From: Desmodesmus armatus
Lineage: Eukaryota > Chlorophyta > Chlorophyceae > Sphaeropleales > Scenedesmaceae
Length of the DNA stretch: 64,000 bases
Direction: 5' to 3'
NCBI GenBank assembly: GCA_007449985.2
Contig: VIIQ02000830.1
Coordinates: 124,001 to 188,000 of the forward strand
Shown: piece after piece, positions 1 to 64,000 of the stretch
Layout: every line of letters starts with the position of its first letter
Numbering within the stretch: position 1 is the stretch's first letter
Notes under the pieces: model-generated
Told to the model about the DNA's origin: nothing
Database searches by the model: none
What the model saw: the letters and a program-made list of their open reading frames with translations, nothing else
Program-made: the position numbers and the translations under genes

Positions 1-60
1 GGCAGCAGCAGCAGCAGCAGCAGCAGTAGCAGTAGGGGCGGCAGCAGTAGCGGCAGCAGC
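1..60. repeat. CAG/GCA-rich tract at window edge
   Basis: Interrupted GCA triplets with AGT interruptions run from the first base to about position 60. The tract is cut by the window start, so its true length is unknown. From about 60 to 868 I see no supportable gene, only short non-overlapping ORFs. Confidence 0.8.
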
Positions 61-868
61 AGGGGGCGTACAGGCAGGGCTGGTGCTGCTGGCAGGTCTA
101 GGGTGCCGCATCAGGCACTGTTACATGGGGGGCGCAGGGAATGTGTGCTGCAGTTGAGGCGGGGCCCCGCTGAATGTGTGGTGGGCTGAGTATGGATGTT
201 AGTCTTGGCTGGCCACTTTGACAATTTAGCAGACAGTTAAGGTGTATGCGTCTGTGTATATGTAGCAGCACAGTATGTTACCATCGTGAACCCCAACTTT
301 GTACAGTAACACGTCACATGTCGCAGTGACAGACCAAGCTGCAGGGACCGGGTAGCACTTTCAACCACAAGGGCGGCCCGCCTTCGACATCACACTGCAC
401 AGCTGGCTGTACCCCACATGATCAGCATGCCTGCACACGATGCTTACGCCTGATCCTGACAACACACAACACTGCAACACAGCACACCAACAACATGCAT
501 CCTGATGTCCTACCTAAGGGCACATCACCCACTCTGAGCCAGCTTAGTCCTATAGCCAAGCTGCAGCTCATCCTGTCACTCCACGAGCTACCGGACTACC
601 ACCTTACCCCCCCTCCCAAGGGACAGGTGAGCAACAGGTTGGCACCACAGTACCCTTCGCAAGCCTCCAGCCCAAGTCATACAAAAACCGCCCCAAACCC
701 AACAGTCTCACAAGCCAGCAGTCTTTCAAACAAGGGCAGGCGCATAGGCGCAGTGGTGGTAACATAACAAGAAACCATGCAACTACCCCAATGCACAGAA
801 CCACAAGCAAACAGACAGAAACAGCCGACAAAAAACATGCCACCTTAGCCACAGAAGCAAAGAACCAC

Positions 869-1013
869 CTCTCTCTCAGATTTCACTGACTGGCCACCAT
901 TTAGTAGTGTGCCAGCAGGCAAGAGGGTTCTGCCTGGCTAGACCCTGTACTGCAACACCAAGGGTTACAGCCCAAGGGTGCATCTGCATACAGTATCACT
1001 GCAACCACTACAT
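869..1013 (+). repeat. Direct repeat, copy 1 (~145 bp)
   Basis: The segment from the CT-rich start through 'ggccaccatttagtagtg' to 'caaccactac' recurs at 1568-1711 with only a few substitutions, in the same orientation. The two copies bracket about 550 bp that contains a 127-bp tandem repeat. I see no protein motif in it. It could be the terminal repeat of a small degenerate element or a segmental duplication. Confidence 0.85.
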
Positions 1014-1066
1014 TATGTAGCAGCACCGTATGTTACCACCACCGGCCCGCTACCCCCCAAAACCAC

Positions 1067-1375
1067 AGTGCAATGCTGGACAAGCACCACACCCATGGCC
1101 GCTATCAGCGTAGCGCCTGAGTAGCATTGCACACCCGACCATAGGCATGATTGGGCCTGTGGAGGGTCCTGGAAACCCTGACTCCTGAAACCATAGTGCA
1201 ATGCCGGACACGCACCACTCAAAGCAGCTGACAAGGCAGCACCTGAGTGCATGACACCCCCGACCGCAGGCACGAGTGGGCCTGTGGAGGGTCAGGAAAA
1301 CCCTTGAAAGCCCGGAACCAAAGTGCAATGCTGGACACGCACCACTCAAAGCAGCTGACAAAGCAGCGCCCTCCG
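1067..1375 (+). repeat. 127-bp tandem repeat, about 2.4 copies
   Basis: The phrase 'agtgcaatgctgga' or close variants starts at 1067, 1195 and 1322. Each is followed by matching text (accactcaaagcagctgac, then ggcctgtggagggtc), giving a period of 127-128 bp. The copies differ by substitutions and small indels. The repeat keeps several overlapping reading frames open, which explains spurious ORFs on both strands here. Confidence 0.85.
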
Positions 1376-1567
1376 ACTCCACTGCCCTCCGACTCCACCA
1401 AAATGTATCCTCGAGTTACCGAGGGGGGTGGGACATCTCAGTTGCCCAGGCCGCTCCGCGCATGGACCGACCAGCCTGACAGACAGTAGATGCAACTCTC
1501 CGACATCGACATTATGATTACAGGACTAAAGCCGACAATAGCCACTAAAAGCCACACTAAGACCACA

Positions 1568-1711
1568 CTCTCTCCCAGATTTCTCTGACTGGCCACCATT
1601 TAGTAGTGAGCCAGCAGGCAAGAGGGTTCTGTATGGCTAGACCCTGTACTGCAACACCAAGGGTTACAGCCCAAGGGTGCATCTGCAGCCAGTATCACTG
1701 CAACCACTACA
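1568..1711 (+). repeat. Direct repeat, copy 2 (~145 bp)
   Basis: Second copy of the sequence at 869-1013, same orientation. From about 1712 to 3425 I find no recognisable gene. The stretch holds only weak ORFs and a short repeated phrase, gctgcatcatgatggattg, near 2226 and 2481. Confidence 0.85.
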
Positions 1712-3425
1712 TATATGTGTTTGGGTGGGTGGAGTGGAAGGGTTGCAGTAGCAATGCAGAATGTTGCCGCTGGGCATGCTGTAGCATTGGCAGTGTGTGC
1801 CGATGCTCATGGGAGCAGACCCATGGGTTCCTGATGTGCTGTCACAGCACATCACGGTGGCTTGCGCCCTGGCTTTGTTATGGTCCCACAACTAAACACA
1901 CACTTAGACTGCACGCGTGGTTGGCGTCTTGATGTGTTGCATTGTTGGCGGATGTATGGCATGGGTGTGGCCAGAGCAGGCACATGTGGTTTCTCTGGGT
2001 GCTGGGCCCATAGTGTGTGAGCTTTCATGCTCTTACCTAGGGTTCAGTGCTTGGTTGTTCACCCTGAATGAACAGGTTGCAGCATTGACTGTTTTACCTG
2101 TCGTGAGAGTTGGGAGTAGCTCATCATGCGACTGTGACAGAAGAGTACTGTGACAAGTCACATATGTGTGACTCACGTCTGGTGTGCTTGTGAAGTTTGG
2201 TGTATCCAGTGCTTGCCTGAGATGCGCTGCATCATGATGGATTGTTGTTGTAGTAAGATCGCAGAGGCTGAAGCTGCCGTGTCTGTCAACGGAAACAAGT
2301 GGATAGTGATGCATATGCATGTGCAGCTGAAGCTAGACGAGCTTCGGGGCCCCCCAACCCTTGGCTCACTGTGACATGAAGGTGACTGGCCAGTTGCTGC
2401 CCTTCTGCTGGGCTGGATGTTGCATCAAAGCTCCACTGTGATCATCAATGCTGGGTCATGCTGGCTGTTCCTCCTGCTGGGCTGCATCATGATGGATTGG
2501 TTGCTGCTGCTGACACTCAAACACAGAATGGATACTGCATGGGCTTTCCTCACTTCAACTTCAACAATGTTCGAGATGCTGTGCTGTCATTGTGATCCAA
2601 TGTTGGACTTGCATGCTCATGGGGCTACAGTGTCTCTCGCCATTGACCTTCCTATCACATTCAACGTTCAGGCTCTTTCACCAGTGCCCAACTTCAGGTA
2701 TGACCCATCAGTGCTCCACGTGACAAGGTGTTACATCACAGTCTAACTGTTTGGGCACAACAGCCATGTTTGACCGTCTTTGATCCCTCTCATTGTCCGG
2801 ACATTGGTGACAGCTTGGCTGTCAGGTGCACGTGACAAGCCAACACCTGCAAGTGCAGCCTTACTACTGGACGTGCAGCCAAGCTATTGCTGCACTATCG
2901 CACCAGCAGCCGCCACCTGCACGATGCATTCTCACTCACTGCATTCTCACTCACTGCAAACCTTCCCCTACTTTGGTAACCAGGAAAAAACCAGGGTGCC
3001 AGCCTACAAGGCCTTGCTGCATCCATCATTGAGTACAATGCTGGCAGTACAACTATGATACAATAGGCCACACCACTGTACAGATAGGTTCAGGAACTGC
3101 CTGTTGCTGTTGCAGTACAAAGCAGCACACAAGGCAACTCAGTGACCTGCGAAGCGCTGCTGCCACAAAGCAGGTTGCTGGTACCAACATAAAGACTTTA
3201 CATACCGCTAGTAGCAGGCCAAGAGCAGCAGTTGCCACAATTGATGCCTCCACCTTCAAGCACCGCACAGAAACCACCAACAAAAACAGCAAACAGAGAC
3301 AACCACCTGACACAAATGCTGGCTGCTAGAACTAGTGAGACCGAGGAGCCAATACAGCGATACAGTACAAGTACTGATGCAGACAAACACTGCTCCCAGT
3401 CCCGCTGCCCAGCATGTCCCCCTGG

Positions 3426-3462
3426 CTATGCTGGTGCTGCTGCTGCAACTGGCGCCACATCC

Positions 3463-3494
<32 letters not shown>

Positions 3495-4310
3495 TGCTGC
3501 TGGTGCTGCAGGTGGCGCTCCTGGTGGTGCTGGCAGGCCTAGTTCACTGCACAGCTGCAGCAGCTCCCTGTACATCTGCCTGCACTCCTCACATACCTGC
3601 TGGTGCCGGCTGATGGCTGCAGTGTCAATGCAGTGCACCTCCAGACACTGCTTCACAGCAGCAGCTGCATCAGCATCAGCCACAGCAGCCTCAGCAGCAA
3701 TGCCCAGGGCAGCAGCAGCCTTGCGCAGCTCTGCCGCATGCTGGCGCCGCCGCCCATGCGCACGCAGCAGATCTGTCGCTGCAGCTGCAACCTTCGCTGC
3801 ATTGCGCTGCGCGCAGTCGTATGCAATGTTGGCAAAGAGCGCTACTGTGTGGGCTGATAAGGCCTCTTGAAGTGCACCATGGCCATCCTCGTGCAGCCTC
3901 GTAACGGCAAGGACATCGCTGCTGTTCATGCTTGCTGCCTGCATGTGCTGGTGGACGCCTGCGAGCACTTGACTCAGGTCAAAAATGAAACGGGGGACTG
4001 CTGCTGTGCCACCCATGCTGGGGAGTGGTGCTTCTCTTGCAGACCGTACGAGCGCCTGTGCCTGGTCTGATGTGCCGCTTGTGACAGGTGTACAGTCAGC
4101 AAGCGCCTGGGCCGCTGCTGCACACCTGTCCCTAGCAGCGGCAGTCGCTGTGCGGGCAGGTGCTGCCGCTGCCTGCTTGGCTGCAAGTGCTGGCACAACC
4201 AGGTGCTGCAGTGCAGCGCGCCTGTAGTGCTTGCGGAAGCTCCTGTGCCCCCCGCATGGCTCTAGCTCCTCACCGGCAGCAGCAAGCAGGCTATGCAATG
4301 GCTGGTACAT
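3426..4310 (-). CDS. Ala-rich hypothetical protein (unrecognised)
   Basis: This is an uninterrupted 294-codon frame with GC-rich, Ala-heavy composition like the real exons elsewhere in the window. I do not recognise a family. About residues 1-230 look globular and helical, with scattered Cys and His near residues 220-250 (pattern C-x5-C ... C-x2-C). The last 35 residues are almost pure Ala-Pro low complexity encoded by a GCT/GCA tract. No signal peptide or membrane span is evident. It lies head-to-head with the retrotransposon ORF that starts at 4551, so it is not that element's ORF1. It may be a single exon of a larger gene or a remnant. The start is simply the first ATG of the frame. Confidence 0.4.
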
Positions 4311-4550
4311 GTTGAGACCCTGCGAGATGCAGCAGCAAAGCGGCTATGGGGCTGGAAACGTGCATTTGCTGCTACGTAAACTTTCGAACGTGGACTCAGG
4401 CAGCTGTCATGCCGCCCCAGCAAACTGTCTGACGTCTGGTGAGGTCCAAGGTAAAGCCATGGTGAAACTGCCTCAGCGAGGTGGAAGCTTTCAAGCACCA
4501 CAATCGGTCATCAGCTACTCTATTGTCATACCTGTGCTGCCGCAGCTTCC

Positions 4551-7500
4551 ATGCTTGCGTTGCCAATCCCCAACACAAACGGACCGCAGATCGCTGCACC
4601 GCTGATCGCGCCCCTCAAATTCCAGGTCTTGGACAGGCCCGGGGAGTTGGCTTCAAAGGATCATGCTGCATTGTCAGTATGCATCAATATGCAGCAGGCC
4701 TTGCAAGCAGCTGCCCCTACTGGGGCCCGCTGCCCAAGAACACTACGGCCTAGGGGACAACAGCGTCGGGAATATATAGAAGCCCTGCACAGCCGAGAGG
4801 CTGACTTGGCAAGCTTGCGAGCAGCAGTAGATGCTGGCACAACCTCGTGGGGGGATGCTGTGACACGGCTGGTGGCAATCACTCGGGCTGCAGCCACGGA
4901 GACCCTTCAATCACATGGACGCTCGCCAGCTCCTGGCTCGCACGCGCCTTGGTTCACACGGGATTGTGCACAAGCACGCGACAACTTCCGTGCAGCATGG
5001 CAGGCCTGGTGGCGTGCATCCCAGCAGCAGTTGGATCCTTTGGTTGTGGCGGGGCTGCACACCACCATGATTGCATGCCGGCGCACATACAAGCAGGTCA
5101 ATAGGCATGCCAAACGCACGTATGAGCACAAGTATCTGCAGGATCTGATAGAGACATATTTCAGTGACCACCAGAGGGATTTCTGGAAAGTCCTGAAGGG
5201 GGGCCGGGGGGGGACTTGTCCTGTTACAGACGTGCATGAATGGACTGGCCACTTTGATAGCATCATGGGAGCGCAGCCTGTGGAACAGCAGCTCACCGCC
5301 GAGGAGCTGGACACACGGGCTACTTTGTATGATGCATGTCGGCGGGATGCCGCCTTGTTTGAGGATTTGAATCACCCCGTTACTGTGAGTGAGCTTGGAC
5401 AAATCTTGGGCACCCTGCCTACCGGCAAGGCACCTGACTTGCAAGGCCTTACTTGCGAACTGCTAAAAGCACCTGCCGCAGACAGCGGGGCAGCAGACAC
5501 GGCTGCAGTAGAGGGTGGTGAGTTGTCCTATGGGTGCCCCCCTTTTGTGGAGTGTGTGACAAGTGTCATGCACAAGGCATTAACCTCAGCTAGTGGCGGC
5601 GGCTGTGACGAACTGATGTGCAGCAAGGTCACCCCTGTCCCTAAGCCGCAAGCGTCACAAGCGCCATCTGACAAAGACTGCTACCGCCCCATCGGGGTTG
5701 GCAGTGTGTTTGGGCGTGTGCTGGATAGGATACTGCATCGGCGCTTTGACCGCATTGTTGAACGAGAGGGTATTCGTGCTCCGACACAGTGTGGGTTCAG
5801 GGGCAAATATGGGTGCTTGGATGCATTGTTCACAATGCAACACCTGATATCACAGGTGCAATGGACAGGCCAGGGGTCTTCCCCCCAGCGTTCCCGTCTT
5901 TGGGCTGTATTTGTTGACTTTAGGAAGGCTTTTGACCTCGTTAGACGTGATCTGTTGATAGCGCGCTGCAGGGAGCTGGGGGTGCATGGACCATTCTTAG
6001 AGGCCGTCACTGCATTGTATGACAGGGTGTTGGTGCGTGTATGTGTGAATGGCCGCCTGGGCCCGGCGTTCCAGACGCACCGTGGCACCCGGCAGGGCAG
6101 TGAGCTGTCTCCACTTTTGTTTGGACTGTTTATGGATTTATTGCATGAGTTGATCCTGCGACGAGTGCCTGGCGCCGGGCCCGTCATCGGCAACCTTCGC
6201 GTCCCAGACGTGATGTACGCCGATGACGTCAACCTGTTGGCTTGGGCCTGCCACCACATCCAGCAGCTGTTGGACTGCTTGTCCCTTTTCTGCCGGTTGT
6301 TTGACATGGAAGTCAACCTGGCTAAAACACATGTTGTCGTGTTTCGGCGGCCGGGTGCTACTTGCCCTACGGATGTCTTGACCTACAGGGGGCAAGCATT
6401 GAGATACGAGGATAGTTGCACCTACCTGGGGTTGCAGCTACATGCGACGAAGGGGTTCGATACAGCCAGCGGTCAGCTTGCGTCGAAAGGCCGCAATGCA
6501 TTGTTCGGTTTGCTGCATCTGTTGCGGCTTCACCACATTTCACAGGGAGATCTCCGCATGCGAATGTTTGACATCCTGGTGGACCCGGTCCTTTCATATG
6601 GGGCACATATCTGGGGGCCTTCCATGTGCCACAAATGGTTGACTGACGCTTACGCAGGCCGCGCTTGCGAAGCAGACGACGTGCACTTCTTGTTTTTGCG
6701 CGAACTGTATGGGGCACATCGCACCGCCAGTCGCGACGTTCTGTTGAGGGACACCCACCGAGCATCCCTACCGTGTCGGTGGCTGTCCCTGGCAGCTAGT
6801 TGGTGGGCCAAGCTGGCAGCCATGGAGCCCGACCGGCTGGCCCACCAGGTGTGGTTAGCGGACATAGACATGATGTTGAAAGGGTGCGTCAACTGTTGGA
6901 CTTTCTGTTTGTTGGAAGGACTGGAAGATATTGGCTTTGTGGAGGGGGACCTGTGGCGCTCAGGCACACCGGGGGTGACTGTTGATTCCATCAAAGCCAT
7001 CAACATCACCAAGGAAGCGGTGATGCAGGCTGCCTTGCGATATCAGGCGGCCCACTGGCAGGCTGTCGTTCTTGCTAGCGCTGACCCTAGGGCAGGTGTG
7101 TCACTCAGCACCCATCTTAGGACGCATGCCGCATGGGTGCATGCCCTTGAGGCCAATGTAGTACATGGGAGGGACAATGCCCCGAGCTTCCATCAGCTAT
7201 GCTTGCCTAGGGGGATCTTGCGGTGTTTGGGACGGTACCGGCTTGGCGGACACCACTTGAGTGGACGCCTGCATGGTGGGGGACAACAGCATGGGCGAAC
7301 CTGCCCCCTCTGCTCTGGTAGGGGGTTGCGTGCTGAGTGGCATGACACACTTGTAGCCAGGTGTGGGGGGGACAGGCCTGAGGACTTGCTGCATTTTGTC
7401 TTGGAGTGCCCCGCATATGATCATATCAGGGACAAGTATGCTTCAGTATTTGCCTATGGTGGTGGGGACTCAGTGCAGCGGTGCATGCAGCTAGTGTTCG

Positions 7501-7805
7501 GCACCACCCACCAAACTCAGCTGGCCCGTTGCATTGCAGCTATGGACGTGTATAGAAGGCACCTGCTGGGTAAGGGCAATCTGTTTGGGGTGCGCCCTAT
7601 TCAGCAACCGGACGGCTATGTGGCTGTTATGCCCTACCCAGCCTGCTTGCACCGTGCGACAAGCTCACCCCTGTCTACGCAGTTGCTCAGGCTCGGGGTA
7701 CGGCACTCTGACACCTTAGCATTGGCAGCAGGAGCACTGGTAGTAGCTGTGTTGTGGGTCCTGCTCTGCCTGCTAGCACAGCAAATGATTGGCTTGATGT
7801 GTTGA
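4551..7805 (+). CDS. LINE reverse transcriptase (5'-truncated)
   Basis: This 1,084-codon frame encodes the polymerase of a non-LTR retrotransposon, which copies element RNA into a nicked target. Near residues 35-45 a KDHAALSV stretch matches the final SDH-type motif of an APE endonuclease, so the N-terminal nuclease is cut off. The RT core follows: KDCYRPIGV near 374, the catalytic FVDFRKAFD near 453, GTRQGSELSPLLFG near 520, and YADD at about 555-558. A Cys/His-rich segment near 917-955 (CPLC ... H-x4-CPAY) resembles the C-terminal zinc knuckle of such proteins. The last 30 residues are strongly hydrophobic, which is unusual for the family. The reading frame has no stops, so insertion or selection may be recent. 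The ATG used is only the first in frame; the real start lies upstream of the truncation. Confidence 0.9.
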   Translation: MLALPIPNTNGPQIAAPLIAPLKFQVLDRPGELASKDHAALSVCINMQQALQAAAPTGARCPRTLRPRGQQRREYIEALHSREADLASLRAAVDAGTTSWGDAVTRLVAITRAAATETLQSHGRSPAPGSHAPWFTRDCAQARDNFRAAWQAWWRASQQQLDPLVVAGLHTTMIACRRTYKQVNRHAKRTYEHKYLQDLIETYFSDHQRDFWKVLKGGRGGTCPVTDVHEWTGHFDSIMGAQPVEQQLTAEELDTRATLYDACRRDAALFEDLNHPVTVSELGQILGTLPTGKAPDLQGLTCELLKAPAADSGAADTAAVEGGELSYGCPPFVECVTSVMHKALTSASGGGCDELMCSKVTPVPKPQASQAPSDKDCYRPIGVGSVFGRVLDRILHRRFDRIVEREGIRAPTQCGFRGKYGCLDALFTMQHLISQVQWTGQGSSPQRSRLWAVFVDFRKAFDLVRRDLLIARCRELGVHGPFLEAVTALYDRVLVRVCVNGRLGPAFQTHRGTRQGSELSPLLFGLFMDLLHELILRRVPGAGPVIGNLRVPDVMYADDVNLLAWACHHIQQLLDCLSLFCRLFDMEVNLAKTHVVVFRRPGATCPTDVLTYRGQALRYEDSCTYLGLQLHATKGFDTASGQLASKGRNALFGLLHLLRLHHISQGDLRMRMFDILVDPVLSYGAHIWGPSMCHKWLTDAYAGRACEADDVHFLFLRELYGAHRTASRDVLLRDTHRASLPCRWLSLAASWWAKLAAMEPDRLAHQVWLADIDMMLKGCVNCWTFCLLEGLEDIGFVEGDLWRSGTPGVTVDSIKAINITKEAVMQAALRYQAAHWQAVVLASADPRAGVSLSTHLRTHAAWVHALEANVVHGRDNAPSFHQLCLPRGILRCLGRYRLGGHHLSGRLHGGGQQHGRTCPLCSGRGLRAEWHDTLVARCGGDRPEDLLHFVLECPAYDHIRDKYASVFAYGGGDSVQRCMQLVFGTTHQTQLARCIAAMDVYRRHLLGKGNLFGVRPIQQPDGYVAVMPYPACLHRATSSPLSTQLLRLGVRHSDTLALAAGALVVAVLWVLLCLLAQQMIGLMC

Positions 7806-8022
7806 CTTCTGCCTATGTTGAGACTTGTCTGAAAGACTGACCCATGTGTGTGCGTGCACGGTGTGTGGAGACTACCAGCTTGCAGCTGAGTCATGAATGC
7901 ACGATCCTATACCTGGTGTGTGTGGCAGTTGCCCTTGGTGGTGTGTTTTTTTTTGGGGGCTGGTCTTGTTTGCCGGTCTTGCTGCATGTTTTTCTTGCAG
8001 GTGTGTCTTCCCAGTTCATCCC

Positions 8023-8064
8023 GTGTGGAGAGTACCGCTCAGCGGTGAAAGTATCCACTTGTAA
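8023..8064 (+). other. LINE 3'-tail RNA hairpin with TGTAA
   Basis: The tail can fold as an outer stem GTGGA (8025-8029) with TCCAC (8054-8058) and an inner stem ACCGC (8034-8038) with GCGGT (8042-8046). TGTAA, the chlorophyte poly(A) signal, follows at 8060-8064. The copy at 16389-16428 keeps both stems with a paired G-C to A-T change. A structured 3' end recognised by the reverse transcriptase is known for several LINE families; that role here is inference. Confidence 0.7.
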
Positions 8065-9104
8065 CAACCTCCCCCCCCAAAAAAAATTGTCTGCTGATGC
8101 TGCACAGCTGAGTCAAGCGCGGTATTCTCAGATGTAGTGATCTGAAGGATAATTGCTGCCGTGGTGGCCTTTTTTGGAAGGGTTCATATGATGATGCAAC
8201 ATGACAACTCATGACTAACCTCAGACTCCAGTAGCCGTCACGGGCTGCGATGAACCGTTCATGCACAAACAACTGAATCTTGTACATTCCTCTTTTGTGC
8301 CTGCGTTTGAGCCTACCCCCCCCCCCCCCCAAGTCCACCCCACCCAAAGTCCCCCCCCCTCCACACACACACTGTGCACAGAGATGCGGCGTCAGCTGGG
8401 ACTGTAGCTGGACGAGCTGCCAGTGCAACCTATTGGGAATGCTTCAAATGAGTGACACAGAAGTGTATAGTAAACTTTTTAGCATTTCAGCTGCAGGGAA
8501 CCACTCTCGCTGTGCTGCACTGGGCAGACTCTCATGCAGCAACTTCAGACCCATGAAATATTTTATCAGCTGGCCGCGGCCAGCATAGGTCACCAGGTTG
8601 TTTTCACACAGTGGGACTACATGTATCCTGTCCTTCTCCCGTCAGTGAAATCAAGGCACGTCGTCCTGTGCCCAGCTGTGCCACTCAGGTATGACTTAGC
8701 AGCTCCGAGCCACCTGACCTTGACAAAGTCTCAGGTTACAATGTCAACAACACTTCAGGCACAACAACAGCCATTCTTGACCCTCCTCATGGCGGTCACA
8801 GTGGTGATTGGTGCTCAATTCAGAGAATGGCAGCTCGTGCCGCAAGTGCAACTCGCCAGCCATAACCCAGCCATGCTGAGTAAGACCTGCGCAGACGTCT
8901 GGCATGCCAACCTGATCGGCACTTGACTGCAATGCAACAACAACTGTCCGCAGATGTGTTGCACAGACGCCCCCCCCCTAGGCAGGCCAGTGTGACCTTG
9001 GCAACAACTGCATCATTGCACAGCCGATCAACGACGCGGCATCGCTGTCAGACCTTCACCCAGTTGTGGTTGTTGCCGTCTTTGTAGTTTACCTCCACTA
9101 CCTG

Positions 9105-9132
9105 CCAGCAGCAGCAGCAGCAGCAGCAGCGA
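9105..9132 (+). repeat. CAG microsatellite
   Basis: About nine CAG triplets. Between about 9.1 and 10.6 kb the minus strand has several overlapping open frames (for example 9325-9855 and 10221-10454). They have non-repetitive, protein-like composition but match no family I know. They could be exons of an unrecognised gene or remnants of an element; I cannot support a gene model. Confidence 0.7.
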
Positions 9133-11396
9133 CGACAATGCAGCGAGGGTGTCAGTGCACACTCGATATGCTGTGCAAGCAGCCTCCCACTGGCATTCAT
9201 TCAGTTTGTTGACAGCTATAGCTGCAACAACACAGAACTGAATGCTGGCAGGTGCCAGGGTGCTGCAAGCCGCCGTGGTTGCTGGAACCAGCACTCAGGT
9301 GATCACAGCAAGGGCTTGATCCCATCAAATGAGTGGCCCACTGAGCAGTGCAACCCTGGGCAGTTTGTGCAGGGGCAGCAAGCATGGATGTTTCCGGAAC
9401 AGTTGAACTGCACAATACACTTCACGCACCATCTGGGGCAGGGTGCTGTCATGCCAATGGTCGAAAGTGCCGTATTCTGTCTTCACCTGGTTGAGGCTGT
9501 GAAGCAGAACAAACATGCTGCTGCCTGCTTTGTGGCATATCCTGATGCAGTAGGGGCTCAGCCGTTCAATCAGGCGATGGCGGTCCCCTTGCAACTCTAC
9601 TGTAGTTGCTGTCACAGTCATGGACTTGTGTGAGGCCACCCAGCGACCCAGGAAGGCAGGGTGAAGGGCGGAGGGGTTGGTGAAGTGGCGGAGCTGCTGG
9701 TGTGCTGCATGCGCTGCTGGGCACTCGCAGCATGTGGGAGGCCAGGAATCCAGGCTGCAGTCGCTGTCATCAACAACGTCAGTGGCTACTTTCAAGAACA
9801 TGCTGGCAGCCATGATAGAGCTTGACGAGCTTATTTGCGGCCTTGATTTTGGCACCCCGGTCGTCTCCAGAATTGGAAGGATTGAGAAACAAGCACGACT
9901 TCAGCATGCAGGCCTGCCATAACAGGTTGTATGGTGCAAGCCAGCAAAGCAACGTATTTCCACAGTGCAGGCGTTGAGCAGTTGCCTGCCGAGGTATGAC
10001 ACATCGACCTGAGAGTCCAGTCATCCGTTTGTCAGGCGAGAGTCCAGTCCTCTCTGAAGCGATGACAGACTGTTCGATATATACATGTAACTCTGAAAGA
10101 GGCGTTTGGGCAGCTGGCGGGCCTGTGGACAGCCTGTGCGCTTCGCACCATGCAACTGCAGCAAGGTCGCACATGCGCGCTGTCGCTGTTGGGGGCCAAA
10201 CGACTGTCAATCTGTAGCTTTTAGGTCATGATGTCGTTTCTGCCGTCTGTTTTGGACTGGAAGGCTGGGTCGGCAAGCAGGTGGCCAAAAATGTTGTTGG
10301 AAGACGCATCGTCGCAGCGCATGGGAAACGGCCTTGCCATATATGGCAGGCCAACATTGTTGGCGAACCCCTCCAATGACCATGTACGACCAAGGACATG
10401 GTGGAGGTTTTTCACAGTGGCTCTGCACGGATACCGATGGCTTTGCACGGCCACTCACGCATGCTCGCGACTCACGGATGCCAGGCGTTGCGCGGCGAAC
10501 CGCACCGGCCAGCGACACGATGTTTGCGCCAAAATGCCCGTTTTCACCCTGAAAAGCCGATGCACGAGATTAGATAAGAAGGACGTGACGAACAAAACCC
10601 GCGCACCACGCTGCGCAACCAACGAGGTGAAGTAGGCAGCACCACCCGTTTACCAGGATGCATCTGTACTGGCTGCAATTTGCACGCATCAGCAGCTGCT
10701 ATGGCCGCGGCGCAGCAGCACAAAAGCCCTCAGCCTCTTGCCAAAAAGGCTGCAAATGAGAGAGCATGCAGGGCGCAAACACAGCAGCAATGATAGCAGC
10801 CAACCGGAGGGCTTTCTGCTGTCACCAAGCAGCAGCGCACAAGCACCACAGCAGCAGCAGAACCAGAAGCAGGACCAATGGCAACCGGTGCTGAGCAGCG
10901 GCAGCGGCCCCAGCAGCAGCACGGGGTATTCATATCCCAAGCTACGGTGCTACCAGGTGGCTTCTGGTCAATACTGTAGGACCAAGGCGTCATGCCGAAA
11001 TAGCCTTTAAAACAGCTGCAATGCGACCCTTGTGGAGCGGGTTTGGTAATTCTTGTGCTGTGGGCCACTCGTCCGCTGCACGCTCCTTGGCAAGAGCCCA
11101 GCTGGGCCGTCCGTCCTCCCATCCAAGCTACAGGCTGCACTACCCTTCAAGACAAAACCACAACCCTGACTTTCGGAAACATCACTCACAAGTTGGCAAG
11201 TCTGGACCTGTGACGTTTACAACAGTGCTGTTGAAGGCCAATCTGCTACAACTGTGGCACGGTGCAGGGTGGCAGTCGTGGTAGGAGCAGGAAGCTTTAG
11301 GTCCCCTGCTGAAGGCCGCCAGTGAAGCAGTAGTGCTGCTGCAGTGCAGACGGGCCGCCACATGATGGTTCTGCTAGACCGCTAGACTGCTAGACT

Positions 11397-11453
<57 letters not shown>

Positions 11454-11468
11454 GCAGCAGCAGCAGCA
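11397..11468 (+). repeat. CAG microsatellite
   Basis: An almost pure CAG array with one CGA interruption. A second array (AGC, 11671-11739), a GAA-rich array (11911-11953) and a shorter CAG array (about 12034-12060) follow. All produce homopolymer reading frames on both strands. No gene is recognisable from 10.6 to 12.4 kb. Confidence 0.9.
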
Positions 11469-11670
11469 ACCGCCTGCAGCAGAGAAAGGAAGAGAAAGTG
11501 CTGAAGTGCAGCAGCTGAGGCAGGCAGACTCTGCCTGAGGCGCTGACTTGCGAAGATAGAAGGTTTTACATGCGGCGTTCACCAGCAGAAGCTACAGCAG
11601 CAATACATGTGACAGAAGGAGGTGCTGGAGTCAGTCGCAGCGCAGCTGCTTGTAGCACTCTCTTTCCTAG

Positions 11671-11739
<69 letters not shown>
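11671..11739 (+). repeat. AGC microsatellite (~23 copies)
   Basis: A pure AGC triplet array. Translations of it give poly-Ser, poly-Ala or poly-Leu on the two strands and are not credible genes. Confidence 0.9.
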
Positions 11740-11740
<1 letters not shown>

Positions 11741-11910
11741 GGCGAGATGTGAAGGGAGCTCAGCACGGTGCTGCTGCCAGGCATTAGACGGCAACAGTAG
11801 GGCGCAAGAGATCGACAGCAGGCTGATTCAGGCACTCCAACACACCCAACAATGGTTGCGTGTGTAACCCGTGTAACACCTTCATTCAAAAACACACCCA
11901 ACAACAGGCT

Positions 11911-11953
11911 GAAGAAGAAGAAGAAGGAGAAGAAGAAGAAGAAGAACAAGAAG
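11911..11953 (+). repeat. GAA-rich microsatellite
   Basis: Imperfect GAA triplets with GGAGAA and AAC interruptions. Reverse-strand translation is poly-Phe/Ser and is not treated as a gene. Confidence 0.85.
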
Positions 11954-12386
11954 GTAGTGTGTACTGATGTTGCCGGCTTTGCTGACGCAGCAGCATCAAG
12001 CAGCAGCGTGGCGCTGCAAACGGCTCAGCAGCCACAGCAGCAGCAGCAGCAGCAGCAACAGGAGAAAATGGTGTCTGCCCTGCAGATGTTCTCCCAGCCA
12101 TCAAGCTGAGGCCGCCTTCACTGCTTTTACCCATCATGACTTACCCTTTGGACGCTAATGGCTGAGCCCTGGGTAGGTGATGTCCCAGGCCTTGCAACGG
12201 TGCTGGCAGCACAGGTTTCTCATACAAATCCTTTTGTATGGGTGTTATATGTGTGAGGATGCCCGCTTGAGCTCGACACAGTGATGCCTGGCATGTTTGT
12301 TACTTGGAGTCAGCTCCTGACCAGAGCCAGGGCCATCCCAGCCCCACAGAACGATGAACGGAAACATCTCAAAGTATTGTAGGCTG

Positions 12387-12492
12387 CGAATGCAGCGAAA
12401 AGACGCACTTTGAAAATTCGCGCGTTTTTAGGGTTTAGCCGCGAAACAATGGGTTCTTGGACCGATGATTTACTGCTGCCGGCACACCAAGA
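12387..12492 (+). promoter_or_regulatory. Conserved 5' flank of tRNA-Cys
   Basis: The blocks gcgaaaa, gcgc/gcac, gaaaat, cgcgcg and agggttt-gc-gcgaa occur in the same order upstream of the second tRNA-Cys gene (16696-16805 on the minus strand), although the intervening sequence has diverged. Either this is leftover duplication or a retained upstream control region; pol III genes in plants and algae can depend on upstream elements. It contains TTTAGGGTTTA, a telo-box-like motif. Confidence 0.5.
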
Positions 12493-12564
12493 GGGTCTGT
12501 AGCTCAGTGGTAGAGCAGCTGACTGCAGATCAGCAGGTCCCGAGTTCGAACCTCGGCGGGCCCT
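12493..12564 (+). tRNA. tRNA-Cys (GCA)
   Basis: This is a 72-nt cloverleaf. The acceptor GGGTCTG pairs with CGGGCCC and the discriminator is T, as expected for cysteine. The D-arm contains AGCTCAGTGGTAGAGC. The anticodon stem GCTGA/TCAGC closes the loop CTGCAGA, giving anticodon GCA. The T-arm has GTTCGAACC. It has no intron. It is identical over all 72 nt to the gene on the minus strand at 16624-16695. The 100 bp upstream (about 12387-12492) is also related, including a GCGAAAA/GCGC/GAAAATTCGCGCG block and TTTAGGGTTTA. Only a short T-run follows it, so transcription termination is less obvious than for the other copy. Confidence 0.97.
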
Positions 12565-13171
12565 CACGTATTGCCCATTTGAAAGGGGTAGTTCCTGGCA
12601 GGAACTTCCTGCACCACCTTTCCCTGATAGGCATGATGCCCTTGCGGGTTGACCAGGTTACCACTGGATTAGGAACAGGGAAAGTCCCAGGTGTCGGCTG
12701 CTTTTTTAGGCCATCACTGCGATGGTGGTGATCCTGCCATGTTGCACACATTGCTGGGATGGTGGTCCTCACTCACCGGCCAGCTACAGTACACACCATA
12801 AGGCACACACACCGCCGACATTCCACGTCACTCACATTGCAAGCACAACCCCACTGAACCATATTCAACTGCATCAACAACTCCGCACCCCCTTCTGGCA
12901 CACCAAGCCAGCCTACGGCACGTGAACCCCCCTGTGGCCGCACATCACTGCGGCGCCCTGTTCTACTGCAGCTGCTGCTGCATGGCACATTAGTTTGGCA
13001 CCCTGTTTCGCTGCAGCTGCTGCTGCATGGTCAGTGCTGCTTCAACCGCCACCTGGCTGCCTGTTGCTGCCTCATCTGTGTCCAGCTGCTCCCTCCACCC
13101 TGCAAGGCAAAGCAGAAGAAATGTGGTTTTGCTCAGCTTTCTTGCTCAGCTTTCTTGCTCAGCTTTCCAGC
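12565..13171. other. Intergenic, tRNA-Cys to PDK 3' end
   Basis: No gene is seen here. At 13126-13175 the phrase CTCAGCTTTCTTG is repeated three times in tandem, right at and just beyond the stop codon of the kinase gene on the other strand. The segment 12955-13035 contains two copies of a 'cctgtttcgctgcagctgctgctgcatgg'-like phrase. Confidence 0.6.
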
Positions 13172-14294
13172 TCAGCCATTACTCTCGCCTGTGCATTTGT
13201 ACTGCAGCCAGTAATAGTATGTTACTACTGGTAACTGCCAAACAGTGAGCACGCAGCTGCGCTGCCAACCCCAGAAACACAAGGGTGCAGAAGAAGAAGA
13301 AGAAGGGGTTACAGGGCGACACACGCAGCTACGCTGCAACGACACCCAGCATCGGAAGGGAACCAAAGGGCATAAGGGTGCAGCAGATGACCAAGGGCTG
13401 ACAGTTGAGCAGACCCCACCTGCAGTGTCGAGGCGCCTGAGTGTGAGGAAGGCATCCACACCATACCCGGGAAGGTTCACAAGGCACAGGTCACCACCTG
13501 CAGATGGCAAACAATGAAGGCTTTTGGTGACTGTGAGAGGGAGAACATAAGCCGCATGCAGAGCGCCAAAGCCGGCCGGCCCCTGTTTATGACATGTGAC
13601 AGAAACATCAGGTTACCAGAGTGAAAGCAAACAAACCGCAGCTGCACAGCCGACCCCTGCTTGCTGGTGCAGCAATGCCAAGACAGTGCTATCCAGAAAC
13701 CCCCTTGGCTTCAAACAAACTTGAGAAGCGAATAGTTGATTGGGCTGGCACCTTGGTGGGGTTCCCCCTGTGGGGGTTTGTGACAGTCGACGTGTCGCTT
13801 CCTACTGCACCCCTTCCTGCTGTTCTTTTGAAACGTAGCTGCTTGATCACCCTGTGACACTTCTCGCTTTCCTACCTCCCTGAGCCCCACTACTCACCAA
13901 ATCATCGTGCATACAGGCGAGTGTGGCACTGCCTGCCGGTGCAACTGCTGGGTGGTGTGTTGCTGCTGGGTTTGCTGTTGCTGTCACTGCTGGGTGACAA
14001 AACAACAGCCAACGCTGCCGGTGCAGGAATGCTGCAAACAGCCACATGTCAAGCCATGCACCACTCAACCCCTTAACTTTTGTAGCTATTATGTACAGGT
14101 CACACTTTTCCTCACTCACCAAAGTATCGTGCATACAGGCGGGACATCGGCAGGCCAAACCCTAGCCCCGCCAGGCTGTACCGCTGCTGGGGCGCCTGTG
14201 ACACGCTGCTCAACAGGTTGCCGAAAGCAGCAGCGGTCTGCACCAAGTGGTCATCTGCTGCTGCTGCCTGGTCAAAGCTAGGCTCGTCACTCTC

Positions 14295-14335
<41 letters not shown>

Positions 14336-14878
14336 CTGAGTGACTGCCGGGGGTGGCTAGGCCCACACCGCCCTCTGCATGTAGCAGCAGAATGGAGAGA
14401 GTGTGAATCGAAACATAGTTTCAAGGGCGCATATCATGCTGTGTGCTCAATCCGTACTCAAGGCAAGGGACGCCTGCGTTGCTGCCAATACATCAACAAG
14501 CACATGATAGCAGCTGCTGCTACTGCTCACGCAGGGGCTGTGACAGCTTTGCAATTGCGACCTGCACTGCGCCAGCTGCAACATGCGCACCCCCTCTCTC
14601 CCTCTTTGCTGCCTTGCTTCCTTCCCTCCCTCTGTTTCCCCTGCCCCTCCACCCCCCACCCCCCACCCCACCCCACCCCAGCACACTTACGTTCAGCATC
14701 AGCAAGCCCCGGCACCAGCATCTGCTGTCCAGCAAACTGCTGCCAGCTGCCGCTGCTGCCGTTGCCGCCGCCATTGGTGCTGCTGCTGCCTCCTGCTGCC
14801 ATCTGGCTGTCCAGGTCTGGCTGGCCTGTGGGGCTGGTGGTGAAGCCGTAGGACCACACCTGAGGCAGAACGGTGTGA

Positions 14879-14960
<82 letters not shown>

Positions 14961-15038
14961 CAGTTGGCTGTCCAGGTCTGACTGGCCTGTGGGGTTGGTG
15001 GTGAAGCCGTAGGACCACACCTGACACAGCAGGGTGGG

Positions 15039-15077
<39 letters not shown>

Positions 15078-18000
15078 GCGGCGGTGGCGTGCATGGTTGC
15101 CAGCAAAGCCTGCAATCCTTGAGAGTGTGCTACACCAGCTGAGTGCAACAAAATACACGTAAGAAACAGGTGCGTTGGGTGAACATGCTTCTTTCAATGT
15201 GCAAGCTCAGCAACAGGCGACGATCTCCCTGCTTGTTCAGGCAGCCGATACATGGCAGGTCACCTGGCCGATAGAGCGGCTCTCTAGCGCCACTTGGTAG
15301 CCTGTTTTCCAACAGCCCCCCGCCCCCCATCCCCACAACCCTCCCCCCATCCTCACGCCCACCCCCCACCCCCACGCCCCACCCTCCCACCTCCACCACA
15401 TTACAAGAAGTGTATCTAGTCCCACCTGGTTCAGGTGCTCCTGTGAGATGCCTCCCCCCTGGTCACTGATGCGTATCGTCAAGTGGCTGCCACCTGAGCA
15501 CACACGCGCCTACAGGCAACACAAGACAACACCCAGATGCACAGCACTGAGATACTGTTACTGTTACTGTTACATGGTTCAGGCTGAGCCTGAACACAGT
15601 TACAAATCGTTTTGTTGTCAAAGGCAGGCCGCAGCAACCACTCAAAAGGTATGGGACGGTGTCCTCGCTGGCACAACCTATGGCCTGAATGCCATTGGCC
15701 TGAGTCCATCAGCCGTAGCAAAGAGCAAGCGATACGCGCAGTACAGCCAAGTTGTCAACACGGATTGGCAGCTTCAGTTTGGCTGTGTGCCTGAGCACTC
15801 ACTGAGATGGGTGGCAGTGTGCTGCCGCGTGTGGTGTACTTGGCTTTCCGATGCCGCTCAACCACTGCAGCCAATCAGCAGCAGTTGGCAGGCAGTGCAG
15901 CGGCGACATACATCTGTCCAAAGGGGGGGGTCCTCTTCATGCAGCACAGCTGATCGCGCATGGGCTTTGCAGATGCATCTGTCACTGGCAGTTGCAAGCC
16001 CCAATTGCAAGGTTGACTCGTATGCCAGGTGCACTAAAAGATAGACAACATCATGACAGTGAGACCTTTAGCCTCCCAACATTGGCCTTGGTTCCTGCCG
16101 GCCTGCTGCACACACCTGCTCTCATCGAATTCTTCAGCAGCTCATAGACCATGTAGTCAAGGTGGGATGTCAGGTAGGGCAGGCGGGCATTCCTGTCCCC
16201 AGTTACCACCACCTCTGGAGCAATGCCATATGTTTCGCTGCACACCTGCATGCACACAAAGCAGGAGGGAGGGGTGAGTGTGCTGGGTGAGTGACAAAAC
16301 GTGGTCTATAAACATGGTCTTGTCTGAGATGTCGTTTGCAGGTTTCCTCGTTTCAGGGGTGCGTCTTTGGCTTACCCAATCGATCAAGTGTAGAGAGTGC
16401 CGCTTTGCGGTGAAAGTATCTACTTGTAAACCCCCCCCCCCCCCCAAATAAACATGGCGTGGGTGGCGTCAAGTGGTGCACTGGTCACCCTGTGAGTGCA
16501 TCACACCTGGCAGGGAAAGGAGGTGGCAGTGAGTGACAGACCCCCCTCCCCCCTTCCCTGAGAAGCAGTGGTGATCAGATCAGTTGATCAGCCTGCAAAA
16601 AGACATCATTTTGGCAATAAGTGAGGGCCCGCCGAGGTTCGAACTCGGGACCTGCTGATCTGCAGTCAGCTGCTCTACCACTGAGCTACAGACCCTCGTA
16701 CAGATGTGGGACGGCAGGTGATACTGGCATCCTTGAAACAATCAGTTCGCAGCAAAACCCTGGCCGCGCGCGATTTTCAAAAAAGCGCGTTTTCGCTCCA
16801 AAACGGCACTAGCTTGTTCTGAGAGGTCCCTGCTATCTCATGTGACGGCTGGTGTCACCCTGGGGCCTGTCATGTGATGATCACAACAACACAAGCAACA
16901 GGCTGTCACTGAATCAACCTGAAACAGGCACACTTGACCTAGAAGAAACAACATAAAATGATGTATGTAAGCTGCTGACTGCGGCACTGCCTTCCAGAGG
17001 TCTCAAGGACCAAGTTGGTCCGACTGACATCCACTCAGACCGGCCAGGGCAACTTGCAAGGATGCGACCAGTGTTAGTGAGGGACCCTCACTAAGAGACC
17101 CTTGCTACCCCTGGATGCGACCTACAAGAGTCATGAAAGGTGTTCAGGCTCTGCCAGTCGCGGTTCTGGGTGTTCCAGCGCTGTAACCAGACCTCCACCC
17201 ACCAACTGCCGTTCACCAGCACCCCCCATCACAGAGGGTGGGGTTTGTCCTGACGGCCGCCTGCCCGTCCTGGTCGCGTCCCTCTGTGGCTGGAGTCACT
17301 TGCAGTGCAGCTGCTTGGGAACTCCCTGTACCGTAACACCTTCCTTCCTTCCTTCCCTCTCTCCGTTGCTGCAGTCAGATGCAGCTTAGCTGCTTGCGAA
17401 CTCCTCTCAACACTCTTCTTCGGCCCCTTTACTCCCCCCCCCCCTCGCCCACCTGCACAGCCCTCTGCCCTGCAAACTGCACTGCATCAGGTACGTCCAG
17501 TGCTGTGGCTATGCTGCCAATGTAGCCGGGCCGTGCATTGGCGATGTGGAGGTGCTGCTCAGCCATGACTCGCCGGCTGATGCGGCTGCACAACACAACA
17601 AGGGGGAGGGGGCGGGGCACGGGAGGTAGGGTTTAGAAAAGGCACCAGCCGCGGAAGTGAGCCAGCTTCAGTTGTTTCGAGTGCAGATGCTGCTCAGCAT
17701 CACTTGCCAGCTGATACGACAGCGAAACACAGCCACCACCGTGCAGCACACAGCACACGGTGCGCCTGATCAGTCAACAACCAACCACACCTTCAGCATC
17801 CCTCTCTCCTCCCTTCCAGGACTGGCATCTTGCGTGGTTGCGTGTGTAACCCACATGCACGTAACACATATGTTCTGTTCCTGTTTCTATTCAAAACAGC
17901 GTGCCTTGCACCCTCAACCCTGTCTCACACCCACCTGCGTAGCATTGCGTCCAGGAAGTGGTCCAGCTGCAGTGCAGGTCCCACCAGCCGCTTGGCACGA

Positions 18001-19147
18001 CACTCAACCAGCCCAGCCGCCAACTCATCCAGCAGTGGGGCTGAGCAGCACAAGAAAGGAGGCGGGGAGGGGGGCAGGGGGGGGGGGTGCTTAGGTCAGT
18101 GGTAGTGGTGGGGTGCAGGGTGCAGAGTGCGCTGCTGATTTGACACCAGCCCTGCCGTCAACTGATCCAGCAGCGGGCTGAAAAGAGGGGGGGGCTGGGG
18201 GAGGGGGGATACCACACTGGGCTGGTGGACTGCTGGTCCCACCAGCCGCTTGGCACTACACCCCACCAGCCCTGCTGCAAACTTATCCAATAGTGGGGCT
18301 GAAGAGGACAAGGAGCAAAAGGGGCAAGTGGCACACACGAAGTAAGTCCTGCACATAAAAGCACTTCGCCCCAGTTTACTCCCCCCCCCCCACCCCCGCC
18401 CCCAACCCCCCCCCCCCCCCCCACCCACCCACCCCACCCACCCCCACCCCCACCCCCACCCCCACCCCCACCCCCCCCCCCACCCCCACCCCCCACCCCC
18501 ACCCCCACCCCCACCCCACCCCCACCCCCCCCCACCCCCACCCCCACCCCCACCCCACCCCCACCCCCACCCCCACCCCCACCCCCACCCCCACCCCCAC
18601 CCCCACCCCCACCCCCACCCCCACCCCCACCCCACCCCCCACCCCACCCCCACCCCCCCACCCCCCACCCCCACCCCCCCCCCCACCCCACCCCCACCCC
18701 CCCCCCCACCCCCACCCCCACCCCCACCCCCACCCCCACCCCCACCCCCACCCCCACACCCCCACCCCCACCCACCCCCCCACCCCACCCCCACCCCCCC
18801 CCACCCCTCAACCCCCACCCACCGTGTTCGTCCACCAGCCTCCTGAGCAGAGCACAGAACTCTGTGTTGTCTGCCAGGCTCTGCACACTGCCCCTCCTGC
18901 ACATGTAAACACCCTTCGCCACACTTCTGCACCCAACACCAGTCTCTCAGAGGAGGCTCCCCCCCCCCCCCACCCCCCCACCCCCCCACCCACCGTGCTC
19001 ATCCACCAGCCTCCTGAGCAGTGCACAGAACTCTGTGTTGTCTGCCAGGCTCTGCACCGGGCGGTACCCCCGCAGCGTCTCAAAGGCGTGGAAGTATCCC
19101 ATGTACACCCGCTGTATGTGGGGGTTGGTCACGACAAGGTGCCTGCT

Positions 19148-19185
<38 letters not shown>

Positions 19186-19263
19186 TCTCAAAGGCGTGGA
19201 AGTAGCCCATGTACACGCGCCGGATGTGGGGGCTGGTCACGACTAGGTGACTGCAGAGGCAGA

Positions 19264-19306
<43 letters not shown>

Positions 19307-19397
19307 GCGACAGCAGCAACAGTGTTACTGACGTGGAAGTATCCCATGTACACTCGCTGGGCGTGGGAGTTGGTCACGATTAGGTGACTGCAGACGC

Positions 19398-19433
<36 letters not shown>

Positions 19434-20969
19434 GACAGCAAGTGTTGCACGCGCTGGCAGCACCACCACAGTCAGCAAGAAGTTTGCATCTCCTAGGACA
19501 CCCCAGATACCGAGGAGACCAGGCCAGGGAAGCTTCACAAAGAAAATGCCTACATGTGCCAGGCTGATCGGCCTGATGAGGTGATGCCAAACAATCAGGT
19601 TTGTTCACAATTTGAACAAAGCCAACAGTACTGATATGTGCACAGCGACATCGTTGGTCAAGAAACAAGTCACTCCAAAGATGCCACTTACGGCAGCAGC
19701 TGCAGATCCAGCAAGCGGCGGGCAAGGCGCTTGGGCAGCTGCACAGGCACAGGCAGTACAATGACAGCAGCAGCACAGCCAGCAGGCAGCAAACACACAC
19801 TGAAACATGTGCAAATACCAATACAGTGCGTTGGTGTTGCCATGACTTGCTGCAGTCATGATTGAGCGGCACAGCTGCAGACACCAGATCAATCCCCACA
19901 ACCACTTTGTTACAACAACCACTCCAAAGTTGTCAGCAAAGATGCATCGCAGACCCACATACAGAGGTCAGAGGTTTCAGGCGTCAATGCACCCCGACGC
20001 GCAGCTCCAATTGCAGCGCTACACCTCCTCCCACTCAGAGGGTGCCCTGCTTCTGTTGCAACACCAACGCTGTTTCTGCCAGCACAGAACCCTCTCCCTG
20101 ACACTCCTGCATCAGGGTAGAATCACGGACCCATCTTCCCCTTGGTGCTCCATCTCCTACTGCTGCTGCTGCTGCTGCTGTTGCTGGTGGCAGCATTGAT
20201 CTTTCCTGTGCCCGTCATCCCCTGGCTCTCACCTCCTCCTGCACGAATCGTGCACTCTGTATGATTTTGCTGGGGTCTGACAGCACGTTGCGGCCAATGG
20301 TCAGCATCTGCACACCACAGCACAGCACAGCACGGCACAGCATGGCACAGCGCGTCACAGCACGACACAGCGCAGCACACACCAGATGCAGTTGAAAGCG
20401 GGGTGGCAGCATTGGGGAGCAAGCTGTGGGTTATGCCTCTACTGCTGCTGCTGCTGCTGTTGCTGCTGCAGGTCCACGGGCGCTGCATACTGTGGCGAGG
20501 CTACAGTAGCTGTGACAGCATACGTACAGCACACCAGCCCTGCACAACTGCATGCTGTATGTGGCAGTTGCTTGCTGTGTGTCCAGGTGCCACCCTGGCA
20601 CACTAAACAACTACTACTACTGCTGCGGCTCTGCTTTTTGCAGCTTCCTTGACTGTACTGTGCTGACAAATAACTGTTGCATCAGGGCCAACCCTGAGTG
20701 CATGTGATTGTGATTTCTTGACGCAGCACAGCAGCTGCAACTCTGGTCATCAGGCGCGGCTGTTTCAGTACGCTACAGCATATGCAAGTGCTGCTGCTGG
20801 AGGGCTTGCACAGTTTGTAACTGCTGTCCTGTGTCGTGCTGTACCTCAAAGCAGCAGAACTCACCTGCTCTAAGGACAGAGTTTCAATGGGTTGCTCAGC
20901 ATACTGCACAACAGGTTCAGACGAAGCAGCAGTAGTCCATTGCGGATGTACATGAAACAACAGAGCCAT
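13172..20969 (-). CDS. Pyruvate dehydrogenase kinase-family protein kinase (PDK/BCKDK)
   Basis: This mitochondrial-type histidine-kinase-fold Ser kinase phosphorylates and inhibits pyruvate (or branched-chain ketoacid) dehydrogenase E1. Exons on the minus strand: 20969-20865, 20307-20233, 19738-19692, 19142-18994, 18040-17935, 17585-17453, 16245-16116, 15864-15803, 15509-15426, 14859-14691, 14374-14120, 13497-13172. All are GT-AG and every phase agrees, giving 546 residues. Visible motifs are the H-box MAEQH (~168-172), N-box ELLKNSMRA (240-248), G1 DQGGGI (285-290), G2 GLGFGLP (423-429) and RYFGGDL with GYGVDAFL near the C-terminus. MVYELLKNSMRA and SRLYARYFGGDL resemble plant PDK more than BCKDK. 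A Ser-run and a Gly/Ser-rich insert lengthen the ATP lid beyond the usual ~400-residue protein. The start ATG follows an in-frame TGA at 20988-20990; no clear transit peptide is visible, so an upstream exon is possible. Several exon edges are duplicated in the introns. Confidence 0.87.
13890..13925 (-). repeat. Decoy copy of PDK exon 11 end and donor
   Basis: The minus strand repeats about 25 bp of the end of exon 11 plus its donor. The functional donor follows 14120 and the copy's follows 13898 (CCTGTATGCACGAT...TTTG|GTGAGT). The copy has changes that break the frame but keeps GTGAGT. It lies in the intron downstream of the exon. Confidence 0.75.
14879..15078 (-). repeat. CTG arrays flanking a decoy copy of PDK exon 10 head
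   Basis: On the minus strand the acceptor and first ~60 bp of exon 10 (start 14859, VWSYGFTTSPTGQ) recur with start 15020 (VWSYGFTTNPTGQ). Each copy is followed or preceded by a CTG/CAG array (14879-14959, 15041-15078). Read-through from the upstream copy enters the arrays and then meets exon 10 out of frame, so the downstream copy is taken as functional. Confidence 0.8.
16318..16447 (+). mobile_element. 5'-truncated LINE 3'-end insertion with TSD
   Basis: The sequence is flanked by a 10-bp direct repeat ATAAACATGG (16308-16317 and 16448-16457). Its right half (16389-16447) matches the 3' tail of the LINE at 8023-8080, including the double hairpin, TGTAA and C-run/A end. This is the expected product of target-primed reverse transcription with early 5' truncation. 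It lies in intron 6 of the kinase gene, antisense to it. Confidence 0.85.
16597..16601 (-). terminator. Candidate pol III terminator (T5)
   Basis: AAAAA on the plus strand gives TTTTT 22 nt downstream of the intronic tRNA-Cys gene. This is the usual RNA polymerase III stop signal. Confidence 0.55.
16624..16695 (-). tRNA. tRNA-Cys (GCA), nested in PDK intron 6
   Basis: The reverse complement is identical over 72 nt to the tRNA-Cys at 12493-12564: same GCA anticodon in loop CTGCAGA, same 7-bp acceptor and T discriminator. It lies inside intron 6 of the kinase gene (between exons ending 17453 and starting 16245) and on the same strand, so pol II transcripts of the host gene pass through it. A T5 stretch follows at 16601-16597. 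The upstream flank (16696-16805) keeps an order of motifs shared with the other copy, and the 3' flank also starts similarly (cac-tattgcc). Confidence 0.97.
17683..17735 (-). repeat. Degenerate decoy copy of PDK exon 6 head
   Basis: The minus-strand text resembles the acceptor and start of exon 6 (SRISRRVMAEQH) but with many changes. The acceptor AG at the equivalent point (next to 17719) has become TG. It lies in the intron upstream of the functional exon that starts at 17585. Confidence 0.65.
18120..18310 (-). repeat. Two decoy copies of PDK exon 5 head
   Basis: Sequences equivalent to the start of exon 5 (functional start 18040, LLDELAAGLVE) occur with starts at about 18177 and 18298. Both are in the intron upstream of the exon, spaced 137 and 121 bp apart. 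They keep GCTG-rich acceptor surroundings. The third copy still reads LLDKFAAGLV. Confidence 0.8.
18379..18830 (-). repeat. (GGGGGT)n minisatellite in PDK intron 4
   Basis: The plus strand is about 450 bp of CCCCCA units with variants, so the transcribed strand product is G-rich (GGGGGT)n. It directly follows the decoy exon 4 donor (18823), and the functional donor (18994) is followed by similar G-rich sequence, suggesting the array grew out of the intron start. It is an obvious G-quadruplex candidate in DNA and pre-mRNA. Long Gly/Trp/Val open frames across it are artefacts. Confidence 0.9.
18823..18900 (-). repeat. Decoy copy of PDK exon 4 tail with donor
   Basis: The minus strand repeats SLADNTEFCALLRRLVDEH and its donor (exon end 18823, GTGGGT). 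This is near-identical to the functional exon 4 end at 18994 and lies in the downstream intron. Confidence 0.85.
19149..19433 (-). repeat. Tandem PDK exon 4 heads with CAG arrays
   Basis: Three copies of the exon 4 head (HLVVTNPHIQRVYMGYFH or variants) start at 19387, 19250 and 19142. Each has an AG acceptor and all need the same one-base phase, so any could be joined to exon 3. CAG arrays at 19149-19183, 19267-19320 and 19398-19433 separate them. Only the 19142 copy continues into the rest of exon 4. The 19250 copy stays in frame through a poly-Leu run into the 19142 copy. The 19387 copy has a potential donor GTCAGT at 19332. Confidence 0.85.
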
Positions 20970-23423
20970 CCCAGCCGTGTAGTAGTGTCATTTGGTGCAG
21001 CATGCATGCGCATGGGCATAGCCTACTGCAGCTAAAAAAGTGACCAGTGCATTGGTGCCTTGGCGGCAAGAGCTGCCAGCACCAGGTTCCTCTCACCCGT
21101 TCAATTGTGCTGTCATAGAAGCTGTCTGCTTTTCGCGCCTCTCTTTTGTCTATGCTGTCATTCCAGACAGATCGCCTCTGCCAGCCTGTGCTGTAGTGCC
21201 ACTGCTGCTGCTGTTCCTGCTGGGCTGCTGTGCTGCTCAGCAAGGCCAGTAGCCGCAGTGCAGACCCTTGATGGATAAGCCTGGTAGCTGAATGACACGC
21301 TGGTATCATGTTCAGGGTGCCGACAGTGCTGAATTTGAAAGAAGGATGGGAGCTTCTGCTGATGTGCTGGGAATGGTTTGGGGATGTGACGGCGACAGAG
21401 CTCAGGCCGCAACCATCATACAAGTCTGACAAGTCTGATGATATTCGTGTCCTTTGATGGTTTGATCGCGCCTGATGACTCAACCCCTCCGACAGCTGTA
21501 CGGGATGGCTAGCAAGGATGGCAACAGCAGCGTGTCTCGCATTGTACCCTTCTGGTGTGGTTCACAAAGCTTTTGAGCATTGTACAAGTCAGACGTCTAC
21601 ATGATTTCAACTAGCTGGCAGCTGCAGCTGGTTGCTGTAGGGGCATCAAGGCTTGAGTAGGGAGGGGGGGGGGGGGCGTAACCTGCGTGTTGCAACCATG
21701 AATACCCGGTCACATTGGGAACTTACATGACATAAGTCAAAGCAGAATTGGTGGGAAGTGGTGGTGTCTATCACGTCAACACGGTCCTAGGTAGAGTGGT
21801 CCAAGGTTTTAGTGCGCAATGAAGGGCAAGCACACAAACTACATACACTGTGCAGAAATGTGATTTATTTTTCCCTACTAAACAGCCGGCTTGCTCATGG
21901 CTGGTGGACGCCATGCTGTGCATTACCGCAAGTTTGTTAGGTACAGTTTGCAACCCCATGCTGACAATTTCAACACTCATAACTTCAACAGCAGAGAGTC
22001 CCCCATGATGTTACCCCATGCATGCCAGCACTGCCACTCTCAGCACTTGCACTGTCATCCCGCGGATGTGGCCAAACAAGAGCCAGCACAAGTTTCAAGC
22101 AGGAGCTCTTGGAGTGCAGCACGCAGTGACTCAGCTTGGTCACGGTGACCATGCCGACAAGAGCATGTCCAGCACGGCACCTTGGGATCCACTGGAGCTG
22201 GGTAGCACCCAGCTGGCACAACCCACTGGGTGTACACCAACATGTGGTGGTTGACTGGCAGTGGCCAGCCTGTTGGCAACAACATGGTACTTAATGAGTA
22301 AAAGCACGGGTGTCCTTCAGACTGCAGGGCAAGCAAACAAAGCCTTACCAGCCGGCTCAACCCAGAACCCCAAACCACCGCAACCACCACCCTGCCAGAG
22401 CAACAGTGGTCAGACACGTGTTTACACACGCCTCCGGCAAAGACACGTGGACTTTGCTGTTGGAGCCACACAACACAGACAAAACAATTAGTAGTATAAA
22501 TGTTCTCAGCGGGGCCAGAAGCAACAAACCAAAACTGACCTGGGGCCAGGACACCACCAGATCGTTTGGTTGAACTAGGCATTCGTCCCTAGGGACGTCC
22601 AGGCTGACCAATGCGCAACCAACCCGACCAGTGTTGTGGCATGGCGCGCCATGACGCACACTGGATGTGTCCGGCAAGTAATACCCCGACAGCCTGTGTC
22701 AGTGCTGTCACATGCTACATGTGTAGCACAAGTGCTGCAGCTGGCAGCAGCCTTTGCATTGGTATGCTGTTCGCAGGCGAAGCGCCTGCAGCACACTATG
22801 CCCATAGCCTGGGATGCAGGCGTGCAGCATTCCCAGACTTTGGCGCTTGACAGCACCACTCCTACTATGATTGTGAAACGCCCCTACTCACGTTTTCCTG
22901 GCACACACAGCTGTAAGAGTATTCCCTGTCCATTCAGCACATCGCAAATCCAGACTAACAGCAATGGCTACTGGCCGCGCCTCACACTGGATAGGTCCAG
23001 CAGATCGCCTGGCAAGACAAATTCTGAAACACAGTAGTTCTACTACCAAGCCTGAACATGGCCCCAACAACTCTGCGCACGCATGCAAGCAGCACAGTGC
23101 TGACCCATGCATGCGGGAAGGCTCAGATCCGAAGTAAACTGTGCCACAAACATGTATGCCACAAGCATTGCCGCGGCTGCGCTGACCTTTTCAAACAGAA
23201 CCTTGATGAGCCACTGTGCGCACCGGTGTGCGCATACCAAATGCGATGCGGGTTTCACGTGGTGTGTCAGCCACACTGTAATGGTATTCCTTCTGCCGCC
23301 GCGCAGGAGCGCCAGGGCACACCAAGCTGTCGCACTCAGCAACACTGCTACCAACCACAATATTGACACACTTGCCCCTGTGGCACATGTGCCAGTGACA
23401 TTGTTTCTCCATAATCAACAACA
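20970..23423. other. Intergenic, PDK 5' side to amine oxidase 3' end
   Basis: No gene is recognised in this 2.4 kb. It must hold the promoter of the kinase gene (leftward) and the 3' UTR of the amine oxidase gene. I see a G-run at 21663-21675 and several weak ORFs without family resemblance. No TGTAA on the minus strand lies close to the amine oxidase stop. Confidence 0.5.
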
Positions 23424-26400
23424 TCAGCGGCCAGTAAAAGGTCCACCCCTGGTCAACCCGGCCCCTGTGGGTCCTGCTGCCCCAGCTGCTACACTGGCAG
23501 TGTTGGTCACAGCAACCCCACTACCGTCCGCGACAGCAGTACCATTACCATCTGTTACTGTAGCATCAGCCGCAACAGGGGCGCTCATCTCTGCTGCGTA
23601 ACTGCCGTTGAAAGGCGGCAGCACGTCCCAGTTTGGTGTGCACATCTGCGCGGCAGCGATGCCGATATACGGCTGAACGCCCCGCCGCGCAAACCTCAGC
23701 GTGTCTGCGTCTGCGATAAGCACGACAGTCCCATCATCCCTAAAGATGCGGCGAGGTGCGCTGCTGTTACCAGGCGCACTCAGTCCAAACGTTCCAGCAA
23801 GAGTGAAGGACGCGTTGCCACTCTCCGATGCATTCTGCGCAGCGTATGCTGCTTCAGCACTGAGCATGGGCATGTACACCACACTGCCGGGCTGAGAGAT
23901 GGCAGCGGATTCGTTGAAGAAGTTGAACGGACGCAGCCAGAAGCCAATTGCAGGGCCGGAGGAGGGGGTCACAGGGGCGTCTTCCGCCCCCGGCAGGTGC
24001 TGCAGGCCACTGCTGACCCACAGGATCAAATCCTGTTTGCGAATGGAGTCGCCCTTGTTGCTGCTGTTGCCGTTGGGAAGAGGGGCTGTAGTTGGGGCCG
24101 TGCCGTTTTTGAAGCCGGGGGTGTGGTGCTGCTGGTTAGCAGTAGGTCGTCGAAGTCGATGACAGGTGCGAATGGCAGCGCCTGGTTGAGGGGTGTGGCC
24201 CCAGATTGCTCCCACTCACGGCGGGCGGTGACGGCAACCTGCGCCGCATGCAGAGAGGAGACACAGTCAGGTCCTGAAGAGGTTTCAGCCGGCTGGGGCA
24301 GTTGAAGCACATGTGCTGTACAGCAGCGACCGCCCGGGGGGGGGGGGGGGGCTGCATGAGTGCACACAGCCCTACTGACAGCGGCCAACAGCCCATTGCA
24401 ACAACACACTATACCACTTGTGAGCCACAAAAGGCGTGCTGCATACTGTACAGGCAGCACCGCTGGCAAGCGCGCCAGCCACTGTCGCACCAAAATACCG
24501 CGGCATGTGCCGACGCTCAGGGACATCATTGCATGATGATGCAACCAACATTCGGATCCCGGGTATGTTCAAGGCTTGACATCGAATCAACGCTCAAGAA
24601 CTTCGGGCGCACCTTGTACTTTGACCAGCTGAGGCCCTTCATGTTGCCGAACTTGTGGGCGTCAGGCATCACCTGCTCAGTGGCCAAGGTGTGTTGCAGC
24701 CGGTAGCCACGGGCACTGCCCCACCTGCAGACAAGCAGGACGACTCGTCTTTGAAGGGTGTGCATGTCTCAAGCTTCAGGCAGGTGGGGGGGGGGTGTTC
24801 GTCCAGCATGCTGAGGCACGTGCCCACCCCTGTAAGTATTTGTAAGCCCTGACCTGCCACGCAGTGCGCCAGTCACTGGTATGATACTCCATAGGCGTAG
24901 GCACATGCTGTATGAGCTCAGAGTTTTGGTGCACCAGCTCGTGTGCGACCAGGGAGGAATGCTGATTGCCAGTGCTGCCTAAGGTTGTCGGCCGCTAGCA
25001 GGGCTGCCGCTGGCGTGAAAACCCTTGGACCGTGGCAGGCAACATGAAGCAAGCTGGGCCTCAATTTCGATTGCAACTGAAATTAGTAGTAATTACTACT
25101 AGCATAGTATGCAGCACAGAGTTGCTGCAAACCTCAAGTGGTCAACAGGGCTAGGTTTTCAGGTTTCCCCGATTTGACTGCCAGTCATACAGGCATGCAT
25201 GTACACGTGCGTTCAGATCACTTGCCTGTTGGTCTCGTCCTCGTTTACGATGTAGAACATGCCGGTCTTGCCCTTCTCGCCAGGGTCTGCCTTGCTGCTG
25301 CCGTTCCAGAACAGTGTGGCCTCAGCTTCGGTCTCAGGGAATTTCTGCTCGACACGCTTGTTGAACCATGACGCACCTCCTTGTGGGAAACTGCACGCAA
25401 GCAGTACACAGTGCAGACGCCGACAGTCAGTGCCCTGATGCACCAGTGTACCAGCCCTTGGGCAGGGCCCCACAGTGTGTGCAGTGTGGCTGTGTGGGCC
25501 ACACCCTGGCCACACCCTGGCCAGTAAGCCAGCGACCACAGTGCTTGCGGCAACCACAGTGTGCATGCCATGTCACGGCGACCCCAATCTTTTGGCATGT
25601 ATGCTTGCAATCAGCGTGTAGGGAGGGCCTCCTGGCGAGTCGCCTGCAAAAGTGCATGGTGGGAAGCTGTGCAAAATGGGAAACTGCGGAAGCGCATGAT
25701 TGGAGATGTCACAAACTATGTCCCTGTGACCCGGTCACCCCTGAGTCAGGGAAGAAGAAGAAGAAGAAGAAGAAGAAGAAGAAGAAGAAGAAGAAGAAGA
25801 AGAAGAAGAAGAAGAAGAAGAAGAAGAAGAAGAAGAAGAAGAAGAAGAAGAAGAAGAAGAAGAAGAAGAAGAAGAAGGTGTCTGCCAAGACCTCAGGGGT
25901 GAGCCTCACCCATCGTCGCTGCTGCGCTCCTCCTGCACCACGTTGTCCATGCGTATGCTGTTGCTGGTCCCTGCAATGTCCAGGTCCACCTTCCAGCTGA
26001 GCATGTGGTCGTGGATGGTGCCAGACACATCGTGCCTGAAGGTGGAAAGGGGTGGCAGGCAGGGCATATAGGGGAACGACACGGCAAGAATGGACATGGT
26101 CAGGGCAGAGAGGAGATATGACGCAGAGTGCCAGCCACACCGTGTTAATTGAGCGGGGGGGGGGGACATCTGTGACTGCGCCGCAGTCGCCTCGTCCACC
26201 GGCCATGTGCATACTGATCAATGTCATCTTGAGGCTGCTGCTGTTACGAATATCGAGGGGAAAGTCGGATTCGTAACATTCCGGGGCAGGGGTGAGAGGG
26301 GGTGTGAGATGGGCGTAATGATGGGAATTCAAGGGGGGGAACGCGTCATGAGAGGAACACAATACTGGCATGCATATGAATGGTGGCAGTGTGGAGTCGC

Positions 26401-29400
26401 TCACCACAGGGGGTAGCCGTAGCGGTGGCCGTCCTTGGCTTTGTTGAAGCGGGCAGGTTGCGGGTAGCCGGTGGTATGCACGGCAACCTCCAGGGAGCCA
26501 TCAAGGTGCAGCACCAGGTCCTGAGGGTGGAACGACAGGCACCAGGGGCAACATCACTGACTGTGACAGCTAGCACTGTTCTACTAGCAACGTACTAGCT
26601 CAGCGAGCTGCACCGTAGGCTCGTGGCAGCAGAAGCAATGTCATGCGCTTTGTGATGTTGAAGGGAGGCGTTCCATCTACATTAGTGCCAGCCTGAGGCT
26701 GGTCTTTGGCTAGGTGCCAATGGCACGAGATGCCCCCTCCAAGGCTTGCCAACAGTGCAGCAGATATCCACATCACGTGAACTATTGTGGTTGAGAGTGC
26801 TGTGCAATCCTGCTCTACCTCCCACCCAAAAGCCCACATCCAGCCCCACTGGCACTGTGACAGCATGAAGCAGTGTATGACCCATACTTGCACTCCCTGC
26901 AGGTGCAGCTGCTGTGCCGTCCCCCCCCCCTCACACACACGTGTGTTCACACCCTACCCCACCGTGGGGTGGCGGCCACCTGGATGTAGTCATATCGCCC
27001 CCCGCCCCCCACCACACATATTCCCCACCCCCAAAGATATCCCCCCCCACACACACACACACAACACCCCCTCCCCCCCACATACCCCCCACCCCCCAGC
27101 ATGCCCACCTGAATGTAGTCATAGTTGTAGACAGCTGAGATGCCGCGAATGATGAGGCTGCTAGCGGCCACGGCACCGTAGTACAGCGGGTCCCCTGAGG
27201 CATCAGCCCAGTGGCGCAGCAGGGGCTTGCCGAGGGGCAGCTCAAACACACACAGGGCGTTGCTGCAAGCGGCGGCAGCAGCAACAGCAGCAGCAGCAGC
27301 TGGAGTGGGGCTGTGGAGCGGCCGCAGCATGTATCACCCTAGGGTACAGGCCTGTACACAAGCACTACCAGTAGTTGAGACGTCTCAACATGTTAGCACC
27401 CGCCCCCCTCACACTGCGCAGTGCGCGCAGGCTCATGGTTGCTGCATGTCAGCAGTGTCACATTCCTCACTGCAGGCGCACTGGTCGATTGGATGGAGCA
27501 GTCCACCCCCCCCCCCCCCCCCGCCCCCTTGGGGAATTGTCCCAACCGCTCACCGCATGCGCACTGGCCCTGAACCTGAATGCCATTGCCATGACGTCGG
27601 ACGTCCCTGAGTGCATGCATTCATCGAGGTTGCGCGGCGTTGATGGGTGTCAGGATGGGGGGCCATGGGCTGCCCCGTCCCCCCCCCCATAGCCACCAAC
27701 TCCTCAGCCTACTCCCCACCCCCGACAGCTATCCCATTTGTAGCTGCTCACCGCATGCGCACAGGCCCTGCGCTGAAGCTGAATGTTACGTCCATGAATG
27801 CCGCATTGATGGGGCAGTCCATCCCCGCCACCAGTTCCTTGTAAGCTGTGCCCAGGCCCCAGTGGCTGTCCAAGTACTGCACGTGGGACTGCATGGGGGT
27901 GGGACCGCCGTAGCCAGCATATGCCTCCTGCAAAGTTGTAGCAAGGCAGGCAAGCAACTATTTGACTTGCTGTAATGGCAGCAAGGGCATGTTGCTCTAC
28001 AGCCGCACTTCATGCTTCTTCAGAGCTGCTGTGCAGAGCGGTCCAAGGCGCTCAATCTGCCTGGCTTGCTGCTGACAAATCAGTGGGTAAGCCATCCTGC
28101 ATTATCCCCGGAGATTTGGGCCAAACTTCGAGTGTCAGTGAGCGGCTGCTGAGCGACTCGCGACTTGGCACATGTTTCCAGGGTCTGGGCCAGACACACT
28201 GCTGATCAGCACTCTCAAGTCATGACACTGCCAGTGACTAGTCACAAGCATTTGACATGATCATGCCGAGACAGTGCCAACCGTTGGAGCCCATACACAC
28301 CTGCAGGCTGAGTTCATACACGATCCTTTCCCCCTTGAAGCGGATGTCCCAGAAGCTGATGCCTGTGGTTGGCTTGTGGCCAATGGCAAGCCTCCAGCCC
28401 ATCCACCTGTCCAGGCTGTAGGCACCCAGCTTGAAGCGACGCCCGGTGGGCTCGTACACCTGCAGCATGCATGTGAAAACATCAAAAGTTTGGATTCCAA
28501 ATTCCAAATTCAACGTTGAGCAGACCTCAGCAGTGGGACAGGATGCTGACAAAGCTAGGCAGCTACAGTCTGCTGTCTTTTGGGAGGTGGTGGGTACACA
28601 CCATAGTGTCGCATTAGTACCCACCATATCAGCACAGCACACACACTTTTCCCTGCAGGTTATGATGTCTAGCGTCTTCACCTGCCACCGACGCACTGCT
28701 CTGTACTGAGCGATTACGTCACTGTTGCTTGCCTGTCTAGTAGGGCAGTCTTAGTGAGCTTGCATGTATCCAAGTACTCCCTCTGTCGACACACTAGAAG
28801 TCCCACCCATCATGTTTGAGGCTCAAGATTGAGGTACTCACCACAGGGGGGCCGGGAGGCTGGCTGGGTGGGCCTCCAGACATGTTGCGTGTAGCTCCTG
28901 TGCCTGAGGCGTCCTCTGGTGCACGCGGTGCAAAGGTGGAAAAGATTGCATCCTCCTGACCTGTGGGGCAGGGGAGGGCAGACGCAGGCAGGTGCAGCAA
29001 CTGCTTGAACTTCAAGGCTGGCAGCCTTTCAAATCATTGGCCCGGGGCTGACAGTTCAATCGGGCCGGGGCCGACACCAGGGCCAGGGAGTCACTTGGCG
29101 GCATGGTGGCGCATAAAAGCATGATGACGGATGGCCCAGCCACAGGTGAAACTTACTAAGATTAGTAATCATAGCCTCAACCACTAACCATCGGTATCGG
29201 ATAAGGTATGAAACATGCAGATGTGTGACACACGTACTGCAGGGGCCCTTGCACTCAGTTGCTCATACAACGTCACCGTCACAACTGAGGGGGCCAGTTT
29301 GGCAGCATGTCACACACCCTGCGAGGCTCGTGCGTCACACATGGCAGCCTTACTGAGTGCAAGCCTAGGCCAGTTACCCAAAGCAGCGTGTTGACAGTTA

Positions 29401-32400
29401 GTGGCCACCAAAAACCAAACAAAACAAGCCCCCGGATGACTTTCGGATAGGTCTGGCCTCAGATACCTTTTGGTTCACCAGCTGGCACGCACCAGCCAAG
29501 TGCTGCGCCTAGCGGCACAGCCACTCTGAGCATTTTGGGTTTTGCTATCATCGGCCAGCACTCACTCAAACCATGACATCCCCCCTGCCTGCAAAGCATG
29601 CGAGTTACTGTACTGATACACAAGCTTGCAAGCATCCCAGAAGATGTGCTTACTGGGTGTGACAGCTTTGAACTTGCGCAGCCTGTCTGCCAATTCAGGT
29701 GCAACAGAACCAGCCTGGTCATAAGCTCCACCGCTGCCAGAGCTGTTGCCGCCCATCATTGTTGCGTTCCATGTCGCTGTCAGATTGTCGATGGAGGGCC
29801 AAAGAGTGTCGGCAAACCAGACGGGGCCGGGCCTCCATTTGGCAGGGTCAAAGTCTGTGTAACAAGGGGGCGAGACCAGGTGTGACCAAAGGTAAGGGAG
29901 CAACGGGAAGTGGGGAGCCAAAGGCGATGCATATGTGCATTGTTCAGATGCCAGGGTGGTGCCTGTCATACTGCTGCAACTGCGTCTGATGTGCACAATT
30001 GCACACGGCTTGCTTCAGCATCACAAGTCACTTGTGACGGTCACATGTGCAGGACATGTACAGGACATGGTACCCCTTGCGTTCGATTGAGGCTGCATGA
30101 AATTTTTTTATTTATTATTTATTATTTTTATTATTATTTTTATTTTTTTTTTATTTTTTATTTATTAATTTTTTATTATTATTTTTTAAAGCAAGCATGC
30201 TGCACAGTCAAGCGGCCACATATAGCTCAACAACGTGCGATGCACCCACCTGCAACATCAAACGCCACCTCCATCCCCACAGTGTGCAAGTGATGCCCCT
30301 CCATATTGCGGTAGAAAAACACCCACAGCCGCCTCTGGCTAAACCTCACATCCTGACCATGCTGCCCCCCGGATGTCACTGGGTCCACCCTTGTGCCGGA
30401 AGGCTGGGCAGGCCCTGATCCAAATGGAGACCCGACAGAAAATGTGAGGCATTTGTCGCCACACGGGTCTATGCCGGCCCAACGGGGGCTAGTCGTGTTG
30501 TCTTTGGCCGGGGGCCGAGGTGCCAGCCGTCGAATGCTGCCTTCATGAGGGGAATGAGGGGCCTGAAGTATGGCATCATCATCTCATCAGTCCTGCAGAC
30601 CGGGGTGCAGCCGGAACGCAATGAATGGAGGAAGGGAGGGAGACAACAGGAAAGGAAGCCGATGGCTGGAAGCGCTGTTGAACTGTAGGCAAGCCTTGTC
30701 AAAATGCAAGCTAGAGCTTTGGGGCGTAAGCTATGAAGGTGCACACACATATGCATGCTGTCTTGGTCAAGGGGGTACTACATAGTATGTTTTTGAGTCA
30801 GGGGCATCGGGCGTTGGCAGCTGGCCTAACAGTGCTCACTTTGATGACTCTGGTCCAGTGTATGGCCGCTGCAGCCAGCCTGCCTCCATAGTGCCGTCAG
30901 GGCCCAGGGCCACATACTCCCAGGCCTCTGGTGAGGGCAGCGGACCCACACGGATCTGACGGGGCAGAAGGATTGGGGTCACAGGGGGTCGCACTGTGAG
31001 TCACAGTGTTGGATCTTGAAGGAGTTTTTGACAATGATGGTGCTGCTGTTCGATGCAGGATGAACACCTGCCAGCCAGCTGGGTGATCAAGTAGACAAGG
31101 TGCTGATATGCAAGCCTTGAGTGCCAACCAGCAAAAAGGTACTGCAACAGCCCCTTGCGCATGTGTCCTCAGTCATCGAGTGTCCCCATTTTGCCGGTAC
31201 GTCAAGTACCTACTGGTAGGACGATGATTACGTCATAAATTTACCCATCACAGGCACACAGCACGGGGCGACACAATCAAATTGACCACACTACTAGTAG
31301 TTTAGGACCTCAACCCTAAACCCCAAACCCAGTGACAGAAAGCACCCAACTGGCTGCACATGTGATGTATGCACACAGGGGCCTGTTGTGCTGACAACCT
31401 CCGAGGTTGTTGAATACGACCCAAATGCAACGTGCTTGCTTCAAGCAACGGTCACCGTTAGGCCAACACAACAGCAGTCAAAATAAAGGTCGTGCGTCCA
31501 TACGGTGTATATCTTCCCAACACACCACTGCCCGGCACCGGGTGGAGCAAATTGCCATGTAAGATACACAATCGAGGCAAACGTACATCAAGAACCAAGT
31601 CAACCCATGTGCGCAAGCTGCAAAATCAGTCATGACAGTAAAAAGTAACGTCACATACGGCATATCACACCTCATACGCACCTGTGTGACCCTTGGTGGG
31701 TTGGCCTTGCCCTGAATCAGCAGCGCCAGTGCTGTCCTGTTGGGCTCAGGTCCATAGCCATCCAGTGCTGCCAGGGCCTCTGCCTTGTTGGGAGGGGCCA
31801 GCTCCAGCCACGCCACATAGTTGTCCAGCTGACCTGCCACCTCGATAGCTGTGAGGTTGAGGTCGGACTGCTTGAAAAGGAAGTCGTATACTGCAGAAAT
31901 GGTCAGGAAAGAGGTGCGAACAACAGCAGCAACAGCCGATGCAGCAAAGTATGTGCAGGTTTTGGGGCGAGCAAGGGCGGTGGAGGGGGAGGCGGGTAGC
32001 GCGAACCAACAAAACTGCCAGTGGCACACTGGGCGAGGGGGCTTCAAGCAGTCCTGAAAGCTAGCGCATGATGCAGCCGTCACCGGTAACCCCAACAACC
32101 GTATGAGAGACACAGCGCATGCCTGCAGCCCGTGCCATAAGGAAACGACGTACAGATGCATGCAAACACCGGGTCTGAGAGGACCCCCCTGCACACATGA
32201 TGCTGTCCCTGGCGTTGACTCTGTCAAGAGTCTTGTTTAGCAGCCCACCTGCCATAATCTCCTCTTCATTCAGAGGCTCAAATATGCCTGGAGCTGTCGC
32301 CACATCAAACCCGCGCACAACTTGTGTCCCATTGTCGGTGGCCTTGGTGATAGCAGCAGCAACAGCAGCCTCGAGGGCCTTCTGCCTGCCACGCACAGTG

Positions 32401-32974
32401 AGACCGCCATCTGCTGCCGTGTTGAGATCTGTCACAACGTCAAGGTCGCTGGTGGTGTTGAACGCGGGCAAGGGCGGGAGTGTCATTGTGCTGGTGGCCG
32501 CAGAAGAGGCCCACGCAGGACAAGATGGGACAGCAGCTGCTGCAGAGGTGGCATCAGAGCGGTTGGAGGGTGATGCGGCTTGGGGCTGGGCCCCCTGGCT
32601 TTGCTGCTGCTGCCCTGGGGATGCAGCAGTTGAGTTTGCTGCAGTTGCATCAGGGAGAGGGGAGGGGCTGGCTGCATCAGGGGCAGGGGAAGGGCTTGCT
32701 GCCTGATGCAGACGGCGCATGGAGTGCTGCTGCTGGAGCTGCTTCCACTGCTTGTAGGTGTGAGGGTCCTGAGGCACACTTGGCAGTGAAACACGTCCAA
32801 GGCGTCCAAGGGTTGGACGACCTGCATGGGTCACACACGATGATCTCAGCTGTCGAAGGACTGAAGAGCTTGGAGATAGAACAAAGAAGTGTTTGCATCA
32901 GTTCTGCAGGACCCACCTTGGCAGCTCGAGCCACCCCCCAACAGCAGCAGCAAGACGCACGACAGCGCCCGCAT
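23424..32974 (-). CDS. Secreted copper amine oxidase (TPQ-dependent)
   Basis: The enzyme oxidises primary amines to aldehyde, ammonia and H2O2 and can supply nitrogen outside the cell. Exons (minus): 32974-32917, 32821-32249, 31890-31682, 30955-30840, 30592-30250, 29854-29609, 28960-28842, 28459-28301, 27927-27752, 27262-27109, 26520-26405, 26035-25910, 25390-25226, 24724-24613, 24238-23424. Length is about 1,162 residues. MRALSCVLLLLLGG is a signal peptide. YNYDYI (~712-717) contains the tyrosine that becomes topaquinone (about 714). Copper ligands are H-x-H in GTIHDHML (~765 and 767) and the His in GLQHLPGAED (~972). YLDSHWGLG and the C-terminal CTPNWDVLPPFNGS are typical. Intron 13 uses a GC donor (AG|GCAAGT). 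Exons 5 and 15 each need one extra base (near 30510-30514 and 24117-24121) to stay in frame, probably consensus errors; a decaying gene is the alternative. Pro/Ser-rich exon 2 makes it longer than the usual ~700 residues. Confidence 0.9.
24117..24121 (-). other. Apparent 1-base deletion in amine oxidase exon 15
   Basis: Upstream of this G5 run (C5 on the coding strand) the frame reads VAVTARREWEQ...FDDLLLTSSTTP. Downstream, the conserved frame DLILWVSSGLQHLPGAED is offset by one base. Exon length is 815, two more than a multiple of three, exactly one base short. A missing C in the run is the simplest explanation. Confidence 0.7.
25751..25877 (-). repeat. (GAA)n array in amine oxidase intron 12
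   Basis: About 42 uninterrupted GAA triplets on the plus strand, TTC on the transcribed-sense strand, between exons ending 25910 and starting 25390. Long GAA/TTC arrays can form triplex DNA and slow transcription, as known for intronic GAA in the human frataxin gene. Poly-Lys, poly-Arg and poly-Phe ORFs across it are artefacts. Confidence 0.95.
26965..27000 (-). repeat. Decoy copy of amine oxidase exon 10 tail and donor
   Basis: The minus strand reads YDYIQ followed by GTGG at 26980, a copy of the functional TPQ-site exon end at 27109. It lies in the downstream intron. The surrounding C-rich and CA-rich sequence is also partly duplicated. Confidence 0.75.
27540..27605 (-). repeat. Decoy copy of amine oxidase exon 9 tail and donor
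   Basis: The minus strand resembles the last ~50 bp of exon 9 (FSFSAGPVRMR) and its GTGAGC donor. The functional donor follows 27752 and the copy's follows 27554. The copy has lost the coding frame but kept the splice site. Confidence 0.7.
30099..30190. repeat. AT-only block in amine oxidase intron 5
   Basis: About 90 bp of T-rich ATT/TTTAT sequence sits abruptly inside GC-rich surroundings, between exons ending 30250 and starting 29854. On the gene's sense strand it is A-rich. It may be an expanded poly(A) tail of a retro-insertion or an AT microsatellite. Confidence 0.85.
30510..30514 (-). other. Apparent 1-base deletion in amine oxidase exon 5
   Basis: Exon 5 reads TDEMMMPYFRPLIPLMKAAFDGW in one frame and then WAGIDPCGDKCLTF...RLWVFFYRNMEGHHLHT in a frame offset by one base, with a stop between if uncorrected. 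A C5 run on the coding strand lies at the switch, and a second one is at 30484-30488. Exon length 343 is one base short for the phases of both neighbours. Confidence 0.65.
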
Positions 32975-34318
32975 ACTGTCGTCGTGAGCTGTCAGTGCAG
33001 CACGCGAAGCCACAAACACAGGAAATGCGTTACTGATTGCAAGATGCGGGTATGACAGATGCGCACTATAAGATTGTTGGCGGACAAACCTCGGCAACAG
33101 CGGTTTTGCACCGAGGGCGGTTGTCGCACCGTAACCGAAGATACCCGGCAGCGCAGGAGCAGGTTCTGGGGTATGCAGGCTGATTTGGAGAAGCAAGAGT
33201 TTCAATATGCTCAGGCCACACCCATCCTCCGGTGACATCGGGCTCAGTGGAAGGGGGGAGCTCCCAAGGTCCATGCTGTGGCAGTTGCAGCTGCGCATGT
33301 GCTGCAAGTGCGCTGTTTGGATGTGTAAGCAAGCTGGGTTCAAATAATTGGGAGGATAGCTAACAAACTGAGGCAGCTGCTCTGTCAGGAAAAGGTGTCT
33401 TTCCTGGCATTGCATGTGGCTGTACGTTCTTACGTCCAAGCAGCATCAGGTACCCTGCGCCGCCCTTCCCCTGGCATATGCCTGTCACAGATTTCACAGC
33501 ATGAAACGGGGGAACTCATCAGGCAGGCTGGTGACTTGGGAGAAGCCGTAACTTGTTTCTCACACTTTGCATCAAGAAGCTGCACAGACATGTCACGGCA
33601 GGGGTCACGGCAGCCATGGCAACATATGGGCTGTCATGGTGCTGCCCTGCGCTACCCTGTGAAGGGTCAGTGTCCGTGTCAGAGTCTGCTCCGGACAGGC
33701 GCAACTGCAAGTCAGCTGTGCAAAGTTACTGGCACGTCACGTCACCAAAAGTCAATGCGGCAGCCAACATAGAGTGTGCAGAGGGCACACATTGTGACAC
33801 GTAAGGCATGCAAGGGTGGTGCCGCAGGCCGCTTGCTTGAATTGAAGCAGCAACGAAGCAACACATGGACACCTGTCCAGATATGCTTGTCTGTGTCACT
33901 AAATTGTGACCATTCCCCGGCCACTTCTGCATCGACCACCAGAAACAAGCTGGCAAGGCTGTGCAACAAGTACACACGAGGAAGAAAGGAGGAACACACA
34001 GTGTCCTGCTACAGACAACGCTACTCATCTACTCAAATGCTGCTCTCTGCACGTCACGGTTGTCAGCACACAGTCATGCCTTCCCCAGCCTCTGCTTCTC
34101 ACTGCAGCACCCCCTGTCAACGACACCCAGTGCAAGCTGCTGCTAGTCAGAACATCACCCATACATGAAGCTGCTGCCGCTGCTGCTAGGTGCAAAAGAA
34201 TAGGCGGCCAGGTCAACTGCCTGCAACTGCTAATCAACTGGATTGAACAGTCGTCTGTACGCGGAACGCTGCACTGCGTAGAGTGCAGCTGCTACAGCCG
34301 CCGGCGCTGCTGCCGCTG
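32975..34318. other. Intergenic, amine oxidase 5' side
   Basis: No gene is recognised. It should contain the amine oxidase promoter and the 3' UTR of the small allophanate hydrolase-domain gene; both are transcribed leftward. The frame upstream of the amine oxidase ATG stays open for about 155 codons, but composition there is not convincing as coding. Confidence 0.5.
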
Positions 34319-35766
34319 CTACTGCTTTTTGCTGTCTGCCAAGTATGCCCTCCAGCCGCCATAGCTGGTGATTTCTGGTGCTGCTGCCACTGCGTAGGCC
34401 TCTCCAATGAAGCCCTTGACGATGCTGTTGTCCTCAAGCAGCACATCACCAATGCCCAGGGGCTCCTTCACGCCATCTCGCAGAAAGAACCTGGGGCAGC
34501 AGACATACACGGCAGAAAGGCAATCAGCAGGTGGGATGTGTGCGACGAGTTGGGGAGAGACTGCAGGTGGATTGCAGCAGGGGGGTCCCTTCACCCCATC
34601 TCTCAGGAAGTACCTGGGGCAGCAGACATACGTGGCAGAAAGGCAATCAGCAGGCGGGTTGTGTGGGACGAGTTGGGGAGAGGCTGCAGGTGGATTGCAG
34701 CAGGGGGGGTCCCTTGAACCCATCTCGCAGGAAGTACCTGGGGCAGCAGACATACGTGGCAGAAAGGCAACCAGCAGGCGGGTTGTGTGGGACGAGTTGG
34801 GGAGAGGCTGCAGGTGGGTTGCAGCAGGGGGGTCCCTTGAACCCATCTTGCAGGAAGAACCTGGGGCAGGGGACAGCACAACACCGTGGACGTGGCCTCT
34901 GAGATGCAGGAGTGTTTCACAGCACGCCTACTTGGTGCACAGACTCTTCATCAGCTCAAGCTCCCAACCAGCATGACATGCGGTCAGCACATGGGTTGTA
35001 GCTCCTTTACTGCATCTTACAGATCTTACATCTATGCAGGAGGTTCAGCAGCAGCGCCTGGAGATGGTTTTTTCTCTGCACATTGCCCAGGGTTGCTGGG
35101 TGTTTACTGCACAGAAGGCTGGGGTGGTTCAGTGCACCGTTGTGTCACTGGACTTGCACAGGGATGTGGCCACCGCCAGAAGCCGCCTATGGCAGAGCTG
35201 GCAGGTACTGGTACTGTTGGCCTTGGCACTAGCTGTGACTTAGGCAGGTGAAAAAGGGGGGTGGTTGTGACACCCCCCCCCCCCCCCACAAGGAGAGCAG
35301 GGAGAGCATTGCTGAGGCTGCTGCACTCACCCAACTTTCTCAATGGGCATCTCCCAGACTTCCAGTTCTATGCTGCCGCCTGCTGTGCCGGCAGGCTGAC
35401 GTATCAAGGCTGGCTTGGGTCCTAGGCTGTACATCTCTGCACACATACACACGTGACAGAGCCAGACTGTTGATTGTGTGTGCTAGCAGTGACTCAAATC
35501 AGGGAGTGGACGTTCAGGCATTGTTGAGGTGTGGCCGTGCCACAGATGAGACCGACACGGACTGTGGTGACAGGTGGCATGTCTGGAACCGAAGAAGCAG
35601 CATGTCAGGATGGCCAGCCACAGCACCAGCTCAGGCGGTACTCACTGTACACTGGGGCTGTGCGCACTGTGCGCACCAGCTTGGCCCCTAGTTCGGTCAG
35701 TTGATGGTTTAGGGGTAGGCCTGTGAGATGCGCCCCTGCCACTGCCAGCTGGAACATCACAGACAT
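34319..35766 (-). CDS. Stand-alone allophanate hydrolase C-terminal domain protein
   Basis: Exons (minus) are 35766-35646, 35436-35331 and 34490-34319, all GT-AG and in phase, giving 132 residues. The protein reads [17 protein letters not shown] (residues ~6-22), KMYSLGPKP (~41-49), [12 protein letters not shown] (~60-71), then KEPLGIG and [10 protein letters not shown], ending [13 protein letters not shown]. These are the signatures of the ~130-residue C-terminal domain of allophanate hydrolase (AtzF/DUR2 type), which completes allophanate breakdown to ammonia and CO2. The amidase part is a separate gene starting at 37464 on the other strand, 1.7 kb away. Starts MSVMFQL; the first of two nearby ATGs was chosen. 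Intron 2 contains three extra copies of the exon 3 head. It probably acts with the amidase protein; that partnership is inference. Confidence 0.85.
34454..34880 (-). repeat. 123-bp tandem array of exon 3 heads (4 copies)
   Basis: The acceptor and first ~20 bp of exon 3 (CCCCAG|GTTCTTTCTGCGAGATGG or variants) occur at starts 34490 (functional), 34613, 34737 and 34860, with periods of 123-124 bp. Every copy keeps CCCCAG. Read-through frames on both strands give repeated 'QLVPHNPPA'-like peptides, which are artefacts of the array. Confidence 0.9.
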
Positions 35767-37463
35767 GTTCCTGCTGTTTTGTTGTTGGTGGATCTGCTGT
35801 CACGTGATCGGGTGTGTAGATTGGTGTGAATGGATGTCAAGGGTACAAGGTGAATACCTGGCAATATCCTCGGAGAAGGATTCCGCAGGATCCTTCGGAG
35901 TGACTGGGGGGCCCCCAAAAAAAGAGCAAATGTGTGATTTCCTGTGAGAAGATTTGTGTGACCTCCTGCACCTTGCGTGTGCAGACCCGATTATTCCACG
36001 TTCAGCGTGAAACGGCAACTTAAAGTCCGTAAGGGGCCGCAGAAGGGCGGCAAAGAACAGCAAGGGAAGCAAAAGATCGTGGCCACGTGTATGTCGAGAC
36101 CGCGTGCAGAAGGCCCCCGGGCATCGAGACGTGTGCTTTTAAACAGAAATAACTGCAATCGAGGTACAGTATGACTTCAGTCGAGGCACTGCTGCTGTGT
36201 TCGATCCAAACGAGGGACACCTCGATCGTGTAACCCAAACAGCCTGAGCCACCTGGCTGTCTGGCAACTTGCCCGAGGCTTAACAACGCCGCACCATAAC
36301 ATGAGGGTCTGCCTTACCGGGGTTTCTAATCGACCCCACATGCCAGCTGGGGGGGCAGGGGCCATGCATTGGCCCTGGGCATGATGGGGGGGAGTGTGAG
36401 GGGGGTCTCCCCCCTCCACAAAAGAAGCAGTGCCACGGCTAGTAGCTGCGTCGGCATCAAAGCAATGCCAGAGGGAGGCGGGGGACCCCAACTTGGGGTT
36501 GGCAAGTTGCTTCTGGCTGGTTACACACCATCCAAGCAGCACACAAGGGCGGCTAATGATTAGCACACCCATGTGCTGGCCAGCACTCTGGTCCTCGTGG
36601 CTGTGTGCGAACTGCAGCAGCAGACCATCACTGCTGCCTTGGCCCAAGACACAGCAGCAATGCAGGAGCAACGCATGTACACACGACCAACCACCACAGC
36701 ACTGCAACCCCATCAAGCGCAACCAGCTTCAAACACACCACAACAGGGAAACCACCCACCAAAAGGGGGGACCCCCCTGGCTGGCCAGCCTGCCAGCACA
36801 CTCACAAAAAGATATTGTCTCCAGAGTAGCATCAAACCCCCGCGGTCACTGTCTTGCACTGCTGTGTTGGGACAGGGGGACTTTCAATTCTGTGCTATGC
36901 GACTCAGCAAGCTGAGTACTACTACAGTAGTAGCCACCACAGCTCAGCAGGCAAGTACCGTCCAAAATTGGTGGGGACCCCCCCCCTGCCTGGCAGGTTT
37001 GCAGACCGAAACGCACACACAGGGGAGCGGGAAAACACCACCGCGGCCTGTTCGACGGGTGTAGCGCAGGAGCGCCGTTTCCAATTGACGATATGGCTGT
37101 CTGCCGCGTGTTTGGCGCCGCTCTTGCGGTCTCACACTTTGGCTGTTGTCACGGTTACCAGACAACCCTGGTCGTGATTTGCCATTTTTGGATGCTGAAC
37201 ATCCTCACCAAACTGCATCTTGACCTTTGGCAACGTACTGTGAGGCTCTCGTGCTGCTGGGGCTGTTTGCGCTGTGGATCCATCCCTGTTGTGCTTCAGT
37301 AGCTCCAAGACACACCAGGTGCGGGCAAGTCTTTCATAATCTGTATCAAGTAGTGTTGATCATGATCGCGCTTTGACCACATTGCTTTCACCCTGCTGCT
37401 ACAACATCACGTGACCACATACAGCAGCACGAATTACACACAACGGCGTCAGCACAGCGCACC
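35767..37463. promoter_or_regulatory. Divergent intergenic region between the two allophanate hydrolase genes
   Basis: The small C-terminal-domain gene starts leftward at 35766 and the amidase gene rightward at 37464. Control of both from this 1.7 kb is plausible. I cannot point to a defined nitrogen-response element. Weak ORFs are present, none with a family match. Confidence 0.4.
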
Positions 37464-39602
37464 ATGGGCAGCACAGGCGTCACACTGCCTCCTCTGGGCC
37501 TGAAGCAGCTGGCGGAGGCGTATGCCTCGGGTAGCCTCACCCCTACCCAGCTGGTCCAGGCCCTATACCCCCGCCTGGCCAGCACAAAGGGGGTTTTCAT
37601 CCACCTTGCTAGCCTTGACGATATGCTGGCACGAGCAGCTGCTTTGGAAGCTGCTCCAGCTGCTGGTCGTGGCCCCCTGTGGGGTGTGCCTTTCGCCACA
37701 AAGGACAATGTGGATGTTGTGGGCATGCCTACCACTGCTGGTTGCCCAGCTTTCAGCTATGTGCCTGCCAAGAGTGCAGCAGCAGTGCAGGCACTTGAGG
37801 ATGCTGGTGAGAGAGGGGGGTTTAGGGCTGCTGATGGAGGGGGGGGGGTAGAACTGGTGAGGGAGGGGGGGGTAAGGATGGGGAGGAGGGGGTACCAATG
37901 GTGAGGGAGGGGGTGTGGGGCTGGTGTTGGTGTACTGAACATCAAGAAAACCTGCGAGTCACATGCAAGCAGTCCTGTATGTGTGTGTGTGTGGGGAGGG
38001 GGGGGGCAGAGGAGAGGTTGGCAACTGCAAGGAGCACAGAGGCCATGTGTGCGGGGCTGGTGGTGGGTTTGGGGGGGAAGACAGATCTTACTCGGCAGTG
38101 GATTGTTGATGCCCAGTAGGTTTGAGGCGGTCAGGGGCACCCCTCTACTACAGTTACAGGCCCGCAACATGTTGTGTACACCCCACGTTTAAACAGACCG
38201 GGGGTATATACAACATATTACGGGGCTGTAACTGTAGAAGAGGGGTTCTTCAGCCCAGAAGCCCTATGTCTCACTGCAAAGCCCTTCAAGTAACGATGTA
38301 CAGCCACCACACAACCCCCTGTGCTGCACTTGGCACTCTCTCCCTCATCCACAGCAATAGCTAGAGTTTCCTTCACTTGCAGGAGCACTCAATTACTCAG
38401 CGCTCCCCCATCTGATTCAAGCAGCCAGCACACTGCACACTATGCTTCGCCCCTGCCCCCCCCCCTCCGAGGAGTCCCCGCCCTCGTTCCCCTCATCCCC
38501 CTCCCTCCCCCGCCTCCCCAGCTGCCCCTTTCCCCCTGGCCCCCTGGCCCCCTCTTCCTTGGTTGTGTACCGTAGATACCGTGGTATCAACTGTGGCAAA
38601 CCAACCTTGACCAAGCTACCAGCGGCCACCAGTGGTGCATACCACAAGCCTACATCTGGCTGTACAACCTCTTGCTCAATTGTGTATCTTTCACTCTGCA
38701 GCCAAGCATGCTCCCTTCCCCCCCCCCCCCCACACACACACACTTTGGTTGATGCACTGGCTGGATGCACTTCCTGTGTCTACGCACATGTGCAGGTGGC
38801 ATCAACTTTGGCAAGACCAACCTCGACCAGTTTGCCAGCGGCCTAGTGGGCTTCGTAACCTTGCATCTGGCTGTCACAGTTGGCAACCTCTCGTTGGAAT
38901 TGTGTTCCCTACATTCTGCAGCCAAGCATGCCCCCCCCCCCCCGCCACCAACCCCACACACATACCCCTGTCCAGGTGGCATCAACTTTGGCAAGACCAA
39001 CCTCGACCAGTTCGCCAGCGGCCTCGTGCATACCGCAACCCTGCATCTGGCTCTACAACCTCTCGTTGGAATTGTGTTCCCTACATTCTGCAGCCAAGCA
39101 TGCCCCCCCCCCCCCGGCCACCAACCCCACACACACCTACCCCTGTGCAGGTGGCATTAACTTTGGCAAGACCAACCTCGACCAGTTTGCCAGCGGCCTA
39201 GTGGGTACCCGCACCCCCTACGGTGTCGCCCCCAACGCCTTCGACTCCCGATTCATCCCCGGCGGCAGCAGCAGCGGCAGCGCCTCAGCAGTGGGGGCAG
39301 GCCTGCTCACCTTTGCACTGGGCACAGATACTGCAGGCAGTGGCCGCGTGCCGGCTGGCTACAATGGCTGTGTGGGGCTGAAGGGGAGCTTGGGCAAGAT
39401 AAGCACTGTGGGTGAGTCATGCAGCAGCTGCAAAGAGTGATGCGGCAGCTGCAGAAAGAAAAGAAAAGAGTGATGGAGCAGCTGCAAAAGTAAGGAAAAG
39501 GAGTGATGCAGCAGCTGCTGGTGGTGCTTGTGGCAGGGGTGAAGGCGCACATTAGCCCAGCAGCTGTTGGCCAGGGGTGACGTTGGTAGGAGGGTGGTCT
39601 GG

Positions 39603-39633
<31 letters not shown>

Positions 39634-42120
39634 ACATGGGATGGGTTCACTGAATTGGCTGTGTGTCAGTTCTGGCATTCAGCTCTGATGTTTGATATCT
39701 GCCAAAACCCTTTCACCCTTCAATGTACTGTTGGGGCGTAACTTGCCCATCCTGGGTTCTGGTGCTGTGCTGTGCTGTGTTGTTCTGTGCTGTGTGTAGG
39801 TGTGGTGCCTGCGTGTGCTGCGCTGGACTGCCTGACAGTGTTTGCGCGCAGCGTGCCAGAGGGCATCACCATCATGCAGGTGGGCGGCTGGACGGGCGGA
39901 GGGGGGGAGGGGGGCAAGGGGGCGGGCGTATGGTGGCGGCTGGAGGGAGAGGGGGGAGGGAGGGGGTTCAGAGTGGGGGGGGGCGAGGAGAGGTGGGTGG
40001 CGGTTGGAGGGGTGAGGGGGGCAGGTTGGTGGCAGCTGGAAGGGAGAGGGGGCCGTGAAAGGGAGGGGCAGGTGGGGGGGGGGGGGACTGGAGGGGGGAG
40101 GGAGGTGGGGGGACGGGTGGTGGCTAGAGAGGGGGAAAGGGGCGGGAGAAGGCAGGTTTGTGGCGGCTGGAGGCGGGGCATGGGTTGGCTTCCTAGGCTT
40201 GCCTTGCCGTGGTGTGTGGGGTCGGCTGGGCCTCTTGGGGGCGTCCTCCGAAACATGGCCCGAGGGACAGGGGTGTGCGAAGTAACAGGACACATCAGTG
40301 CCTGGCTGGCTTGCTGGTGCCATGAATGGGACTCTGTCCCCTACTTCCTGTATTGTACTGCATTGCGCTGTACCGTGCCGCACCATACCGTACCATATCG
40401 TACTCGTTTGTACTGTATCAATGGCTGCAGGTCATGGAGGGTGCTGATGCTGGGTCGGTGGACGTGTGGAGGCGTGCCCGTCTGACGCTGCCTGGGTTGC
40501 CCCAGCAGGGCTTCAGGTTTGGTGTGCCTAGCGAGGAGTTCACAGAGTGGGACGGCCCAGGTGAGGGACAGGGGGCTGCAGGCATTTTGTCTTAGCACGA
40601 AGTGATGCAGTGCAAATGCCATTGGCCAAATCGGCAGTGGGAATGGTTTGAAGTCGTGGTGGCGGGTTTCGCAGACCGTTGTACTGGCTTCACCTTGGTT
40701 TGCAGCACTTTGCACTATGTGACAGACATGTCAAAGCAATGCATAACTGTGACAGACGCGGCTACATGCCGAAAAACTGCATATGCTAGCCCCTTCTCAC
40801 CAAGACGGCTCTTATGCTGCACCCACTGCCCACACCATCCATACAGGTGGTCCCGCCATGGCTGCTGCAAGCAAAGCCGTGCCTTTCTCCCCTAGAAATG
40901 CATATGCTAGGGCTAGCGACACCCTGTAACAACACCCTTGGCTCTTACCCCGCACACCCTCCACACCAACCACTGTTCTCACCATCCTCAACAGGTGGTC
41001 CCGCCATGGCTGCTGCCAGCAAGGCCGCCTTCGCCGCTGCCATTGCCCGCCTAGAGTCCGTGGGCGGTCAACGCGTGGAAGTCGACTTCTCACCCTTTGC
41101 AGAGGCAGCAGCCCTGCTGTACCAGAGCAGCTTTGTGGCAGAGCGCTACAGCGGCATCAGGGCGTTTTTGGATAAGCCGGCTGGGGGCTCTGCTCAGCAG
41201 CCGGAGGAGGCGCTGCAGCAGCAGCGGACGATCAACGGTGACCAGCGGCTGCTGCCCGTTACTCGGGCGATCATCTCAGGCGCAGGTGAGAGTGGTCGCA
41301 GCCGTTTTGGAATGTTTGCTTGTTGTTGCAGCACATGTTGCTTGTTGTTACAGCAGACGCTGCAAGATGTTTTTTTACGCTGCAAGATAGCAAAGGTTTG
41401 ATGAGTGGCAAGCGAGTTGGTTCTTGTTTCAGGGGGGGGGCGCAAGTGGCTGTCTTCCTGACAACTGGTGGCCAGACTTGGCGCCGTTGGCTGAAATTTG
41501 GCATGGGTTGCGCAGCAGCAAAAGCAAGACTCAAGAGCAGCAGGGCAGCTGCTGCTGGGCAGCACTTGCCAGACGGTATCACTCTTCGCATGCCAACAAT
41601 AGGTTTGCCTGCACACGTTGCTGTTTCCTGCCCCGCAGGCAAGTTCACGGCCACCGACGTTTTCGACGACCGCGCCCGCCTGGCAAAGCTTGCCGCCCGC
41701 GCCCGTGCCGAGCTTTCAAAGCTCGACCTGCTGCTGGTGCCTACTGCTCTCGAGCACTACTTGGTCTCCGAGATCAACGATACAGAGGACACACCCTCAC
41801 CCACGTGGCCCCTCAACGCTAAGAACGGCCGCTTCACAAACTTCGTCAACCTGTTGGACATGTGCGGCATAGCCATCCCATCTGGGCTGCTGCGCGTGGA
41901 CTATAGCACACCAGATGCGGCTGCGGGCACAGGGGCGACGCGGGCGGGAAGGTTGGCGGCGAGCGGTGGGCCACAGGCTGTGGTGCTGCCCTTTGGGGTG
42001 ACGCTGCTGGCAGGGGCCTGGCGGGATGAGTGGCTGTGGGGTATTGCGGAGCGTCTTGAGGCAGCAGCTGGGCTGAGCTGCGGGCCAGAGGGGCATGGGG
42101 TCACTCCTGTGGTGGTGTGA
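37464..42120 (+). CDS. DUR2: Allophanate hydrolase, amidase domain
   Basis: This amidase-signature enzyme hydrolyses allophanate, made from urea by urea carboxylase, toward ammonia and CO2. Exons: 37464-37806, 39151-39411, 39800-39879, 40431-40560, 40995-41285, 41639-42120; all GT-AG with matching phases, 528 residues. The Ser-cisSer-Lys triad is clear: K80 in PFATKDN, S154 in [10 protein letters not shown]178 in [12 protein letters not shown]. Spacings of 74 and 24 equal those I recall for Atz[32 protein letters not shown] and [10 protein letters not shown] are characteristic of allophanate hydrolase rather than general amidases. The usual ~130-residue C-terminal domain is absent after PVVV-stop; it is encoded by the divergent gene at 35766-34319. 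Intron 1 (1.3 kb) holds extra exon 2 heads and intron 4 an extra exon 5 head. No targeting peptide is seen. Confidence 0.92.
38581..39200 (+). repeat. Tandem array of DUR2 exon 2 heads (4 copies)
   Basis: The head GGCATCAACTTTGGCAAGACC ([16 protein letters not shown]) starts at 38581, 38796, 38976 and 39151. The first copy is degenerate and lacks AG. The middle two keep TGCAG or TCCAG acceptors in the correct phase but diverge after GLV into intron-like text. The last is functional. Each unit also carries 'ccaagcatgcccccccc' and CACACA tracts. Unit lengths are 215, 180 and 175 bp. Confidence 0.9.
40780..41040 (+). repeat. Duplicated DUR2 exon 5 head
   Basis: ACAG|GTGGTCCCGCCATGGCTGCTGC occurs at 40847 and again at the functional start 40995, 148 bp apart. 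A 'gcatatgctag' phrase is likewise repeated upstream of each. The first copy runs into a TAG after about 14 codons. Confidence 0.85.
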
Positions 42121-42356
42121 GGCTCAGTGGTGGGCTTGGCGGCATCATGCGATATTGAACATGATGTTTGTGTAGGGTGGGTGAGTGGGTGTTGGAGGAA
42201 AGTGTGGGCGTGACGGATGGGCCCAGTGAATGGCCAAGGTACAGTTTGGGCTGTTTTTGTATGACTGGCTAAGTACTGTTTGGCTTGAAACCAGGGTATG
42301 GGTTGTGGGGAAGAAGTGTGGCAGTGCTGGTTGTTGAAATCGATCTAACTGGTGTC

Positions 42357-42365
42357 ATTTCAGAA
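42357..42365 (+). repeat. Left 9-bp target-site duplication
   Basis: ATTTCAGAA immediately precedes the transposon and recurs directly after it at 44211-44219. Confidence 0.9.
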
Positions 42366-42546
42366 GCACCAGGGCCGTTACCGCCTAGGTTGCTGCAAGC
42401 CGGCCTAAGGGGCTCGCCTTAGGTCGGGACGGCCCGGCCTAACAGCAGTTTAGGGGCGTCCTACGCCCTGCAGAACGTCCTGGCAAGCACGCAGCACGCA
42501 CAAATGTTATCTAATGGTTCATAAGCACGGTCTGCGCGCAGCAGCA
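42366..42546 (+). repeat. Left terminal inverted repeat (181 bp)
   Basis: Reverse complement of 44030-44210 with no difference noticed. It is GC-rich, with internal palindromic text such as CCGGCCTAAGGGG and CGCCTTAGG. Confidence 0.92.
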
Positions 42547-43425
42547 GCTGCTGCAGGGCCCTCGATAGGCCTCTGTACAGTAAGCCACCCAATGGGCATC
42601 AAATTTGGCCAAGTCCCCAGTTGACACTCATGAGAGCAACGGCAGTGGCGAAGCCAGGACAGCTGGCAGCTGCAGGGGCCCTTAACTTAGTTTATCTCGC
42701 ACTTTTCAATCAGCGAAGATTGCTCAGCACTTGGCTGTTGACCCAAGGGGGCCCATCCAGTCTGTGCGGACCAACCCAACATGCTTTGAGGTCGGTTTAG
42801 CCCATCTTCACCATGCTGGCCAGCGTTAATGCGATGCTATGAATCCAATGTATGATCTACACGCAGCAGCAGTGCTCCCAGTGCTGCTGGCGGCAACTAA
42901 CAGCAGCAGCAGACACCCAGGTCCCAGACGGACCACCGCAGGTCCCAGGGGGCAGAGGGAGTAACAACGCACGGCAAAGAAAAGGGAATCAAGAATGTCT
43001 TGAAAAACAATTAGCCGCCGATCACACCCCTGCATTGGTTGTGCATCTTTCACGACATGTCTGATCCAGCGATCCACTTCTTCGACGGTGATGAGGGATG
43101 TGTGCAACAGGCATAGTAGGCATAGTAGGCCACCAAAACAACAACACAAAGAGGTTTGCCTCAATGCAACTGTCCCATTATGCATACATCATGCATCTGT
43201 ACATCATTGCAGCAACTCACTACCCCATGCACGGCATGCGTCAATGAACACACACTGCATGGATGGATGCAACATCAACTGTTCAACACATACACCCACA
43301 CCCATTGCACAAGACGAATTGCGTAGCTCACACTCATGCTGATGGCTGACTGTAACGGTTGGTGACAAGGGCAAAATACTGACCACATGTATGGGCCAGA
43401 AAGACACACAACCAGTCTACAACTG

Positions 43426-43731
43426 TCATGAGCTCAAACATTGACTGCTGCACTGCTGTGCGGCTGTCAAGATGCCACCTGTTGGCTGTGGTTGAAGCTT
43501 CTCGAGCAGCACGTCTGCTGGGTTCTTGAACTTGCTGCTGTTCAACAACGCAGGGACTTCAGAGGCACACAAGCGAAACCGACGCTCTTCATGCCATAAT
43601 TCACTCCTTTGTTGACAGTAGTCTGGGTTTGCGAGCGATGCGTGGTGTTGTGCCAACGTGATTTCCATTGATGCATCTGATGAGCAGCACCAAGCTGAAG
43701 GGAGTGTAGAGTAGCCACTCGAGTGAGGCAA
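43426..43731 (-). pseudogene. YqaJ-like nuclease fragment inside transposon
   Basis: This 101-codon frame contains QRSELWHEERRFRLCASEVP followed by LLNSSKFKNPADVLLEKL. It resembles the N-terminal motif of YqaJ/lambda-exonuclease-like domains (Q-R-S-x-x-W-H-x-x-R-x-x-R-x-x-A-S), which occur in some eukaryotic transposons. The rest of the domain, with the catalytic D-ExK residues, is not evident downstream, so this is an exon or a remnant. The frame at 42826-43185 on the same strand might be another piece, but I cannot show that. Confidence 0.45.
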
Positions 43732-44029
43732 AACGATTTGACATCAACGTGCGTTGGTGACTGGTGGCTTGTCAAGGGCATGATACACTGCAGGCGACTG
43801 TTGGCAAGTTTGACTCTGTAACTGTTTCAGCCAGACAGCACTGAGGGATCAAAGGGTTGCAGAGCTGCGCAGTGGTGCCCTGTTGCATGTTTGAAGTATT
43901 TTGCATGCTGTTTGGGCCTCCGTATAGGTCGTAGTTGTATGTGGCACTCATGCAACACCCTTGGAGTCAGGGTGGTCTGTGTGGGAGTGCCCGTCTGCTG
44001 CTGCTGGTTGCTGTGGCCGTTTGCACCAG

Positions 44030-44210
44030 TGCTGCTGCGCGCAGACCGTGCTTATGAACCATTAGATAACATTTGTGCGTGCTGCGTGCTTGCCAGGACG
44101 TTCTGCAGGGCGTAGGACGCCCCTAAACTGCTGTTAGGCCGGGCCGTCCCGACCTAAGGCGAGCCCCTTAGGCCGGCTTGCAGCAACCTAGGCGGTAACG
44201 GCCCTGGTGC
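44030..44210 (-). repeat. Right terminal inverted repeat (181 bp)
   Basis: Inverted copy of 42366-42546, followed directly by the second ATTTCAGAA target duplicate (44211-44219). Confidence 0.92.
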
Positions 44211-44219
44211 ATTTCAGAA

Positions 44220-45050
44220 AGTCATGGGCTGCGTGCTGGTACTGCTCTGGTTTTGCTACTGCTGTTGTGGGTATTGTGCCAGCACTGCTGCTGGTGCTAT
44301 GCGTCTGTTGAAAGAAGCTATGTTTGTTAGCCAGCAGCCTTTGGGCTGCTTGCTCGGGCCACCTCGGTGAGTGAGTGGGGTGGGGTGGGGTTGGGGGGGG
44401 GGGGGGGGCACAGAGTTGCAGTGAAGTTGAAAAGTCTGCCTGAGCGTGTTACCTGAAGTTTCATATTCCGTACTGTAAGTCTTTGCTATCTTTGCTAGCA
44501 TGCGTGCAGCACAGCGAGGAGTGATGGTGCCATGCCATGGCAAACAGGCGGGCAGTCTGCAAGTGGTCGATTAAAGTCTGGCATGCAGCGTAAAACAAAG
44601 AACTCACGCATACTGACTCACCACTCTCACCAGACAAGCTGGGCTTGTGAACACTGGTAACAGCCAAGGTCAATGGACTTTGACTTCACATTGAGCCAGG
44701 CTGGTGTGCAGCTCCTTGTCAGGCAGCCATGGTGCGTCATCACCGCCTTGTAAGGAAACAGAAAGATCAGGTCTCCCACGCACCCACGCTCCCCTGCCAT
44801 GTGGCAGTTGTCGGAACAGCAGATTACTAACCCCCATAGAACCACCTGGATCGATGTTCTTTCCGGTCTCGGTTTCGACGTGCTGATCTCATTCTAGCGT
44901 TCTACATCTCGTCAGAGTCTGCTGCAACCGCGCGGCTATACTGCCCCTGCTTGTGCCGCTACTGCTGCTGCTGCTGATGGCTGCTCTTAGTGACTGAGAC
45001 TCTGCATGCACCACTGATCACAGCAGTAGTTTCATCAAACTCCAAACACC
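44220..45050. other. Intergenic, upstream of MTR4
   Basis: No gene is recognised. It contains a G-run (44391-44408) and presumably the MTR4 promoter and 5' UTR. No TATA-like element stands out. Confidence 0.5.
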
Positions 45051-46661
45051 ATGTCAGACAGTAGCAAGAGGGACCTAGCAGTCCTAGATGGCTCTGCTGC
45101 TGGCCCAGCTGCCAAGAAATACAAGTCAGAGGCCCGGTTGGGCGATGATCGGGTTGCTGCTATGCCAGTGGGCAGTAACCTTATCGAGGTTGACGGGAAG
45201 TCCTGCACACATGAGGTGTGCTGGCCCCCAGGGGCGCAGGGCAGCAACGACCCACCCAAGGCCAGGCCTGGGGCACCTGCACGGGAGTACCCCTTCAAAC
45301 TGGACCCCTTCCAGCAGACAGCAATCAACGCACTGGAAGGAGGTGCGGCATTCGTCTTTGTTTAGTATGTCTTGCTGAACTCGTTGGCACAGCAGCTTGT
45401 AGGATGTGAATTGAAGCGTGAATGAAATCAGCAGGGTTGACCTCAGCAGGCAACATACACCAGCAGCAGTGGAAGCAATTACAGCCAACAGCTGCAGCGT
45501 CACACAGCTGGAACCCTGATAAACCGCCAAGCGTATCACTATGATTGTCTTGGCTAGCAGTGGGGATGAGGCAAGGCGCTGGCGCATGTCCTGACATGGC
45601 CTTGCAGGGTGTCAGTGTCAAGGCAGCAGCACATCCTTCCTGACCATGCTTGTCGCCTGGCTGCCCCTGTCGCTGTTGCCGCAGGCCACAACGTGCTGGT
45701 GGCTGCACACACGTCAGCAGGAAAGACTGTAGTGGCAGAGTATGCCTTTGCCATGGGCATGCGGTGAGCAAGAGCTCTGACAGCTGGCAGCTACACTCGG
45801 GGCAGTTTGCTTGCACCATGCAGCAACAGGCTTGCGACTGTAGCGGCCGCAGCGCTTGCGGCTGCAGCAGGCTTGCAGGTGTAGCCGGCTTCCAGCTGGC
45901 AGCAGCACTAATTGGGGAGCTGCCAGTTTGCTTGCAGCGTGCAGCAGCAGGCTTGTAGCTGTAGCAGGCTTGAGAGTTGTACCAGGCCAGCTGCAGCACG
46001 TGCAAGCACAGACTGATAGTTGCCGCTGGCTGTATGTTCAGCTCCATTAGCTGTATCTCAACAGCAGTGTGCTGCAACACAACTTGGGGCAAGTACTTGC
46101 AACATGCCATGCCCTTAGGGGCCCTCAGCAGCTGTTGCTCCCTTCAATTACCCTGGCTTTGTGCTGACTGCGCTGTGCCGTGCTGTGCTGTGCTGTGCTG
46201 GGCCCTGCCTGCAGTGACCGCATGCGTGTGGTGTACACCAGTCCCCTCAAGGCCCTCAGCAGCTGTTGTGCCCTCAATCACCATGACGCTGTGCTGACTG
46301 CGCTGTGCTGCGCTGTGGCGTGCTGTGCTGTGCTTTGCCCTGCCCCTTTGTCCTGCAGTGACCGCATGCGTGTAGTGTACACCAGTCCCCTCAAGGCCCT
46401 CAGCAACCAAAAGTACAGGGAGCTGTCTGAGGCGTTTGGTGATGTGGGGCTCATGACAGGGGATGTGACCATCAACCCGAATGCAACCTGCCTGGTGATG
46501 ACCACGGAGATCCTGCGCAGCATGCTGTATAGGGGATCAGGTGAGGCAGCAGCAGTTGACGCCACCAGTAGCAGCTACCAGCAGCTGCGGCAGCAGTCAG
46601 CCAACTGTCGCTTGATGACCAAGTAGATCCTGCGCAGCATGCTGTACAGGGGGTCAGGTGA

Positions 46662-46712
<51 letters not shown>

Positions 46713-46805
46713 TGACCCAGCTGGTAGCACCCACAAGCAGCAGCGGCAGCAGTCACTCAAGTGCATCTGTTTCCCACTTGAACTATGGCACAGCATGCTG
46801 TACAG

Positions 46806-46869
<64 letters not shown>

Positions 46870-49800
46870 TCAACCAGGATGAGCCAGCAGCAGTTGCCAG
46901 CAGCAGTATCATGCAAAAGTCTCCAGCAGTAGCAGTAGCAGCCACAGCAGCAGCAATGAGCTTTGACATCTTGCAGCAGCAGCATATGTTGAAGGCTCAA
47001 CTCTGGTAAAGACTTTGTTCTGCTACACTGGACGTGCTGTGCGTGCCATGCTGTGCGTGCCATGCTGTGCGTGCCTTGCTGTGTGCAACACGCTGTGCCC
47101 CACCTGCTGTATACTGTACTATGCCTGCTCGGGTCGGCAGAGGTGGTGCGTGAGGTGCATTACAGCTCTCCTGGTGTACGATCAGGAGGGGTGCGCTGAC
47201 AGTGTGCCTCACCTCTGCACACCTTGTCTTACCTTCTGCTCGTATCTCCTTGTGCCTGCAGAAGTGGTGCGCGAGGTGGGTCTCCTGGTGTACGACGAGG
47301 TTCACTACCTTCGCGACACAGAGCGCGGTGTGGTGTGGGAGGAGTCAATCATCCTGGCCCCTAAGGCTACCCGCATGGCCTTCCTGTCAGCCACCCTGCC
47401 CAACAGCGCAGAATTTGCGGGCTGGGTTGCTGCTACACACGGCAGTCCTGTGCATGTGGTGTACACGGAGTACAGGCCGACACCTCTGCAGCACTATATG
47501 TTTCCGGCAGGTGGGCGGTCCCTGCGCTGGTGGCTGGTTTAGGGTTTGAGTTACAAGGTTGAGGGGTTACGGGTTTAGGGTTCCCTCCCAAACCCTAGCA
47601 CTACATGTTCCCAGCAGGTGGGCGGTCCCTGCGCTTGTGGCTGCTGTTGGTTTGCTGCTGTTGGCCCTATGGACACCGTCGTACAATTCGCGTGGGGGTT
47701 GAGTGCCTGCATGTGCTTTCACACCTGCATTGCGGCCAGTTGTTGGCAGGCGGTTATGGTTGAGACAACAAGAAGAAGAGTAACTGACATGTGATGGGTC
47801 ACGTCATTGGTCCTGTATATGCAGTACACATGTCTGCACGGCGATGCTGCAAGTGGCTTGACCAGCTGCGCCTGCATGCAACACGCTGTGCTGTGCTGTG
47901 CTGGCAGGTGCTGACGGACTGTTTATGGTTGTTGACGAGCGTGGTGTGTTCAAGGATGACTCATTCCAGGCAGCAGTGGCGGCCCTGCAGGACGGCAATG
48001 CAGCAGCTGCAACAGCGCAGAGCGGCAAGGGTGGCACCAAAGGGGACAAGAAGCAGCCAAAGCAGGTGAGTGTGTCAGTAGCTGGCAAGGAACGTTATGG
48101 CTTTTTCCACTGCTGGTATGCACTGCACACGAAGCGGCTCAGGCGCTTGCACTGCTTGCAAAGAAAGAAATGCCCCCATGCAGGGTCCGAACATGGCGTC
48201 TTCGCCAACCAGCAACACACCAAGACTGCTTGTACCTCCACCGGTTTTTTTTTCACGACACCTCGTTTTTGGATCCTGAACCTCAAACCCTTAACATCAA
48301 AACCCTGCAGGGCCCCGGCAGCGACATCTTCAAGCTTGTGGTGATGGCGATGACGCGTGGCTACGACCCCCTCATTGTGTTCAGCTTCAGCAAGCGTGAG
48401 TGTGAGTCCCTGGCCCTCAGCCTGGGTTCACTGGACCTCAACAACAACGATGAGAAACAGCTGGTGGAGGGCATATACAAGTAAGTGGAGGGAATGCCGC
48501 ATTTCAACGCAGGCTGCGCTGTTCATTTGCCTGGAGTTGTGTATGTACATACAGTGTTTGTGTGTGAGGGGTTGTGAGGGGTTTGGGCTGGACTCGTAAG
48601 GCCGCTGGACCCTCAACAACAACGATGAGAAGCAGCTGGTGGAGGGCATATACAAGTGGGTGGAGGGAACGGTGTGCTGAACGTTTGGCCTGGGCTTGTG
48701 TGGAGGGAGTGTGATTGGGTGTGAGGCGGTGTGAGGGGATATGGGTGGGCGCGGAGTGGTGTCAGGGGGTGTGGCAGGATGGGGGAGGATGGGGGGGGGG
48801 AGGGGTGGTGAGGGGGTGTGAGGGGTGTGAGGGGCTTTGTGGCTGGGACCAGTGAGGCCGCCGCACCCTGCAGCTGCTCACTGGACCACGACAGCAACAA
48901 TGAGAAGCAGCTGGTGGAGGGCATACACAATCAAGTGGAGGGACTTGTACGATAGATGTTTGTCCAGGCTGTGTGTGTACCATACACACAAGCTCTCATG
49001 TGAAGGGGGTGGAGTCGTTGTGAGGGGGTTTGGGTGGGCGTAAGTGGGTGGACTGGGTAAGAGGGGGTGCGAGGGGCCTGGTGGCTGCGACCAGTAAGGC
49101 CGCCACAGAGTACATGCGGCCACCAATCACTGCATGGTTGGGTTGATGTTCTACATCTGCGCATCATAGTATGATGCGGATGTGACAGCAAAAGCGAGTA
49201 GCGTCACTCGTGTGGTTTCAGGCCGAAGTTGAGCCGGAGGCGCAGCCACAAGCACTAGAGACCCAGGAATGCTGTTCCCAGATTGGGCTTGTCTGAAGTG
49301 CTGGACAAGCACTTGTTCGTTGCGTGTGTTGCCCCTGTTCCATCCCCAGGAATGCTGTTGACCTGCTGGCAGAGGACGCCGGCCGTTCCTGCAGCAATGC
49401 CATACACTTAGGTGTACATCTGTGGCAACTGTGGCAACTGTGTCGTGCAACATCTCCTCTCACCCCCCCCCCTCACCCCATTCTACAGGAACGCTGTTGA
49501 CCTTCTAGCAGAGGAGGACCAGCGTCTGCCTCAGGTGCAAACGCTGCTGCCCGTGCTGAAGCGTGGCATAGGTGTCCACCACAGCGGCCTGCTGCCCATC
49601 CTCAAGGAGCTGGTGGAGATACTGTTCTCGGTGGGTGCAGGGCTTAGACAAGGGGTTCAGGGCTCAGGGGGTTGCGGTTTTATGAGTTTTCAAAGGTTGG
49701 AGAGCCGGGAAATCACCCTCACAGGGTTGAGGGGTTAGCAGCTGGGAGTCGTCGTTTCTGCTGCCTGGCCTGATGGGATGTGTGCAGGGCGGCAATTGGG

Positions 49801-52800
49801 AGCTGGCTTTGTATGGGGTTCTTTCCTGCGTCGAGATGGGGCCATGTGGGCTTGCGAGTTTGGTGTGCAGCCTGTGTCATACACTCCCGAGTGTGTGTGT
49901 GATGTTACATCAGGACAAAACACAACTGCTGGGGTTGCATGCATGTACCCCGATGGAGTGTTGTTGTCAATACATGCATGCGCAGTGCGCCCTGCAAGTT
50001 CTGCGAGTGTGGTGATAAGTATGTGTTTGTTTGTGCATGCGTGCGTGCGCGCAGGAGGGTCTGTTGAAGGTGTTGTTCGCCACAGAGACCTTCTCCACCG
50101 GTCTCAACATGCCTGCCAAGTCTGTGGCGTTCACACGGGCCCGCAAGTGGGACGGCGGCATGTTCAGGTGACTGGGGGCTACACAAGCCGCTACCCGCAC
50201 TTGGCTGTCTTTGTCACCTCTCTGCTTCCTTGTCGCCCCAGTGTTGGTCCTGACAGCATGTAGAGCGTGCGTTTGTCCGGCAAATAGGTGTCCGCTTGGT
50301 CGTTGTGCTCGTGCGTCTGCTGCGAGTGGGTTTCCTGCAGTTCGTTTCGCACGAGGCATGTTCAGGTGATTGGGGAGGTGACTGGGGGCTATACAAACCG
50401 CTACCCGCACTTGGCTGTCTTTTCAACAGACCGCAAGTCGCTTCTCTGCTTCCTTGGCATCCCAGTGTTGGCTCTGACAGCATGTGGAGCGTGCGTTGGT
50501 CCCGGGAGCTATGGTCCGCTTGATTGTTGTCCTTGTGTGTCTGCTGCGATCTGGGGTCCTGCAGTCTGTTCACAACTTGTTTGCTTGCTTGTTGACTGCT
50601 GCAACACATCTTTCTGTCCAGGTGGCTGCGCAGCGGGGAGTACATTCAGATGAGCGGTCGCGCTGGAAGGAGAGGGCTGGACGACCGAGGTGTGTTAACG
50701 AGCGCTGCCAGCGCTGTGTGGCACACGTGCTGACCGCTACAGGGGCATGGGTCATGGACAGCAGTAGACTTTGACAGCAGACCTTGACAGTGAGCCATAG
50801 TGACACAACAAACAGTGCCAGGCCGCTCCGCATGCGGCTTGGTGGGTAAAAATACTGCATGGGCAGGAGGCGTCGTGCCGCGTACTGGGCAGTTGGGGCA
50901 GCCGATGTTTGTGATGCTGATGTTTCACATAGCGTGCAGTTTCACACACAGCAGAAGCCACGCTTGGTGCTGTTTGGTCCGTGCAGCAACCACGCGATAC
51001 ATGTACCTTATGTGTCGGTCTGCTGACAGCATGGCGGTTGTGTGCTGGCTGCTGCCCACAGGTATCGTCATCCTTATGTTTGACACCCAGATGGAGCCGG
51101 CTGTAGCGCGTGACATGATCAAGGGTGCAGCAGATCCTCTGATGTCAGCCTTCAGCCTGCGCTACAGCCAGCTGCTGCAGCTGGCACGCACGGAGGGCAG
51201 CAGCCCAGAGATGATGCTGCGGGTAAGGCGGGTACTGGCCCTTACAATGTATTTAGTAAGGTCAACATACGGTTAGTTCAAAGGTTCGGAAGTTTCAAGC
51301 GGTCCAAGCACTTGGTCATGTGGATGCCCGAGGTTGTGAATGCCCTGCAGGCAGCATATCAGTAGTTGTGAATGCCCTGCGGCAGCATGCCTTGCTTTGT
51401 GCCAGGTGTGCTGGGTTTGCATCCTTTGAGTGATGCTGCATGCTTTTGTCAGCTTCTTTGTTGTGCGGTTAGCTGTACATGGCTGTACGACGCATGTGCT
51501 GGGCTTCGCTTGTGCCGGCACTTCCTCATTCACTTTTTGAACATACGCGCCTGCAGGCCAGCTTTCGGCAGTGGCAAGTGGAGCGCTCTGTGCCAAAGCT
51601 GGAGCAGGAGGTGGCAACAGCAACAGCAGCGCGTGATGCAATAGTGGTGGAGCAGGAGGAGCAGGTGCGCGCGCTGGGGCTCTGAAAAGTTTTTTTGGTA
51701 AAGATAAGGGGGGCGGACCCTTACAGGTTGGCCACACACACAACGAGTGAAGCTTCCGGGAGCCCGAGGTCTAGCCTCACACCGATGAGAGACGCCTAAA
51801 CACCCTTTTTACTCAGGAGGTGCCCAGTCAGGGGCTTTGCAATGACCCATGCCTGCAGTGCTCGATTCAGCCGGCAGGGGTCCAGATTGCTTGCCAGTTT
51901 GGTCGGTTTGGCAAGGATAGGGGAGTATGCGGCGATCGGCATGCCAGGCCATAGCTTGACACATGTCAACCAAGTGCCTGCAGCGCTGACACACATGCAG
52001 TCGTAAAAAAGGCATATGTGCTGTGCTGTGCTGTGCTGTGCTGTGCTGTGCTGTGCTGTGCTGTGCTGTGCTGTGCTGTGCTGTGCTGTGCTGTGCTGTG
52101 CTGTGCTGTGCTGTGCTGTGCTGTGCTGTGCTGTGCTGTGCTGTGCTGTGCTGTGCTGTGCTGTGCTTTGCTTTGCTTTGCTTTGCTTTGCTGCAGGTTG
52201 CTGCCTTTGCAGAGTTGCTGCTGACACGGCTGCGCCTTGGCGAGGCTCTAAGGGACTGCGTCAGCGACCCTGCAGCAGCGCTGCGCTTCCTCAACCCGGG
52301 CGCTTGATACGAGTCGACAGCACGCCGCCCGACCCGCACCGGCAGCTGCCGTCGCTGGGCACGTATGTGGAGCCAGAAGCCGCAGCAGCAGCAGCAGTAG
52401 ACGCACAGCAGCCGGAGGCAGCAGATGTCAGCAACGGCGTCAAGCACAAACATGCCGGCGGTGCAGCAGCAGCAGCAGGGGCGGCGGCGGCAGCAGCTGT
52501 TACCGATGCAGAGGAAGTGGAACCGCTTGGTTTGAGAGGCAGCGGGGTTGACGTTGTTGCAGCGGTTGACGCAGGCAGCGTCTGGGGTGTGCTCGTAAAC
52601 TTCCAGAAAGCAGGCAAGTCTAAGTCCAACAGCAGCAGTACTGCAGCTGGTGAAGATGAGGACGGCGGCGGTAGCAAAGGCAGCAGCACACGCTATGCTA
52701 TCGACGTCCTCATAAATGTGGACCCAGCTACGTTACCCAGGGGTGCAGCAGAGGGTGCCACAGGCCCCAGCAGCGGCAGCAGCAGAGGCGTGCTGCCGCG

Positions 52801-55695
52801 GCTGCTGCCGCCAGGTGCTGCTGGCGGCGTGCCGGTAGTGCTAACACTACCGCTGGAGCACCTGTCGTGCTTCTCAGCAGTACGGTTGCGGATCATGAAG
52901 GACCTAAGAGCTGCTGAGGCGCGCAGTACGATGCTGGCTGCGGCAGCAGAGGTCATGAAGCGGCACGCAGGTGCAGACGGCAGCAGCGCTGGCAGCAGCC
53001 TCCCGCTGCTGGACCCTGTTCAAGACATGAAGGTGGGTCGTAGCAAGGATACTGCCGCACGGTGTCCTGTGTTGTCCATATCTTGCATCTGTACTGTATG
53101 CTGCTGCCTGTGCGGGTTCGTATCGAATGCACAAGACACAGGCGAACTGCAAGGTGCCGTCGGCGTGTGCAGCGGTAGTCTTGTTCGCTTCTGTCAGCTC
53201 TCATCCTGTGCTCCCTGCTGCTGCTGGTGTTGCCGTGCTGGGGTTTCTGTTGCTGCTGGTGTTGCTGTGCTGGGGCTGCTGCTGCCGCTGCTGCTGCTGG
53301 TGTTGCTGTGCTGGTGCTGCAGCTGTCCAGCAAGGAGGTGTCTCGCTGTGTCAGCAGATTGGAGGCCCTAGAGTCCAAGCTGTCCAGCCATAGCCTGTGG
53401 GGCGACAGCCAGCTGCTGCCACGGCTAGTGGCGCTGCAGCACAAGGAGTCACTGGGAGCGGCAGCACGTGCAGCAAAGAAGGAGCTCAAAGCAGCACAGG
53501 TGAGCTGCGCTGCGGTGGCTGGCTGTGTGTAGGAACATACTTCAGTCCAACTGCCTTAGAACAGTACAGATCTGTACCTCAAACAATTGCAACATGGGCC
53601 TCATGCCTGTTGGCGACGGACGGCATTTGATCCTGGACGCAGGGGTGTACCTTGGTGTGTGTGGTTGGTCTCTTTCAAGACTAGGAGGGGCCTGGATGCT
53701 ATGCAGCACGTCGTCAAGCATCACACAAAGGGGCCAGTGGCTGTATTGTTTGTCCTTGTCGCCGCGCTTCTATTGGTCCTGCTGGTTGCCAAACAAAGCT
53801 GATTGAAAGTGTTGCCACACGTTTTTTGTGGGTGCTGCTGTGCAGGGCCTCGTGCTTCATGAGGACCTGAAGGCTCGCATGAGGGTCCTCAGGCGGCTGG
53901 GTTACATTGACACAGGTACAGCACTACTGCAGTGCAGTGCAGTACAGTACAGTGCAGTGTCACTATTGTAGTGCAGTGCAGTACGGTGCAGTGCAGGGCA
54001 GGGCAGTACAGCACAGCAGTAGACACTTTGAGTACAGCCTTGAGGCATCTTTGCATGCAACATCTATGGTTTTGCTTTCACTGCAGCCTCTCCATCAACA
54101 CTCCGTGTGCAGCAGGGACGTCAGTTGTACGGCTGTACGCGCTGGCAGCAGGCTTGTGCCGTCCAGTGCGGCAGCTTGCACGCCACAATGCGCGAGAAGG
54201 GCAGTTCGTCGCTTCTTGGCAGTCAACTGGTTGCACTGCCTTGCCAATGCTAGCACAGCGTGGGTGGACAGTAGGCCCCAACTGCCTGTTGGCATGTCAA
54301 ACCGTATGCCTCGGCTGTCTGCTTTGTTTGTCCCCCCCCCCCCCGCCTCCCCAGAGGGCCTCGTGACTGCCAAGGGGCGTGTTGCTGCTGAGCTCAACGT
54401 GGGCCATGATGAGTTGGTGCTCACGGAGCTGCTGCTGGGAGGGGCCTTTGCCGACATACCGCCCGACTCGCTGGCCGCACTCTGCAGCTGCTTTGTGTGG
54501 AGCGAGCGCGCCATGGTGCCGCCCAAGTAAGCGAGCTGAAGCTGCAGTTGTTTAGACGGCTGGCACAGCAGCCCTGCAGGATGCTTTTTTTGGTCTACGC
54601 TATGCCTCTTGGCCAGTTGCAATCTTGGCGAGTTCGTTCATTTGCTGCACACAAGGCTCGCACAGCTGGCACTGCAGGACTTCGTGACCTGCAACCCAGT
54701 TGGCTTCATGGCATTGGTTTTTGACTCCACAAACAGGAGTCAAATTTGTTCCTGAAGCCCGCATGCACTGCTGGTGCCACCTGGGTAGTGAAAGAATGGC
54801 CTTGGTGTTGATGTTGCACCTACTCCCTCCTGTGTGTACCTGCTGCTGCAGTCTGCGGGAGTCGCTGTCAGCGCCGCTCAATGCGCTGCGCAAGGCTGCA
54901 CGTGAGGTGGGCACGGCGGCTGCTGACGCAAAGCTGGGAGTGGTGGTGGACGATTTCGTGGACAGGTTCAGGTGGGTAGGAACGGTTGCCAACCTGGCCT
55001 GTGGCCAGTTGCGTCTGTTCATCTAGTCCAGGAGCGGTGCAACAGCATGATTCTTGGCATTTGGGTGTTGCATGGGCAACCTCTGTGACACCAGCCTGAG
55101 TACGTCATCCAATGCCTGCATGGTCATCTTCAGATATGTGCCTTCGTTCCTATGTGACCTTTGACTACCCTCCCACCAACTAGGTTTTGGTGCTGTCTGT
55201 GCCCCTCCCTCCCTGCAGGCCTGAGCTGATGGAGGCCACTGCTGCTTGGGTGCGGGGCCAGCGCTTTGCTGACGTGCTGCAGCTGCAGCAGGATGTGTTT
55301 GAAGGGAGCTTGGTGCGCTCACTGCGGCGCACAGAGGAGCTCATGGGGCAGGTGGGGACCGTTGAACAATTGCTTGCAGATGCTGCACGCATGTACCGGC
55401 TGTGATGCTGCTGTTACACCACGCCGGCTAGTACTGCCTCAGTACTGAGGCTGCACCTCGTCTGAATGGTCCCGTGTCACAGGTTTGGCAGTTGATAGCC
55501 GAGATTGCAGCGTCGGACGATTGCTGCTGTCAATGCAGCCTACTGACAGCTGCTTGCTTGCTTGCTGTCCGTGTGCTGACGCAGGTGTCGGTGGCGCTGC
55601 GAGGAGTTGGGGACGTTGACCTGGCTGGACGCTTTGATGATGCGCGCGAGCGCATGAAGCGTGGTGTCGTGTTTGCAGCCTCCCTGTATCTGTAG
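45051..55695 (+). CDS. MTR4: MTR4 (SKI2-like) nuclear exosome RNA helicase
   Basis: This DExH helicase feeds RNA to the nuclear exosome, for example in 5.8S rRNA maturation and RNA surveillance. Eighteen exons: 45051-45342, 45685-45763, 46359-46540, 47262-47510, 47908-48065, 48311-48480, 49489-49630, 50055-50167, 50622-50689, 51062-51222, 51557-51664, 52197-53032, 53323-53499, 53846-53915, 54355-54526, 54852-54971, 55219-55351, 55585-55695; about 1,113 residues. [10 protein letters not shown] and [11 protein letters not shown] open the core. Walker [10 protein letters not shown] ends near K111-T112, the DEVH box is ~196-199, SATLP follows in exon 4, and [13 protein letters not shown] (motif VI) is in exon 9. 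Exon 12 starts the arch/KOW region (RLIRV ... WGVLVNFQK) with an Ala/Ser-rich insert. [21 protein letters not shown] and [12 protein letters not shown] match the C-terminus. Exon 12 needs one extra base at CCCGGG (52295-52300). Many intron-exon edges are duplicated. Confidence 0.93.
46100..46425 (+). repeat. Tandem copies of MTR4 exon 3 head
   Basis: CTGCAG|TGACCGCATGCGTGT...CCCCTCAAGGCCCTCAGCA occurs at start 46215 and again at the functional 46359. The GGCCCTCAGCAGCTGTTG end of a third unit lies at about 46118. Each unit is about 140 bp and ends in GCTGTGCTGTG-rich text before the acceptor. Only the last copy continues as exon ([10 protein letters not shown]). Confidence 0.88.
46619..46866 (+). 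repeat. Copies of MTR4 exon 3 tail with CAG arrays
   Basis: GATCCTGCGCAGCATGCTGTA..GGGG.TCAG|GTGAGGCAGCAG recurs with its donor at 46657 (functional exon end 46540), and a shorter piece lies at 46791-46806. CAG arrays follow (46662-46711 and 46807-46865). All are in the intron downstream of exon 3. Confidence 0.88.
47141..47200 (+). repeat. Degenerate decoy copy of MTR4 exon 4 head
   Basis: GGCAG|AGGTGGTGCGTGAGGTG...CTCCTGGTGTACGA resembles the functional exon 4 start at 47262, with an 8-bp insertion and an altered DE(V)H region. It lies in the intron upstream. Confidence 0.75.
47511..47660 (+). repeat. Decoy copy of MTR4 exon 4 tail; TTTAGGG-like motifs
   Basis: GCACTACATGTTCCCAGCAG|GTGGGCGGTCCCTGCGC (donor at 47617) copies the functional exon 4 end at 47510. 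Between the two are several TTTAGGG/CCCTAAA-like phrases (about 47537-47600), resembling the plant-type telomere unit but not in a regular array. Confidence 0.75.
48600..48945 (+). repeat. Two decoy copies of MTR4 exon 6 tail
   Basis: CAACAACGATGAGAA.CAGCTGGTGGAGGGCATATACAA followed by GTGGGT or a degraded donor recurs at 48655 and about 48930, after the functional end at 48480. G-rich spacer (GTGAGGGGTGTG) fills the rest. Confidence 0.82.
49338..49390 (+). repeat. Decoy copy of MTR4 exon 7 head
   Basis: CCCCAG|GAATGCTGTTGACCTGCTGGCAGAGGA at 49350 closely matches the functional exon 7 start at 49489 ([10 protein letters not shown]) and keeps a usable acceptor and phase, but then diverges. 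Confidence 0.85.
50160..50570 (+). repeat. ~200-bp tandem duplication across MTR4 exon 8 donor
   Basis: GGCATGTTCAG|GTGA plus about 190 bp of intron (GGGGGCTA.ACAA.CCGCTACCCGCACTTGGCTGTC) occurs after 50167 and again after 50365. The second unit is slightly longer. Confidence 0.85.
51690..51797 (-). repeat. Dispersed ~110-bp repeat, copy A (MTR4 intron 11)
   Basis: The reverse complement starts AGGCGTCTCTCATCGGTG, runs through GCTAGACCTCGGGCTCCCGG and ends TTTACCAAAAAAA. It matches 62059-62171 with roughly 85% identity by eye. The terminal A-run and dispersed, opposite-orientation copies in introns of two genes suggest the 3' end of a LINE or a SINE. The CGGGCTCCCG hairpin core is conserved. 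Confidence 0.8.
52016..52192 (+). repeat. (CTGTG)n/(CTTTG)n pentanucleotide array before MTR4 exon 12
   Basis: About 30 near-perfect TGCTG units followed by about six CTTTG units reach to within 5 bp of the CTGCAG acceptor of exon 12 (52197). Five-base units keep all frames open, hence repetitive CCAVL-type and STAQH-type ORFs that should be ignored. The array supplies the whole 3' end of intron 11, including the pyrimidine-rich tract. Confidence 0.93.
52295..52300 (+). other. Apparent 1-base deletion in MTR4 exon 12
   Basis: Before CCCGGG the frame reads [15 protein letters not shown]...ALRFLNPG, then stops at TGA. From GGGCGC on, the conserved RLIRV frame is offset by one. Exon length 836 is one base short of fitting both neighbours' phases. 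Confidence 0.7.
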
Positions 55696-55986
55696 TTTGT
55701 GATGCGCATGATGTGTGTGGTTGTACGTGTGACGCGCGACTGTGAACCCTTTGTGGTGTCTCAGGTGTGATCTACATTGCAATTGGAGAGCTGCTCTTTG
55801 CCTGTGGCATCATGTGCTGAGCATAACAGTAACCTCTTGCTATGTGCTGTGTTTGTCTGGACCGAGAATGCACCTGCGAGACTTTTCCACAGTGTCCCTT
55901 GCCCCTCAGTATCCCAAACTTACAGCCAGCATCATGTAGTTGACATGGTACAACATACAAGCCACACACAGATACAGAAACATCCA
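55696..55986. other. Convergent 3' intergenic region MTR4/TAP46
   Basis: This 291-bp gap lies between the stop codons of the convergent genes. The only clear signal is a minus-strand TGTAA at 55920-55924 serving TAP46. I see none on the plus strand for MTR4. Confidence 0.6.
55920..55924 (-). promoter_or_regulatory. Poly(A) signal TGTAA (TAP46)
   Basis: TTACA on the plus strand gives TGTAA 63 nt downstream of the TAP46 stop, the usual chlorophyte poly(A) signal. Confidence 0.5.
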
Positions 55987-57954
55987 TCAAGCGCAGGGCC
56001 GCAACTTGCTGTTGCCCCACCCCCTGGGGTTATCGTCCGAAAAGTCATCCCACGCCCGCTGCTTCGCCAGTGCCTGTTCGTCTTCATCATCGCTGCGTGC
56101 GTCAGCTGCTGCTGCTGCTTTGGCTGCTTCCGCTTCCTTCTGCGCTGCTTCCCGCTCTCTAAGTTGCCGCACCTCAATCTCCCCCTGCTGCTCCACTGTC
56201 AGGGTTGGCAAGATGTGGCCAGGACGCAGCACCTACATGCAAGTTCCAGGGGGGTGCATGCTGGTGTGAGAGATGAAAGCAGCAGTTTGGGAAGGGTGGC
56301 AATGGCGCACGCTGTGCACTTGACGAATTGTAGCGCGACACAGCGCAGGAGCCGGAATCAGCGGATGCGTTCACTGCTGATGATTTGGGACCACTTCTTT
56401 CCTATGCTGCCAGATCAGCAGTAAGTGCATCCTCTGATCCCACCTCCTGTGCTTTATCGTGAGCGCTCACAGGTAGAGCTTGCACGCTCTCTTGCATGAA
56501 CATGCATGCACAGCATGCCAAGCGCATGACCAGGTGGCAAGGCATGTGCTCATCAACCTTCGGCGCGGCCACACAAAAACACATGCGGTTTTGAGCGCAG
56601 GTCGCCCCCGTTAGCAGCCCCACAGCCCCATAGTAAGCGGCAACAGCCCCCCTCACCTGCTGGCGTATGGCTTCCCGGTCCCTCCCCAGCGACAGCTGCC
56701 CAGCAATGTCAGACAGCCGTGCTGCCATCGCTGCCTGCATGGCTAGCTGCTGCTCCTGCTCCTGCCGCAGCCGCTGCTGCTGCCGCACACTGCTGCTGCT
56801 GCGTTCATCCGCAAGTGCCTGGCTGCGGTGCTGCTGCTGCGTGGTTCCTGCGCCTGCGCCTGCTGCGCGCTGCAGCAGCTGCAGCTCCTGCTCAAGCAGT
56901 GGCCGCGCATCGAGGGACTTTAGCGCTGCTGCCTCCAGCTGCATGCACCACAGTAGCCGCTCGTCTTCCTCATCCCAGCCTGTCACACCACCGGGGGCCC
57001 CGCCCTCGGTACCAGCCTGTACAGTAGACCATGGCAGTAAACACAATGCAGAAACATTTGAGAGCCTGCGGCTGCAGCTGCTAGCTGCGCTGTAAGTGTG
57101 TCAACCAGAACCGCACGGCGCCAAACACAAAACGCTGCTGCGGCCACACAGGCAATACACATGCCTGCAGACTAGGGTCCATGCAGAGGGAAGGGTGTGC
57201 CTGTCCTGTCTGCTCTACCCACAACAGTTCAGTTGCAGCTGTTTTGTGTCGACCAGGTTCACACATGACAAAGCACAAGTCGCTGCTTGGACCACACCGA
57301 CGGTGCTGCTGGGCGATACCCACGCGTCCAAGTTCAGTCCACTCCCCCATGCAAGGGAAGAGTATGCCTGTCCTGTCTGCTCTATCCGCACCAATTTCTG
57401 CACTACACTTCCTGGCCTGCATCAACAAACACCCGATCCCGCAAAACACTCACCTCCTCATCTCCTCGTTTCTGTCGTGCCTCCAGCTGCTGCAACAAGC
57501 CCTGAACAGCCTTGCTGCGCTTGAACCGCTCCACCTTCTGTGACCGGGCCGTCCCTGGGTCGATCGCCTGGCCAGCCTCCTGAGCTTCATATGCTGACTG
57601 GCAGGTGCTGCCCAGCAAGCTGTACTGACTGGCGCGCTGCAGGAAATGGCTGTAGGCTGCTTTGGCAGCTGTGGCCTGCTGCAGCCGCTGTGCCATGCTC
57701 TGCTGTGGCATGGTGTTCAGCACGTCTGCTTTGAGGAACGGTATGAGCAGGTACCGTAGGCTGGCGGTGCTGAGGTCGTCTTGGTCCTCATTACGTGAGA
57801 ACAGGGCGCCCTGCTCTACCAGCTGCTCTGCATGCTGCAGCAGGCCCAGGAGCTCCTGGCAGTCTGCTGGAGAGCGGGAGGCGTTTGTGTGCAGCTCAAA
57901 GGCCCTGATGAATGCAGCTGAGAGGGACAACTGCTCTGTGTCTGTTGAACCCAT
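55987..57954 (-). CDS. TAP46: TAP46/TAP42-alpha4, PP2A-type phosphatase regulatory subunit
   Basis: TAP42-family proteins bind PP2A-like catalytic subunits and act in TOR signalling. Exons (minus): 57954-57454, 57016-56657, 56232-55987, all phase 0, giving 368 residues, close to plant TAP46. DDLSTASLRYLLIPFLKADVLN (about 59-80) is the hallmark N-terminal helical motif. WDEEDERLLWCMQLEAAALKSLD (~180-202) and ILPTLTVEQQGEIE (~294-307) follow the family order. The conserved C-terminus AWDDFSDDNPRGWGN (~348-362) is intact. Exon 2 carries a Gln/Arg/Ala-rich low-complexity stretch. It is divergently paired with AATF across 477 bp and convergent with MTR4. Intron 1 has a ~168-bp tandem duplication (57179-57225 versus 57347-57393). 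Confidence 0.9.
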
Positions 57955-58431
57955 CTGATCTGGCAGATATGCTGTGGCGCCAGGAAATGGAGGTTGGCAA
58001 CTGGTTCAAGTGCCAGGAATGCAAATCATGAGCTATTGTGATGACTGAGTTCGCCAAATGTCAGTGTTCCTCCTTTCCAGGACCGGTAGCTTTGTAACAG
58101 TCACTTTCTGGTCCAGAGTATCCTTCTGCTGTGCGGCCACCTGACAATGTTTCGTGATCTGTGGTTGATTGTTGTGCGACTCAAATCAGGCCCTGGCCGA
58201 GACTGCCTTCTTATATTCTGCAGTCCCTCTTGCGCTGCCAACTCTGATAAGGTGGCCAAACACCCACCAAAGCGTTTTTCACAACACTCTCGTAGCTTCG
58301 AAAGTGGGACACCCACCGCGCCCCCGCAGTTGCTCTTGCTGCTGCCAGCAGCAGCAGCCTGGTACCTCTGCACAGACAGTCACGGCAGTCACTGCAACTG
58401 GTGTCTGATAACAGCTTGCTCATAAATCATC
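57955..58431. promoter_or_regulatory. Short divergent promoter region TAP46/AATF
   Basis: 477 bp separate the start codons of the leftward TAP46 and rightward AATF genes. Both serve cell growth, so shared regulation is plausible. No TATA box or other defined element is evident. Confidence 0.5.
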
Positions 58432-61400
58432 ATGACACGCCCTCTTGATCTGGCTGATGAGCTGGCGCAGCTGGTCAACCCCCAGCCTCAACAAGGTGTG
58501 ACGGATCGGCTGCCGCAACTCCCTTGCAACAGCACTGCTGCGCTCTCCACTCGCACACCTGGAGCTCTCCTCACATTATTGCAACATCTGACACCCTCTT
58601 CCTGCTGTTTTCTTTTGTTTCCTTGTCGCTACAGACCTAGACCCTGAGGCTGCAGGTCTAGGTGATGGTGACCTGCTGAACCCTGCCCCCCTAGACCCCC
58701 AGCTGGATGCACTGCTGGGGGATGCAGGGGCAGCAGCAGCTGGGCGCAGGCGTGGGGTGGCTGCTGACATCGCGCTGGAAGGTGGCGCATACAGGTGCGC
58801 AGCAGCTGTCTTGTTTCAGCCTAGCAGGACACAGGTAAACAGCACAATGCAACAGATTTGGGGCAGTGCTGCAGCAATGGATGTGCTGGAGAGGGTACTG
58901 TAGTATGCTGCATCTGGCCCGCATGTAGCAGTAGGACACCCATGTGGCTACTCCAGCGATCTTGACTGTCTTACTGAGTGCATTGAGGATGGCAGGCCAC
59001 CTGGATCATGCATCCGCCAAAAGTGATGTCACACCGTTTGAACTTGCTTGCCAGATGTGAGCGCATCTTCTGCATGCCACCGTATGCCAGGCCGACACTA
59101 AGCCGCCGTTACCAGCATCACATATCTGTATGTATGCTGCCCTGCCTTCCCTGCCATGTGTCATGCCCTGTCATGTTCTCTTGCATTTATCTGCATGTAC
59201 CTACACACTGCCTGCTACAGGGGCAGGGTGTCCAGCAGAGCTGCACTGTTTGGGGATGGCGACAGCGGTGCTGCTGACAGCAGCAGTGAGGAGGGAGGCA
59301 GTGAGGACGGCAGCGAAGGAGAGCAGGAAGAGCAGGAGGACCGTGGGCGGCCGCAGTTCACATCGCCCAGTAGGCTGCGAACAGTAGCAGTGTCACCCTC
59401 TAGGGATATATCCAGAGTGAGCATCAGGCACTGCTTTAGGCTACTGGTAGAATTTAATTGTGGACAGTTCCCAGCGCTATTCTGACAGTCAGCGTACAGT
59501 ACAGCAGGTAGATTTGCATAGGAGGATACCACTGGGAGCGCAGCCAAAGAATGGTTGCTGTGCTGCCTGTCTGGATGGACGACTGTTAGGTGTGCTGCCA
59601 CAGCAATAGGATCCATCAGTGTAGGCCAACAGGCAAGCTGTATGGCAGAGCTGTCAGTCCTGGCTGCGGGGGCCTGGCAGGCTCGACTTGTGGCTATCTC
59701 AGGTACAGATCTGAGATACAGTAAGACCTGTTGACGACCCTGTTGTGGCTGTTGTGTGTTGACGTGTTTCGTCCCTGCAGTACAAGACCATGTTTGTGAA
59801 TGGCCACCACCACGCTGGCGCCCCAGGGAAGGACGACACAACAGACACCAGCAGCACCAGCAGCGATGGCGGCGGCAACAGTGACGGCGAACATCAGCAG
59901 GATGAGCAGCAGGAGCAGCAGATGAACGGGCACCATGCGCAGGTCGTGCACCAGCAGCAGCAGCATGTCGGCGGTGAGGTGCAGCACATAAGGCAGCCGG
60001 CGCGGCCGGCCGCTGGGCGAGTCACTCGCCAACAGCAGCAGCAGCAGTTGCAGGATGAGGCATCGTTGCCGGCTGGCAGTGATTCAGAGGCAGCAGGGGA
60101 TGATGATGAACAGCATGAGCAGCCGTCGGATGAGGATGCAGCGCATGCGCAGCGGCGGCGGCAACGGCAGCAGCATGCTTTAGCAGCAGCAGGTGAATCG
60201 GAAGAGCAGGATGATAGTGAGGAGCAGCAGTCAGGGGATGAGTCATCGGGGGATGGGGAATCAGGCAGGCGGGACCCTGGGGGTTCAGCAGGCAGTGATG
60301 ACGAGGGCAGTGAGGAAGAAGATGAGGCAGGTGGCAGGATGGATGTTGATGATGCTTCGGCAGCAGCAGCAGCAGCAGCAGCAGCAGGTGTTGGCGAGGC
60401 TGGTGTCAGCGCTGCCGACCGCATCGCAGCTGCTGCCGCTGCTGCAGCTATGTTGGGCGAGGCAGCAGAGATGCAGGAGCTGGAAAGGTGAGCTGGGAGA
60501 GTATCTGCACAAACTACTTTGACATGTGCAGGCAGTTGGCTGTTTTCAAGCTTTGGGCGGGCAGCAGCAATCTCTTTGCATTGCATGAGGTTTTTTTTGC
60601 TGCCCGCTGTTGATCAGCAGCTGTGAGGTTGAGGCTTTAGGCTTTAGGTGCCATGTGTAGCCAAGCAGCGCCTTCCTCCAGCCTGAAGATGTCGATAAGG
60701 TGGCCCTGCACACGCCAGTCAAACTTGCACACATGGATAGTATCCAGCAGCGCCAGCACCGATGAGCACTCCAAGTTGTTTCCGGCTTCTGGCTACTCAA
60801 AGCTGCCATGTGTGCTGACTCCGAGGGCATGTGTCTTGCTGGTGTATGTGTCATGCAGGGAGGCTGCTGCAGTGCGTGCTGAGGGCGAACAGCAGCTCAT
60901 GGCAGCAGCAGCAGGCGGGGACAGGCAGGCGGCCAAGGCAGCAGGGGTGCGCGCACAGCAGCGGCTATGGGGCAACGCCCTAGAGATGCGCATCAGGCTG
61001 CAGAAGGCAGTCAGCGGAGCCAACAGGCTGCCGCGGCCTGCAGCAGCAACAGCACTCCAGGCGTCTAACAGCGCAGTAGCAGGCAGCTACCAGCAGCTGC
61101 GGTCCGTCTGTCAGGAGACGCTTGAAAACATGCTGCAGCTGCATGACGCCCTCGCGCAGCAGCACCCAGCCGCAGCGGCAGCACTGGAGGCAGCAGCAGC
61201 CGCCAAGCAGCAGCACCAGCAGCCGCCGGCGGCTGCAGCCGTCGCTGCTGGCAGCAAGCGCAACTCGGCAGCAGCAGGGCTGGATGCAGAGGCTGGGATT
61301 GAGCCCAGCAGCACCCGGGGCAAGTATACTGGCTCTTGCAGTACTGCAGCAGCAGCATGGGCTGCTGTGGAGGGCGCTATAGAGAGCTTGGCGGGGTTTA

Positions 61401-62745
61401 GGGATGCCAGTTTGGATAAGTGGCACCGCCGCACTGTGTTGTCGAGCGGTACTGCGGCACTGCGGGGCAGCAGTGGGCTTAGGGCACTGCAGCAGAGCAT
61501 ATCTACGCAGGTGGGTGGTGGGCCAGGGGTTGAATCTTATGCATGGGGATGCTTGCAACAGCACACCAGCAGAGGGCTGCACGAGCCGGCAGTCCTGGTG
61601 AATTTTTGCGTCCTGCACTGTTGGCATGTTTTGCATCTTGTCAGCGTGAAGCACTGGTCCAGGGGCTGCCGGAGTGTGGTCGCTGCTTGCTACCCTCAAT
61701 CGTTGTTCACCAAGTAGCAGCTGCCAGGCTGATGTCTTGCTGGCAGCATCAGAACCCCCTGCCGGCCTGACTTGTATATGCTGTGTGCCTGTGTGTGCCG
61801 TACTGCATGTGTAGGTGTCGCAGCTTATGTCAGCAGACAGGGCAAAGCTCATCGCACGCAGCCAGCTGCCTGTGCAGTTGGCGCCTCGGCCTCTCGGCCA
61901 GCCAGCAGCAGCAGCAGCAGACAAGCAGCAGCAGCAGCAGGGTGGTGTTGATGAGGAGGGTGGTGCAGCGCGGGGGCATGAGCGAGCGCGGGACCCTGAG
62001 ACGTATGATGAGGGGGACTTCTATTCACAGCTGCTGAAGGAGCTGCTCGAGTCAGGTGAGGCGTCTCTCATCGGTGAAAGGCTAGACCTCGGGCTCCCGG
62101 CAGCTTCGGCTGTTGTGTTTGTGGCCAGCCGAGGGGGTCCGCCCCCCTCAGTTATCCCTACCCAAAAAAAGCATCCCTGGTGCTGACCCTGCACATTTTC
62201 AGGCTCGGCATAGTTTATTAATTGCACATGCTGTGTTATACTGCATTGTGCTTTTCTGTTGGGGTTTGTGCGTGTCAGGCGTGGCTTTCTAGAAATGTGC
62301 TGTTGAGGTTCAGCATGTTGGACAACTGGACGCATGCTGTGTCATGCTGTGGGTGCGCATCCGGAGGGTGTGCCAGCAGGATGTGTGTCTTGCTATAGCC
62401 AGGGGTGCACCGCACAGCTCTTACAGGCGTCTGACATCTTGGCTGGGATCTCAACCCAGCCGGATGGGTGTGTCTCTTTCATGCACACTGTGTTCACCAT
62501 CCCCCCCCCCCCTTCCCCTGCTGTGCCCTGTCCCCTCCCCAGCCCCTGCCGGCAGTGTGCCCTCCCAGCTGGCAGCTGCACGTCCTGCCAAGCGGCGTAA
62601 GATGGTTGACAGGCGGGCCAGCAAAGGCCGCAAGCTGCGCTTCCACACTATGGACAAGCTGGTGGGCTTCATGGCGCCCAAGGAGCTGGTGCTGCCGCCT
62701 TTTGCGGAACAGCTGTTCGGGAACCTTTTCAGCCACGAGGGCTAA
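58432..62745 (+). CDS. AATF: AATF/BFR2 ribosome biogenesis factor
   Basis: AATF/BFR2 (TRAUB) is a nucleolar small-subunit processome factor needed for 18S rRNA maturation. Exons: 58432-58495, 58635-58794, 59221-59416, 59781-60487, 60859-61510, 61815-62055, 62543-62745; all GT-AG and in phase, 740 residues. The N-terminal half is acidic and low complexity (Glu/Asp/Ser/Gln, residues ~80-375). RLWGNALEMRIRLQKAVSGANRLP (~411-434) is the AATF leucine-zipper-like core. SLDKWHRRT follows. YDEGDFYSQLLKELLES (~656-672) and KRRKMVDRRASKGRKLRFHTMDKLVGFMAP (final exon) form the TRAUB domain. A poly-Ala run and CAG-coded Gln runs lengthen it relative to human AATF (560). TGTAA lies 25 nt after the stop. 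Intron 6 starts with a dispersed repeat. Confidence 0.9.
62059..62171 (+). repeat. Dispersed ~110-bp repeat, copy B (AATF intron 6)
   Basis: Same sequence as copy A (51690-51797) but in the opposite orientation. It starts only 4 nt after the exon 6 donor (exon end 62055) and ends in an A7 run followed by GCATCCC. Confidence 0.8.
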
Positions 62746-62769
62746 GCCTTTGGCTCGTTCTGGTGCTTG

Positions 62770-62774
62770 TGTAA
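62770..62774 (+). promoter_or_regulatory. Poly(A) signal TGTAA (AATF)
   Basis: TGTAA 25 nt downstream of the TAA stop at 62743-62745, the standard chlorophyte poly(A) signal. Confidence 0.65.
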
Positions 62775-62986
62775 CGCCGAGAAAGATCCGAAAGAAGTCA
62801 AACATGTTTGACCCCAGCTCAGACGGTCGATTGAGGGCTTGAGTTGGGTTGAAAGATGCTGCAATAGGTAATGCGATTTCATGTGGTCTACGTTGGCCAG
62901 GTATGGGGACGCTTCCGCCGCAACCACAAATGCAACTGGCCCATGGCCTGTCGAGAGCCACCGTGGGGCTGCCATGGGGACGTCTT

Positions 62987-62995
62987 GTATATAAG
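62987..62995 (+). promoter_or_regulatory. TATA-like element upstream of SPSP protein gene
   Basis: GTATATAAG lies about 205 bp before the ATG at 63201, in the 455-bp gap after AATF. It is the only obvious TATA box near a start codon in this window and suits a highly expressed wall-protein gene. Confidence 0.5.
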
Positions 62996-63200
62996 TAGAC
63001 TTGTTGTGAGCAGTCTGGCCGGGATGCGGCTGCACGTCTTCATCAAGGGTTCATTACGAGGTCTTTCGTTGAACGAGCGAATGTCATGGCATAGGCAGCC
63101 GTCTGGTCCTAGCCTAAGCACCCTCTCAGCCTCCAACACCTTCAACTAGTCTTCTCCAGGCTATTCACTCTCCTCTTCACAAGGTCGTTGAAAGACAGCA

Positions 63201-64000
63201 ATGGCTCGCTTCCTGTCTGTCGCCGTCCTGGCCCTGTTGGTGGCAGGTATGCACTGATGATGACCGCAATGTTTTGGATAGTGTATAAACAGCCCAATGA
63301 GTGTGGGGCAGCTTGCTGCGGGCCTGCTTGCAAGCAGGACATCGCAACTCACAACGAGCAGCAGCCCGCTCGGCCAACGTTACAGGGCCTCAACAGAACA
63401 TGATTGTTTGGCGTATCAGCAAAGCGTAGTAGCATAGCCAGCATCACAGCCGAGCGGCGGGAGCTGTACTGGAAGCTGCTGACCCAATTTGCTGCTGTCT
63501 GTCAACTCCACCGCAGGCGCCTTCGCACAGCGCGTGTCCCCCAGCCCGAAGCCCGCCTCTCCGTCACCATCTCCAGAGGTTTCACCATCGCCATCGCCAA
63601 AGGTCTCGCCATCTCCTGCTGTCAAGCCAGCCCCAACAACAGCACCCAAGGCTTCCCCAGCTCCTGTTGCTGAGGCAGTTGCTGGCTCCGACAAGCTGAC
63701 ACCTGCAGCAAACGAAGCCATCACTGACGCTATCGCCAGGGCTAAGCCTACACTGCGTGGCCGTGATGCACAGAGGGTGCTTGACAACATGCAGGCCCCT
63801 CTTGAGAAGGTAGGGCACTACAGCAGCACGGCACAGCACAACAGCTGCGATGCCCACAGCTCACCAGCCCTGGCGTAACAGGGAACCAACATCAGTACTG
63901 CTTTCACGTCACTGCTTGCTTTATGCATCCACAGTGAAGCCTCTCTGCATACTCCCATAAGCCTGCATGCTGCATTGTGTGCATGAAGTTGCTTGACAGT
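63201..64000 (+). CDS. Secreted SPSP (hydroxyproline-rich) protein, 5' part
   Basis: Exon 1 (63201-63246) encodes MARFLSVAVLALLVAG, a clear signal peptide. Exon 2 (63517-63809) joins in phase and reads GAFAQRVSPSPKPASPSPSPEV, with repeated SPSP/SPKP motifs to about residue 65. A charged helical segment follows (DKLTPAANEAITDAIARAKPTLRGRDAQRVLDNMQ, split here only by description). A donor GTAGGG follows 63809 and no further exon is visible before the window ends, so the gene is 3'-partial. SPSP blocks are typical of volvocine wall and extracellular-matrix glycoproteins such as pherophorins and gametolysin-region proteins; which family this is cannot be told from the fragment. Confidence 0.75.

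Follow-up and report, generated by a model that had tools for sequence, protein, structure and literature searches.

The window analyzed here, a stretch of 64,000 nucleotides from the green alga Desmodesmus armatus (contig VIIQ02000830.1, positions 124,001 to 188,000), raises the question of how diverged copies of exon edges, splice sites included, came to lie in the introns next to those exons. A preliminary description had named 18 such edges in one span of the window and had proposed that introns grow across their own junctions. For each edge, a query of 10 intron and up to 50 exon bases was compared with up to 700 bp of the intron beside it, and 300 equal-length draws out of other introns served as the significance baseline; the previously listed copy coordinates played no part in this test. 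All 18 named edges outscored every one of the 300 draws, and in 18 of 18 cases the best copy lay no more than 3 bp from a listed one (Table 1). The exon models of three genes (MTR4, DUR2, and a PDK/BCKDK-family kinase) were curated by hand and replaced the calls of the gene finder, which works from sequence only and was given an exon penalty against spurious tiny exons; its recovery of the exons in the described span is partly circular because it was first trained on those genes. In kinase exon 4, the finder fused the first copy into the exon.

Table 1. Genes and exon edges with intronic copies in the window (heads, acceptor side; tails, donor side; all positions are window coordinates).
Feature	Positions	Strand	True site	Copies and remarks
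PDK/BCKDK-family kinase	12990..20307	-		12 exons, model used; 5' end unsettled
Kinase exon 4 head	19080..19440	-	acceptor 19142	19250, 19387; CTG-rich intron
Kinase exon 4 tail	18788..19057	-	donor 18994	18823
Kinase exon 5 head	17968..18312	-	18040	18177 (1-bp gap), 18298
Kinase exon 6 head	17546..17731	-	17585	17719 (TG for AG, 1-bp gap)
Kinase exon 10 head	14810..15039	-	14859	15020
Kinase exon 11 tail	13892..14141	-	14120	13898 (in-frame stop)
Putative amine oxidase (name from the preliminary description) exon 9 tail	27548..27785	-	27752	27554 (5-bp gap)
Putative amine oxidase exon 10 tail	26976..27123	-	27109	26980
Putative allophanate C-domain (name from the preliminary description) exon 3 head	34459..34875	-	34490	34613, 34737, 34860; 123-bp unit
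DUR2 (Amidase)	37464..42121	+		6 exons, gene model used
DUR2 exon 2 head	38581..39216	+	39151	38976, 38796, 38581 (last: AG lost)
DUR2 exon 5 head	40843..41027	+	40995	40847
MTR4 exons 1-11	45051..51664	+		gene model used; DEAD, MTR4-like stalk
MTR4 exon 3 head	46120..46405	+	46359	46215
MTR4 exon 3 tail	46496..46718	+	46540	46657 (in-frame stop)
MTR4 exon 4 head	47137..47296	+	47262	47141 (7-bp gap)
MTR4 exon 4 tail	47490..47642	+	47510	47617
MTR4 exon 6 tail	48436..48943	+	48480	48655, 48930 (latter: GT lost)
MTR4 exon 7 head	49347..49515	+	49489	49350; intron part of unit unrecognisable
MTR4 exon 8 tail	50157..50570	+	50167	50365; ~200-bp unit, largely intron

Over all samples, 45 of 478 junctions were copy-positive against 1.6 expected, and a preceding run (313 kb, 200 draws) had given 46 of 451 against 2.2. 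After masking of simple repeats, a de novo search of 253 kb for local repeats yielded 273 pairs scoring at least 20, compared with none in three Markov-shuffled replicates; one repeat-rich sample, C10, held 100 of the 221 pairs scoring at least 26. Copy-positive junctions numbered 18 of 77 in the described span (group A), 0 of 50 in the rest of the window, 10 of 80 in the 40 kb beside it, and 6 of 243 in the other samples (group D). Since one group D sample with 10 junctions, one of them positive (L004, C785:1-10000), belongs to the window's own contig, the count for other contigs is strictly 5 of 233. The repeat-rich samples C10 and L014 (set E; 11 of 28) were split off post hoc, after the results were seen, and counts were kept with and without them; outside the described span and set E, 16 of 373 junctions were positive. 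A copy was present in 26 of the 187 introns of groups A-D, and these introns were longer (median 577 vs. 348 bp). Copies are thus found at a minority of introns and junctions, and the suggestion that this genome has added decoy sites to most introns was not borne out.

The junction itself, with intron end, splice site, and exon edge in their original order, was included in 42 of the 45 significant copies; the other three break off over 8 bp before the junction and were excluded from the unit, placement, and codon analyses. In 25 of the 42, either the intron part of the unit could be recognised as well or coverage of the unit reached 60% or more. As a gauge of head-to-tail adjacency, the aligned exon and intron part was set against the spacing and made up 60% or more of it in 19 of 42; simple repeats and decay may mask the remainder. 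Spacings ranged from 99 to 355 bp. Copies formed a tandem array of 123 bp × 3.2 at 34473-34869 in the putative allophanate C-domain gene, and the DUR2 exon 2 array had spacings of 175, 180, and 215 bp. Identity between copy and original was 80-94% over the aligned exon and intron parts of 32 events in groups A-D, none of which reached 97%; that is, no young copies were present.

In the three curated genes, homology supports the exon boundaries and shows which copy is used. The spliced MTR4 model fits the solved chains of yeast Mtr4/DOB1, and the kinase model fits the solved chains of BCKDK as well as its relatives, in both cases with no inserts at the junctions. A kinase relative on a 1.9 kb contig was 88% identical and lacked an insert at the copy-bearing junctions, and a DUR2 relative of 528 aa on a 2.3 kb contig was 86% identical, covered the full length, and was equally long; the size of both contigs suggests that they come from spliced RNA. 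Since the models of the three genes fit structures or relatives without junction inserts, the copy used is the exon-proximal one.

These observations are probably explained by local tandem duplications that are tolerated in introns and sometimes cross a junction. Such duplications would arise across the introns and other non-coding DNA of the alga, presumably through slippage, unequal exchange, or template switching, and a unit running over a junction by chance would copy intron end, splice site, and exon edge together. Splicing would keep to the copy that is contiguous with the remainder of the exon; the outer copy would thus become intron, with the protein unchanged and the intron lengthened; in RNA the outer copies would presumably share this fate, and duplications within exons would be removed by selection. 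The arrays of three to four copies (putative allophanate C-domain exon 3, DUR2) count in favor of local duplication, as do the extended copies, the greater length of copy-bearing introns, the insert-free proteins of relatives, the coverage of junctions, introns, and exon interiors and the placement of events in groups B-D (both given below), and the amino-acid changes in the kinase copies. Counting against it are an intron part that is unrecognisable in 17 of 42 copies, some of them masked by simple repeats, the placement of events in part of the data, and the pattern of codon differences.

In groups A-D, the share of windows covered by local duplication was 11.9% at junctions (37 of 310), 11.6% within introns (193 of 1660), and 2.5% in exon interiors (6 of 236). 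Such similar values at junctions and within introns would correspond to about twice the uniform junction share, because intron-only pairs keep both copies in the intron, and this is a point against junction crossing by chance alone. When each event was placed by sliding its full unit length, 10 of 21 events crossed a junction in groups B-D (outside the described span and set E), compared with 11.0 predicted by geometry. The number exceeded geometry in the described span (17 of 23 vs. 9.6, P = 0.001), which had been chosen for this feature, in set E (6 of 7 vs. 3.1, P = 0.021), and in groups A-D pooled (27 of 44 vs. 20.5, P = 0.022). An earlier geometry based on ungapped footprints (9 seen and 4.1 expected of 26 in groups A-D) was dropped, since identity frequently breaks at the junction and junction events were therefore misclassified. 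The proposed growth of introns across their own junctions is supported by the 25 of 42 extended copies and the greater length of copy-bearing introns; an excess beyond geometry is seen in the described span and set E and not in groups B-D.

That excess would favor a mechanism aimed at junctions, such as CAG or G/C slippage beside the splice site or a splice-site-copying element, as would the greater simple-repeat content of copy-bearing introns in the described span (0.190 vs. 0.083, p = 0.045). Groups B-D, however, showed neither the excess nor repeat enrichment (0.041 vs. 0.070, p = 0.88), and the test that detected junction events was more sensitive than the one for intron-only events, so this mechanism is judged highly unlikely. 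CAG/CTG runs were near-ubiquitous in groups B-D (10 of 12 introns with copies vs. 115 of 139 without), and a driving role of CAG or G/C-rich repeats is not shown. Introners are dispersed, near-identical intron-making elements; no introner-like dispersed copies were found with one DUR2 unit as query, whose three matches in the 115.8 Mb assembly all fell in its own locus. Driving by simple repeats, targeting of junctions, and dispersed elements are therefore at most weakly supported.

Of the 42 copies, 40 retained the splice dinucleotide, where 34-36 would be expected to do so (P = 0.011 and 0.038), a weak excess that is small and partly ascertained, and copy sites scored near true ones (mean 5.03 vs. 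5.64). An in-frame stop interrupted the exon part in 3 of 30 copies, and a gap shifted its frame in 7 of 30. The ratio of nonsynonymous to synonymous differences (N/S) between copy and exon was 0.24 (bootstrap 0.17-0.34; 30 events in groups A-D), less than the 0.5 that a neutral relic should show. Each junction contributed its one best copy, and the whole-exon copies at window coordinates -1742 and -1549 were left out; over all 25 listed copies the ratio was 0.22 (42 nonsynonymous vs. 58 synonymous differences). Simulations of a neutral copy beside a fully constrained exon yielded median ratios of 0.53-0.58 under four settings, and in each setting none of 400 runs was at or below 0.24. Synonymous divergence was uniform at 0.248 (chi-square 29.9 on 29 df, with small counts transferred by hand), and divergence in the aligned intron parts was 0.155. 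The earlier statement that splice dinucleotides are often kept while coding sense decays holds, in its second half, for some copies, but the differences are overall strongly synonymous, which is the opposite of simple decay. Uniform synonymous divergence and 0 of 32 events at 97% identity or more are also not as steady duplication predicts.

Selection on the outer copies as functional alternative splice sites or coding alternatives would agree with the retained dinucleotides, the site scores, and the coding-like N/S. It has very little probability nonetheless: the spacing from copy to true site was a multiple of three in only 18 of 42 cases, the copies carry stops and frameshifts, the proteins of relatives are without inserts, and the retention excess is slight. 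The low N/S and the uniform synonymous divergence are unexplained; their source could be that diverged haplotypes were joined, either in the genome or by the assembly. In the living genome, the copies would come from different alleles, brought together when diverged homologs underwent unequal exchange or template switching, or the exon would later have recombined with other alleles while the intronic copy was unable to; the synonymous difference would then predate or bypass the duplication. Such joining fits the N/S, the synonymous divergence of about 0.25, the intron divergence, and the lack of young copies, but is considered unlikely: it requires very high synonymous diversity, and arrays of three to four distinct copies exceed two alleles. 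Moreover, among the best candidates scored in the assembly, no second copy at allelic identity was found for any of the three genes (the next matches reached 74% for MTR4, 40% for DUR2, and 45% for the kinase), and in the best kinase copies 12 of 12 amino-acid changes were on the copy side, the exon agreeing with the nearest relative (read by eye, unscripted). The idea that every copy is a second allele was weakened by the stops, the frameshifts, and these one-sided changes. It is quite unlikely that the intronic copies represent a second diverged haplotype, stitched into the living genome at the edges of exons, rather than neutral relics of single duplications; the stitching would fall at exon edges because only exons would be similar enough to recombine, and introns would then lengthen via failed recombination between diverged homologs.

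An assembly artefact, in which pieces of a second haplotype or strain were placed beside the first, belongs to a documented class, heterotype false duplication (PMC9516828, in the parts cited here). As in that class, diverged copies adjoin and include exon pieces; unlike it, as far as those parts describe it, the alga's copies are spaced 99-355 bp at junctions and some are broken by stops or frameshifts. The orthologue-like divergence between copy and exon and the strong unevenness of samples in copy-positive junctions would fit an artefact, which is nevertheless regarded as rather improbable. The stops and frameshifts indicate that a good part of the copies are not functional alleles, the members of three- to four-copy arrays differ in divergence, no haplotig was seen for the three genes among the best candidates scored, and neither the window nor the 23 sampled loci checked with it contain Ns. 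Local tandem duplication is the preferred reading.

Tandem duplication is a leading model of intron gain, and few cases have been caught. With duplicated splice sites at the numbers of junctions given above, the genome of this alga would provide many natural experiments on the choice of splicing between copies, on the lengthening of introns, and on the decay of copies. Should exchange between haplotypes underlie the synonymous uniformity, recombination of diverged homologs would be linked to intron growth; if it reflects assembly, caution is advisable over exon-edge copies in algal genomes.

The closest precedent is the potato RdRp gene, in which, according to the parts of the report cited here, a tandem duplication crossed an intron-exon boundary, a cryptic donor gave a new intron, and a piece of exon joined the gene (Ma, Lan and Niu 2016, PMC4974935). 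As in potato, the duplications in the alga reach from the 3' part of the intron across its splice site into the beginning of the exon that follows. Unlike in potato, as far as that account goes, the copies remain inside the old intron, at many junctions that have as many as three of them, and the three checked proteins are unchanged. The spare splice sites arising by tandem duplication also resemble the cases in PMC3443670 and the Drosophila cases in PMC2891723, whereas, compared with these cases as presented in the parts cited, the alga lengthens existing introns, with no new intron in the three genes checked.

The window (contig C785, positions 124001-188000) belongs to an assembly of 115.8 Mb in 831 contigs, from which 24 pieces, the window included (333,288 bases), were sampled and analyzed in five groups: A, the span in which duplicated exon edges had been described; B, the rest of the window; C, the 40 kb beside it; D, other samples; and E, the repeat-rich samples C10 (L006 and L007) and L014. 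In the junction test, each exon edge was aligned to the adjacent intron and scored against draws from other introns; copies, i.e., diverged tandem duplicates of an exon edge, mostly with its splice site, were found at 45 of 478 junctions (1.6 expected). All 18 edges listed in the preliminary description were positive, and the best copy lay at a listed coordinate in 18/18; that observation was correct and well drawn. Its suggestion that most introns are affected was not supported, as only 26 of the 187 introns in groups A–D carried a copy, and positive junctions numbered 18/77 in A, 0/50 in B, 10/80 in C, 6/243 in D, and 11/28 in E (A vs. B, p = 5 × 10−5; C vs. D, p = 0.001). The junction copies are real and patchy, not general. 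It should be noted that the group E samples contained many direct repeats of ~200 bp, part of them over predicted exons, which may represent repeat-domain genes or satellites.

Reading frames and splice sites served to define the exons of MTR4, DUR2, and the kinase gene, and a small gene finder trained on these exons and then self-trained on the sample recovered 11/11, 5/6, and 11/12 of their exons exactly, a partly circular result, since these were the training genes. Pfam assigned DEAD and MTR4-like stalk domains to MTR4, Amidase to DUR2, and BCDHK_Adom3 to the kinase; the latter, previously named PDK, is thus nearer to branched-chain ketoacid dehydrogenase kinase, a relative of PDK. The spliced MTR4 and kinase aligned with yeast Mtr4/DOB1 and BCKDK, respectively, without an insert at the array-bearing junctions, and a relative's DUR2 protein (528 aa, the same length as ours; 2.3 kb contig) and kinase (1.9 kb contig) likewise had no inserts at the copy-bearing junctions. 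Such insert-free alignments to relatives and solved chains indicate that the exon-proximal copy, the one joined to the exon, is the one used in MTR4, DUR2, and the kinase.

The copies were spaced from the true site by a median of 166 bp (quartiles 131–234, range 99–355). For 25 of the 42 copies, the unit's intron part could be recognized too (by significance or by coverage of 60% of the unit), for example, at MTR4 exons 3 and 8, at DUR2 exon 2, and in a 123-bp array (see the table), whereas in the remaining 17 little was recognized past the exon edge and splice consensus, partly owing to the masking of simple repeats. Median intron length in groups A–D was 577 bp with copies versus 348 bp without. 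The simple repeats noted earlier as possible drivers were richer in copy-bearing introns of group A (0.190 vs. 0.083) but not of groups B–D (0.041 vs. 0.070). Splice dinucleotides, described as often kept, were indeed retained in 40 of 42 copies, compared with 34.3 predicted from identity (P = 0.011) and ~36 if change was restricted to the copy (P = 0.038). The true site outscored its copy in 20 of 40 comparisons and equalled it in 11, with mean scores of 5.64 and 5.03, respectively (p = 0.027). Evidence for upkeep of spare splice sites is weak at most.

Features located in the window (window positions; exon numbers of the kinase tRNA row follow the preliminary description)
Feature	Position	Strand	Remarks
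tRNA-Cys(GCA)	12493-12565	+	Downstream of the kinase gene; strand opposite to the tRNA in its intron
Local duplication, 46 bp	12940-13030		Over the kinase stop codon, last codons copied into the 3' flank; an edge copy of the same type, here at the gene end
tRNA-Cys(GCA)	16623-16695	-	In the kinase intron that separates exons 6 and 7
Run of a 6-bp unit, 440 bp	18381-18820		CCCCCA on the + strand; kinase intron after exon 4
123-bp array	34459-34875		Intron part of the unit recognizable
Element of 1.85 kb	42366-44210		Between DUR2 and MTR4; 181-bp perfect inverted repeats at the ends; looks like a terminal-inverted-repeat transposon; related ends on contigs C101 (97%), C422 (83%), and C65 (72-73%)
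End of MTR4 frame	~52290-52310		Exon 12, ending ...RFLNPGA-stop; sequence seems to continue out of frame; possibly an assembly error

When 60-bp windows were checked for a nearby copy, these were found in 37/310 junction, 193/1660 intron-interior, and 6/236 exon-interior windows of groups A–D, and the near absence of copies from exon interiors is as purifying selection predicts. The junction and intron-interior fractions were 0.268 and 0.230 in A, 0 and 0.054 in B, 0.190 and 0.166 in C, 0.049 and 0.062 in D, and 0.350 and 0.248 in E. Under uniform placement, intron interiors would be expected at about twice the junction rate, because intron-only pairs have both copies in the intron; therefore, junctions are hit somewhat more often than expected in A, C, and E, although the conserved exon side also makes junction copies easier to detect. 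A duplication mechanism that targets junctions would accord with the placement test using each event's unit length, in which crossing events exceeded expectation in A (17/23 vs. 9.6, P = 0.001; A was selected for the pattern), in E (6/7 vs. 3.1, P = 0.021; E was separated post hoc), and in A–D pooled (27/44 vs. 20.5, P = 0.022). However, B–D gave no excess (10/21 vs. 11.0), and the test favours junctions, with their events taken from the gapped test and intron-only events from an ungapped scan. These counts are read as no clear sign of such targeting, which is considered unlikely.

The differences between copy and exon had a coding-like pattern, numbering 10/237, 9/238, and 40/233 at codon positions 1, 2, and 3 in the span of group A. 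N/S, computed under the mutation spectrum of the intron parts, was 0.20 in A, 0.27 in C, 0.30 in D, and 0.23 in E, and 0.24 in A–D (47 nonsynonymous and 75 synonymous differences in 30 events; bootstrap 0.17–0.34). For a neutral copy, N/S should remain near 0.5 even if the exon changes only silently, because the copy mutates at all positions alike; simulated medians were 0.53–0.58, with 0/400 runs at ≤0.24 in each of four settings. The simulation matched the observed N/S if change at the exon's silent sites was ~4 times that in the copy; with a twofold ratio, 3.75% of runs reached it. The copies are nevertheless decaying, with stops in 3/30 and frameshifting gaps in 7/30, and 12 of 12 amino-acid changes in the best kinase copies lay on the copy's side (manual reading of alignments). 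Synonymous divergence was uniform at 0.248 (chi-square 29.9, 29 df, p = 0.42; counts are small and copies past the detection limit go unseen), and none of 32 events was ≥97% identical, i.e., young. The silent differences accord with exchange between diverged haplotypes, whether within the genome or within the assembly, but among the best candidates scored in the assembly no second copy of MTR4, DUR2, or the kinase was found at allelic identity, and the decayed copies count against a pure assembly artefact. None of the explanations considered fits low N/S, decay, uniform synonymous divergence, and the lack of young copies jointly, and it is this coding-like pattern that merits further attention.

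Local tandem duplication is most likely the main process, after which selection would filter against hits in exons. The origin of introns by tandem duplication has been reviewed (PMC3443670) and has Drosophila cases (PMC2891723), and a duplication crossing an intron–exon boundary is described in a potato RdRp gene (PMC4974935). No report of dense junction-crossing copies in one genome was recognized among the titles and abstract beginnings listed from an open-licence library, which does not prove that none exists; the junction copies most likely represent a known kind of process at unusual local density. The closest named relatives of DUR2 and the kinase were from Tetradesmus obliquus and Scenedesmus sp. 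NREL 46B-D3, with nearer relatives at 85–86%, which points to a Scenedesmaceae-like green alga. The GC content (57.1%) and mean intron size (516 bp, n = 174 predicted introns) of the present alga are close to those in the T. obliquus genome report (57% and 462 bp; PMC5966456).
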